Assembly: GCF_008704395.1 (NCBI RefSeq)
Contig: NZ_CP023695.1
Location: forward strand, 7,254,001 to 7,318,000
Source of the DNA: Streptomyces alboniger
Lineage (GTDB): Bacteria > Actinomycetota > Actinomycetes > Streptomycetales > Streptomycetaceae
Reading direction: 5' to 3'
Length of the DNA: 64,000 nt
A model generated the notes under the pieces. The model worked only from the letters and a program-made list of their open reading frames with translations, did not search any database and was not told where the DNA came from. Shown here piece after piece: positions 1 through 64,000 of the stretch. The stretch's first letter is position 1. Each line of letters begins with the position of its first letter. Both the position numbers and the translations under genes were made by a program.

Positions 1-535
1 TGGTCGCCCCGACGCTGTCCGCGCGGGCGCTGCGCGCGTCGTCCGCGGCCGCCACCTCGTCGATCAGCGGTTGGTACGCCTGGGCCTCGAAGTCCGACTT
101 CGGTTCGTAGTCGGTGACGTCGTGGCGGATCCGGGTGAGCAGATCGGAGCCGCGGTCGGTGAGTTCACCCCGGTCGGCCATGGCGTCCCACTCGGTGGTG
201 ACGACATGGCCGACGTACGTGCGGACGTCGGCGCGAATACGGTCCCGGACGTCCTCCGGGTAGACCCGCGCCCGCTCCGAGATCTCGTGCAGCGCCTGGG
301 CCTCCACCCGCACGTGCTCCTGGGCGGCGCCGCGCGCCTCCCAGACGCCCGCGATGGCGAGGCCCAGCACGATGGCGTAGACGACACCGATCATCATCGT
401 CATGTACTCGATGACGTCCGGTGTCTCCGACGCGTCGTAGTCCGCGCCGGTTCTGCGGTGCCGCAGCAGCGTCACGACGAGCACGACACCGCAAGCGGCC
501 GCCATCGCGAGGGTGAGAACAAGCCATTCCGACAT
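1..535 (-). CDS. DUF4239-type membrane protein, C-terminus off the window edge
   Basis: Reading the minus strand from an ATG at 535 gives 178 codons with no stop before the window edge, so the C-terminus is missing. The N-terminus is a membrane helix (residues about 4-24), followed after a short loop by a second hydrophobic segment (about 44-64, MMIGVVYAIVLGLAIAGVW) and then a charged helical region rich in Glu, Arg and Ala. This layout, with an acidic helical domain between membrane helix pairs, fits the bestrophin-like DUF4239 family of actinobacteria, whose function is not known. A GGAGG ribosome site lies about 6 bases before the ATG and overlaps the end of the upstream minus-strand gene, so the two genes are probably co-transcribed. 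The family call is from pattern recognition only. Confidence 0.7.
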   Translation of the reverse strand, partial: MSEWLVLTLAMAAACGVVLVVTLLRHRRTGADYDASETPDVIEYMTMMIGVVYAIVLGLAIAGVWEARGAAQEHVRVEAQALHEISERARVYPEDVRDRIRADVRTYVGHVVTTEWDAMADRGELTDRGSDLLTRIRHDVTDYEPKSDFEAQAYQPLIDEVAAADDARSARADSVGAT

Positions 536-550
536 GGAGACCTCCGGCGG

Positions 551-1147
551 TCAGCGCGGGCGGAGCGCGGCGACGGCGAGAACCGCGGGCGCTGTGATGA
601 GCAGGGTGAGCGAGACGAGGGACGGGCCGTCGCGCGGCGGCCGCTTGCGGGTCGGCGCGTTGTACGACGGATATGTCACGGATGGCGATGGCTTGGTTGT
701 TCTGGTCGGGGTGGGGGGTTTGGGCTTGGGTTCGGGCTTGGGTTCGGGCGCCGACTTCGGAGCGAGTGCGGGCGGCGGGGGCGAGGCGGGCTCGACTGTC
801 GGCCGCGGTTTCGGCGCGGGCGCTGGTGGCGGGTCCGGGGCCGGGGCCTCCGGAGGTGGCGGAGGGGGCGGCGGAGGCGGTGGGGGAGCGGGCGGCGGGG
901 GCGGCGGGGGAGGCTTCGGCCGGTGCGTGGGCCCGGCCCAGCAGTTGGCGCCGTCACCCGCCACGGCCGTATGGCCGCCGCCCGAAGAACCGCCGCCCGG
1001 GCCGATCGACGCGTACGCGCAGCTGTCGGCCACGGCCCTTCCGGCGCCGGTGAGGGCGCCCAGGAGCAGCGCCATCGCCAGAAATGCCAACACGCGTGTG
1101 GCGAGGGGCGACAGGGCCCGCGAAGTTCCATGCACGACGGAGATCAT
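551..1147 (-). CDS. Secreted, membrane-anchored proline-rich protein
   Basis: This 198-residue protein has an N-terminal signal peptide (residues about 18-40, LAMALLLGALTGAGRAVA), a short Gly/Ser-rich region with two cysteines, and a stalk of nearly pure proline runs. A Pro/Lys/Glu region follows, then a C-terminal hydrophobic helix ending in Arg-Pro-Arg. It is probably exported and held in the membrane with the proline stalk spanning the cell wall. No LPXTG sortase signal is visible. The reading frame is open further upstream (to 1393), but that extension has no signal-peptide logic and overlaps the divergent lipoprotein gene, so the ATG at 1147 was chosen; no strong ribosome site supports it. 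The stop is 15 bp before the DUF4239-type gene on the same strand. Function unknown. Confidence 0.65.
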   Translation of the reverse strand: MISVVHGTSRALSPLATRVLAFLAMALLLGALTGAGRAVADSCAYASIGPGGGSSGGGHTAVAGDGANCWAGPTHRPKPPPPPPPPAPPPPPPPPPPPPEAPAPDPPPAPAPKPRPTVEPASPPPPALAPKSAPEPKPEPKPKPPTPTRTTKPSPSVTYPSYNAPTRKRPPRDGPSLVSLTLLITAPAVLAVAALRPR

Positions 1148-1380
1148 GGGCGCAGGGCGCCCCGCGCACGCGGGAAGCGCGCCCGAATGCCCCGAAGGGA
1201 TGAGGTGGTTATGGCGCGGGTTTGACGGCACGCGCCGCGGCCCCGGGCCCTCCCCACCGCGGACGCCGCGGAAAGAAATTCTTGGCCCCGTTGAACGCGA
1301 TGGTCGTCCCCGCCCGTACCTAGGGCCATGTGTGACGCAAAACGGCGCCACAACATCCAAGCGGACAGCGGGAGTTACAG

Positions 1381-2388
1381 ATGCGGCATCCAAGTGGGCG
1401 AGCCCCTCGGGCCGGGCGGAGCGCCTCGCTCGTAGCGACGGCTGCGGCTCTGCTGGCGTTGACGACGGCGTGCGGCCAGGAGAAGGGCGACCAGTCGCCG
1501 AATGGCCAGAACGTGGGCAACGAGGCGCCCGCGAAGGCCGACGGATACGGCGCGGGCGACGGTTACGGGGCGGACGACGGTGCCGTGGAGGGCGGGGCTG
1601 CCAAGGCGAAGGCGGCCGGACAGCTCGCCGTATGGGACAGCAAGAAGCTCGGGAAGGTCGTCACCGACAGCGAGGGCTTCACGCTCTACCGCTTCGACAA
1701 GGACACCGCCCAGCCGCCCAAGTCCAACTGCGACGCCGCCTGCCTGAAGGCCTGGCCGGCCGTGGCCGCCGACGGGGCCAAGGCGGCGCCGGGCGTCGAC
1801 GCTTCCCTGCTCGGCGAGGTGACCACCACGGACGGCACCAAGCAGCTCACCATCGACGGCTGGCCGATGTACCGGTTCGCGAAGGACGCCAAGCCCGGCG
1901 ACGCCAAGGGGCAGGGTGTGGGCGGAACTTGGTACGCGGCCGCCCCCGACGGCAAGAAGGCCTCGGCCGCGCCGGCCGAGAAGGCCCCGGAGGAGGCGGC
2001 CCCAGAGGAGACCGCTCCCGCCGACCCCGCGGGCCTGTCCACCCGCAAGGACCCGAAGCTCGGCGAGATCGTCGTCGACAAGAACGGCATGACCGTCTAC
2101 CGCTTCACCAAGGACTCCGCCTGGCCGATCAAGTCCAACTGCGTGGGCGCCTGCGCCGAGAAGTGGCCCGCTGTCGCCCCCGTCGACAAGTCCGACGCCG
2201 TGGGCATCAAGAAGAAGGGCTACATGACCTACGACCGCCCGGACGGCGGCAAGCAGCAGACGATCGACTGCTGGCCGCTGTACACCTTCGCGGGCGACAA
2301 GAAGGCGGGCGACACCAACGGCCAGGGCGTGGGAGGCACTTGGTACGCCGTGAGCCCGGACGGCAAGGCGATCGGCGCACCGAAGTAG
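1381..2388 (+). CDS. Lipoprotein with two COG4315-type repeats (SCO0930-like)
   Basis: This 335-residue exported lipoprotein has a basic N-terminus, a hydrophobic segment and a lipobox-like LTTAC with Cys31 as the likely lipidated residue. An Ala/Gly/Asp-rich linker runs to about residue 80. Two homologous repeats follow (about 85-195 and 220-330). Each has the pattern GxTxYRFxKD, a Cys pair around CxxxCxxxWP, and a closing GQGVGGTWYA. This is the secreted-repeat/Lipoprotein_15 family, whose biochemical role is not established; the cysteine pairs and aromatic residues suggest an extracytoplasmic redox or ligand-binding role, which is inference. A GGGAG ribosome site lies 8 bases before the ATG. 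From memory it corresponds to the lipoprotein near rmdA in S. coelicolor. Confidence 0.85.
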   Translation: MRHPSGRAPRAGRSASLVATAAALLALTTACGQEKGDQSPNGQNVGNEAPAKADGYGAGDGYGADDGAVEGGAAKAKAAGQLAVWDSKKLGKVVTDSEGFTLYRFDKDTAQPPKSNCDAACLKAWPAVAADGAKAAPGVDASLLGEVTTTDGTKQLTIDGWPMYRFAKDAKPGDAKGQGVGGTWYAAAPDGKKASAAPAEKAPEEAAPEETAPADPAGLSTRKDPKLGEIVVDKNGMTVYRFTKDSAWPIKSNCVGACAEKWPAVAPVDKSDAVGIKKKGYMTYDRPDGGKQQTIDCWPLYTFAGDKKAGDTNGQGVGGTWYAVSPDGKAIGAPK

Positions 2389-2478
2389 CCTCCCGCGAAG
2401 CGCCGAGGCCCCCCAACCTCCCCCGAGGTTCTCCAAGGATCTCCAAGGACCCGCAAGCCCCCCCCACGGAGCACGGCC

Positions 2479-2524
2479 GACCGGCCCGTTTCCCCCCTTA
2501 TCACAAGGAGGGAGCGGGCCGGTC
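2479..2524. terminator. Hairpin terminator after the lipoprotein gene
   Basis: GACCGGCCCG at 2479-2488 pairs perfectly with CGGGCCGGTC at 2515-2524. The loop side holds a further partly complementary C-run and GGAGGG stretch, so the stem can extend. There is no U-tract, as is usual for Streptomyces terminators. The rest of 2389-2671 holds no gene that I can support. Confidence 0.75.
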
Positions 2525-2671
2525 CGCTGTGTGGGGAACGGCACTTGCCAAAGGCAGTGACCGAGAACGGACGGCCAATTTCCGGTTTGACTCGCTCCCT
2601 TGGCGGACGATCAGTAGCCTCACCCTCGAACATCGGATCGCCTGCGTCGCCCCCTATGCCTTGGAGTCTTG

Positions 2672-3484
2672 ATGGAGCGTCCCGCCTGGGCCCCGCTCGG
2701 CATCGACCTCACGATGCCCAGCGTGTCCCGCATCTACGACTACTACCTGGGCGGCTCGCACAATTTCGAAGTGGACAGGGAGGCCGGCCGCAAGGCGATG
2801 GAGTTCATGCCGGGCCTGCCCAAGATCATGCAGGCGAACCGCGCCTTCATGCGGCGGGCGGTGCGATACGCCGTCGGGCAGGGCGTCACCCAGTTCCTCG
2901 ACATCGGTTCCGGTATCCCCACCTTCGGCAACGTCCACGAGGTGGCGCAGCGGGCCAGCGAAGAGGCGCGGGTCGTCTACGTCGACCACGACCCGGTGGC
3001 CGTGGCGCACAGCGAGGCCGTCCTGGAGGGCGACGAACGGACCGCGGTCCTCGCCGCGGATCTGCGCAAGCCCCGGGACATTCTCGGCAGTTCGCAGGTG
3101 GGCTCGCTCCTCGACCTGGACCGCCCGGTGGCGCTGCTGCTCGTCGCCGTCCTGCACTTCGTCGAGGACGCGTACGATCCTTGCGCGGCCGTCGCCGAGT
3201 TGAGGGACGCTCTCGCGCCCGGCAGCCTGATCGTCCTCACGCATGCCTCGTACGAAGGGATTCCGGTTCCCCCCGAGCAGGCCGGCGGGACGGTCGGTGT
3301 ATACAAAGACATCCGCAATCCACTGATCATGCGCTCGCGCGACGAGATCGCGCGGTTCTTCGAGGGGTACGACATGGTGGAACCCGGCCTGGTGCCGATG
3401 CCGCACTGGCGGCCCGACACAGCGCCCGAGGAGGAGGACCCCTACTCCTTCTCGGGGTTCGCGGGCGTGGGACGGAAGCGTTGA
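2672..3484 (+). CDS. SAM-dependent methyltransferase, DUF574 (PF04672) family
   Basis: This is a 270-residue protein of the actinobacterial DUF574 family, recognised from the N-terminal pattern of a short helix, RIYDYYLGGSHNF, and AxxNRAFMRRAV. The SAM-binding glycine motif FLDIGSGIPT follows, then a VYVDHDPVAVAH acidic strand that would hold the ribose. Substrates of the family are mostly unknown. The ATG at 2672 was chosen over the TTG directly before it (2669) because TGGAG at 2662-2666 is well spaced. The stop codon overlaps the TTG start of the next gene, so the two are translationally coupled; the same pairing with an RmdA-like gene is, from memory, found in S. coelicolor. Confidence 0.85.
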   Translation: MERPAWAPLGIDLTMPSVSRIYDYYLGGSHNFEVDREAGRKAMEFMPGLPKIMQANRAFMRRAVRYAVGQGVTQFLDIGSGIPTFGNVHEVAQRASEEARVVYVDHDPVAVAHSEAVLEGDERTAVLAADLRKPRDILGSSQVGSLLDLDRPVALLLVAVLHFVEDAYDPCAAVAELRDALAPGSLIVLTHASYEGIPVPPEQAGGTVGVYKDIRNPLIMRSRDEIARFFEGYDMVEPGLVPMPHWRPDTAPEEEDPYSFSGFAGVGRKR

Positions 3485-5625
3485 GCGCCGAGCCGGACGG
3501 ACCGGAGGGGAGACTCCGCAGGTTCGCCACCATCTGGAGCCGTGCCATCTTCCCCGTGACGGCCACCTCACTGACCCGCCCCGAGTTCGAGCAGCAACTG
3601 GTACCGCTCGCCCGGAGGTTGCGCGACGCGCTCCGGGAGCGGGTCTTCGACGCGAAACAGGGCCAGGCCGTCGGTGCCGCCCTCATCGACACGCACTGCA
3701 CCGATCCCGAGGCGCTCAGCCGCACCCTCGACTGCGTCGACGCCTACCTGGTCCTGTACTGCGGCGGCGACGGCCCCCAGGAGGAGCTGCGGGCCCGCAG
3801 CTCCCGCATCCAGCACGCGGTCGCGGCCGGGTTCGCCCAGGCGCTGCGCGAGCGCACCCTCGTCGAGCAGGAGGCCATCTCCCGGGCCGCCCTGAGCGCG
3901 CGCAGCGCGGTCGCCGAGGCCCTGCACGCGAGCGAGGCGCGCTTCCGTGCCGTCTTCCACGGCGCGGCGATCGGCATCGGCATCGCCGACCTCGACGGCA
4001 CGATCCTTGAGGTCAACGACGCGCTGATCCGTATGTTCGGCGGCCTGGAGAACCACCTGCGCGGGCGCAACGCGGCGGAGTGGACGCACCCCGACGACTC
4101 TCCCCACGTATGGAAGCTGTACGAGGAGCTGGTGCGCGGCGAGCGTGAGCACTATCGGGTGGAGAAGGCCTTCTACCGCCCCGACGGCACGGTCCTGTGG
4201 ACCAACCTCACCGTCTCGCTGCTGCGCGACGCGGACGGCCTTCCGCAGTACCAGCTGGCGCTGATGGAGGACACCACCGAGCGCCGGCTGCTCAACCTGC
4301 GCCTTCGCTACGAGGCCACGCACGACGCGCTCACCGGGCTGCCCAACCGCACGCTGTTCTTCGAGCGCCTGGAGAAGGCCCTCTCCGCGGGCGAGAACGC
4401 GCGGTTCGGGCTCTGCTACCTCGACCTCGACGGATTCAAGACCGTCAACGACAGCCTGGGACACGCGGCGGGCGACCGGCTGCTCGTCGAGGTCGCCGAC
4501 CGGCTCCAGTCGTGTGCGACCGCGCCCGGCGAGATGGTGGCCCGGCTCGGCGGCGACGAATTCGTGGCGCTCACCACGGGCACCGACACCCAGACCGAGG
4601 TGGACGAACTGGCGGGGCGCATCATGAACGCCCTCGCCGCCCCGATCCGCGTCGACGGCCGCGAGCTGACCGTGCGCGGCAGCATCGGCATCGTGGAGGG
4701 CCCGGCCGGTGAGCGCGGCGCGGCGGACGTGCTGCGCAGCGCCGACATCACGATGTACCGCGCCAAGTCGGCGGGCGGCAACCGCTACGAACTGGCCGAT
4801 CCCGAGGCCGACGCCCGCGCCATCACCCGGCACGGCCTGACCACCGCGCTGCCCGCGGCCCTGGAGCGCGGCGAGTTCTTCATCGAGTACCAGCCGCTGG
4901 TGCATCTCGGCGACGGCAGTGTGCGCGGCGCCGAGGCGCTCGTGCGGTGGCTGCACCCCCAGCACGGCATCATCGGCCCCGACCGGTTCATCCCGCTCGC
5001 CGAGCACACCGGCCTGATCGTGCCGCTCGGCCGCTGGGTCCTCGAGGAGTCCGTGCGCCAGGCCCGCCTCTGGGAGGCGCGCCCTCTGGACGGGGCCGTC
5101 GGCGGGCCGCTCCGGGTCAACGTCAACCTCTCGCCCATGCAGCTCACTCATCCGGGTCTGGTCTCCGACACGGTCGACATCCTGGAGCGCGAGGGACTGG
5201 AGCCGGGTGCGCTCTGCCTGGAGGTCACCGAGTCCGCGCTGATAGGAGCGGACGACGATCTGCTGAAGCCGTTGCGCAGGCTCGCCGAGATGGGCGTGGA
5301 CATCGCGCTCGACGACTTCGGCACGGGCTACTCCAACCTCGCCAATCTGCGTCGGCTGCCGGTGAGCGTCCTCAAGCTCGACCGGTCCTTCACCCAGGGC
5401 ATGCAGCACTTCCCTGCCGACCCCGTCGACCTGAAGATCGTCGAAGGGATCGTCTCGCTCGCGCACAGCCTGGACCTCGCGGTCACCGTCGAGGGCGTCG
5501 AGACGGGCGCGCAGGCGGACCAGCTGCGGGAGCTCGGCTGTGATACGGCTCAAGGCTGGTACTACGCGCGGCCGGGGCCGCCGGATCGCCTTCACGAACT
5601 GGCGCTGGCCGACGCGGTCGGCTGA
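3481..5625 (+). CDS. rmdA: PAS-GGDEF-EAL cyclic-di-GMP enzyme, RmdA-like
   Basis: This is a cytoplasmic 714-residue protein for c-di-GMP turnover. An N-terminal helical region (1-145) is followed by a PAS sensor domain (about 150-270). The GGDEF domain has an intact GGDEF at 357-361, and the EAL domain has E485-A486-L487. The EAL active-site residues are all present: the Asn in NVNLS, the Glu in LEVTES, the Asp pair in DDFGTGYS, the Lys in LKLD and the Glu in VEGVET, so phosphodiesterase activity is expected. S. coelicolor RmdA (SCO0928) has this architecture and acts as a phosphodiesterase affecting development. The TTG start overlaps the methyltransferase stop (TTGA), with GGAAG upstream. 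No membrane segment is seen. Confidence 0.85.
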   Translation: MSAEPDGPEGRLRRFATIWSRAIFPVTATSLTRPEFEQQLVPLARRLRDALRERVFDAKQGQAVGAALIDTHCTDPEALSRTLDCVDAYLVLYCGGDGPQEELRARSSRIQHAVAAGFAQALRERTLVEQEAISRAALSARSAVAEALHASEARFRAVFHGAAIGIGIADLDGTILEVNDALIRMFGGLENHLRGRNAAEWTHPDDSPHVWKLYEELVRGEREHYRVEKAFYRPDGTVLWTNLTVSLLRDADGLPQYQLALMEDTTERRLLNLRLRYEATHDALTGLPNRTLFFERLEKALSAGENARFGLCYLDLDGFKTVNDSLGHAAGDRLLVEVADRLQSCATAPGEMVARLGGDEFVALTTGTDTQTEVDELAGRIMNALAAPIRVDGRELTVRGSIGIVEGPAGERGAADVLRSADITMYRAKSAGGNRYELADPEADARAITRHGLTTALPAALERGEFFIEYQPLVHLGDGSVRGAEALVRWLHPQHGIIGPDRFIPLAEHTGLIVPLGRWVLEESVRQARLWEARPLDGAVGGPLRVNVNLSPMQLTHPGLVSDTVDILEREGLEPGALCLEVTESALIGADDDLLKPLRRLAEMGVDIALDDFGTGYSNLANLRRLPVSVLKLDRSFTQGMQHFPADPVDLKIVEGIVSLAHSLDLAVTVEGVETGAQADQLRELGCDTAQGWYYARPGPPDRLHELALADAVG

Positions 5626-5677
5626 CCGCCGGGGTGGGAGCAGATCAACTCGGGGGGTGCGTGTGGTTCGCCTGGCG

Positions 5678-5782
5678 CGGGTGCGTCGTGGTCGCTCGCG
5701 CAGTTCCCCGCGCCCCTGAGGGGGCACGGATGCGCCCCGTCAGGGGCGCGGGGAACTGCGCGACCAGCCCACGACGCACCCG
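5678..5782. terminator. Long inverted repeat between convergent genes
   Basis: Two arms (5678-5719 and 5740-5782) are almost perfectly complementary over about 40 bp around a GC-rich loop. The inner arms carry GCAGTTCCCCGCGCCCCT and its complement, a sequence I recognise as a common intergenic hairpin in Streptomyces genomes. It sits between the convergent c-di-GMP gene and the LysR gene and should terminate both. Confidence 0.8.
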
Positions 5783-5803
5783 CACCTGAAATCCGAGGCA
5801 CCC

Positions 5804-6685
5804 TCACCCGCCCTGGGCCAAAAGCATCCGCTGGAGTTCCCGCGCCGCCCGCGGCGGAGCCACATCGCTGCGGTGCGCGAGGGCGATCGTGCGGGACAGG
5901 CCCGGCCTGGTCAGCGGGGTCGTCCGCAGGTCGGAGCCCGGACGCTCGGCCACCATGCGCGGCACGACCGCAACGCCCAGCCCCGCCCGTACGAAGCCGA
6001 GCACCGCGTCCATCTCGCCGCCCTCCACCGCGAACTCCGGCTCGAACCCCTCGGCCCGGCAGGCCGCGACGGTCAGTTCCCGCAGGTCGTAGCCGTGCCG
6101 GAACATCACAAGGCGCTCGCCCTGGAGATCGGCGATGCGCACGCTCCGCCCCAGCCGCCGCGCCCGCGGGGACGACACCACGACCAGGTCCTCCCGCAGC
6201 AGCTCCACCGTGGTCAGCGCGGGCGAGGGACTCGGCAGCGGCAGCACCACCAGGGCGAGGTCCAGCGCCCCGCGCGCCAGTTCGCGTACGAGATCGTGGG
6301 AACCGCCCTCCTCGATGAGCAGCTGGATCCCCGGATGCCGGTCATGGAAAGCGCGCAGCACGTCGGGGAGCAGCCCCGTGCACACGCTCGGCGTCGCCCC
6401 GAGGCGGATGCGGCCGCGGCGCAGCTGCGCCAGCTCCTGCACCTCGATCCGGGCGGTGTCCGCGTCCGCGAGGATCCGCCGGGCCAGCGGCAGCAGCGCC
6501 TCGCCCGCGTCGGTCAGCGCGATGTTGCCGCGGGCCCGGCTGAACAGCTCCGCGCCCAGCTCCTTCTCCAGGGCCCTGATCTGCTGCGAGAGCGAGGGCT
6601 GGGAGACGTGGACCCGCTCGGCGGCCCGCGTGAAGTGCCATGTCTCGGCGACCGCGACGAAGTAGTGCAGCTGCTGGAATTGCAT
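5804..6685 (-). CDS. LysR-family transcriptional regulator
   Basis: This 293-residue protein has an N-terminal winged helix-turn-helix (residues about 1-60: LHYFVAVAETWHFTRAAE then SQPSLSQQI) and a LysR substrate-binding domain (about 88-290). It is divergent from sdhCAB, with a 96-bp shared intergenic region holding a classical LysR dyad, so control of the sdh operon and itself is likely; the inducer is unknown. The ATG at 6685 gives the family-typical MxFxQLxYF start. An in-frame GTG at 6694 adds three residues and cannot be excluded. From memory the same divergent arrangement occurs in S. coelicolor. Confidence 0.85.
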   Translation of the reverse strand: MQFQQLHYFVAVAETWHFTRAAERVHVSQPSLSQQIRALEKELGAELFSRARGNIALTDAGEALLPLARRILADADTARIEVQELAQLRRGRIRLGATPSVCTGLLPDVLRAFHDRHPGIQLLIEEGGSHDLVRELARGALDLALVVLPLPSPSPALTTVELLREDLVVVSSPRARRLGRSVRIADLQGERLVMFRHGYDLRELTVAACRAEGFEPEFAVEGGEMDAVLGFVRAGLGVAVVPRMVAERPGSDLRTTPLTRPGLSRTIALAHRSDVAPPRAARELQRMLLAQGG

Positions 6686-6707
6686 ACGCCGCACGATACG
6701 TCGGTCG

Positions 6708-6743
6708 ATAGGCCCAGGCTATTGAGATGAGCCAGACCATCTC
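6708..6743. promoter_or_regulatory. LysR operator region between lysR and sdhC
   Basis: ATAG-N7-CTAT at 6708-6722 contains the LysR-type T-N11-A core. A second dyad, GAGATG-N8-CATCTC, lies at 6724-6743, immediately before the proposed sdhC -35 box. This arrangement of an anchoring site followed by a promoter-proximal activation site is typical of LysR regulators. Binding has not been tested. Confidence 0.55.
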
Positions 6744-6774
6744 TTGGACCGATTGGGACCTTCGGCCGTAGCGT
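6744..6774 (+). promoter_or_regulatory. Proposed sdhC promoter, possibly giving a leaderless mRNA
   Basis: TTGGAC at 6744-6749 and TAGCGT at 6769-6774 resemble the main vegetative -35 and -10 boxes, though the 19-base spacer is long. Transcription would begin about 6-7 bases after the -10 box, at or next to the A of the sdhC ATG at 6782. No ribosome site is present between the box and the start codon, which fits a leaderless message. Confidence 0.4.
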
Positions 6775-6781
6775 CACTGAC

Positions 6782-7489
6782 ATGGCTCTGGCAACGCGGA
6801 CGGACAAACGGCCGTCCATGACCCGCACGCTCTGGGACTCCACCATCGGCAAGAAGACCGTGATGGCGGTGAGCGGCCTGATCATGCTGCTCTACCTGGT
6901 CGCGCACATGGTCGGAAACCTGAAGATCTTCTTCGGTCCCGAGGAGATCAACCACTACGCCCACTGGCTGCGCACGGTCGGCGAGCCCTTCATGCACGAC
7001 GAGTGGACGCTCTGGCTGGTCCGCGTGGTCCTCGTCGCCGCCGTCGTCGCGCACGCCACCTCCGCCTACCAGCTGAGCCGCCGCGACATCAGGGCGCGCC
7101 CCGCCAAGTACGTCCACAAAAGGGCGCAGGCGACCTTCGCGACCCGCACCATGCGCTGGGGCGGCATCATCCTCGCGCTCTTCATCGTCTGGCACATCCT
7201 CGACCTGACGACCGGCACCGTGCACCCCGGCGGCTACCAGCACCTGCACCCGTACCAGAACATCATCGACACCTTCTCCACCTGGTACGGCAACGTCATC
7301 TACATCGTCGCCGTCGTCGCCCTCGGCTTCCACGTCCGGCACGGACTGTGGAGCGCCGCGCAGACCCTGGGCGTCGGCACCGCCACCCGCGACCGTGTCC
7401 TGAGGCCCCTGGCCAACGGACTCGCGCTGGTGCTGACCGCCGGCTTCGTCTCCGTACCCGTGGCCGTCATGACCGGACTGGTGAGCTGA
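6782..7489 (+). CDS. sdhC: Succinate dehydrogenase cytochrome b subunit
   Basis: This 235-residue integral membrane protein has about five membrane helices (near residues 28-46, 76-98, 122-142, 168-190 and 210-232), as in the single-subunit cytochrome b558 anchors of Bacillus- and Wolinella-type succinate:quinone oxidoreductases. Histidines in AHMVGN, VVAHATSAYQ and WHILD are candidate haem ligands. It anchors SdhA/SdhB at the inner face of the membrane and passes electrons to quinone. It is the first gene of the sdhCAB operon and ends 3 bp before sdhA. Its ATG may be leaderless. Confidence 0.85.
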   Translation: MALATRTDKRPSMTRTLWDSTIGKKTVMAVSGLIMLLYLVAHMVGNLKIFFGPEEINHYAHWLRTVGEPFMHDEWTLWLVRVVLVAAVVAHATSAYQLSRRDIRARPAKYVHKRAQATFATRTMRWGGIILALFIVWHILDLTTGTVHPGGYQHLHPYQNIIDTFSTWYGNVIYIVAVVALGFHVRHGLWSAAQTLGVGTATRDRVLRPLANGLALVLTAGFVSVPVAVMTGLVS

Positions 7490-7492
7490 ACC

Positions 7493-9447
<1,955 letters not shown>

Positions 9448-9451
<4 letters not shown>

Positions 9452-10194
9452 AGCTCACCCTGCGCGTCTGGCGCCAGAAGAACGCCGACGCCGACGGCGC
9501 GATGTCCACGTACGAAGTGGACGGCATCTCCTCCGACATGTCCTTCCTGGAGATGCTCGACACCCTCAACGAAGAACTCATCGTCAAGGGCGACGACCCC
9601 GTGGCCTTCGACCACGACTGCCGCGAGGGCATCTGCGGCGCCTGTTCGCTCGTCATCAACGGCGACGCGCACGGGCCCGAGCGCACCACCACCTGCCAGC
9701 TCCACATGCGGTCCTTCGAGGACGGCGACACCATCGACATCGAACCGTGGCGTGCCGCGGCCTTCCCGGTGGTCAAGGACCTGGTCGTGGACCGCTCGGC
9801 GTTCGACCGGATCATCCAGTCCGGCGGCTACATCAGCGCCCCGACGGGCTCCGCGCCCGACGCGCACGCCACGCCCGTGCCCAAGCCGGACGCCGACTCC
9901 GCCTTCGAGCACGCCGAGTGCATCGGCTGCGGGGCGTGCGTGGCCGCCTGCCCCAACGGCTCCGCCATGCTCTTCACCTCGGCCAAGGTCAACCACCTCA
10001 ATGTGCTGCCGCAGGGTGCTCCCGAGCGCGAGACGCGTGTGCTGGACATGGTGGCGCAGATGGACGAGGAGGGGTTCGGGGGCTGCACGCTCACCGGCGC
10101 CTGCGCCTCTGCCTGTCCCAAGGGGATTCCGTTGCCTTCCATCTCCGCGATGAACAAGGAGTGGCTGCGGGCCACCCGGAAGGTGAGCCGGTAG
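9448..10194 (+). CDS. sdhB: Succinate dehydrogenase iron-sulfur subunit
   Basis: This 248-residue electron-transfer subunit carries a [2Fe-2S] site in CREGICGAC plus a downstream Cys (TTTCQ), a [4Fe-4S] site in [12 protein letters not shown], and a [3Fe-4S] site with cysteines in [15 protein letters not shown]. It relays electrons from SdhA flavin to SdhC haem/quinone. The ATG overlaps the sdhA stop (ATGA). The stop is 17 bp from the end of the convergent UvrA-like gene; no obvious hairpin fits in that gap. Confidence 0.95.
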
Positions 10195-10211
10195 CTCCGC
10201 GGGAGGGGCGC

Positions 10212-12551
10212 CTAGTCGAGCGCGCGGGCCAAGTACGGGGCCGTGCGGCTGCCCTCGGCCCGTGCCACCTCCCTCGGCGGGCCCGCCGCCACGATCCGGC
10301 CGCCGCCCTCGCCCCCGTCCGGGCCGAGGTCGATGACCCAGTCCGCGCCCGCCACCACCGCCATGTCGTGTTCGACGACGACCACCGAGTTCCCCGCGTC
10401 GACCAGCTCGTGCAGGCGGTGGGTGAGGACGTCGACGTCCGCGGGGTGCAGGCCGGTCGTCGGTTCGTCGAGGAGGTAGAGCGTGTGGCCGCGCCGGGCC
10501 CGCTGCAACTCGCTCGCCAGCTTGATCCGTTGGGCCTCGCCGCCCGACAGCTCCGTGGCCGGCTGACCGAGCCGCAGATAGCCGAGCCCGACATCGAGGA
10601 GCGTCCGCAGACTGCGTACGACGGACGGGGTGTCCGCGAAGAACCCCGCGGCCGCCTCCACCGTGAGGTCGAGCACCTGGGCGATGTTCCTCCCGTGGTA
10701 CGTCACGTCGAGGGTCTCGGGGTTGTAGCGGGCCCCCGCGCAGGCCGGGCAGGGCGCGTAGGTGCTCGGCAGGAAGAGCAGCTCGACGCTGACGAAGCCC
10801 TCCCCCTGACAGGTCTCGCACCGCCCGCCCGCTACGTTGAAGGAGAACCGGCCGACGCCGTAACCCCGTGCCTTCGCCGCGTCCGTACCCGCGAAGACCT
10901 TGCGCACCACGTCGAAGAGACCGGTGTACGTGGCGAGGTTGGAGCGCGGCGTGCGCCCGATCGGCTTCTGGTCGACGCGGACCAGGCGGCCGACCCCCGC
11001 CAGCTCCTCGGTGATCTCGCCGACGAGCGTGGACTTGCCCGAGCCCGAGACGCCCGTGACCGCCGTGAAGGCGCCGAGGGGCAGCTCCGCGCTCACGCCA
11101 CGCAGGTTGTGCCGGGTGACCGGGCCGATTTTCAACCAGCCTCGCGCGGCGCGCACGTCGCGCACCGGTGCCGGTGACCGGTCGAAGAGGAAGCGAGCCG
11201 TCGCGGACTCCCGCACCCCTTCGAGTCCGGCCACCGGGCCGCTGTGCAGCACCCGCCCGCCGTGCTCGCCCGCCTGCGGGCCGACGTCGACGAGCCAGTC
11301 CGCGTGGCGCATGACGTCCAGGTGGTGCTCCACCACGAAGACGGAGTTGCCCGCGGCCTTGAGGCGGTCCAGGACCGTCAACAGGGCTTCCGTGTCCGCC
11401 GGGTGGAGGGCCGCCGACGGCTCGTCCAGCACGTAGACCACACCGAAGAGGCCCGAGCGCAGCTGCGTGGCGAGCCGCAGCCGCTGTAGTTCGCCCGCCG
11501 ACAAGGTCGGTGTGGCGCGGTCGGGGCTGAGATAGCCGAGCCCGAGTTCGGTGACCGTCGCGATACGGGCCAGCAGGTCGTCGGTCAGGACACGCGCCGA
11601 CTCCGACGAACGCTCCGCGCCCTCAAGGGCCTTGGCCAGCTCGGACAGGGGGAGCGCGGCGAGTTCGGCGATCGTGCGGCCCGCGAACGTGACCGCGAGG
11701 GCCTCGGGCCGCAGCCTGCTGCCGCCGCACGCCGGGCAGGGCGCGCTCGCCAGGAACCGTTCGGCCTTGGCGCGCAGCGTCTGGCTCTTGGAGTCCGAGA
11801 AGGTTTTCATGACATAGCGCCGGGCGCTCATGTACGTACCCTGGTAAGGGCGTTGGATCCGGCCCGCCTCGCGCACCGGATGCACGGTCACCACCGGCTG
11901 CTCGTCCGTGAAGAGGATCCACTCGCGGTCCGCCGCGTCCAGCTCGCGCCACGGGCGGTCCACGTCATAGCCGAGGGTGTCCAGGACGTCCCGCAGGTTC
12001 TTGCCCTGCCAGGCGCCGGGCCACGCGGCGATGGCGCCCTCGCGGATGGACAGCGAGGGGTCGGGGACCAGCAGCTCCTCGGTGGTGCGGTGGACCCGGC
12101 CGAGGCCGTGGCACTCGGCGCACGCGCCGGCCGCGGTGTTCGGCGAGAAGGCGTCCGAGTCGAGCCGCTGGGCGCCCTCGGGGTAGGTGCCCGCGCGCGA
12201 GAAGAGCATCCGCAGCGAGTTGGACAGGGTGGTGACCGTGCCGACGGAGGAGCGCGAGGTCGGCGCCGAGCGGCGCTGCTGGAGCGAGACCGCGGGCGGC
12301 AGTCCCGTGATCTCCCCGACCTTCGGCGCGCCCACCTGGTGGATGAGGCGCCGGGCGTACGGCGCCACGGACTCGAAGTAGCGCCGCTGGGCCTCGGCGT
12401 AGATCGTCCCGAAGGCGAGCGAGGACTTCCCGGAACCGGAGACGCCGGTGAAGACCGCGAGGACATCGCGCGGGATGTCCACGTCGACGCCCTGGAGATT
12501 GTGTTCCCGGGCGCCCCGGACACGTACGAACGGATCGTGGGGGCTGTGCAT
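10212..12551 (-). CDS. UvrA-like ABC ATPase, short paralogue
   Basis: This 779-residue protein has the UvrA layout of two ABC ATPase domains without linked permeases. Walker A motifs [13 protein letters not shown] (near residue 35) and GVSGSGKST (near 505) are present, each with a signature ([24 protein letters not shown]) and Walker B ([26 protein letters not shown]). Cysteine pairs [20 protein letters not shown] and CPACAG mark the zinc modules. It is about 150-200 residues shorter than housekeeping UvrA, so it belongs with the DrrC/UvrA-II paralogues, some of which act in antibiotic self-resistance. A longer frame to 12659 exists, but the ATG at 12551 has GGAG at good distance. It ends the flank next to the gene cluster; a role in the cluster is not shown. 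Confidence 0.85.
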
Positions 12552-12655
12552 GGGCGGGCTCCGTACGCGGCTCGGGGACAAACCCCACGATTCTAGGCCG
12601 CGGGTCCCGGCGCGAGTCGGGCGGGCGCACTGGCGCACCTGATGCCGGACCCCGG

Positions 12656-15065
<2,410 letters not shown>

Positions 15066-16208
15066 ATGCGCACCATGACCGTCATCGGCACGGGTCTGAT
15101 CGGCACGTCCGTCGCGCTCGCCGTGAGCAGGCGGGGCGTGCGGGTGTTCTTGGCCGACCGGGACCCCGCCGCCGCGAGAACGGCCGCCGCGCTCGGCGCC
15201 GGCCTCGCGCGAGCCCCCGGGGAGACCGTCGACCTGGCTGTGATCGCCGTCCCGCCCAGCCAGGTCGGTGCCGTCCTCGCCGAGGCGCAGGAACGCGGTC
15301 TCGCCCGCTCGTACACCGACGTGGCGAGTGTGAAGGCGGGGCCCGAACAGGCGGTGCTGCGCGGTGCCCCCGAACCCGCCCGCTACATCGGCGGCCACCC
15401 TCTGGCGGGCCGGGAGCGTTCGGGCCCGCTGGCCGCCCGTGCCGAGCTGTTCCGTGACCGCAACTGGGTGCTCACGCCGTCCCGGCTCGCCTCGGACGAC
15501 GCCTTCGAACGGGCCTTGGAACTGGTCGCCCTGTGCGACGCCGTCCCGATCGTGATGCGCAGTCGGGACCACGACGCCGCCGTGGCCGTGACCTCCCACG
15601 TACCGCATCTGATGGCCAGCCTCGTCGCGGCCCGGCTGCGGGAGGGTCCCGCCGGTCTCTCCCGCGTCGCGGGGCAGGGGCTGCGCGACGCCACCCGGAT
15701 CGCAGGCGGCGACTCCCGGCTGTGGGGCGACATCCTTGAGGCCAACGCCCCGGCCGTCGCGGGCGTTCTCAAGGACCTGCACACCGATCTGTCCCGCCTC
15801 GTCCCCGCGCTGGACGCGCTCGCCCGGCCCGGCGGCGCGGACCGCGACCTCGGCATGCGGGCGCTGGTGGACCTGCTCGACCGGGGCATCTCGGGCCTCG
15901 CGGAGATTCCCGGGCCCCCGGACTGCGAGAGCTACGGGATGCGAGTGGCCGTCGCTGAGCGCCCCGGAGAGCTGGCGCGGCTCCTCGCCGCCGTCGCGGA
16001 CCTCGGCGTCACAGCGGAGGACGCCGCCGTCGAGACGGCCGTCGCGGGCGCCGGATTCACCGTGCGGTTCGCGGTTCCCGCCCGAGCGGCCGACAAGCTG
16101 GCGGACGCGCTCGGCGCCGGGGGCTGGGACGTCGAATGGGATCCGGCTCGTCCAAGTGCGCGAAACGGGCGGTTGGACGATGTTGTCGGTCCGTCGGGAT
16201 CCATGTGA
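15066..16208 (+). CDS. pdh: Prephenate dehydrogenase of the Hpg pathway
   Basis: This 380-residue NAD-dependent enzyme converts prephenate to 4-hydroxyphenylpyruvate, the substrate of HmaS. The N-terminal Rossmann motif TVIGTGLIGTSVA is at residues about 5-17. VASVKAGPE and YIGGHPLAGRERSG form the active-site segments. The helical dimerisation domain runs to about 280. An ACT-like regulatory domain follows (about 290-365, MRVAVAERPGELARLL). GTG 15063, ATG 15066 and ATG 15075 are all possible starts; no strong ribosome site separates them. A StrR-type box lies inside the last 60 bp of the gene. Confidence 0.88.
   Translation: MRTMTVIGTGLIGTSVALAVSRRGVRVFLADRDPAAARTAAALGAGLARAPGETVDLAVIAVPPSQVGAVLAEAQERGLARSYTDVASVKAGPEQAVLRGAPEPARYIGGHPLAGRERSGPLAARAELFRDRNWVLTPSRLASDDAFERALELVALCDAVPIVMRSRDHDAAVAVTSHVPHLMASLVAARLREGPAGLSRVAGQGLRDATRIAGGDSRLWGDILEANAPAVAGVLKDLHTDLSRLVPALDALARPGGADRDLGMRALVDLLDRGISGLAEIPGPPDCESYGMRVAVAERPGELARLLAAVADLGVTAEDAAVETAVAGAGFTVRFAVPARAADKLADALGAGGWDVEWDPARPSARNGRLDDVVGPSGSM
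16150..16178. promoter_or_regulatory. StrR/Bbr-type regulator box inside the 3' end of pdh
   Basis: GTCCAA-N17-TTGGAC, a perfect match to the GTCCAR-N17-TTGGAC consensus reported for the glycopeptide regulators Bbr and Dbv4. It shares 12 left-arm and 10 right-arm bases with the box at 26821-26849. It lies 150 bp before the hmo-hpgT start codon, so it probably activates that gene and the dpg genes behind it. Confidence 0.75.
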
Positions 16209-16234
16209 CTCTGAGCGCCGGATGCCGAATTCTC

Positions 16235-16290
16235 GCTGACTGCTGACTGCTGACTGCTGACTGCTGACTGCTGACTGCTGACTGCTGACT
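16235..16290. repeat. Eight perfect tandem copies of the heptamer GCTGACT
   Basis: Eight uninterrupted 7-bp units followed by a partial GCTGA lie in the 120-bp gap between pdh and hpgT, between the StrR-type box and the hpgT ribosome site. The unit is not self-complementary, so no hairpin is expected. Copy-number change would move the box relative to the gene in steps of 7 bp. Confidence 0.97.
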
Positions 16291-16328
16291 GCTGAACTGC
16301 CGGACTCGCGGACGCCTGGGGGAAATCC

Positions 16329-18629
16329 ATGGCGGAACAGATCGCCGACGATTATGCGCCGGGAAATTCCCTGGCTGCCGAAGACCGCGCGTCCGCCGCC
16401 AACCGCGACGCCTTCGACCGGATCGGCCTGCGACAGGCCGGGCTGTCCGGGTGGCCCGGTAAGTCCGGACAGGCCGGTGCCGCGGCGCCCGAGACCACCG
16501 TGAAGGTCCTCGACCGGAGCTGGTCGGCGCCGCTGGTCGTCGGCCCGCTCGATGCCCCGGCACGGCCCGGCGGCGAACTCGCCGTCGTCAGGGCAGCGGC
16601 GGCGGCCGGGCTCCCGGCCGTGGTGAGCGCCTTCGCCGAGCGGACCTTCGCCGAACTCGCCTCGGCCGCCGACGTCCCCCTCTGGCTGCGGACCTACGCG
16701 TTCCAGGACCGGGAGACGGCACGCCGCCTCGCCGGGCGGGCACGGGACGCCGGGTTCGGGGCGCTGCTCCTCGCGCTCGGCGACCGCGACGACGTCCGTG
16801 CCAGGCGCGTCGCCGCCCCCGCCGAACTGGGCGCGCCGGGCCCCTTCGACGACGTACGCACCCTGCTCCGGTCCCGCGCCGACTGGCCCGACGTGGCGTG
16901 GCTGCGCTCGGCCACCGGGCTGCCGCTGCTGGTCGCGGGCATCGCAAGCGCCACCGGGGCGCGGCGTGCCCTCGACGCGGGCGCCGACGGAATCGTGGTC
17001 ACCGCCTTCGACGCCCTCCCGGAGATCGCCGAGGCCGTGGCGGGCCGCTGCCCCGTCCTGCTGAGCGGCGGTCTCCGCCGCGGCGCGGACATCCTGGCGT
17101 CACTCGCCTCGGGCGCGGACGCCGTCGTCGTGGGCCGCCCGGTCCTCGACGGGCTGCGGGCGGGAGGACGCGCGGGCGTGACGGAAGCGCTGGGCGGCCT
17201 CGTCCGGGAGCTGACTGACGCGATGGCATTCACGGGCGCCGCCACGCTCACGGACATCGGCCCCGACGCGATCCGCACCGGCCCCCGCCCCGCCGAAGCG
17301 GCGCCGGTACGCGCCGCACGGCCGCTGCGGAAGGCCGAGCTGCACGCCAGCGTGTCCGACCCGGTCCTGGACACCATGACCTTCCTCAACGAGATCACCT
17401 CCCGCTACCCGGAGGCGATCTCCTTCGCGCCGGGCCGCCCCTACGACGGCTTCTTCGACAGCGAGCAGATCTTCACGCACCTGCGCCGGTATCTGAACCA
17501 CCTTGAGGAGCAGGGCAGTTCACCGCGGCAGGTGCGCACCGCCATGTACCAGTACGGGCCCACCGCAGGCCAGATCCGGGAGATCATCGCCGACTCGCTG
17601 CGCGCCGACGAGAACATCGACGTACCGGCCGAGTCCATCGTGGTGACCGTCGGCGCGCAGGAGGCGATGCTCCTCGTACTGCGGGCCCTCATCAGGGGAC
17701 CCGACGACGTCCTCCTCGTCTCCAGCCCCTGTTACGTGGGGATCACCGGCGCGGCCCGGCTCCTGGACGTCGCCGTCACCGCTGTGGAGGAAGGTGAGGA
17801 CGGGTTCTCCTGCGCCGATCTGGAAGCGGCGATCAGGAACGAGCGGGAGCGCGGGCGCCGCCCCCGGGCCTTCTACGTCGTTCCCGACCACTCCAACCCG
17901 TCCGGCACCACGATGGGCCCGCGGGTCCGCGCCGAACTCCTCGCCCTCGCCGCCCGCCACGGCATCCTCGTACTGGAGGACAGCCCCTACCGCCTGGTGA
18001 GCCCCGGCCGGCCGCTGCCGACCCTGAAGTCCCTGGACCGCGCGCACACCGTGGTGCACCTGGGCTCGTTCTCCAAGACGGTGTTCCCCGGCGCCCGGGT
18101 GGGCTTCGTCATCGCCGACCAGCCCGTCCTCGACGACGCGGGCCGCACCGGACTGCTCGCGGACGAGCTGGCGAAGATCAAGAGCATGGTGACGGTCAAC
18201 ACCTCCTCGCTCAGCCAGGCCGCCGTGGCGGGCGCCCTCCTCGCGGCGGACGGGATGGTCTCGGAGCTGAACACCGCGGCCGCCGCCTACTACGGCGACG
18301 CCATGCGGGCCACGCTCAGGGAGCTGGACCGCTATCTCCCGCCGGACCGGCGCGAGGCCCTCGGCGTGCGCTGGAACGAACCCACGGGCGGCTTCTTCCT
18401 CACCGTGCGCGTGCCGTTCCGCGCCGACAACGCCGCGCTGATCCACTCCGCTCAGGACTTCGGCGTCATCTGGACGCCCATGTCGTACTTCCATCCCGAG
18501 GGCGGCGGACAGCACGGCATCCGCCTCTCCACCAGTTACCTGACGCCCGCTCAGATCGAGGAGGGCGCCGCGAGGCTCGCGCGCTTCATCGAGGCGCGGA
18601 GCGCGACACCGGAAGGGGCAGCACCGTGA
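16329..18629 (+). CDS. hpgT: Fusion: degenerate Hmo-like domain + phenylglycine aminotransferase HpgT
   Basis: This 766-residue two-domain protein has an N-terminal part (about 40-325) with the FMN-dependent alpha-hydroxyacid oxidase fold: VVGPLDAP, WLRTYAFQDRE, LPLLVAGI and LSGGLRRGADILASLASGAD resemble Hmo. The catalytic SNHGGRQLDG segment is absent (VTAFDALPEI replaces it), and the FMN-binding Lys is missing. The C-terminal part (about 335-766) is a fold-type I PLP aminotransferase with YQYGPTAG, VPDHSNPSG and the PLP lysine Lys583 in LGSFSKT. It should transaminate 4-hydroxy- and 3,5-dihydroxyphenylglyoxylate to Hpg and Dpg. From memory, Hmo-HpgT fusions are known from the enduracidin cluster, but here a complete Hmo also exists. 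GGGGGAAA precedes the ATG. Confidence 0.88.
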   Translation: MAEQIADDYAPGNSLAAEDRASAANRDAFDRIGLRQAGLSGWPGKSGQAGAAAPETTVKVLDRSWSAPLVVGPLDAPARPGGELAVVRAAAAAGLPAVVSAFAERTFAELASAADVPLWLRTYAFQDRETARRLAGRARDAGFGALLLALGDRDDVRARRVAAPAELGAPGPFDDVRTLLRSRADWPDVAWLRSATGLPLLVAGIASATGARRALDAGADGIVVTAFDALPEIAEAVAGRCPVLLSGGLRRGADILASLASGADAVVVGRPVLDGLRAGGRAGVTEALGGLVRELTDAMAFTGAATLTDIGPDAIRTGPRPAEAAPVRAARPLRKAELHASVSDPVLDTMTFLNEITSRYPEAISFAPGRPYDGFFDSEQIFTHLRRYLNHLEEQGSSPRQVRTAMYQYGPTAGQIREIIADSLRADENIDVPAESIVVTVGAQEAMLLVLRALIRGPDDVLLVSSPCYVGITGAARLLDVAVTAVEEGEDGFSCADLEAAIRNERERGRRPRAFYVVPDHSNPSGTTMGPRVRAELLALAARHGILVLEDSPYRLVSPGRPLPTLKSLDRAHTVVHLGSFSKTVFPGARVGFVIADQPVLDDAGRTGLLADELAKIKSMVTVNTSSLSQAAVAGALLAADGMVSELNTAAAAYYGDAMRATLRELDRYLPPDRREALGVRWNEPTGGFFLTVRVPFRADNAALIHSAQDFGVIWTPMSYFHPEGGGQHGIRLSTSYLTPAQIEEGAARLARFIEARSATPEGAAP

Positions 18630-18693
18630 CCGGCACCAACGCCCTGCGAGAACCGCGCCGAAGCAAGCCACGCATGTGGGGGTGGACCTTCCG

Positions 18694-18697
<4 letters not shown>
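18626..18697 (+). CDS. Possible 23-codon coupling ORF between hpgT and dpgA
   Basis: A GTG overlaps the hpgT stop (GTGA) with GGAAGGGG at good spacing. The frame ends in TGA that overlaps the dpgA ATG (ATGA). The basic 23-residue peptide (MTGTNALREPRRSKPRM and WGWTFR) resembles nothing I know. It may only serve to carry ribosomes from hpgT to dpgA, whose own ribosome site is less clear, or it may be chance. Confidence 0.35.
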
Positions 18698-21883
<3,186 letters not shown>

Positions 21884-21895
21884 GAGGACACCGCG

Positions 21896-22705
21896 ATGCC
21901 GATCGCCCTCGTCAACGGAGTCAGACTCGGCTACGACGAGTACGGCACCGGCAAGCCGGTCGTCATGGTCACCGGCACCGGAGCGCCCGGCCGGATATGG
22001 CGCACGCACCAGGTACCCGCCCTGACCCGGGCGGGCTACCGGGTGATCACCCTCGACAACCGGGGGATCCCGCCGAGCGACCCCTGCCCCGAGGAGTTCA
22101 CCCTCCACGACATGGCGGCGGACATCGCGGGCCTCATCGAGCACCTCGGCGAGGACGCGTGCCCGATCGTCGGCTACTCACTGGGCGCGATCGCCGTTCA
22201 GGAACTCCTCCTGGCCCGCCCCGAACTCGTCACGCGGGCCGTCCTGATGGCGACCAGCGGACGAACGGACGCGCTGACCGCCGCCATGACGGCCGCCGAC
22301 CTCGAACTCGGCGACGGCGACGGCAAGTTGCCGCCCCGGTTCGCCGCCTATGTGCAGGCCCTGCAGAATCTCTCGCCGCGCACGCTGAACGACGACGAGG
22401 GGCTGCGGGACTGGCTCGCCGTCTTCGAGATGTCCGCCGTCGACCGGTCGGCGCCACGCGGCCAGCTCGGGATCCAGCTGATCCCCGACCGCCTGCGGGC
22501 GTACCGGCGCATCAGCACACCCTGTCTGGTCATCGGGTTCCAGGACGACCTGGTCATCCGCCCGCACCTGTCCCACGAGGTCGCGAAGAGCATTCCCGGA
22601 AGTACCTATGCCGAGATCCCCGGTTGCGGCCACTACGGATATCTGGAGAGGCCCGCCGCAGTGAATGCGGCGATCACCGGATTCCTCTCCGGCCGAACGC
22701 CATGA
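21896..22705 (+). CDS. Alpha/beta hydrolase in the dpgD position
   Basis: This 269-residue alpha/beta-hydrolase has the nucleophile elbow GYSLGA (Ser near residue 84), an Asp in FQDDLVIRP and His in GCGHYGYLERP as the likely triad. It directly follows dpgC by 12 bp with GAGAGGA before the ATG, where glycopeptide clusters usually carry dpgD. Possible roles are hydrolysis of a CoA thioester in the Dpg pathway or editing of misloaded carrier domains (type II thioesterase-like). It lacks the usual type II thioesterase sequence signature around the active site, so the role is open. Confidence 0.75.
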   Translation: MPIALVNGVRLGYDEYGTGKPVVMVTGTGAPGRIWRTHQVPALTRAGYRVITLDNRGIPPSDPCPEEFTLHDMAADIAGLIEHLGEDACPIVGYSLGAIAVQELLLARPELVTRAVLMATSGRTDALTAAMTAADLELGDGDGKLPPRFAAYVQALQNLSPRTLNDDEGLRDWLAVFEMSAVDRSAPRGQLGIQLIPDRLRAYRRISTPCLVIGFQDDLVIRPHLSHEVAKSIPGSTYAEIPGCGHYGYLERPAAVNAAITGFLSGRTP

Positions 22706-22715
22706 ATTCCGTCCC

Positions 22716-22768
22716 GCGTCCGGCACTCACTGGACGCCCTTGTCGGCCCCCGAGTACCCGGCTAGCGT
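22716..22768 (+). promoter_or_regulatory. Inverted repeat and promoter ahead of mbtH
   Basis: GCGTCC-N10-GGACGC (22716-22737) lies directly before TTGTCG at 22740-22745. The latter is 17 bases upstream of TAGCGT (22763-22768), a good match to the vegetative -35/-10 pattern. The start of transcription would be about 47 bases before the mbtH ATG. The dyad could be an operator or the terminator of the hydrolase gene. Confidence 0.45.
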
Positions 22769-22821
22769 AAAACACGTCCTGCCGACAGAAATTGAAACGC
22801 CAGAAACTGATCGGAGTGGTC

Positions 22822-23046
22822 ATGCCCAACCCGTTCGACGACGAAAACGGCACCTTCCTCGTTCTGGTCAACGACGAGAACCAGCATTCGCTCTGGCCCT
22901 CCTTCGCCGAAGTGCCGGCCGGTTGGAAGACCGTCTTCGGCGAAGACTCGCGGAAGGCCTGCCTCGATTACATAGAGGAGAACTGGACGGACATCCGTCC
23001 CAAGAGCCTCATCGAGGAGATGGAGAAGTACGAAGCCGCCGGCTAG
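22822..23046 (+). CDS. mbtH: MbtH-like protein, NRPS adenylation-domain partner
   Basis: This 74-residue small protein binds NRPS A domains and is often needed for their solubility and activity. The family signature is complete: NxExQxSLWP, then PxGW, then a C-terminal [15 protein letters not shown]. The ATG at 22822 gives the normal MxNPFDDExG start and has CGGAGTGG upstream; upstream in-frame codons are not family-like. It is probably the first gene of an mbtH-exporter-kinase unit. Confidence 0.95.
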
Positions 23047-23087
23047 GCGCACCCGGACCGCAACGACAACGGAAACGGGAGGTTTTC

Positions 23088-25235
23088 GTGGCCATGATCG
23101 GTGGCCCGGGGCCGGTGATAATGAGCGGCGGTATGGGGCCGGACGAGTCGGTGACCAAACAGCGAATCAAGCCCGGCACGGCGAAACGCGTCATCCCCTA
23201 TACGAAACCGTACCGGCTCAACATCGTCCTTCTCCTGGCCATCACCGCGCTGAACGCGGCGAACGTGGTGGCCACGCCCGTCCTGTTCATGTACCTCATC
23301 GACAACGGAATCGTGGAGGGCAACACCTCGGTGGTCGTGTGGATCTCCGTGGCGGTGGCCGGCATCGCGCTGCTGAGCACCGCGCTCGGGTTCGCGGAGG
23401 CCTGGTACTCGGGCCGGATCAGCGAGGGGCTCATCTACGACCTCCGCACCAAGATCTTCGACCATGTGCAGCGCCAGCCGCTGGCGTTCTTCACCCGCGC
23501 GCAGACGGGGTCGCTCGTCAGCAGGCTCAACACCGATGTCGTCGGCGCCCAACAGGCGGTCACGACACTGCTGTCCACGGTGGCGTCCGCCGGCCTGACG
23601 CTGATCCTCGTACTGATCACGATGTTCTATCTGTCCTGGGTGGTCACCCTGATCTCCCTGGTGATCATTCCGCTGTTCATCCTGCCCGGGAAGCTCGTCG
23701 GCGGGCGGCTCCAGCGGATCATGCGGGAGCACATGCAGGTCAACGCCGAGGTCGGCTCGTTCATGAGCGAGCGGTTCAACGTGACCGGCGCCCTGCTGGC
23801 CAAGCTGTACGGCCGTCCCGCCGGTGAGACGGGCATGTTCTCCGGGCTCGCGGCCAAGGGCCGGGACCTCGGCATCCTGACCGCCGTCTACGGCAAGATG
23901 CTCTTCCTGACGATGATGCTGGTCGGTTCGCTCGCCACCGCGCTCGTCTACGGCCTCGGCGGCAGCCTCGTCATCGAAGGCACCTTCCAGATCGGCACCC
24001 TGGTGGCGCTCGCCACCCTGATCACCCGGCTGATGGGGCCCATCAACCAGCTCGCCGGCGCGCAGACGAGCGTGCTGACCGCGCTCGTCAGCTTCGACCG
24101 GCTCTTCGAGATCCTCGACCTCAAGCCGCTGATCTCCGAGAAGCCGGACGCCGTGCCCCTGCCCGCCACCAATGACGCCGGCGGTACCGCGCCCGACATC
24201 GTGTTCGACGGGGTGTTCTTCCGCTACCCGAGGGCAGCCGACGTCTCGCTCGCCTCGCTGGAGTCCATCGCCCTGCCCATGCAGGAACGCGTGCAGAACA
24301 CCTGGACCCTGAGCGATCTGACCTTCACCGCGCCCGCGGGCAAGCTGACCGCGCTGGTCGGCCCGTCCGGCGCGGGCAAGACGACGATCACCCACCTGGT
24401 GCCGCGGCTGTACGACCCGGTCGAGGGCGTCATCAGGATCGGCGGCCACGACATCCGCGACGTGACGCTGCGGTCGCTGAACGAGACCGTCGGCATGGTC
24501 ACGCAGGACGCGCACCTCTTTCACGCGACCATCCGCGACAACCTGACGTACGCGCGTCCCGACGCCACCGAGCAGGACCTGATCGAGGCGTGCAAGGCGG
24601 CGCAGATCTGGGACCTGATCGAGGTGCTGCCCGACGGTTTCGACACCGTCGTCGGCGACCGCGGGTACCGCTTCTCCGGAGGCGAGAAGCAGCGCGTGGC
24701 CATGGCCAGGCTGCTGCTCAAGGCCCCGCCCATCGTCGTCCTCGACGAGGCGACCGCGCACCTGGACTCGGAGTCCGAGGCGGCGCTGCAACGGGCTCTG
24801 AAGACCGCGCTGAAGGGGCGCACCTCCCTGGTGATCGCCCACCGCCTCTCCACCATCCGCGATGCCGACCAGATCCTCGTCATCGACCAGGGCAGGGTCC
24901 AGGAGCGCGGCACCCACGAGGAGCTGATGGAACTGGACGGTCTCTACGCGGAGTTGTACCGCACGCAGTTCTCCCGTCAGCCGTCCGCGAGCGGTGACGC
25001 GTCGGCGCTGGAATCCGGGAACGGCGCGGTGCCGGTGCCCGAGCCGGTGGGCGGCCCGCCCGGTGGCCCGCCCGGCACCATGTTCACCGGTGGCCCCGGA
25101 GGTCCGGGCGGTCCGGGAGGTCCAGGGGGGCCGGGAGTCTTCTTCGCCCCCGGCGGTCCCGGCGGCCCTGGGCCGGGTCCTGGCCCGCATGGCCCCGGAC
25201 CAGGACCGGGGGGTGTACCGCCCGGCCACGGGTGA
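23088..25235 (+). CDS. MsbA-like ABC exporter with Gly/Pro-rich tail
   Basis: This 715-residue half-transporter has fused six-helix membrane and ATPase domains and most likely exports the peptide and gives self-protection. The membrane helices lie between residues about 45 and 330. The nucleotide-binding domain has Walker A GPSGAGKTT (about 425), signature FSGGEKQR (about 528) and Walker B IVVLDEATAHLD (about 548). The last 65 or so residues are almost only Gly and Pro with a single aromatic patch (VFFAP), and the first 20 residues are also Gly/Pro-rich. GTG 23088 follows GGGAGG by 5 bases; ATG 23094 is an alternative. Homologues are typical of glycopeptide, ramoplanin and enduracidin-type clusters. 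Confidence 0.88.
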   Translation: MAMIGGPGPVIMSGGMGPDESVTKQRIKPGTAKRVIPYTKPYRLNIVLLLAITALNAANVVATPVLFMYLIDNGIVEGNTSVVVWISVAVAGIALLSTALGFAEAWYSGRISEGLIYDLRTKIFDHVQRQPLAFFTRAQTGSLVSRLNTDVVGAQQAVTTLLSTVASAGLTLILVLITMFYLSWVVTLISLVIIPLFILPGKLVGGRLQRIMREHMQVNAEVGSFMSERFNVTGALLAKLYGRPAGETGMFSGLAAKGRDLGILTAVYGKMLFLTMMLVGSLATALVYGLGGSLVIEGTFQIGTLVALATLITRLMGPINQLAGAQTSVLTALVSFDRLFEILDLKPLISEKPDAVPLPATNDAGGTAPDIVFDGVFFRYPRAADVSLASLESIALPMQERVQNTWTLSDLTFTAPAGKLTALVGPSGAGKTTITHLVPRLYDPVEGVIRIGGHDIRDVTLRSLNETVGMVTQDAHLFHATIRDNLTYARPDATEQDLIEACKAAQIWDLIEVLPDGFDTVVGDRGYRFSGGEKQRVAMARLLLKAPPIVVLDEATAHLDSESEAALQRALKTALKGRTSLVIAHRLSTIRDADQILVIDQGRVQERGTHEELMELDGLYAELYRTQFSRQPSASGDASALESGNGAVPVPEPVGGPPGGPPGTMFTGGPGGPGGPGGPGGPGVFFAPGGPGGPGPGPGPHGPGPGPGGVPPGHG

Positions 25236-25270
25236 GCCCGCCCCCATACCCATACCGGAAAAGGACGGTC

Positions 25271-25306
25271 GGCATCCGCGACGTGCGCATCGGCGTCGCG
25301 GATGCC
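25271..25306. terminator. Perfect 13-bp stem after the exporter gene
   Basis: GGCATCCGCGACG (25271-25283) pairs perfectly with CGTCGCGGATGCC (25294-25306) around a 10-base loop, 36 bp after the exporter stop. No U-tract follows. The rest of the gap before the kinase gene shows nothing further that I can support. Confidence 0.8.
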
Positions 25307-25412
25307 GCGTTCTCCCGCCGGGTCCCGGATTTCGCCGGGGCGACTCGGGGGTGGCGCCGCGGGGGGTAGCCTGGCAAACGTCTGTGTGCCCGGGTACGGG
25401 ATGTGAGGTGCG

Positions 25413-26726
25413 ATGCCGATGCGTCTGCCCAACTCGGCCCACGCGGCCCGGTTCCGTGCCTGGGCGGCCGCCCGACTCCTGCCCAAACGGGTGCGCATGC
25501 GGCTCACCCTGCTGTACGGATCACTGTTCGTCGTATCCGGCGCCGTCCTGCTGACGATCACCTACCTGCTGGTCAGCCGCTTCAACGGGGTGTTCTTCTT
25601 CAGCCGCGAACAGTCCGGCCCGCCCACGGACGACGGCGCCCACATGTATACGGACGGGGGCGCTTCGGCCGCCCTGAAGGGCATCGCGGAGGCTCGGCGC
25701 CAGCAGGCGATGCGCCAGCACGAGATGGAGATGAACCGTCTGCTGATCGAGTCCGGCGTCGCGCTGGCCATCATGTCGGTGATCGCGATCGGCCTCGGCT
25801 GGTTCGTCGCGGGGCGGGTGCTGCGGCCCCTGCGCACGATGACCTCCACCATCCAGCGCATCTCCGCGCACAACGTGCACGAACGCCTCGCCGCCGAGGG
25901 ACCCGCCGATGAACTCAAGGACCTCGCGGACACGGTCGACGGGCTGCTCGGTCGGCTGGAGGGCGCCCTTGACTCCCACAAACGGTTCGTCGCCAACGCC
26001 GCACACGAACTGCGTACGCCACTGACCGTCGAACACGCGCTCCTTGAGGAGTCGTTGATCGACCGCGATGCCACTGTGGAGTCCTTCCGGTCGAACTTCG
26101 AACGGTTGTTGGTGCTCAGCGAACAGCAGGCCCGGCTTCTGGAGTCGCTGCTGACCTTGTCGAGCAGTGAACGCGGCCTTGACCGCCGGGAGCCGTTGGA
26201 GCTGGCGGAGCTGGCGGGGAAGGCGGTGCTCGGCTGCCGCGAGCGGGCGGAGCGGCGGGGGCTGCGGGTGGACTCGGCGACCGGTGCCGCGGGTACCTGG
26301 GGCGACAGCGCGCTGGTCGAGCGCCTGATGGCCAACCTCCTGGACAACGCCATCGGCTACAACGTGCCCGATGGGTGGGTGAAGCTGGTGACCCGCGTCG
26401 AGGGCGAGCGCGCCGTCGTGCGGGTGGCCAATTCCGGCCACCGGGTTCCGCCGGACCGGGTGGGGCGGTTGTTCGAACCGTTCCAGCGGCTCGACCGCAC
26501 CGCGGGCGACGGCCACCACGGCCTCGGCCTGTCGATCGTGCGCTCCATCGCCACGGCCCACGGCGCCACTCTGAACGCGCACGCGAGGCCGCGGGGCGGT
26601 CTGGTGGTCGAGGTCGCCTTCCCGCTCCGGACGGCGCGGTGCCCGCAGGACCGGCAGCAGAACGGCGGCCAACACCGGGCCCAGGCCGCCTCCGTGACGA
26701 TCGCGGGCGATTCCGCCTCCGGGTGA
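25413..26726 (+). CDS. Membrane sensor histidine kinase without adjacent response regulator
   Basis: This 437-residue protein has two membrane helices (about 30-55 and 112-133) flanking a short extracytoplasmic loop rich in Gln, Arg and Met. A HAMP linker follows, then a HisKA domain with the phosphorylated His198 in NAAHELRTPL. The ATPase domain has NLLDNAIGYN, the LFEPFQR loop and GHHGLGLSIV. The C-terminal 45 residues are unstructured. GAGGTG precedes the ATG. No response regulator lies in the window. In glycopeptide clusters a VanS-type kinase in this neighbourhood handles resistance, but this one lacks a paired VanR here. It may sense the product or envelope stress. Confidence 0.85.
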   Translation: MPMRLPNSAHAARFRAWAAARLLPKRVRMRLTLLYGSLFVVSGAVLLTITYLLVSRFNGVFFFSREQSGPPTDDGAHMYTDGGASAALKGIAEARRQQAMRQHEMEMNRLLIESGVALAIMSVIAIGLGWFVAGRVLRPLRTMTSTIQRISAHNVHERLAAEGPADELKDLADTVDGLLGRLEGALDSHKRFVANAAHELRTPLTVEHALLEESLIDRDATVESFRSNFERLLVLSEQQARLLESLLTLSSSERGLDRREPLELAELAGKAVLGCRERAERRGLRVDSATGAAGTWGDSALVERLMANLLDNAIGYNVPDGWVKLVTRVEGERAVVRVANSGHRVPPDRVGRLFEPFQRLDRTAGDGHHGLGLSIVRSIATAHGATLNAHARPRGGLVVEVAFPLRTARCPQDRQQNGGQHRAQAASVTIAGDSASG

Positions 26727-26820
26727 TTCCGTCCCCGGTGGACCACTGTGGACGGTCGCATCAATTCCCCTCTCGGCCATAGCATCGAATTCACCGCGCT
26801 TGTTCAGGCGCCTGCCCTGT

Positions 26821-26849
26821 GTCCAAGTGCGCATCGTGCGCGGTTGGAC
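26821..26849. promoter_or_regulatory. StrR/Bbr-type regulator box before the first NRPS gene
   Basis: GTCCAA-N17-TTGGAC, again a perfect match to GTCCAR-N17-TTGGAC and sharing the longer arms GTCCAAGTGCGC and GCGGTTGGAC with the box in pdh. It lies 45 bp before the NRPS start codon in the 168-bp gap after the kinase gene. This makes the NRPS operon a likely direct target of an off-window StrR-family activator. Confidence 0.78.
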
Positions 26850-26894
26850 GGCTCGGGAGTGAAATAGCCGACGCGGTTCGCGCGGCGAGGGGGA

Positions 26895-29800
26895 ATGATG
26901 AACGGCACAGCTGGTCGCACTCTGCCCTTGTTCGATTCCCAGGAAGGAATCTGGCTGGCGCAGCGCGTGGAAGGCTCACGTCGCATGTACGGCGTCGGCC
27001 AGTACGTGCGGATAGCGGGGCCGGTCGACGCGCAGGTGTTTGACCGGGCCTTGCGGCACGTCGTCGGTGAAACCGAAATCCTCCAGGTGCGATTCGTGGA
27101 GGACGGCGACAAGGTGTCGCAGGTTCTCGCCCCCGAGCATCTCCGCTTTCCCCTTCTCGAATCCGTCGATCTCAGCGCGGAGGACGATCCTGAAACCGCC
27201 GCCGATGAATGGATGCGAGCGGAACTGAACCAGGAGACGGACCCCGACTACGCTCGCCCCTTCTCCTACGCCCTCTTCCGCCTGGCCCCCGACCGGTACA
27301 TCTGGTTCCAGCGCTACGACCACCTGCTGATGGACGTCTTCGGGTGTTCCCTGGTGGCGCGCCGCCTCGCTGACGTCTATACGGCGATGCTGAGCGGACG
27401 GTCTCCGCGACCGGCCGGACATGCCTCGCTCGGCGATCTGCTGGAACAGGAGGCCGCGTACCGCGCGTCGGAGCGGTACGCGGAGGACCGGCAGTACTGG
27501 CTCGACCGTTTCGCCGACCGGCCGGACCTCGTCAACGTTCCCGGACACGGCTCGGCCGCACGGTCCGAGGGCGAGCGCGAGGCCCTGCGGGAGACAGGGC
27601 ACCTGGCGCCCTCCGCCGTGGCGGCTCTGTGCGCGGCGGCCGACCGCGCCGAGGTGAGCTGGCCCAGGCTCGTCGTCGCGGCGTTCGCCGCCTTCACGGG
27701 CCGTATGACGGGGTCGGACGAAGCCGTCCTGAGCCTTCCGGTGTCCGGCCGCGGCCTCCCGGCCCCCGACCGTGCGAGCGACGACGCGCGACGAACCCCG
27801 TGCACGATGGCGAACCTGCTCCCCCTCCGGCTGCCCGTGGCCCCGGGCGCGACCCTCCTGGACCTGGCGCGAGACGCGGGGCGCGAGATCGGCGGCCTCC
27901 TCACCCACCAGGGTTTCCGAGGAGAACGGCTGCGCCGCGAACTCAACTGGCCGGCGGGGGACCGGTGGCACTTCGGGCCCTCCGTCAACGTCATGCCGAC
28001 GGCCGGCGAGAGCCTGTGGTTCGGCGCGCACCAGGGCGTCGTCCGCGATCTGTCGAACAGGCGCGTCGAGGACTTCGGCGTGCTGGTGAGCGGCTGGTCC
28101 GAGGGCGAGGGCATGCGGGTCACCTTCGAGGCCAACCCCGCCCTGTACGACCGCGACTGGCTCCGGGCGGCACACCGGTCGTTCCTGACGTTCCTGGAGA
28201 GCGCGGTCGGGGATCCGTCGCTGCCGGTAGGCCGCGTCGAGGCGATGGACGGTGCCGGGCGTGACGCGGTGGTGCGGGCGTGGAACGCGACCGGGCGTCC
28301 GGTCGCCGCGGACTCGGTGCCCGCTCTGCTGGCCCGTCAGCTCGGCTGGTCGATGGACGCGGTGGCGATCGTCGACGGCGATCACACGTTGACCCACGGC
28401 GAGTTGGATGCCGCCGCGGGCCGACTCGCCTCGTATCTGGCGGGTGTCGGGGTGCGGCGCGGGGACCGGGTCGCGGTGGTGATGGAGCGATCCGCGGAGC
28501 TGATCGTCGCGCTGCTCGCGGTGTGGCGGGCGGGCGCGGCGTTCGTGCCGGTGGACGTGGAGTATCCGGCGGAGCGGGTGGCGTTCCTGCTGGCCGACTC
28601 GGAACCGGCGGCGGTGGTGTGCACGGAGGCGTTCCGGGGGGCGATACCCGTGGGCGCCGGGGTGGAGCCGGTGGTCCTCGACGAGCCCCGGGTGCGGGCT
28701 GCCGTCGCCGCGTGCCGGATCGACGGCCCCGCCGTCCCGGTGGGTGGACAGGACCTGGCGTACGTGATGTACACCTCGGGATCGACGGGGGTGCCGAAAG
28801 GCGTGGCGGTGCCGCACGCGGGTGTGGCGGCGCTGGTGGCCCCCGACGCGGGCTGGCCGGTGGGCGCGGACGACGCGGTGCTGATGCACGCGCCCCACGC
28901 CTTCGACGTGTCGCTCTTCGAGGTGTGGGTGCCGCTGGTCGCGGGCGGCCGGGTCGTGATCGCCGGGCCGGGTGTGGTGGACGCGGGGCGGATCCGGGCG
29001 GCGGTCGCGGAGGGTGTGTCGGCGCTGCACGTCACGGCGGGGATGTTCCGGGTGCTCGCCGAGGAGTCACCGGAGTGTTTCGCGGGCCTCGACGAGGTGC
29101 TGACGGGTGGCGACGTGGTGCCGGCCGGGGCGGTGGCGCGGGTGCGGGAGGCGTGCCCGGAGGTGGTGGTACGGCACCTGTACGGCCCGACCGAGATCAC
29201 GTTGTGCGCGACGTGGCACGAGCTGCCCGCTGGCGCGGCGGGCGGTCAGGTGCTGCCGATCGGCCGCCCGCTCGGCAACCGTCAGGTGTATGTCCTCGAC
29301 GCGGCGCTCCGGCCCGTCCCCGCCGGTGTGGTGGGCGAGCTGTATGTGGCGGGGGAGGGCCTGGCGCGGGGGTATCAGCGGCGCCCGGGGCTGACGGCGG
29401 AGCGGTTCGTGGCGTGCCCCTTCGGCGACGGCGGGCGGATGTACCGCACCGGCGACCTGGTGCGGTGGACGCCCGAGGGCGAGTTGACGTTCACGGGGCG
29501 CGCGGACGAGCAGGTGAAGGTCCGGGGTTTCCGTGTGGAGCCCGGCGAGGTCGAGCTGGTCCTCGCCGGGCACGCGTCGGTGGCCCAGGCGGTCGTGGTG
29601 GCCCGGCAGGACAGCGGCCCCGGCGGCGACAAGCGGCTGATCGGCTACGTCGTACCCGACGGCGGACATGACGCGGACCCCCGGCTGCTGCGGGAGCACG
29701 TGGCCAGGGCGCTCCCCGAGTACATGGTCCCGGCCGCCGTGCTGCTCCTCGACGAGCTGCCCCTCACCGTGAACGGCAAGCTCGACCGGGCCGCCCTGCC

Positions 29801-30075
29801 GTCTCCCGGCTTCCTGGGCGCGGGCGGCGGCCGTGGCCCCGCGACCCCCGTGGAGGACGTGCTGTGCGGGCTGTTCGGCGAGGTCCTCGGCCTGGGGCGG
29901 GTCGACGCCGACGTGTCGTTCTTCGAGCTGGGCGGGGACTCGCTGCTGGGAATGCGGCTGGTGGCACGGCTGCGTGCGGTCCTCGACGTGGAGCTGGGCA
30001 TCGGCGCACTGTTCGGCGCGCCGAGCGTGGCAGAGCTTGCCCGGCTGGTGGATGAGGAAGGGAATGGGCTCGCGG
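26895..30075 (+). other. Module 1 (C1-A1-T1), predicted Hpg
   Basis: C1 has a degenerate active-site motif (DHLLMDV). The A1 code read by eye against PheA positions is D-V-F-H-L-G-L-L-C-K, one residue from the Hpg code DIFHLGLLCK. T1 has LGGDSLL, the form usual before a C domain. No epimerase, so the residue stays L, in line with the L-donor type of C2. Confidence 0.75.
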
Positions 30076-33000
30076 GGGAGGGGCGGGTCGCGTTGTGTCG
30101 GCGGTCGCGGCCGGATGTGGTGCCGTTGTCGTTCGCGCAGCAGCGGATGTGGTTCCTGAACCGTATGGCGGACTCGGTGCCGGGCGCGTCCGCCGCCTAC
30201 AACTTGCCGCTGACCCTGCGCATTTCAGGCGCACTGGATGTGGCTGCCCTGGAAGCGGCACTCGGTGACGTGGCGGACCGGCACGAGAGCCTGCGCACCG
30301 TCTACCCCGACACCGCCGCCATCCCCTACCAGCGGGTGCTCACGAGCGCGCGCCCCTCCTTGACCATCACGCCGATCGGTGAGGAGCGGCTGACGGAGGT
30401 GCTCGCCCAGCAGCTGAGTGAGGGCTTCGATCTGCGGGTGGATGTGCCGTGGCGGGTGTGGTTGTTGGTGGTGGGTCCGGGTGAGTTCGTGTTGTCGGTG
30501 GTGGCACATCACGTGGCTGTCGATGGCTGGTCGATGGGGGTGTTGGCGCGGGATTTGGAGGTGGCGTATGCGGCTCGGTGTGAGGGGGGTGTGCCTGGGT
30601 GGGGGCCGTTGCCGGTGCAGTACGTGGATTACGCGTTGTGGCAGCGGGAGGTTCTGGGTGGGCTGGATGATCCGGCGAGTGTGATCAGTGGTCAGTTGGC
30701 TTTTTGGCGGGATGTGTTGGAGGGCGTGCCGCAGGAGTTGGTGTTGCCGGTGGATCGTGTGCGGCCTGTGGTGCCGTCGTTTGAGGGGCGTTTGGTGCCG
30801 GTGGCGGCGGGTGCAAGGACGCATGCGCGGTTGGTGGAGGTGGCGGGGCGGGGCCGGGCGACGATGTTCATGGTGGTGCATGCGGCGGTGGGTGTGCTGC
30901 TGGCGCGGTTGGGGGCGGGGGAGGACGTTCCGTTGGGGACGCCGGTGGCGGGGCGTGGTGATGCGGCGTTGGAGGAGCTGGCGGGGTTCTTCGTGAACAC
31001 GCTGGTGCTGCGTACGGATCTGAGCGGTGATCCGACCTTCGCCGAGCTGGTGGAGCGGGTGCGGGCCACCGACCTGGCGGCCTATGCCCACCAGGACGTC
31101 CCCTTCGAACGCCTCGTGGAAGAACTGAACCCCTCTCGTTCCGTCTCCCGCAATCCACTGTTCCAGGTGATGCTGGCCCTGCCGAACCTCCCAGACCCCG
31201 AGTGGAAGCTGCGGGGCACCCGGGTGTGTCCGCTGCCGATGGTCGCGCCGGCCGCGCGGTTCGACCTCGCGGTGACGCTCGCCGAGCGGCGCGACGAGCG
31301 GGGCGCACCGGCCGGCCTGGACGGTGACGTACTGCTGGCCGCTGACCTGTTCGACGAGGACACGGCCTGGAAGCTGGCCGACCGCCTGGTGCGCGTCCTG
31401 GAGCAGGTGGCCGCCGACCCGGACATCCGGCTCAGTGAGGTGGACGTCCTCACGGCGGACGAGCGAGCACAGGTGGTGGAGCGCTGGAACGATACGGCGG
31501 TCGCGGCCCCGGACGCACTGGTGCCGGAACGGTTCCAGCTGCGGGCGGGCCTCTCGCCGGACGTGATGGCGGTGCGGTGTGGCCAGGACGTGGTGTCGTA
31601 CCGGGAGTTGGAGGCGCGGGCGAACCAACTGGCCCGCTACTTGACGGGGCGAGGCGTGGGCCGTGAGGCCAGGGTGGGTCTGTGTCTGCCGCGCGGTGTC
31701 GACATGGTCGTCGCCGAGCTGGCGGTGTGGAAGGCGGGCGGCGCGTTCGTGCCGCTGGACCCGGAGTATCCGGCGGACCGGCTCGCGTTCATGGTGGCCG
31801 ACAGCGGTGCACGGGTGGTCCTGGGCACGGCCGCCACCCTGGCCGACGTACCGGTGGCGGCGAAGGTCGTACTCCTCGACGAGGCGCGGACCGTGGCGGA
31901 GCTGGCGGCGGAACCCGCCGCCCCCCTGGCCACGACCGTCCTGCCCGGCCAACTCGCCTACGTCATCTACACATCAGGCTCGACGGGCCGCCCCAAGGGA
32001 GTGGCCGTGGCGCACGACGGAGTGGCGAACCTCGCGGCGGCCATGCGGCCGGTGCTCGGCGTGTCCGAGGGCGTGGCCGTGCTCCAGTTCGCGTCGTTCA
32101 GCTTCGACGCGGCGGTGCTGGACGTGGCGGTGACGCTGGCCGCGGGCGGCACGCTCGCCATCGCGTCGAGCCGGGAACGTGCCGAGCCCGCGGCCCTGGC
32201 CCGGATGATCGACGCCGCCGGGGTGAGTACGGCAAGTGTGGTGCCGTCCCTGTTGAGCGTGCTGGATCCGGCGGACGTGCCCGGCGTACGGAACTGGGTT
32301 CTCGGCGCGGAGCTGCTGACCGCGGGCCTGGCGAGCCGGTGGACACCACAGGCGCGGGTCTGGAACACGTACGGACCCACCGAGGCGACCGTGATGGCCA
32401 CGGTCGGGCCGGTGGACGCCGGAATCGGGGCGGGCGACGAGCCGCCGCCGATCGGACGACCGCTGGCCAACATGCGGACGTACGTACTCGACGCCTCCCT
32501 GCACCCCGTGCCGCCGGGCGTGGTGGGTGAGGTGTACATCGCGGGGCCCGGCGTGGCGCGCGGCTATGTGGGGCGGCCCGGGCTGACGGCGGAGCGGTTC
32601 GTGGCCTGCCCCTTCGCCGCGGCGGACGGGATCGGCGCGGACGGGCCCGGTGCGGGTGGGCGCATGTACCGGACCGGGGACCTGGCCCGCTGGACGGCCG
32701 ACGGGCAGCTGCTGTTCGCCGGACGCGCGGACGACCAGGTGAAGGTCCGTGGTTTCCGGGTGGAGCTGGGCGAGGTCGAGGCGGCGCTGGCCGCGCAGCC
32801 CGGGGTCCGGCAGGCCGTGGCCGTGGTGCGCGAGGACCGGCCGGGCGATCGCCGCCTGGTCGCCTATCTCGTACCGGAGGAGCGGCACGACATCGACCCC
32901 CGCCAGATCCGGGACCAAGTGGCCTCGCGACTGCCGGAGTTCATGGTCCCGGCTGCCCTGCTCGTCGTCGACGTGCTGCCGCTCACGGTGAACGGAAAGC

Positions 33001-36000
33001 TGGACCGGGCCGCGTTGCCGGCACCGGACTTCACTCCCCGGGCCTCGGGCCGGGAACCGCGTACGCAGACCGAGGAGATCCTGTGCGGCCTGTTCGGAGA
33101 GGTGCTCGGCCTCGAATGGGTCGGGGCGGAGGACGGGTTCTTCGAGCTGGGCGGGGATTCGCTGCTGGCGATGCGGCTGATCTCCCGGGTGCGGGCGGTG
33201 CTGGAGATCGAGGTGGGGATCGGCGAACTGTTCGGGGCGCCGACCGTGGCGGGTCTGGCCCGCCTCGTGGACGCGGGCGGGAGTGCGCCCGCGGGGGAGG
33301 GGCGGGTCGCGTTGTGTCGGCGGTCGCGGCCGGATGTGGTGCCGTTGTCGTTCGCGCAGCAGCGGATGTGGTTCCTGAACCGCATGGAGGAGTCCGTCCC
33401 GGGCGCGTCCGCCGCGTACAACTTGCCGCTGACCCTGCGCATTTCAGGCGCACTGGATGTGGCTGCCCTGGAGGCGGCGCTCGGTGACGTGGCGGACCGG
33501 CACGAGAGCCTGCGCACCGTCTTCCCCGACCTCGACGGTGTCCCGCACCAGCGGATTCTGCGGGGGAGGGAGGGGCATCCGCCTTTCACCATCGTGCAGT
33601 CCGACGAGCATCTGGTGGCCGAGGCCCTCGCGGAGGAGTTGGGCGGCGGCTTCGATCTGCGGGTGGATGTGCCGTGGCGGGTGTGGTTGTTGGTGGTGGG
33701 TCCGGGTGAGTTCGTGTTGTCGGTGGTGGCACATCATGTGGCCGTTGACGGCTGGTCGATGGGGGTGTTGGCGCGGGATTTGGAGGTGGCGTATGCGGCT
33801 CGGTGTGAGGGGGGTGTGCCTGGGTGGGGGCCGTTGCCGGTGCAGTACGTGGATTACGCGTTGTGGCAGCGGGAGGTTCTGGGTGGGCTGGATGATCCGG
33901 CGAGTGTGATCAGTGGTCAGTTGGCTTTTTGGCGGGATGTGTTGGAGGGCGTGCCGCAGGAGTTGGTGTTGCCGGTGGATCGTGTGCGGCCTGTGGTGCC
34001 GTCGTTTGAGGGGCGTTTGGTGCCGGTGGCGGCGGGTGCAAGGACGCATGCGCGGTTGGTGGAGGTGGCGGGGCGGGGCCGGGCGACGATGTTCATGGTG
34101 GTGCATGCGGCGGTGGGTGTGCTGCTGGCGCGGTTGGGGGCGGGGGAGGACGTTCCGTTGGGGACGCCGGTGGCGGGGCGTGGTGATGCGGCGTTGGAGG
34201 AGCTGGCGGGGTTCTTCGTGAACACGCTGGTGCTGCGTACGGATCTGAGCGGTGATCCGACCTTCGCCGAGCTGCTGGAGCGGGTGCGGGCCACCGACCT
34301 GGCGGCCTATGCCCACCAGGACGTCCCCTTCGAACGCCTCGTCGAGGAACTCAACCCGTCCAGGTCCCTCTCCCGCACCCCCCTGTTCCAAGTGATGCTG
34401 GCGCTCCAGAACGTGCCCGAGGCCACCTGGGACCTGCCCGGCGCGCGAGTGAGCCCGGCACCGCCGCCGCCCCGCCTCGCGGCCCGGTTCGACCTGGCGG
34501 TGTCCATGGTCGAACGGCGCGACACGTCCGGCGCCCCGGCCGGCCTCGACGGCGAAATCCTCTACGCCACCGACTTGTTCGACGAGGACACGGCCCGGAA
34601 GCTGGCCGACCGCCTGGTGCGCGTCCTGGAGCAGGTGGCCGCTGATCCGGATATCCGGCTCAGTGAGGTGGACGTCCTCACGGCGGACGAGCGAGCACAG
34701 GTGGTGGAGCGCTGGAACGACACGGCCGTCCCGGTGCCCCCCGCGACGGTCGTCGACCTCTTCGAGGAACGGGCGGCACGGTCCCCGCACGCGGTGGCGG
34801 TCGAATCCGGCGAGCACGGAGAGAACGCCCTGACCTACCGGGAGTTGGCGGCCGAAGCGGCGCGGCTCGCGCGGTACCTGACCGGCGCGGGCGTCGGGCC
34901 GGAGTGCCGGGTGGCGGTCGTGGCCGAGCGGTCGGTGGAGCTGGTGGTGGCGCTCGTCGCGGTCGCGATGGCCGGCGGGGTGTTCGTACCCGTGGACCCG
35001 GAGTACCCGGCGGACCGGGTAACGCACCTGCTGGAGGACTCCGATCCGGCGGTGGTGCTGTGCACGAAGGCGACACGGGGTGCGATCCCGGCGGAAGCTG
35101 CAATCCCCGCGGAATCCGCGGTCCCGACGGAAACTGCGGTCCCGGCGGAGACCGCGCGCCACTCGAACACGGCGGAGCGCACAGGCTCCGCGCCCCGGAT
35201 CGTGGTCCTGGACGACCCGACGGTCGTCCAGGATGTGGCGTCGTACCCGGCCACCCCGTTGCGGCCCACCGAGCGCCAGGCGTCCCTGGCCGGGGACAAT
35301 GCCGCGTACGTGATCTACACCTCGGGCTCGACGGGCACGCCGAAGGGTGTCGCCGTCTCCCACCACGGCCTGCGTAACGTCGTCGAGGACAACCTTCGGC
35401 GGTACGCGCTCGACGAGGACAGCCGCGTCCTGCAACTCGTCTCACCCAGCTTCGACGTCTCCATGGCCGACATCTGGCCGACGCTGTGCGCCGGCGCGCG
35501 GCTCGTCCTCGCGCCCTCGAAGCTGGACGCGTCCGGCGACGAACTGACCCGCCTGATGCGGGCGCGGCGCGTCACCCACCTGGCGACGACCCCCACGTAC
35601 CTGCTGCACATGGAGGCGGAGGACGTACCGGAGCTGCGGCTGCTGATCATCGGCGGTGAGCCGATGCCGCCCGAGGCACGCCGCCGCTGGCAGCGGGGCC
35701 GCGCCATGTACAACCAGTACGGCGTCACCGAGGCGACGATCATCTCCACGGTGAGCGCGGTCCAGCGCGAGCGCGACGGCACGGCGCCGATCGGCGGCCC
35801 CATCGCCAACACCCGGGTGTACGCGCTGGACACGTCCCTGCGGCCGGTGCCCGTGGGCGTGCCGGGCGAGCTGTACGTCGCCGGCGCCGGCCTCGCACGC
35901 GGCTACCTGGGCCGGTCCGGCCTCTCGGCGGAACGGTTCGTCGCTAGCCCGTTCGGGGCGGGGGAGCGGATGTACCGCACCGGCGACGTGGTGCGGTGGA

Positions 36001-38174
36001 CCAGCGAGGGCGAACTGGTCTTCGCGGGGCGTGCCGACGACCAGATGAAGGTCCGCGGCCACCGGATCGAGCCCGGCGAGATCGAGTCCGCCCTGTCCGG
36101 CTGCCCGGGGGTTCGCGAGGCCGTGGTGACGATCCGCGAGGACCGCCCGGGCGAGCGCCGACTGATCGGTTATGTGGCCGCTGACCCGCGGGCGGTGGAC
36201 GGGCGGACCGTACGCGCGCACGCCGCGAACCTGCTGCCGGACCACATGGTGCCGACGGCGGTCCTGGTCCTGGACACCCTGCCGCTGACCGCCAACGGCA
36301 AACTGGACCGGGCCGCGCTCCCCGCGCCCGACTTCGCCGAGCGCGTCCTCGGCCGGGAGCCGCGCACGGAGACCGAGCGTGTCCTGTGCGATCTGTTCGC
36401 CGAGATGCTGGGGCTCGAACGGGTCGGCGCCGACGACGGCTTCTTCGAGCTGGGCGGCGACTCGATCAGCTCCCTGCAACTGGTGTCCCGGGCGCGCCGG
36501 GCGGGACTCGTCATGACGCCCCGGCACGTGTTCGAGGAGAAGACGCCCGAGCGCCTCGCCGCCGTCGTCGAGGCGGTGGGCGCGGCGGAACGCGCCGTCA
36601 CCGACATCGGCGTCGGAGAGGTCCCCTGGACACCGGTGATGCGGGCGTTCGGCGGGCGCGCGGCCGGCGCCCGCTTCGCCCAGTGGATGACCGTCGGCGC
36701 ACCCGCCGGGCTCGGCCTCGACGTGCTGGCGGCCGGTCTCGGAGCCGTGCTGGACGCGCACGACATGCTGCGGGCGCGGACCGTTCCCGGTGAGCCGAAG
36801 CTGATCGTCGGCGAGCGGGGATCGGTGGACGCCGGAAGCCTCGTCGCGCGTGTGGACGCGATGGGCGTGGGAGAACCCGTACCCGAGGCGGACACACCGC
36901 AGGCGGGCGTACCCGAGGCGGACGCACCCGTGGGCGCCGACATGCTGATGGAGGACCCCGGCACGCTGGACGAGGTGGCGGGACGGGCGGCCCACGAGGC
37001 GGCACGCCGCCTCGACCCGGCGCACGGTGTCATGGCGCAGGCCGTGTGGGTGGACGCCGGGCCCGGACGAACGGGCCGCCTCGTGCTGGTCGTCCACCAC
37101 TTGGTGGTGGACGGAGTGTCCTGGCGGGTGCTGCTCCCGGACCTCAGGGCGGCGTGCGAGGCGGCGGCCGCCGGGCGCGAACCGGCGCTCGACCCGGTCG
37201 GTACGTCGTTCCGGCGCTGGGCGCACCTGCTGACCGCGCAGGCCCGCGACGACCGGCGGATCGCCGAGCTGGCCGACTGGACCGCGTTGCTCGGAGACCC
37301 TCAACCGCCGCTGGGCAAACGTGCGTTGGATCCGGGGCAGGACACCGCGATGACCCTGCGCCGACGCTCGTGGACCCTGCCTTCGGAGCAGGCGGCCACC
37401 CTGGTGGGCCGCACTCCGGGAGCCTTCCACTGCGGCGTGCGCGAGGTGCTCCTCGCGACCTTGGCTGGAGCGGTCGCGCACTGGCGGCCCGGGACCGCCG
37501 ACGGGCTCCTGGTGGACGTCGAGGGTCACGGCCGCGAGCCGCTGGAGGGCGCGGACCTGTCCCGTACCGTCGGCTGGTTCACCAGCGTGCACCCGGTCCG
37601 CCTGGCGGTGACCGGCGCCGACCTGGACGACGCTATGGCCGGCGGGCCCTCGGCGGGTACGTTGGTGAAGGCCGTGAAGGAGCAGGTCCGGGCGGTGCCC
37701 GGCGACGGCCTCGGCTACGAACTGCTCCGCAGGCTCAACCCCGACACGGGCCCGGTCCTCGCGGCCGCGCCGACCGCGCAGATCGGCTTCAACTACCTCG
37801 GCCGGTTCGCCGCCGGGGCGGCGGGCACCGTCGACGACTGGCAGCAGGCCGGGGCCGCGGCGATCGGCGGCTCCACCGAACCGGACCTGCCGGCGATGCA
37901 CGTGGCCGAGGGCCTCGCGGTAGTCACGGACACCCCGGAAGGGCCCGAACTGACCGTGACGCTCAGCTGGCCGCGACGGCTCCTGGACGAGACCGACGTG
38001 GAGCGCCTCGGCCGGGCCTGGGTAGCGATGCTCGACGGTCTCGCCGCGCACACCGACGAGCCGACGGCGGGCGGTCACACCCCTTCCGACTTCCACCTCC
38101 TCGACCTCGAACAGGACGAGGTCGACCAGTTCGAAGCGATAGCAGCCGACCTTGAGGAGGGCCTGTCCCGGTGA
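26895..38174 (+). CDS. NRPS subunit 1: C-A-T, C-A-T, C-A-T-E (modules 1-3)
   Basis: This 3759-residue multimodular synthetase starts the peptide. The first C domain (1-450) resembles starter/EntF-like C domains, but its HHxxxDG core reads DHLLMDV (Asp142-His143, Val148). Carrier-domain serines that take phosphopantetheine are Ser1016, Ser2089 and Ser3190. C2 and C3 are of the L-donor type (SFAQQRMWF; His-His at 1205-1206 and 2280-2281). The only epimerase is at the end (HHLVVDG at 3401-3402 onward). Each A domain has the YTSGSTG core and the C-terminal NGKLDRAAL lysine. ATG 26895 sits very close to GAGGGGG; ATG 26898 is equally possible. The stop overlaps the next gene by 4 bp. No loading acyl-ligase or ACP is seen, so the N-cap is unknown. 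Confidence 0.93.
30076..33300 (+). other. Module 2 (C2-A2-T2), substrate unassigned
   Basis: C2 is of the L-donor type with an intact HHVAVDG. The A2 code is D-A-L-S-V-G-T-V-M-K, which I cannot match to a known substrate. The same class recurs in modules 8 and 9. No epimerase. Because the dpg genes must feed some module and none shows the glycopeptide Dpg code DPYHGGTLCK, this class is a candidate for Dpg by elimination only. Confidence 0.6.
30424..31120 (+). repeat. C2 half of a near-identical condensation-domain duplication
   Basis: About 700 bp match 33649-34345 at a constant offset of 3225 bp with no gaps and only a handful of base changes that I can see. Both copies have a distinct codon style (many GTG/GGT/TTG codons) unlike the C-ending codons around them. 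Confidence 0.9.
33649..34345 (+). repeat. C3 half of a near-identical condensation-domain duplication
   Basis: Partner of 30424-31120. It covers the end of the N-terminal lobe, the HHVAVDG motif and most of the C-terminal lobe of the C domain. Confidence 0.9.
35082..35153 (+). repeat. Four in-frame 18-bp tandem repeats in A3
   Basis: Units read [24 protein letters not shown]. They lie in a surface loop of the A3 domain just before the core A3 motif and make that loop about 25 residues longer than in the sister domains. Confidence 0.92.
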
Positions 38175-41100
38175 AGTCATCAGCCGCCGCGCAGCGTTCG
38201 GCGAGTTCGTCCCACGGCTCCGCCCTGGCGGGAGTGTGGCCGCTGTCCCCGCTCCAGGAGGGCCTGCTGTTCCACGCCGACTTCGACGACCGGGGCCCCG
38301 ACGTCTACGCCGTGCAGTTCACCCTGGACATCGAAGGCCCCCTGGACGCCCGCAGGTTTCGGACCTCATGGGAAGCGCTCCTCGACCGGCACGCGGCGCT
38401 CCGCGCGAGCTTCCACCGCAGGAAGTCGGGCGAGGCGGTCCAACTCATCACCCGGCATGTGTCGTTGCCCTGGCGCGAGGCCGACCTGTCCACGCGCCCC
38501 GCGGCCGACCCCCCGGCCCGGGCCGAGGCGCTGGCCGCACGGGAACGGGCGGAACGACTGGACCTGGCGGTCCCGCCACTGCTCCGGCTGCTGCTGATCC
38601 GGCTCGGCGAGAACCGGCACAGGCTCATCGTGACCTCGCACCACCTCCTGATGGACGGCTGGTCGATGCCCGTCCTGCTGGGTGAGCTGTCCCAGGTCTA
38701 CGCGGCGGGCGGAGACGCGTCCGCGCTCAAGAGGGCGTCCTCGTACGGGGATTACCTGGTCTGGCTCGGCCAACAGGACAAGGAGTCGGCACGGTCGGCG
38801 TGGCGAGCGGAGCTGGCCGGGTCCGACGAGCCGACCCTCGTCGCCCCGGCCGACGCGGGCGGCGCGCCGGTACTGCCCGACGAGCACCTGGTGCGCCTCC
38901 CGGAGGCCACCACCCGGGCCCTGGCGGAGACGGCCCGCGCCCAGGGCCTGACCGTGAACACGATCGTGCAGGGCGCGTGGGCCCTGGTCCTGGCGCGACT
39001 CACCGGGCGTACGGACGTGGTGTTCGGCGCGACCGTGGCGGGCCGCCCCGCGGAACTGCCGGGCGTCGAGTCGATGGTGGGCCTGCTCATCAACACCTTG
39101 CCGGTACGCGTGCCGCTCGACGGCGGTCAGCCGGTCGCCGAGATGCTGGCGTGGCTCCAGGAACGCCAGGCGGCGCTCATGGCGCATCAGCACCTCGGCC
39201 TCTCCGAGATCCAGAAGCTGGCCGGCCCCGGCGCGGTCTTCGACACGCTCGTGGTCTATGAGAACTACCCCACCCCACCCGCCGAGCCGACCGCCCCCGA
39301 CACCCCGGCCTTCACCGTCTCGCCGGGCGAACAGGCGACCAACTACCCACTGACCCTCGGCGTCCTGATGGCCGACCGCCTCCACGTCCGCTTCACCTAC
39401 CGCCCCGACCTGTTCGACCAGCGAGCCGTCCGCGAACTGGGCGAGCGCCTGGTGCGGGTGCTTGAACAGCTGGTGGCGGATCCGGCGGTGTTGGTGGGGC
39501 GGGTGGATGTCGCGGGTGTGGTGGAGCGCGGTTTGGTGGTGGAGGCCTGGAATGCGACGCGGGCGCGGGTGCCGGGTGTGTCGGTGCCGGAACTGTTTGC
39601 CCGTCAGGTGGAGCGCGCTCCGGGTGCGCTAGCGGTGGTCGATGGCGGATGCGCTCTGTCGTATGAGGAGTTGAGCAACGCGGCGGGTCGCCTGGCCGGG
39701 TATTTGGTTGGTCTGGGGGTGGGTCGGGGTGATCGGGTCGCGGTGGTGATGGAGCGGTCGGTCGATCTCCTGGTGGCGCTGCTGGGGGTGTGGCAGGCGG
39801 GAGCCGCCTACGTTCCGGTCGACCCGGAGTACCCGCCCGAGCGGGTGGCGCTGCTGCTCGCGGATTCGGATCCGGCGGCGGTGGTGTGCACCGGAGCGAC
39901 GCGCGAAGTCCTGCCGGAGGGCATGGCGGCCCGGCCGGTGGTCCTGGATGACGCCGAGGTGGCGGCGGCGGTCGCCCGCTGCCGACCCATGGCGACAGGG
40001 AGTCGCGTGGGTGCGGAGGACTTGGCGTATGTGATGTATACGTCCGGGTCGACGGGGGTGCCGAAGGGTGTGGCGGTGCCGCACGGAAGCGTGGCGGGGC
40101 TGGTCGGCGACCGGGGCTGGTCGGTCGACGCGGGTGACGCGGTGTTGATGCACGCGCCGCATGCTTTCGACATCTCGTTGTTCGAGGTGTGGGTGCCGTT
40201 GGTGGCGGGTGGCCGGGTGGTGGTGGCCGGGCGGGGTGCGGTGGATGCGGGGCGGGTGCGGGAGGCGGTGGCCGGGGGCGTGACGCGGTTGCATGTGACG
40301 GCTGGTTTGTTCCGTGTGCTCGCGGAGGAGTCTGCGGAGTGTTTCGCGGGGTTGCGTGAGGTGCTGACCGGTGGGGATGTGGTGCCTGCGGGGTCGGTGG
40401 CGCGGGTGCGTGAGGTGTGTCCCGGGGTCCAGGTTAGGCACTTGTACGGCCCGACCGAGGTCACGTTGTGTGCGACGTGGCATGTGCTGCCGGTGGGTGT
40501 GAGGGGTGGCTCGGTGCTGCCGATCGGCCGGCCGCTGGCGAACCGGCAGGTGTACGTCCTTGACGCGTTCTTGCAGCCGGTCCCGCCAGGAGTGGTGGGC
40601 GAGGTGTACGTGGCGGGCACTGGCCTCGCGCAGGGGTACCTCCACCGGCGGGAGTTGACGGCGGAACGCTTCGTGGCGTGTCCGTTCGGTGAGGGTGGGC
40701 GGCGGATGTACCGGACGGGGGATCTGGTCCGGTGGTCGTCCGGGGGTGAGTTGTTGTTCGTGGGGCGTGCGGACGAGCAGGTGAAGGTCCGTGGGTTCCG
40801 GGTGGAGCTGGGTGAGGTCGAGGCGGTTCTGGCCGGCCACGAGGCGGTGGCGCAGGCCGTGGTGGTGGCCTGTCAGGACGGGCCTGGTGACAAGCGGTTG
40901 ACCGGATACGTGACTGCGGACGGGCCGGGTATCGACGCGCGGGTTCTGCGTACGTACGTGTCTGATCGGCTGCCCGCGTATATGGTTCCTGCGGCGATTG
41001 TGGTCCTGGATGCTCTGCCGCTGACGGTCAACGGCAAGGTGGACCGGGCCGCCCTGCCCGCACCGGACTTCGCAGCCCGGGTGACCGGGCGTGGGCCGCG

Positions 41101-42820
41101 CACCGAGACCGAGCGCACACTGAGCCGACTGTTCGCCGAGGTTCTGGGGCTCGACCGCGTAGGTGTCGAGGACGGCTTCTTCGAACTGGGCGGCGACTCC
41201 ATCAGCTCCATGCAGCTGGTGTCACGTGCTCGCCGCTCCGGACTTGTGGTGACATCCCGGCAGGTGTTCGAGGAGAAGACACCGGAGCGGCTCGCGCAGG
41301 TCGTGTCCGTGGCCGGACAGACGGCCGAGACGGCCGACAGCGGTATGGGGGAGGTGCCCTGGACGCCGGTCATGCGGGCGCTGGGCGAGCGGGCGGCGCA
41401 GCCCGACTTCGCGCAGTGGGTGATCCTCGGTGCCCCGGCCGGACTGGGCCTCGACGTACTGGCGGCCGGTCTCGGAGCCGTGCTGGACGCGCACGACATG
41501 TTGCGGGCCCGCACGGTCCCCGGCGAACCGAAGCTGATCGTCGGCGAGCGGGGATCGGTCGATGCCGGGAGCCTGGTCGCACGGGTCGCTGCGGCAGACC
41601 TCGGTGCGGGCGGCGTGGAGGCCGTCGCGCACGAGGCCGTGGAGCGCCTCGATCCCGCTTCCGGGGTGATGACCCAGGCTGTATGGGTGGACAGCGGCCC
41701 CGGCCGGACCGGGCAACTAGTGCTAGCAGCCCATCACTTGGTGGTTGACGGGGTGTCCTGGCGGATCCTGGTGCCGGACCTGCGAGCCGCGTGCGAGGCG
41801 GCGGTTGCCGGGCGGGTGCCACACCTGGATCCGGTGGGGACCTCGTTCCGCCGCTGGGCGGAGCAGTTGACGGCGGAGGCGACCGGCGAGCGGCGGGCCG
41901 CCGAGCTGGACGGCTGGCTGGCCCTGCTGGGCGAGCACCAACTACCCCTGACAGGTGGAGAGTTAGATGCCGCGCTGGATACCGTACGGACCCTGCGTCG
42001 CCGATCGTGGGCCGTACCCGCGTCCCAAGCGGAGACCCTACTGGCGCACACACCGACCGCGTTCCACTGTGGGGTGGAAGAGGTGCTGCTGGCCGCGCTG
42101 ACAGCAGCGGTCGCGTACTGGCGAGGCGACGGCGACACCGATGTACTGATCGACATCGAGGGGCATGGTCGCAAGTCGCTGGACGATGGCGTGGACCTGT
42201 CGCGTACGGTCGGCTGGTTCACCAGCGCGCACCCGGTGCGGCTGGGCACCGCAGGAGTGGACCTGGCCCAGGTCAGGGTAGGCGGTCCCGCCGCCGGTGC
42301 ACTTCTGAAGGCGGTCAAGGAGCAGGCGCGCGCGGTGCCCGGCGACGGCCTCGGCCACGCCCTCCTGCGTCATCTCAACCCCGAGACCGCCCCCGTCCTG
42401 GCAGCCGCCCCGACCCCGCAGATCAACTTCACCTACATGGGACGGTTCGCCGCCGACACGGCGGAAGGCCGGGGCGGCGGCGCCTGGCAGATGGCCGCGG
42501 GGAACGCGATCGGAGGCTCGGTCGACCCGGAGACCCCGCTGCGGCACCTGCTGGACGTCGGCGCGATGGTCCGGGACGCCCCGGGCGGCCCCGAGCTGAC
42601 CCTCACCGTCAACTGGCCGGCCCGACTGGTCGAGGACGTGGACGCCGAACGGCTCGGGCGGGCCTGGGCGGACATGCTCGGCGGCCTCGCGGCCCACACC
42701 GTGGCCCCGGCATCGGGGGGACACACCCCCTCCGACTTCCCTCTCCTCGACCTCGCCCAGGACGAGGTCGACGAATTCGAGGGATTCGAGGGATTGGACG
42801 AATCCGACCGCCTCGGCTGA
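38171..42820 (+). CDS. NRPS subunit 2: C-A-T-E (module 4), Hpg; contains a TTA codon
   Basis: This 1549-residue single-module synthetase has C4 beginning [13 protein letters not shown], the D-donor type that fits the epimerase at the end of subunit 1; its HHLLMDG is at 157-158 onward. The A4 code is D-I-F-H-L-G-L-L-C-K, the exact Hpg code. T4 carries Ser1010 in LGGDSIS, and E4 has HHLVVDG (1188-1189) and IEGHGRK. The product residue should be D-Hpg. GTG 38171 overlaps the subunit 1 stop (GTGA) behind GAGGAGGG. Leu1265 is encoded by TTA (41963-41965), the rare codon read by the bldA tRNA, which would tie synthesis to development. The C-terminus ends in an acidic helix ([15 protein letters not shown]) of the communication-domain type. 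Confidence 0.93.
39445..41213 (+). repeat. A4-T4 half of a 1.77-kb mosaic duplication with A5-T5
   Basis: Matches 44110-45878 at a constant 4665-bp offset without gaps. Long identical stretches (for example around 40000-40080, 40310-40560 and 40670-41210) alternate with short diverged patches, as expected of gene conversion between two Hpg adenylation domains. Confidence 0.88.
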
Positions 42821-42871
42821 CCCGACTTCCGTGACCGACCCGGCATCCCGCCGCTGTGAGGAGACAGAACG

Positions 42872-45800
42872 ATGACCCGATCCCTTGTCGAGGACGTCTG
42901 GCCGCTGTCTCCGTTGCAGGCGGGGCTGCTCTTCCACGCCGCCTTCGACGGCGAGGGTCCGGACGTCTACCAGGGGCAGCGGACGCTGGAGCTGTCCGGA
43001 CCGCTGGACGTCAACCGATTGCACAGGTCGTGGCAGGCGCTCCTGGACCGGCACGGCGCGCTGAGGGCGAGCTTCCGAGGCCGTAAGTCCGGAGAGGCGG
43101 TGCAGGTCATCGCCCGCGAGGCGGTACTGCCATGGCGTACGGAGGACGTCTCGGAACTCGCAGAGGCCGATGCCGCCTCCGAGGCCGACCGGCTGGCCGC
43201 GCGCGAGCGCGCGCGGCGCTTCGACCCGGCGGTCGCACCACTGCTGCGGCTCCTGCTGATCCGGCTCGGCGACGAGAGGCACCGGCTGGTCCTCACCAGC
43301 CACCATGTCGTCATGGACGGCTGGTCCATGGCGGTCCTGTTCAACGAGTTGCCGGCCGTGTACGCGGCGGGCGGCGAGACGCACGGCCTCCCCAGGACGA
43401 CGTCGTACCGCGAATACCTCGCATGGCTGGCCCGCCAGGACAAGGAGTCGGCGCGGAACGCCTGGCGGGCGGAGCTGGCGGGCTCCGACGAGCCGACCCT
43501 CGTCGGCCCGGCCGACCCCGCCCGGACACCCGTCGCACCCGCAAGCCTCGTCACCCGACTGTCCCCAGAACTCACGCACGGCATCGTGCAGTTGGCGCGA
43601 GCCCACGATCTCACGGTGAACACCGTGATCCAGGGCGCGTGGGCGCTGCTCCTGGCACGCCTCGCCGGACGTACGGACGTGGTGTTCGGCGCGACCGTGG
43701 CGGGCCGCCCCGCGGAACTGCCGGGCGTCGAGTCCATGGTGGGCCTCTTCATCAACACCCTGCCCGTACGGGTACGCCTCGACGGCGGTCAGCCGGTGGC
43801 CGAGATGCTGGCGCGGCTCCAGGAACGCCAGGCGGCGCTTATGGCGCATCAGCACCTCGGTCTCTCCGAGATCCAGAAGCTGGCCGGCCCCGGCGCGGTC
43901 TTCGACACGATCGTCGTGTTCGAGAACTACCCCCGCCCTCCCCAAGAAGAGCCCGCCCCCGACGCCTTCACCATGCGTCCGCTCGGCGAGCGGGAGGCAG
44001 CCCACTACCCGCTCACGCTGGTCGTGGCTCCCGAGAGCGACCGGATGGCCGTCAAACTCGACCACCGCCCGGATCTGTTCGACCACACCGCGGCGCAATC
44101 GGTCATCGGGCGCCTGGTGCGGGTGCTCGAACAACTGGTGGCGGATCCGGCGATGTTGGTGGGGCGGGTGGATGTCGCGGGTGTGGTGGAGCGCGCGTTG
44201 GTGGTGGAGGCCTGGAATGCGACGCGGGCGCGGGTGCCGGGTGTGTCGGTGCCGGAACTGTTTGCCCGTCAGGTGGAACGGTCTCCAGGCGCGGAGGCGG
44301 TGATCGATGGCGAACATGCTCTCTCGTACGAGGAGTTGAGCGAGGCAGCTGGGTGCCTGGCCGGGTATTTGGTTGGTCTGGGGGTGGGTCGGGGTGATCG
44401 GGTCGCGGTGGTGATGGAGCGGTCGGTCGATCTCCTGGTGGCGCTGTTGGGGGTGTGGCAGGCGGGAGCCGCCTACGTTCCGGTCGACCCGGAGTACCCG
44501 GCGGAACGCATCACGTACGTGCTGACCGATTCCGCCCCGGCGGCGGTGGTGTGCACCCGGGAGACGCAGGGGCTGCTGCCCGAGGACGTAGACGTCCCGC
44601 CGGTGGTTTTCGATGACGCCGAGGTGGCGGCGGCGGTCGCCCGCTGCCGGCCCATGGCGACAGGAAGTCGCGTGGGTGCGGAGGACTTGGCGTATGTGAT
44701 GTATACGTCCGGGTCGACGGGGGTGCCGAAGGGTGTGGCGGTGCCGCACGGGAGTGTGGCCGCGCTGGCGGGGGACAGTGGGTGGTCGATTGGTGCCGAC
44801 GATGCGGTGTTGATGCATGCGCCGCATGCCTTTGACATCTCGTTGTTCGAGGTGTGGGTGCCGTTGGTGGCGGGTGGCCGGGTGGTGGTGGCCGGGCCGG
44901 GTGCGGTGGATGCGGGGCGGGTGCGGGAGGCGGTGGCGGAGGGTGTCACAGCGCTGCATGTGACGGCTGGTTTGTTCCGTGTGCTCGCGGAGGAGTCTGC
45001 GGAGTGTTTCGCGGGGTTGCGTGAGGTGCTGACCGGTGGGGATGTGGTGCCTGCGGGGTCGGTGGCGCGGGTGCGTGAGGTGTGTCCCGGGGTCCAGGTT
45101 AGGCACTTGTACGGCCCGACCGAGGTCACGTTGTGTGCGACGTGGCATGTGCTGCCGGTGGGTGTGAGGGGTGGCTCGGTGCTGCCGATCGGCCGGCCGC
45201 TGGCGAACCGGCAGGTGTACGTCCTTGACGCGTTCTTGCAGCCGGTCCCACCGGGCGTGGCGGGGGAGTTGTACGTCGCCGCTGCCGGGCTCGCACGTGG
45301 CTACTGCGGGCGCTCGGGCCTGACGGCGGAACGCTTCGTGGCGTGTCCGTTCGGTGAGGGTGGGCGGCGGATGTACCGGACGGGGGATCTGGTCCGGTGG
45401 TCGTCCGGGGGTGAGTTGTTGTTCGTGGGGCGTGCGGACGAGCAGGTGAAGGTCCGTGGGTTCCGGGTGGAGCTGGGTGAGGTCGAGGCGGTTCTGGCCG
45501 GCCACGAGGCGTTGGGGCAGGCCGTGGTGGTGGCCTGTCAGGACGGGCCTGGTGACAAGCGGTTGACCGGATACGTGACTGCGGACGGGCCGGGTATCGA
45601 CGCGCGGGTTCTGCGTACGTACGTGTCTGATCGGCTGCCCGCGTATATGGTTCCTGCGGCGATTGTGGTCCTGGATGCTCTGCCGCTGACGGTCAACGGC
45701 AAGGTGGACCGGGCCGCCCTGCCCGCACCGGACTTCGCAGCCCGGGTGACCGGGCGTGGGCCGCGCACCGAGACCGAGCGCACACTGAGCCGACTGTTCG

Positions 45801-47480
45801 CCGAGGTTCTGGGGCTCGACCGCGTAGGTGTCGAGGACGGCTTCTTCGAACTGGGCGGCGACTCCATCAGCTCCATGCAACTCGCCTCCCGGGCACGCCG
45901 TTCCGGGCTTGTCGTGACGCCTCGGCAGGTGTTCGAGGAGAAGACACCCGAGCGGCTCGCCACGGTGGCGGAGACACTGGAGGAAGCCGCTGGGAAGGCG
46001 GCCGCCACGCACGACGTGGGCGTCGGCGAGGCGCCCTGGACGCCGGTCATGCGGGCGCTGGGCGAGCGGGCGGCGCAGCCCGACTTCGCGCAGTGGGTGA
46101 TCCTCGGTGCCCCGGCCGGGCTGGGCCTCGACGCACTGACCACCGGCCTCGGCGCCCTGCTGGACGCGCATGACATGTTGCGGGCCCGCACGGTCCCCGG
46201 CGAACCGAAGCTGATCGTCGGCGAGCGGGGATCGGTCGATGCAGGGAACCTGGTCGCGTACGTGGACGCCGTGCACGCTGCGGACGACGCCCTGGACAGG
46301 ATCGCGGAACAGGCAGCACGGAAGGCCGTGCAGCGCCTCGATCCGGCCGCCGGGGTGATGACCCAGGCGGTGTGGGTGGACGCCGGACCGGGACGAGTCG
46401 GCCGACTGGTGTTCGTGGCCCATCACTTGGTGGTCGACGGGGTGGCCTGGCGGATCCTTGTGCCGGACCTGCGCGCCGCCTGCGAGGCGGCCATCGACGG
46501 GCGTGTGCCGCACCTGGACCCGGTGGGGACCTCGTTCCGCCGCTGGGCGGAGCGGCTGGCGGCGGAGGCGACCGGCGAGCGGCGGGTGGCCGAGCTGGAT
46601 GACTGGCTGACGCTTCTCGGCGACAGCCAAACCCCGTTGGGCAGCCGGGCGTTGGACCGCGACATCGACACCGCGCACACCCTGCGACAGCGGACGTGGG
46701 TCGTCCCCCCGGAACAGGCGGCTACGCTCGTGGGCCGCACGCCGAACGCCTATCACTGCGGCATCGATGATGTCCTGCTCGCGGCTCTGGCCGGTGCGGT
46801 CGCGTACTGGCGTGGCGACGGCGACACCGATGTACTGGTCGATGTCGAGGGGCATGGTCGCGAGTCGCTGGATGATGGCGTGGACCTGTCGCGTACGGTC
46901 GGCTGGTTCACCAGCGCGCACCCCGTGCGATTGGGCACCGCAGGAGTGGATCTCGCCCAGGTCAGGGCAGGCGGTCCCGCCGCCGGTGCACTTCTGAAGG
47001 CGGTCAAGGAGCAGGCGCGCGCGGTGCCCGGCGACGGCCTCGGCCACGCCCTCCTGCGTCACCTCAACCCCGAGACAGCCCCCGCCCTCGCAGCCGCCCC
47101 GGCCCCGGAGATCGGCTTCAACTACCTCGGCCGCTTCACCACCGACACCACCACCGGCGCGCCCACCCCTTGGCAACAGGCCGGCACCACCCCCATCGGT
47201 GGCTCCGTCGACCTCGACATGCCCCTCCCGCACACTCTGGAAGCCAACGTCTCCGTCCAAGACACCATCGACGGAACCGCGTTGGAGATCAGGCTGAGCT
47301 GGCCCGGCGAGCTGATGGACAAAGCCGACGCCGAGCGCCTCGGCCTGACCTGGGTCGCGATGCTCGGCGGCCTCGCCGCGCACACCGAGGAACACGGCGC
47401 CGGCGGACACACGCCCTGCGACTTCCCCCTCCTGGACACCCTGACCCAGGCCGGCGTCGAGCGGCTGGAGTCGGCGGTAC
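42872..47480 (+). other. Module 5 (C5-A5-T5-E5), predicted D-Hpg
   Basis: The A5 code is D-I-F-H-L-G-L-L-C-K, identical to module 4. E5 has [10 protein letters not shown] and VEGHGRE. Confidence 0.8.
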
Positions 47481-50400
47481 CGGAACTGGCCGACGTATGG
47501 CCGTTGTCCCCCCTCCAGGAAGGGATGCTCTTCCACGCCACCTTCGACGGCGAGGGCCCCGACGCGTACCAGAGTCAGCGTGTACTCGCCGTGGACGGAC
47601 CGCTGGACACGGAGAGGCTGCGCGCGTCGTGGCAGGACCTGGTAGCGCGGCACGACGCACTGCGGGCGAGCTTCCACCGGCTGCCCACCGGCGAGGCCGT
47701 GCAGGTCGTGGCGCGGGACGTCGAACCGCCCTGGCGCGAGGCCGACGTCTCTGACCGCCCGGCGGACGAGGCTCTCGCCGAGGCGCGACGGCTCGCCGCG
47801 CGCGACGCGGCCGAGCGTCTCGACCTGGCGGTGCCGCCGCTCCTGCGGCTGCTCCTCATCCGTCTCGGCGAGGACCGGCACCACCTGGTCGTCACCAGCC
47901 ACCACATCGTGGCCGACGGCTGGTCGACACCGCTCCTGCTGAACGAGGTCTCCAAGACCTACGCGGCGGGCTCCCAGGCCTATACGGCGGAATCCGAGGC
48001 CAGCGCGGCCGACGAGGCCGCCCCCGCGCGGACCGCTTCGTACGGGGACTACCTCGCATGGCTGCACCGGCAGGACAAGGAAACCGCGCGGCGGGCCTGG
48101 CAGGCCGAGCTGGCCGGAGCCGACGAGCCGACCCTCTTGGCCCCCACGGATCTGGGCGGGGTGCCCGTCCTGCCCGAGGAACGCTCCCTGCGCCTCTCCC
48201 GGAGCACGACGCGCGCCCTCACCGAACTGGCCCGCGCCCAGGGCCTGACCGTGAACACCGTCGTGCAGGGCGCGTGGGCGATGGTCCTCGCCCGCCTCGC
48301 CCGGCGTACGGACGTGGTGTTCGGCACCACCGTGGCCGGACGGCCCCCGGAGATCCCCGGCGCCGAGACGATGGTCGGCCTGTTCATCAACACGCTGCCG
48401 GTGCGCGTACCGCTCGACGCCCGGCAGCCGGTGCTCGCCATGCTCGCCCAACTCCAGGAGCAGCAAACGGCATTGATGGCGCATCAGCACATCGGTCTGA
48501 CGGAGATCCAGGCGGCCTGCGGAGCGGGCGCGACCTTCGACACCATGCTCATGTTCGAGAACTACCCCCGGAACACACCCCTGCTTCCCGCCCCGGGCCC
48601 CGACCGGGACGACGGACGCGTCGCGCTCACCCAGGTCGACAGCCGCCTGGGAACCCACTATCCGCTGGCCGTCGGCGTCGTCCCGGACGACCGCCTGGGA
48701 GTCCGCCTCACCTACCGGCCGGACGTCCTCGACGGGCGGCGGGCCCTGCACGTGGGCAGGCAGCTGGCGCGCGTCCTCGACCGGATCGCGGCCGATCCGG
48801 CGCTCCGGGTCGGAGACGTCGACGTCCTGGAGTCGACCGAGCGCACCATGGTCCTCGAACGGTGGAACGCCACCGACCGGCCCGTTCCCACCGGGACCCT
48901 GGGGGAAATGTTCGAGGCGCAGGCGCGCCGCTCCCCCGACGCGCCGGCCGTCATCGCGGCGGACCGGCGGTGGACCTACGCGCAGCTCGCACGGGCCGCC
49001 GACCACGTCTCGCACGAGGTGCGGGCGCGCGGAGTGCGCCGCGGTGACCTGGTCGGCGTCGTGATGGAACGCTCGGCCGACGTGGTCGCGGTCCTGTTGG
49101 GCGTGGCCCGAGCCGGCGCGGCATTCGTGCCGGTCGACCCGGCGTACCCCGAGGAGCGCATCGCGCGCGTGCTGGCCGACGCCGACCCGGCCCTCGTGGT
49201 GTGCACGGCCACGACCGAGGCGGTGCTTCCGGCGGGCGTGCCGAGGTGGGTCCACGACACGTCCGACAGGCCCGACACGCCCGGGGCGCTCGGGACACCC
49301 GCGCCGACCGGCCCGACACACCGTGCCGAGGACGGCACGAGCCGCGCGACGGATCCCGCGTACGTGATCTACACCTCCGGATCGACCGGGACACCGAAGG
49401 GTGTCGTTGTCACCCACGGCGGCCTCGGCAACCTGGCCGCAGGTCAGATCGAGCGGTTCGCCGTACGCCCGGACTCACGCGTCCTGCAACTGGCCTCGTG
49501 GAGCTTCGACGCCGCCGTCTCCGAGCTGTGCATGGCGCTCCTGTCGGGGGCGGCGCTCGTCGTGGCCGACGCGGACCGGCTACCGCCGCACGGCGTACTC
49601 GCGGACGTCGCCGCCGAGTTCGGGGTGACGCACATGACGGTCCCGCCGTCGGTCCTCGCGACGGTGGACGCGCTGCCGGACACCGTGGAGACCCTGATCG
49701 TCGCGGGCGAGGAGTGTCCGCCATGGCTGGCCGAGCGCTGGTCGGAGCGGCGCCTCGTCAACGCGTACGGCCCCACGGAGGTGACCGTCTGCGCCGCGAT
49801 GAGCGAGCCGCTGCACACGACGGGGGAGGGCCCGGTGCCGGTCGGCCGCCCGCTCGTCAACACCCGGACCTACGTCCTCGACGACTTCCTGAAACCCGTC
49901 GCGCCGGGAACCGTCGGTGAACTGTACGTCGTGGGACCGGGCTTGGCGTGCGGCTACCTCCACCGGCCGGGCCCGACCGCCCAGCGGTTCGTCGCCAACC
50001 CCTTCCGGGGGCCGGGTGACGCGGACCGGATGTACCGGACGGGCGACCTGGCCCAATGGACGGCTGAGGGCGAGTTGCTGTTCGTGGGGCGTGCTGACGA
50101 CCAGGTGAAGGTCCGTGGGTTCCGGGTGGAGCTGGGTGAGATCGAGACGGTCCTCGCCGGGCACGAGGCGGTCGGCCGAGCGGTCGTGGTGGCCCGTCAG
50201 GACGGGCCGGGGGAGCGGCGGCTCGTCGCGTACGTGGTCGCCGAGGCGGCGGGCGTGGTCGCGGAGACGGCGGGGGTGGGTACGAAGGTGCCGGGCCTGG
50301 ATGCGGAGGTGCCGGGTGTGGCCGCGAAGGTGCCGGGCCTGGACGCGCGGGAACTGCGTGCCTACGTGGCCGACCGGCTGCCCGAGTACATGGTCCCTGC

Positions 50401-53400
50401 GGCGATCGTCGTCCTGGACGCCCTGCCCCTGACCGTCAACGGCAAGCTCGACCGCGCGGCCCTGCCCGCACCGGCCTTCGCCGCCAAGGTGGCCGGACGC
50501 GAGCCGCGCACCGCTACCGAACGCACCCTGTGCCGACTGTTCGCCGAGGTGCTGGGCCTGGAACGGGTCGGGGCCGAGGACGGCTTCTTCGAGCTGGGCG
50601 GCGACTCGATCAGCTCCATGCAGCTCGCCTCCCGGGCGCGGGAGGCGGGCCTGGTCGTGACGCCCCGGCAGGTCTTCGAGGAGAAGACCCCGGAACGGCT
50701 GGCCATGGTCGTGGCGGTGGCGGGGCAGGAGGCCGCGACCGTCGACGTGGGGGTGGGCGAGGTGCCCTGGACGCCGGTGATGCGGGCGTTCGGCGACCGA
50801 GCCGCCGACGCAGGCTTCGCGCAGTGGGTGATCCTCGGTGCCCCGGCCGGACTGGGCCTCGACGTACTGACCACCGGCCTCGGCGCCCTGCTGGACGCGC
50901 ACGACATGCTGCGGGCGCGCACGGTCCCCGGCGAGCCGAAGCTGATCGTCGGTGAGCCGGGCACGGTCGACGCGTCGGCACTGGTGTCCCGTGTCCCGGC
51001 CGCCGCCGCAGAGATCGGCGAGGTCGCGGAGCGGACGGCAGGGGAGGCCGTCGGGCATCTCGACCCGGCGTCGGGCGTGATGGTGCGGGCGGTATGGATG
51101 GATGCCGGGCCGGACCATGACGGTCGACTCGTCGTGGTGGCGCACCACTTGGTGGCGGATGTGGTGTCCTGGCGGGTCCTCGTGCCGGATCTGCGGGCCG
51201 CGTGCGAGGCGGCGGCGGCAGGAAACGAGCCTCGGCCCGCCCCGGTGGGCACGTCGTTCCGGCGCTGGGCGGAACTGCTGGCGGCAGAGGCCGTCGACGA
51301 GCGGCGGGTCGCCGAGCTGAATGACTGGCTGGCCCTTCTGGGCGAGCAGCAACCTCCCTTGGGTAGTCGGGAGCTGGACCCCGGACGGGACACCGCGCGG
51401 ACCTTGCGCCGCACGTCCTGGGTGGTGCCGCCGGAGCAGGCCGCCACGCTGCTGGGCCGTACCACGGCCGCCTTCCACTGCGGAGTCGACGAGGTACTCC
51501 TCGCGACCCTGGCAGGCGCGCTCGCGCAGTGGCGGCCGGACACCGCAGCGGGCGTCCTGGTGGACATCGAAGGGCATGGTCGCGAGTCGCTGGACGATGG
51601 CGTGGACCTGTCGCGTACGGTCGGCTGGTTCACCAGCGCGCACCCGGTGCGGCTGGGCACCGCAGGCCTGGACCCGGTCCAGGCCCAGGCGGGCGGAACC
51701 GCCGCAGGTGCACTCCTGAAGGCGGTCAAGGAGCAGGCGCGCGCGGTGCCCGGCGACGGCCTCGGCCACGCACTCCTGCGTCACCTCAACCCCGAGACCG
51801 CCCCCGCCCTGGCAGCCGCCCCGACCCCGCAGATCGGCTTCAACTACCTCGGCCGCTTCACCACCGCCACCACCGATCCCGCCACCACCGCCACCACCGA
51901 CCCCGCCACCCCCGGCGCGCCGGCCCCCTGGCAGCCCGCCGGAGAGACCGCGATCGGAGGCTCCGTCGACCCCGACATGCCGGCCACCCACGTCCTGGAG
52001 GCGGGGGCAGCCGTGCGGGACACCCCTGAGGGGCCCGAGCTGACACTCACCCTGACCCGGCCAGGCCTGCTGGTGACGGAGGCCGAGGCCGAGCGGCTCG
52101 GCAGGGCCTGGGTGGCGATGCTCGGCGGTCTCGCCGCGCACACCGAGCAGAGCGGCGCGGGTGGGCACACGCCCAGCGACTTCCCCCTCCTGGACACCCT
52201 GACGCGGAACGCCCTGACGCGGAACGCCCTGACGCAGGGCGGCGTCGAAGCACTGGAGTCGGCAGTCCCCGGGCTGGATGACGTATGGCCGTTGTCGCCT
52301 CTCCAGGAGGGCATGCTCTTCCACGCCACCTTCGACGAGGAGGCGCCGGACGTCTACGAAGGCCAGCGGGCCCTGGCCCTTCACGGACCGCTGGACGCGA
52401 GCCGGCTGCGCGCCGCGTGGGAGACCGTGCTGCGCAGGCACCCGATCCTGCGCGCGAGCTTCCATCGCCTCGCGTCGGGAGAGGCCGTTCAGGTCGTCGC
52501 CCGGGACGTCGAACTGCCGTGGCGCGAAGTCGACTTGTCCGGTCTGGCCCAGGCCGATGCGGACACCGAGGCGGAGCGCCTGGCCACGAGCGAGCGGGCG
52601 CGGCGGATCGACGTGACACGGGCCCCGCTGCTGCGGCTCCTCCTGATCCGCCTCGCCGAAGACCGGCACCGCCTGGTCCTCACCAGCCACCACATCACGA
52701 TGGACGGCTGGTCCCTGCCGGTCCTGATCAACGACCTCCACGCGGCGTACGAGGCGCACGCCGCCGGTGGCGACGGACGGGGCCTGCCGCCCGTGACGTC
52801 CTACCGGGACTACCTCGCGTGGCTGGACCGGCAGGACAAGGAGGCGGCACGGGACGCCTGGCGGGCGGAGCTGGCGGGCCTCGGCGAGCCGACGCTGGTC
52901 GCGCCCGTCGAAGCCGTACGGGTGCCGATGGTGCCGGACCGGATCCGTTTCGCGTTTCCCGACGAGGTGTCGCGGGGTGTCGCGGAGCTGGCCCTGAGGC
53001 AAGGCCTCACCGTGAACACAGTGGTGCAGGGCGCCTGGGCACTGCTCCTCGCGCGGCTTACGGGCCGCACGGACGTGGTGTTCGGCGCGACCGTGGCGGG
53101 CCGGCCCGCGGACCTGCCCGGCGCGGAGTCGGCGATCGGCCTGTTCATCAACACCGTGCCCGTGCGCGTACCGCTGGTGGCCGGGCAGCCGGTCCGCGAG
53201 ATGCTCGCCGAACTCCAGGACCGGCAGGTCGCCCTGATGGCCCATCAGCACATGGGCCTCGCCGAGATCAGTCAACTGGCGGGCCCGGCCGCGACCTTCG
53301 ACACGCTCGTCGTCTACGAGAGCTACCCCCATCCGCCCGGCGCCACGGACGCCCCCGCCTCCTTGCGCATCCGCCCCGACGGGGACCCGCAGGACATGGG

Positions 53401-56400
53401 CCACTACCCGCTGACGTTCGTCGTCTCGCCCGGGCAGCGCATGCACGGCGACTTCGTCTTCCGGCCGGACGTGTGCGACCGGGCCCGCGCCGAGGACATG
53501 GTCGCCTCGCTGGTGCGGATCCTGGAGCAGCTGGTCGCGGACCCGGCGGCGCCCGTGGGACGGGTGGACGTCGTGGCCGCCACCGCACGCGACCTCGTCG
53601 TACGGCAGTGGAACCGGACGCGGGATCCGGCGGCCGGTGCGGCGCCGCTGCCCGAGCTGACCGCCCGACAGGCGGAGCGCACGCCCGACGCGGTGGCACT
53701 GATCGAGGGCGAACAGTCGGTGTCGTACCGCGAGTTGGTGGAGGAGGCCGGACGGCTCGCCCGGTATCTGGCGCGGGCCGGGGTCGGTCCGGAGCGCCGG
53801 GTGGCCGTCGTCGGGGAGCGGTCGGCGACCACGGTGCGCTCGCTCCTCGCCGTGTCGATGGCCGGAGGTGTCTTCCTTCCGGTGGACGCGGACTATCCGG
53901 CGGAGCGCATCGCGTACGTACTGACCGACGCCGCGCCCGCTGTGGTGGTGTGCACCGAGCGTTCGCGGGGCGCGGTGCCCGCCGGATTCACCGGCCGCGT
54001 CGTGGTGACCGACGACCCGCGCGTTGCGGGCGAGGTGCGGCGCTGCGCGGGCGGCCCGCTGCGGGACGAGGAGCGAACGGCGCCCCTGCGGCCCTCCCAC
54101 GCCGCCTACGTCATCTACACATCCGGGTCGACGGGGACACCCAAGGGCGTCGTCGTCACCCACGCGGGCCTCGGCAACCTCGCGCGGGCGCAGATCGACC
54201 GCTTCGGGGTCCGGGCGGACTCACGCGTGCTCCAGTTCGCGTCACTGAGCTTCGACGCGGCGGTCTCCGAACTCTGTATGGCGTTCCTGTCGGGCGGGTC
54301 ACTGGTCGTGGCCGCCCCGGACGAACTGCCGCCACGGGTGTCCCTGGACGAGGCCGTGCGCCGGGCGCGGGCGAGCCACGTCACCGTGCCGCCGAGCGTC
54401 CTCGCGGCCGAGGAGCGGCTGCCCCCGGCGCTGGAGACCGTGGTCGTGGCGGGCGAGGCGTGCCCGCCCGGGCTTGTCGACCGATGGGCGCGGGGGCGGC
54501 GGATGGTGAACGCGTACGGCCCCACCGAGACGACGGTCTGCGCGGCCATGAGCGAGCCGCTGGCACCGGGCCGCGACGTCGTGCCCATGGGGCAACCGAT
54601 GGCGAACGCGCAGGTGTTCGTCCTCGACGAGTTCCTGCTGCCTGCGCCGCCCGGCGTGCCCGGTGAGCTGTACGTCGCGGGCGCCGGGCTCGCCCGGGGC
54701 TATCTGGGGCGGGCGGGTCTTTCGGCGCAGAGGTTCGTCGCCTGCCCGTTCGCGGCGGGCGGGCGGATGTACCGCACCGGCGACGTGGGGCGGTGGACGC
54801 GCGAGGGCGAACTGCTCTTCACGGGCCGCGCCGACGACCAGCTCAAGGTCCGCGGACACCGGATCGAGCCCGGCGAGGTCGAAACGGTCCTGACCTCGCA
54901 CCCGCACGTCGTACAGGCCGTCGTCGTCGCGCGCCGGGACCACACCGACGGCAACCGCCTCGTCGCGTACGTCGTCGCGGACCCCGCCCGCCACAGCGGC
55001 GACGCGACGACCGCCGAGGGGGCCACCGAACTGCCCCCGTACGTCGCCGACCTGCCCGCGTACGTACGGGAGCGACTGCCCGAGTACATGGTGCCGACGG
55101 TGTTCGTCCCCCTGGACCGGCTGCCGCTGAACGTCAACGGCAAGGTGGACCGGGCCGCGCTGCCCGCACCCGACCTCGCCGAGCGCGTCACGGACGGCCA
55201 GGCGCGCAACGGGACCGAGAGGCTCCTGTGCGACCTGTTCGCCGAGGTTCTCGGCCTGGAGCGGGTCGGGGTCGGCGACAGTTTCTTCGAGCTGGGCGGT
55301 GACTCGATCATGTCGATGCAGCTGGCGTCCCGTGCGCGCCGGGCGGGGCTCCTGCTGACGTCACGGCAGGTCTTCGAGGAGAAGACCCCCGAGCGCCTCG
55401 CGGAGGTCGCGGAGGCCGCCGAACCCGACACCGCCGTCGACGACACCGGCGTCGGCGAGGTGCCCTGGACGCCGGTGATGCGCGCACTGGGCGAACGGGC
55501 CGCACGCCCCGGCTTCGCACAGTGGACGGTCCTCGGCGCACCCGCCGGGCTGGGAACGGACACGCTGACGGCGGGCCTCGGCGCCCTGCTCGACACGCAC
55601 GACATGCTGCGGGCGCGCACGGTCCCCGGCGAGCCGAAGCTGATCGTCGGCGAGCGGGGGTCGGTGGACGCCGCCGGCCTGGTCGCACGCGTGGACGCGA
55701 CGGGCGCGCGGGACGACGCCGCCCTGGACGAGATCGCGGGCCGGGCGGCGCGCGAGGCCGTGGAGCGCCTCGACCCCGCCGCCGGGATCCTCGTCCAGGC
55801 CGTCTGGGCCGACGCGGGGCAAGACCGCACGGGCCGCGTCGTCCTGGTGGTCCACCACCTGGTGGTGGACGGGGTCTCCTGGCGGGTCCTCGTGCCGGAT
55901 CTGCGGGCGGCCTGCGAGGCGGCCGCCGCCGGAGGCGAACCGGCACTCGATCCGGTCGGCACGTCCTTCCGGCGCTGGGCCGAGCTGCTCGCCGCACAGG
56001 CGTCCGGCGAGCGGCGGACCGCCGAGCTGGACGACTGGCTCGCCCTGCTGGGCAAGCCGCAACCCCCGCTCGGACAAAGCGACGTGGACCCGGCCCTGGA
56101 CACCGTACGCACTCTTCTGCACCGGACCTGGACGCTGCCGCCCGAGCAGGCGGCCACCCTGGTGGGCAAGGCCCCGGCGGCCTTCCACTGCGGAGTCGAC
56201 GACATCCTCCTCGCGGCGCTGGCGGGCGCGGTCGGTCACTGGCGGCCGGAGACCGCCGCGGGACTCCTCGTCGACGTCGAAGGGCACGGCCGCGAGCCTC
56301 TGGAGGGCGCGGATCCGCTGCGCACGGTCGGCTGGTTCACCAGCGTGCGCCCGGTCCGCCTCGCGGTGGACACTGCTCACTTGGACGACGCTATGGCGGG

Positions 56401-56941
56401 CGGCAGGGCTGCCGGTAGCTTGGTGAAGGCCGTCAAGGAACAGGCGCGGGCGGTGCCCGGAGACGGCCTCGGTCATGAGCTGCTGCGTCATCTCAACCCC
56501 GTGACGGGCCCGGTCCTCAAGGCCGCGCCCGCCGCGCAGATCGGCTTCAACTACCTGGGCCGGTTCGCGGCGGGCGGCGGTGCGGACGGCGGCACCGGCA
56601 CGGGTCCGGTCGGGCCGTGGCACCTGGCCGGTGAGAGCGCGATCGGCGGTTCCGTCGACCTGGACATGCCCGCCACGCATGTCGTGGACGCGGGCGCGGT
56701 GGTACGGGACACCGCCGACGGGCCCGAGCTGACGATCACGCTGAGCTGGGCGAGCCGGCTGCTGGAGGAGGCCGACGCGCAACGGCTCGGCACCGCCTGG
56801 CTGAGGATGCTCGACGGCCTCGCCGGTCACACGACCGACCCCACGGCGGGCGGGCACACCCCGTCCGACTTCCGCCTCCTCGACCTCGCACAACACCAGA
56901 TCGACGAACTCGAAGCCGGATTCACCGGCGAGCAGTCATAG
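42872..56941 (+). CDS. NRPS subunit 3: three C-A-T-E modules (modules 5-7)
   Basis: This 4689-residue synthetase adds three residues, each epimerised. All three C domains are of the D-donor type (WPLSPLQ...LLFH/MLFH) with His-His at 144-145, 1677-1678 and 3273-3274. Carrier serines are Ser998, Ser2579 and Ser4145, all in LGGDSI. Epimerase His-His pairs are at 1184-1185, 2758-2759 and 4328-4329; the second epimerase reads HHLVADV instead of HHxxxDG. The ATG follows GAGGAGA and a leader nearly identical to that of subunit 4 (GTGAGGAGACAG). The N-terminus ([13 protein letters not shown]) is an acceptor communication domain, and the C-terminus ([16 protein letters not shown]) a donor. Confidence 0.93.
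44110..45878 (+). repeat. A5-T5 half of a 1.77-kb mosaic duplication with A4-T4
   Basis: Partner of 39445-41213. The E domains behind them also share a block (about 41350-41570 with 46027-46247, offset 4677), so the duplicated unit probably included T and part of E. Confidence 0.88.
50285..50347 (+). repeat. Three in-frame 21-bp tandem repeats in A6
   Basis: Units read [21 protein letters not shown], within an extra loop of about 30 residues between the VAYVV strand and the final LPEYMVP segment of the A6 domain. Confidence 0.9.
51860..51907 (+). repeat. Two 24-bp tandem repeats near the end of E6
   Basis: Two copies of an eight-residue unit (TTATTDPA) extend the loop after NYLGRF in the epimerase domain. 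Confidence 0.9.
52199..52228 (+). repeat. Two 15-bp tandem repeats in the E6-C7 linker
   Basis: Two copies of LTRNA plus a partial third lengthen the linker just before the module 7 condensation domain. Confidence 0.9.
52271..56941 (+). other. Module 7 (C7-A7-T7-E7), predicted D-Tyr/Phe
   Basis: The A7 code is D-A-S-T-V-A-A-V-C-K, which I associate with Tyr. E7 has intact HHLVVDG and VEGHGRE. A6 and A7 are clearly sister domains ([19 protein letters not shown]). Confidence 0.7.
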
Positions 56942-56958
56942 CAGGACCGCAGCACCTT

Positions 56959-57043
56959 CAGGCACCGGACGCCGACAGGCACCGGACGTTGTGAGCCGTC
57001 AGGCACCAGCCGTTGTGCCGTCAGGCACCAGCCGTTGTGAGGA
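56959..57043. repeat. Four imperfect tandem repeats before NRPS subunit 4
   Basis: Units of 17, 24, 22 and 22 bp each begin CAGGCACC. The last two are nearly identical (CAGGCACCAGCCGTTGTG plus four bases), and the final unit runs into the ribosome site GAGGAGA. GGCAC/GTGCC within the third unit could form a short stem. They fill most of the 111-bp gap between subunits 3 and 4. Confidence 0.88.
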
Positions 57044-57052
57044 GACAGCACG

Positions 57053-60000
57053 ATGAGCCGACCCCGACCCCGATCCCTCGTCGAGGACGTGTGGCCCCTG
57101 TCGCCGTTGCAGGAGGGGATGCTCTTCCACGCCTCCTTCGACGAGCAGGGCCCGGACGTCTACACCGTGCAGTCGGCGGTGGACGTCAACGGTCCGCTGG
57201 ACACGGATCGGCTGCGGGCGTCGTGGGAGGCCCTGCTGGGCCGGCATGCCGCGCTGCGGGCCTGCTTCCGGCCGGTCACCGGCGCGCACATGGTGCAGGT
57301 CATCCCGCGCGAGGTCGTGCTGCCCTGGCAGGAGGCGGACGTCCGAGGGCTCGCGCAGGCCGAGGCCCTGGCGGAGATCGACCGGCTCGCGGCACGGCAG
57401 CGGGCGGAGCGCTTCGACCTCGCGGTCCCGCCGCTGCTGCGCCTCCTGCTGATCAGGCTCGATGACAACCGGCACCGCCTGGTCATGACGCTGCATCACA
57501 TCCTCCTCGACGGCTGGTCGATGCCGATCCTGCTGGGCGAACTGCATGCGACGTACGCGGCCGGGGGCGCCACCTCCGCGCTGAAGCGGATCGCGCCCTA
57601 CGGCGAATACGTGGCATGGCTGGGCCGCCAGGACAAGGAGGCGGCGTCGGCCGCGTGGCGGGCGGAACTGTCCGGAATCGAAGGACCGACGCTCGTCGCG
57701 CCGGCGGACCCCGGCCGCGCCCCCGTGCTGCCCGAGCAGGTCCACGCCTCGGCGCCCGCCGAACTCACCGCCGCCCTAACCGAGTTGGCACGAGGCGAGG
57801 GCCTGACGCTGAACACGGTCGTGCAGGGCGCCTGGGCGCTGGTCCTGGCACGCCTCGCGGGACGCACGGACGTGGTGTTCGGCGCTACCGTCGCAGGACG
57901 GCCCGCCGAGCTGCCGGGCGTGGAGTCCATGGTCGGCCTCTTCATCAACACCCTGCCGGTGCGTGTGCCGCTCGACGGCGGGCAGCAGGTCGCCCAGATG
58001 CTGGCGCGGCTCCAGGAGCGCCAGTCCGCGCTGATCCCGCACCAGCACGTGGGGCTCGCGGAGGTCCAGAAGCTCGCGGGCGCCGCGGCCGTCTTCGACA
58101 CCCTCGTGCTGTACGAGAACTACCCGCTGCCGCCCGCCGCTCCCGCACCCGGCCCCGACACCATCTCCCTCAGCCCGGCGGGGGCCTCGCGCGACGCCTC
58201 GCACTATCCGCTGACGCTCGTCGCGGTCCCGGGCGGCGACCGGATGCGCTTCAAGCTGGACTACCGGCCGGACCTGTTCGACCGCGGCACCGCGGAGTCG
58301 ATCGTCCAGCGGTTCCTACGGGTCCTGGAGCGGATGGCGTCCGACCCCTCCGCGCGGATCGGCGACATCGACGTCCTCGACGGGGCCGAGCGGTCACGGG
58401 TGGTCGAGAGGTGGAACGCCACGGCGCGACCGGTGCTCACGAGCACCGTGGTGGCCGCGTTCGAGGAGCGGGCGGGCCTTTCGCCGGACGTGGTGGCGGT
58501 GCGGTGTGGCCAGGACGTGGTGTCGTACGGGGAGTTGGAGGCGCGTGCGAACCGGCTGGCCCGCTCTTTGACGGGTCGAGGCGTGGGCCGTGAGGCCAGG
58601 GTGGGTCTGTGTCTGCCGCGCGGTGTCGACATGGTCGTCGCCGAGCTGGCGGTGTGGAAGGCGGGCGGCGCGTTCGTGCCGCTGGACCCGGAGTATCCGC
58701 CGGACCGGCTCGCGTTCATGGTGGCCGACAGCGGCGCCCGGATGGTGCTCTGCACCGGTGAGCCGCCGGCCGTACGCCGCGCCGACGAGCCGCCGGCCGG
58801 CGACGTACGCGTCGTGCGACTCGACGACCCGGAGACCGCGCGGGCGATCGCCGCGGAGTCCGCCGAACCGCCCGGCGTGACCCTCCTGCCGGACCAGCTC
58901 GCCTACGTCATCTACACCTCCGGGTCGACCGGACGCCCGAAAGGCGTGGCCCTCGCCCACCACGGCGTGGCGAACCTCGCGGAGGCGATGCGCCCGGCGC
59001 TCGACCTCGACGCGGGCACGGTCATGTTGCAGTTCGCGTCGTTCGGCTTCGACGGATCCGTCCTCGACGTCGCGGTCACCCTGGCCGCCGGGGCCACCCT
59101 GGCCATCGCGTCGGCCGAGGAGCGCACCGAACCGGACGCGCTGACCGGGATGATCCGCGAGACGGGCGTCGGGTCGGCCAGCGTCGTGCCCTCGGTGCTG
59201 CGCGTCCTGGACCCGGCCGACGTGCCCGGCGTACGCAACTGGGTGCTCGGCGGCGAACTGCTGACCGCCGACCTCGCCGGCCGGTGGAGCGCGCGGGCAC
59301 GCGTGTGGAACACGTACGGCCCCACCGAGGCGACCGTGATGGCCACGGTCGGCCCGGTCGACGCCGGGATCACCGCGGGCGACGAACCACCGCCGATCGG
59401 GCGCCCGCTCGCCAACACGCGCACGTACGTGCTCGACGGGTTCCTGCGGCCGGTGCCGCCCGGCGTGACCGGCGAGCTGTACGTCGCGGGGCCCGGCCTG
59501 GCACGGGGCTACGCGGGGCGGCCCGAGCTGACGGCGGAACGTTTCGTGGCCTGCCCCTTCGGCGCGGGCGGGCGGATGTACCGGACCGGTGACCTGGCCC
59601 GCTGGACGGCGGACGGCCGGCTGGTGTTCGCCGGGCGGGCGGACGAGCAGGTGAAACTGCGCGGATTCCGCGTGGAGCCCGGCGAGATAGAGGCGGTGCT
59701 CGCCGGACACGCGGCGGTGGGCCAGGTGGCGGTGCTCGCCCGCGAGGACCTGCCGGGCGACAAACGTCTCGTCGCGTACGTCGTGCCCGCCACCGACACC
59801 GCGAGCGAGGCCGAGGGCGTCGACGGCACGATCGACCCCGAAGCGCTGCGCACCTTCGCCGGAGCGCGTCTGCCCGACTACATGGTTCCCGCGACCGTCG
59901 TCGTCCTCGACGCGCTGCCGCTCACCGTGAACGGCAAGCTCGACCGGGCCGCCCTGCCCGCGCCCGAACACGCCGAACAGGGCGGCCGGGATCCGCGGAC

Positions 60001-61690
60001 GCCCGTCGAAGCGGTCCTGTGCGCCGTGTTCGCCGAGGCGCTCGGCGTCGAACGGGTGGGCGCCGACGACTCGTTCTTCGCCCTCGGCGGCGACTCGATC
60101 CTGTCGATGATGCTGGTGTCCGGGGCCCGCCGCGCGGGCCTCGCGATCACCGCACGCCAGGTGTTCGAGCACCGCACCCCGGCCGCCCTCGCGCTGGTGG
60201 CCGTACCGGTGGACGGCGGGGCCGCCGGCGGCGGCGACCCCGGGACCGGCGAGGTGCCCCTGACCCCCGTGATGCACGAACTGCTCGACCGCGTCGGCGC
60301 CGACCAGGTGGGCCGGGTCGTCCAGTCCGCCGTCGTCGAGGCCCCGGCCGGGCTGAGCCACGAGACGCTGGCCGACGCGGTGCGCGCCGTGGTGGACCAC
60401 CACGACATCCTGCGCGCCCGCCTCCGGACGGAACCGGAACCGCGGCTCGTGGTGTCAGGACCGGGCACCGCACCGGCCGGATCGTGGGTACGCCGGATCG
60501 ACGCGGAATCCGTGGAGGCCGACGACCTGCCGCGGGCCATCGCCGAGGAGAGCCGGGCGGCGGTGGCGCGGCTCGATCCGCGCTCCGGTGTCATGGTGCA
60601 GGTGGTCTGGTTCGACCTCGGGCCCGAGACCGCCGGGCGGCTGCTGCTGGTCGTCGACCACCTCGTGATGGACACGGTGTCGTGGCGGATCCTGCTGCCC
60701 GACCTGGAGCAGGCCTGCGCGGCCCTCGCCGCAGGCCGCAAGCCGGAACTGGAGCCGGTCCCCACGTCGTTCCGGCACTGGGCGCGCGCCCTGGCCGAGC
60801 AGGCGCGGAGCGCGGACCGGATCGCGGAACTGCCGCGGTGGGCGGAGTTGCTCCAGGGCCCCGACCCGCTGCTGACCGCACTGCCCGCGGACCCGGCACG
60901 CGACGTGGCCGCCACGGTGCGGCGGATCTCGGTGACCGTACCGGCCGAGGTCACCTCGGCCCTGCTGACCGGCGTGCCCGCCGCCTACCACGCGGGTGTC
61001 GACGACGTCCTCCTGACCGGACTCGCCGCCGCGGTCGCGCGGTGGCGCGACGGCGCCGACCCCGAGGGCGGCTTCCTGGTGGACGTGGAGGGCCACGGCC
61101 GGGTGGAGCTGTCCGACGGCATGGACCTGTCGCGGACGGTCGGCTGGTTCACCGGCACACACCCCGTACGGCTCGACGCGGGCGCCGCCGACCTCGACGA
61201 GATCCTGTCCGGTGGCCCGTCGGCGGGCGACGCCGTGAAGCGCGTCAAGGAACAACTGCGCGCGGCGCCCGGCGACGGCCTCGGCTACGGCCTGCTGCGC
61301 CACCTCAACGACGAGACCGCGCGGGAACTCGCCGCCCTGCCCGCCGCCCGCATCGGGTTCACCTACCTAGGCCGCGTCCCCGGCGCCCCCGCGGACGAGA
61401 GCCCGGACACGGCGCCCGATCCCGCAGGCGGACAGCTCCCCGTCGCCCACCCCCTGGAGGTCTCCGGCGTCGTCCACGACCTGCCCGGGGGGCCGCGCCT
61501 CACCCTGAGCCTCGCCTGCCCGCAGCACCTCCTCGACGAGCAGGCGGCGCGCGCCCTGGTCGAGGGCTGGGCGGCGATGCTCACCGGCCTGGCCGCCCAC
61601 GCCGCGGACCCCGCGGCGGGCGGCCACACCCCCTCGGACTTCCCGCTGGTCACACTGACGCGGACCCAGGTCGAGAAGCTGGAGGAGGCG
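57053..61690 (+). other. Module 8 (C8-A8-T8-E8), substrate unassigned
   Basis: The A8 code is D-G-L-S-V-G-T-V-M-K, differing from modules 2 and 9 only at position 236. The first part of A8 is nearly identical at the DNA level to that of A2 (about 31550-31790 and 58490-58730). E8 keeps the second, catalytic His but has lost the first His and the Gly of HHxxxDG. Confidence 0.6.
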
Positions 61691-64000
61691 GCGCCGGGCC
61701 TCGCGGACATCTGGCCGCTCTCCCCGCTGCAAGAGGGCCTGCTGTTCCACTCGATGTTCGCGGACGAGGGCCCCGACGTGTACGTGGAGCAGATGATCGT
61801 AGGCCTCGAAGGGCCGCTGGACACCGACGTCCTCAGGGCGTCCTGGCAGTCGGTCCTCGACCGGCACGCGAGCCTGCGCGTCGGCTTCCGGCAGGTCGCG
61901 GGGTCCGGGCAGGCCGTCCAGATCGTCATGCCCCGGGTCGCCCTGCCGTGGCGCGAGGAGGACCTGTCGGAACTCGGCGAGGACGCGGCCAGGGAGGAGT
62001 CGGACCGGATCGGGAACGAAGAACGGGACAAGGGCTTCGACCTGGAGAAGCCGCCCCTGCTGAAGGTGCTGCTCGTCAAGACGGGCCACGAGCGGTACCG
62101 CATGATGGTGACGCTCCATCACATCGTGCTCGACGGCTGGTCGTTGCCGGTGCTGCGGCGCGAGCTGTGGGCCTGCTACGAAGCGGGGGGCAGCGCCGAC
62201 GGCCTGCCCCCGGTGACGCCGTACTCGCAGTTCCTGGCCTGGCTCGGCCGCCAGGACAGGGAAGCGGCCCAGGAAGCGTGGGCGGCGGAGCTGTCCGGCG
62301 CCGAGGAGCCGACGCTGGTCGTGCCCGTGACCCCGGGCGCGACGGTCGAGGCGTCCGGCGTGTCGGGCGAGGTCTTCACCGTCGCCGACGAGGCGCTGAA
62401 CACCGCGCTCGGCGAGCTGACGCGCGCCCACGACGTGACGCTGAACACCGTCGTCCAGGCCGCGTGGGCGCTGGTCATCGGCCAGCTGGCGGGCCGCAAG
62501 GACGTGGTGTTCGGTGCGTCCGTCGCGGGCCGGCCCGCCGAACTGCCGGGCATGGAGGACATGCTGGGCCTGTTCATCAACACCGTGCCCGTCCGCGTGG
62601 CCTGCGAGCCCGCGCGGACCGTCGCCGAGGTCCTCACCGACGTACAGGCCAGGCAGTCGGTACTGATGGACCATCAGTACCTGAGCCTGGGGGACATCCA
62701 GCGGATCGCGGGACCGGGAGCGACCTTCGACTCCCTCATGGCGTTCGAGAGCTTCCCCACCGGCATGGACGCTCCCGCACAGCCCGGTGAGGGCCCCCGG
62801 GAGGCCGCACCGGCCGGCCTGAGTTTCACCGAGGCCGACATGCGCGAGTCGATCAACTACCCGCTCGGCCTCGTCGTGGACCCGCTCGGCGGGCTGCGGC
62901 TGCGGCTCACCTACCGGACGGACGTCTTCGAGGAACCGGCCGCCCGCGCCCTGCTCGACCGCCTCGTGCGGGCCCTGCGGCAGATGGCGGCGGACCCCGG
63001 CCTCACCGTGGGCCGGATCAAGCTCTCGGACACCGCCGAGCGGTCGCTGGTGACCGAGCGGTGGAACGCTCCGGCGGTGGCGGTCCCGGACGCGCTGGTG
63101 CCGGAACTGTTCCAGCTGCGCGCGGGCCTCTCGCCGGACGCGGTGGCGGCGCGGTGCGGCCAGGACGCGGTGTCGTACGGCGAGTTGGAGGTGCGGGCGA
63201 ACCAACTGGCCCGCTTCCTGGCGGGTCGAGGCATCGGCCGTGAGACCACGGTGGGCCTGTGTCTGCCGCGCGGGATCGACATGGTCGTCGCCGAGCTGGC
63301 GGTGTGGAAGGCGGGCGGCGCGTTCGTGCCGCTGGACCCGGAGTACCCGGCGGACCGGCTGGACCATGTGATCGCCGACAGCGGCGCGCGGGTGGTGCTC
63401 GGGTCCGGCGGCTCCCTGGACGGCCTGTCGATGGGAGCGGCCCGGGCGGTACTGCTCGACCAGGTGGAGACCGGCCGGGCGATCGCGGCGGAGCCCGCCG
63501 AGCCGCTCGACGTGACGGTGTCACCCGGTCAACTGGCCTACGTGATCTACACATCGGGGTCGACGGGCACCCCCAAGGGTGTCGCCGTGGCGCATGGCGG
63601 TGTGGCGAACCTGGCCGAGACGATGCGGCCCGCGCTGGGTGTCGCCGAGGGTGTGGCGGTCCTCCAGTTCGCGTCGTTCAGCTTCGACGCGGCGGTCCTC
63701 GACGTGGCCGTCACCCTCGCGGGCGGCGGCACGCTGGTCGTCGCCTCGGGGCAGGAGCGGGCCGAGCCGGGAGCGCTGGCCGAGATGATCCAGGCCTCGG
63801 GCGTCACCACGGCGAGCGTCGTGCCGTCGCTGCTGAACCTGCTGGACCCCGACGCGGTCCCCGGCGTGGGCAACTGGGTCCTCGGCGCGGAGCTGCTGAC
63901 CGCCGACCTGGCCGGCCGCTGGACCCCGCAGGCGCGGGTCTGGAACACCTACGGCCCCACCGAGGCGACCGTGATGGCCACCGCGGGCCCCGTGAACGAG
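57053..64000 (+). CDS. NRPS subunit 4, partial: C-A-T-E, C-A... (modules 8-9)
   Basis: An open frame of 2316 codons runs to the window edge without a stop. C8 (HHILLDG, 148-149) and C9 (HHIVLDG, 1689-1690) are of the D-donor type. T8 carries Ser1015 in LGGDSI. E8 has a diverged core, DHLVMDT (Asp1202-His1203, Thr1208), with VEGHGRV, and its sequence stands apart from E3-E7. A9 is cut just after its YGPTEATV motif. The N-terminus ([15 protein letters not shown]) is almost the same as that of subunit 3. The ATG follows GAGGAGA. Termination module, thioesterase and any tailoring genes lie beyond the edge. Confidence 0.93.
61691..64000 (+). other. Module 9 (C9-A9, cut by window edge), substrate unassigned
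   Basis: C9 is complete and of the D-donor type, as expected after E8. The A9 code up to the edge is D-A-L-S-V-G-T-V-M, the same as module 2. Whether an epimerase follows cannot be seen. Confidence 0.6.

Follow-up and report, generated by a model that had tools for sequence, protein, structure and literature searches.

According to PMC7567792, type V glycopeptides are defined by a Trp linked to the central Hpg, and corbomycin, whose producer Streptomyces sp. WAC01529 is given there with the accession NZ_CP029617.1, has the scaffold Hpg1-Dpg2-Trp3-Hpg4-Hpg5-Tyr6-Tyr7-Dpg8-Dpg9; GP6738 is described as a type V nonapeptide in the same paper. Complestatin and kistamicin are Trp-containing type V peptides whose assembly lines also have an X domain, but both have seven residues in the published accounts (PMC6565677, PMC1894796), and the kistamicin cluster is described with two Oxy genes and a module 4 without an E domain (PMC6565677).

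The window analysed here, a stretch of 64,000 nucleotides from Streptomyces alboniger (NZ_CP023695.1, positions 7,254,001 to 7,318,000), holds most of the gene cluster of corbomycin, a known antibiotic among the type V glycopeptides whose nine residues are cross-linked. All 19 cluster genes, lying between 12656 and 72182, were found with their order kept in WAC01529 (crb locus compared at 7.760-7.820 Mb of NZ_CP029617.1), sharing 84-96% amino-acid identity, and the DNA of the two strains aligned over 38.0 kb at 87% (window 12668-50258) and over 27.4 kb at 89% (50321-77499). Judged by this comparison, the locus almost certainly belongs to the corbomycin type of type V glycopeptide clusters, as an orthologue of the crb cluster characterised in WAC01529, with which it shares the gene and module order, the six E domains, the X-relic A-TE end, the three P450s and the ferredoxin. 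The two strains differ outside the cluster, where the window has ~3.5 kb (two genes, 6782-9451) that is missing at that site in WAC01529. The genes to the left of the NRPS are the following (window positions; percentages are identities to WAC01529):

12656..13783, minus strand, FMN-dependent oxidase (Pfam FMN_dh, 417 bits; 92%), HmO-like in the Hpg pathway, a name suggested by the pathway
13764..14876, minus strand, HPPD-family protein (NCBIfam 4HPPD, above cut-off; 89%), putatively an HmaS-like 4-hydroxymandelate synthase of the Hpg pathway
15063..16208, plus strand, prephenate dehydrogenase for aromatic precursor supply (Pfam PDH_N/PDH_C; 93%)
16329..18629, plus strand, fusion of FMN-dependent oxidase and class I/II aminotransferase, probably of HmO-HpgT type (Pfam FMN_dh, Aminotran_1_2; 89%)
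18676..19827, plus strand, DpgA type III polyketide synthase (NCBIfam DpgA equivalog, 655 bits, cut-off 425)
19821..20543, plus strand, DpgB enoyl-CoA hydratase (NCBIfam DpgB equivalog, 328 bits, cut-off 140); the start codon may be slightly downstream
20540..21883, plus strand, DpgC dioxygenase (NCBIfam DpgC equivalog, 741 bits, cut-off 530)
21896..22705, plus strand, alpha/beta hydrolase (Pfam Abhydrolase; 85%)
22822..23046, plus strand, MbtH-like protein (Pfam MbtH, 105 bits; 95%)
23094..25235, plus strand, ABC exporter, membrane part and ATPase (Pfam ABC_membrane, ABC_tran; 96% over 652/713 residues), 23094 being the likely start inside the ORF 22665-25235
25413..26726, plus strand, sensor histidine kinase (Pfam HisKA/HATPase_c), distantly VanS-like (NCBIfam VanS-O, 156 bits, far under the cut-off of 720)

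The genes at 12656-21883 would supply Hpg and Dpg to four NRPS proteins, whose reading frames are open and free of stops (that of N4 including the DNA right of the window):

26895..38174, plus strand, N1, 3759 aa: Cstart-A1(Hpg)-T-C2(LCL)-A2(Dpg)-T-C3(LCL)-A3(Trp)-T-E3 (86%; Dpg and Trp assigned via the corbomycin match)
38171..42820, plus strand, N2, 1549 aa: C4(DCL)-A4(Hpg)-T-E4 (85%)
42872..56941, plus strand, N3, 4689 aa: C5-A5(Hpg)-T-E5-C6-A6(Tyr)-T-E6-C7-A7(Tyr)-T-E7, every C domain of DCL type (84%)
57053..64000, plus strand, part of N4 in the window (whole gene 57053-68302, 3749 aa): C8-A8(Dpg)-T-E8-C9-start of A9(Dpg) (87%)
to 68302, plus strand, part of N4 right of the window (last 4.3 kb): T9-X(64853-66187)-relic A(66188-67522)-TE

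The starter-like C domain that opens N1 has a degenerate active site (DHLLMDVFG). The first-pass annotation, made on the window, had expected the line to run on beyond the start of module 9; it does continue in the right flank, but an extension past this module is excluded by the X-relic A-TE terminus of N4. Since after E8 just module 9, the X domain, the relic A domain and the TE remain, the peptide would have nine residues. The X domain, located between the last T domain and the TE, reads HRVATDD at its HRxxxDD motif and matched 4TX2 best among PDB entries (430 bits), with 385 bits to 6M7L; the 4TX2 sequence is that of 4TX3, described as the teicoplanin X-OxyB complex (PMC5238595). To the right of N4 lie three Oxy-type P450s, which are predicted cross-linking enzymes, and a ferredoxin. 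The best Oxy-named PDB chains for the first, second and third P450 were the Oxy protein 3OO3 (340 bits), OxyA 5HH3 (316 bits) and OxyB 4TX3 (512 bits), the top chains for the second and third being 7TTB (320) and 5EX6 (516), both labelled merely as P450. Given this end of N4, the Oxy-type P450s and the ferredoxin, the product of the assembly line should be a cross-linked nonapeptide of glycopeptide type. The four NRPS proteins would assemble Hpg1-Dpg2-Trp3-Hpg4-Hpg5-Tyr6-Tyr7-Dpg8-Dpg9, modules 3-8 would epimerise residues 3-8, the X domain behind module 9 would recruit the three P450s, which would join aromatic side chains by cross-links, and release of the peptide would fall to the thioesterase. 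A dalbaheptide cluster, the classical glycopeptide kind of types I-IV, would share the X domain, the Oxy-type P450s and the Hpg/Dpg genes; however, such an assignment is contradicted by the nine modules instead of seven and disagrees with the E domains in modules 3-8, which do not follow the D-D-L-D-D-L-L pattern, and with the absence of any glycosyltransferase or halogenase among the annotated genes from 12656 to 72182, leaving it next to no credibility. A cluster free of glycosylation genes, as found across this interval, is a trait of type V.

By an alignment-based reading, the nine-position codes of A1 to A3 are DVFHLGLLC, DALSVGTVM and DVAAIGQII, A4 and A5 both read DIFHLGLLC, A6 and A7 DASTIAAVC and DASTVAAVC, and A8 and A9 DGLSVGTVM and DALSVGTVM. 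By the usual code tables, A1, A4 and A5 are presumably specific for Hpg and A6 and A7 for Tyr, in support of the Hpg at positions 1, 4 and 5 and the aromatic residues at 6 and 7 that had been proposed from the window. The codes fit the published corbomycin scaffold at nine of nine positions, with Dpg (A2, A8, A9) and Trp (A3) assigned via this match and not independently. Seven of the nine codes are identical in WAC01529, and the other two differ at one position each (C to A in A4, V to I in A7). The idea that WAC01529 carries a second, non-corbomycin glycopeptide-like cluster was rejected, because a search of its genome with the X domain listed a single match at 89%, the remaining 47 reaching 48% at most, and because no position of the scaffold departs from corbomycin.

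The last domain in each of modules 3 to 8 is an E domain that carries both xHxxxD and EGHGR and groups with the other E domains in a FastTree tree of 40 C, E and X domains:

36621..38054, plus strand, E3
41354..42670, plus strand, E4
46031..47371, plus strand, E5
50762..52111, plus strand, E6
55460..56791, plus strand, E7
60254..61582, plus strand, E8

In this tree, C4-C9 and one Amycolatopsis C domain formed a single DCL-type clade (support 1.0), C2 and C3 formed a separate LCL-type clade (0.99), and the E domains split from the C-type domains (0.79). The motifs and clades confirm the placement of the E domains, the D-donor type of C4-C9 and the L-donor type of C2 and C3 as first annotated, and support an Hpg/Dpg assembly line that is consistent in itself. 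All six E domains also occur in WAC01529 (five recognised by one pattern, E7 as HHMVVDGVSW), and this recurrence in the orthologous cluster indicates that the pattern is not due to chance. For glycopeptide synthetases, PMC1894796 reports that certain E domains are considered inactive and that certain DCL-like C domains take L donors. With such exceptions on record to the rule that a D residue can be read from a DCL-type C domain following an E domain, the D configuration proposed for residues 3-8 is supported as a domain-based prediction.

The first-pass annotation had also held that no Hpg/Dpg peptide of this configuration was known. This claim of novelty fails on the collinearity with WAC01529, the fit to the corbomycin scaffold and the shared six E domains: corbomycin has the same module order (PMC7567792), its producer's cluster is collinear, and a characterised cluster of this kind had been named beforehand as the finding that would count against novelty. 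The unusual series of epimerising modules does exist, but as part of an already known assembly line; a novel product whose D/L pattern has no precedent, which the six consecutive E domains might suggest, is extremely improbable, as the corbomycin producer has these domains too, along with almost identical A codes. A close corbomycin analogue, with one residue, the stereochemistry or a cross-link changed, is a more serious alternative, though still an unlikely one. It would agree with an identity of 84-96%, not full, to the WAC01529 proteins, with the one-position changes in the codes of A4 and A7, and with minor motif departures in E5, E6 and E8, the WAC01529 letters being more usual in E5 and E6; against it, the code changes are single and conservative, the first-His change of E8 is also present in WAC01529, and the three P450s are 94-96% identical to their counterparts. 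Corbomycin is the putative product of the S. alboniger strain. Corbomycin reportedly binds peptidoglycan and thereby blocks autolysins, and the compound made here would presumably act likewise. Few surprises are to be expected for the specialist: a false claim of novelty is removed and one further strain with the corbomycin cluster is identified, which may be of use for producing autolysin-blocking antibiotics and for relating their structure to their activity. As a side observation, the earlier comparison had named glycopeptides, feglymycin, ramoplanin and enduracidin, with type V peptides left out.

The decayed A domain of nearly full length that lies between X and TE is a recurring feature of the corbomycin family. 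In five Amycolatopsis loci (L022, L023, L025, L026 and L029), which we take to be of vancomycin/teicoplanin type, Oxy-like P450s are present and the X domain is 49-53% identical, but the X-TE linker is 115-124 aa long and holds no more of the relic A domain than a fragment, against 460 aa in S. alboniger N4; this vancomycin-type shard is ~120 residues long and its TE junction is similar. A single pairwise dN/dS had suggested a special constraint on the terminal portion of the relic A domain; over five sequences (10 pairs), the median for this portion (0.42) shows no stronger constraint than the TE (0.46) or X (0.39), and the claim was dropped. An A-domain remnant behind the X domain of complestatin was described in 2007 (PMC1894796), and the origin of the X domain from a lost module is already in print (PMC1894796, PMC8949500). 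It is possible, though on balance doubtful, that glycopeptide lines have lost a terminal module (number ten in this one, number eight in those for heptapeptides) whose C domain survives as the X domain, that the corbomycin family keeps one of the most complete fossils of this module, a dead A domain of nearly full length fused to the TE, while vancomycin-type lines retain the shard, and that the relic has a structural task. Such a task, for example spacing or P450 docking, would be suggested by the relic A domain being in frame with dN/dS below 1 in Streptomyces. If this were true, only the gradient of relic loss across the family and the retained function would be new. In any case, the conserved relic A domain offers a usable intermediate for studying the origin of the X domain.

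The assembly line is that of an already known system, the corbomycin cluster, and lies on a single 7.96-Mb contig. Its four NRPS genes (N1 to N4) are consecutive, and their motif reading gives nine modules, with an E domain in modules 3 to 8.

Features of the cluster, in window numbering continued into the right flank (domain orders from motif reading; Cstart*, degenerate starter-like C domain; A*, relic A domain)
12656–21883, Hpg and Dpg genes, upstream of N1
22822–23046, MbtH protein; ABC exporter and sensor kinase genes come next
26895–38174, N1, Cstart*-A1-T-C2-A2-T-C3-A3-T-E3
38171–42820, N2, C4-A4-T-E4
42872–56941, N3, C5-A5-T-E5-C6-A6-T-E6-C7-A7-T-E7
57053–68302, N4 (4.3 kb of it past the window), C8-A8-T-E8-C9-A9-T-X-A*-TE
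66188–67522 (10188–11522 in L009 numbering), A*, a near-full-length but decayed adenylation domain lying between X and TE
68351–69556, P450 gene 1, best Oxy-named chain the Oxy protein 3OO3 (340 bits)
69599–70711, P450 gene 2, best Oxy-named chain OxyA 5HH3 (316 bits)
70723–71928, P450 gene 3, best Oxy-named chain OxyB 4TX3 (512 bits)
71925–72182, ferredoxin, 3′ of the P450 genes

An X-domain alignment scan of named genomes placed Streptomyces sp. WAC 01529 first (89%) among the matches listed. This strain is given as the corbomycin producer in PMC7567792, together with the scaffold Hpg1, Dpg2, Trp3, Hpg4, Hpg5, Tyr6, Tyr7, Dpg8, Dpg9 and the genome accession NZ_CP029617.1, which is the contig carrying the WAC01529 locus. 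In the 75 kb around that locus, all 19 in-frame cluster genes (12656–72182) were matched at 84–96% identity with their order kept, and the DNA aligned over 38.0 kb at 87% (12668–50258) and 27.4 kb at 89% (50321–77499). Alignment-based A-domain codes were identical for seven of the nine modules, A4 and A7 each differing at one position, and WAC01529 carries the same six E domains (five found by one pattern, E7 as HHMVVDGVSW). Within the WAC01529 genome, one of the 48 listed X-domain matches exceeded 48% identity. The first-pass annotation knew of no Hpg/Dpg peptide with the D/L pattern predicted from the six consecutive E domains, and called novelty unproven. Its interpretation is partly supported: the assembly line and logic stand, but the novelty falls, since the cluster for corbomycin, already characterised, shares the module order, is collinear and has nearly the same codes.

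With both flanks included, 26 of 35 genes were matched in the same 75-kb region, one of the 26 from an out-of-frame translation; the other nine lie in the outer flanks, mostly past the compared stretch, or are two genes at 6782–9451, within about 3.5 kb absent from the corresponding place in WAC01529. One of these two encodes a membrane subunit that resembles Sdh_cyt at a score short of the Pfam cut-off; the product of the other is a flavoprotein of the fumarate reductase/succinate dehydrogenase kind. The UvrA-like protein adjoining the cluster (10212–12659) is 94% identical in WAC01529; its 815 aa compare with 924–943 positions in UvrA profiles, and it scores above the cut-off of one profile and below that of another. 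If part of the cluster, it might serve self-protection.

The earlier observation of E domains in modules 3–8 and of a split between C2/C3 and C4–C9 was confirmed by both motifs and a FastTree phylogeny. LCL-type and DCL-type C domains are distinguished by SFAQQRM and PLSPLQxG openings; C2 and C3 have the former, C4–C9 the latter. The tree took in 40 C, E and X domains, to which the window and WAC01529 contributed 16 each and other relatives eight. In it, C4–C9 formed one clade (support 1.0) and C2/C3 another (0.99), to which the X-domain clade (0.93) was joined (1.0), and E domains stood apart from C-type domains (0.79). The pattern predicted from the domains is L-L-D-D-D-D-D-D-x; it stays a prediction because, according to PMC1894796, the module 4 and 7 C domains of glycopeptide synthetases cluster with DCL domains yet use L donors, and certain E domains are believed inactive. 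Corbomycin binds peptidoglycan and thereby blocks autolysins (PMC7567792), and we infer that the Streptomyces alboniger product would do likewise. The starter-like C domain preceding A1 (26919–28259) has a degenerate motif, DHLLMDVFG, also present in WAC01529 (80% identical); no acyl donor for it was evident among the annotated genes.

The X domain, Oxy-type P450s, Hpg/Dpg genes and associated functions make up the gene set for a glycopeptide-type cross-linked peptide. DpgA, DpgB and DpgC all exceed their own NCBIfam cut-offs. The DpgD model gave 20 matches across the whole genome, none over its cut-off (best 180 versus 400 bits), and therefore another enoyl-CoA hydratase may take the DpgD step. 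An alpha/beta hydrolase (21896–22705) lies 3′ of dpgC, at the place expected for dpgD, and a single gene (16329–18629) fuses an FMN oxidase to an aminotransferase, with a separate second FMN oxidase at 12656–13783. The DNA right of the window, which the first-pass annotation had asked for, supplied the rest of module 9, the X-A*-TE end, three P450s and the ferredoxin. The top PDB chains for P450 genes 2 and 3 were 7TTB (320 bits) and 5EX6 (516 bits), both labelled only P450; these chains, too, are from glycopeptide clusters. The X domain, on the right-flank part of N4 (motif HRVATDD), best matched the PDB sequence 4TX2 (430 bits), followed by 6M7L (385 bits), the kistamicin X domain. 4TX3, which PMC5238595 identifies as the teicoplanin X–OxyB complex, has the same sequence as 4TX2.

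The relic A domain is a 445-residue stretch (Pfam AMP-binding, 117 bits) that lacks the A3 loop, the small A subdomain and a T domain ahead of the TE, and its A5 motif position reads SVHGTAE. Among 45 tails, not de-duplicated, the TE junction was located in 40 (L018, L024, L027, P0002 and P0024 being left out of the linker lengths); 30 X–TE linkers were long (381–481 aa), nine shorter (115–205 aa) and one of 47 aa. A profile of 18 functional A domains from the window and WAC01529 matched 39 of the 40 at 30–216 bits, versus no score above 8.5 bits when each linker was shuffled 200 times, and found no match in the 47-aa linker of L030 (Sinosporangium siamense). The relic is conserved across the corbomycin family, and five Amycolatopsis loci keep only about 120 residues of it. 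It is in frame in all five orthologues compared (10 pairs), and its median dN/dS was 0.73, 0.57 and 0.42 in its first, second and last parts, against 0.22, 0.26, 0.39 and 0.46 in C9, A9, X and TE, respectively, indicating that it evolves faster than the preceding C and A domains. For complestatin, A-domain remnants after X 'and only there' were described and a lost module inferred (PMC1894796). PMC8949500 assigns a 120-residue extension near the TE to that ancestral module; the relic is therefore a known feature, to which the size gradient across relatives adds detail only. At L016 (Streptomyces jumonjinensis) the linker is just 205 aa and has lost the central part of the relic, and N3 and N4 blast pieces are interleaved upstream of the X domain, which together suggests a rearranged or misassembled synthetase.

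X-domain matches at E ≤ 1e-180 occurred in five of 295 same-genus genomes; one of the five is the genome that the window comes from, and another has its match at the WAC01529 position. A protein search passed 1584 sequences, and among the best 120 examined, 16 were N4-like (68–95% identity over residues 2600–3749; length 3.2–3.8 kaa). The order of motifs in these 16 was unchanged at every place where the patterns matched; P0011 and P0044 start within the first module. Five Streptomyces relatives of N4 (L024, L027, P0017, P0033 and P0093) have at least two consecutive modules with one A-domain type before the X domain, connected by LCL-type C domains; the repeated type is NTYGPTE in P0017, P0033 and P0093, as in the Dpg type of the window's N4, and DAL..TVI in L024 and L027.
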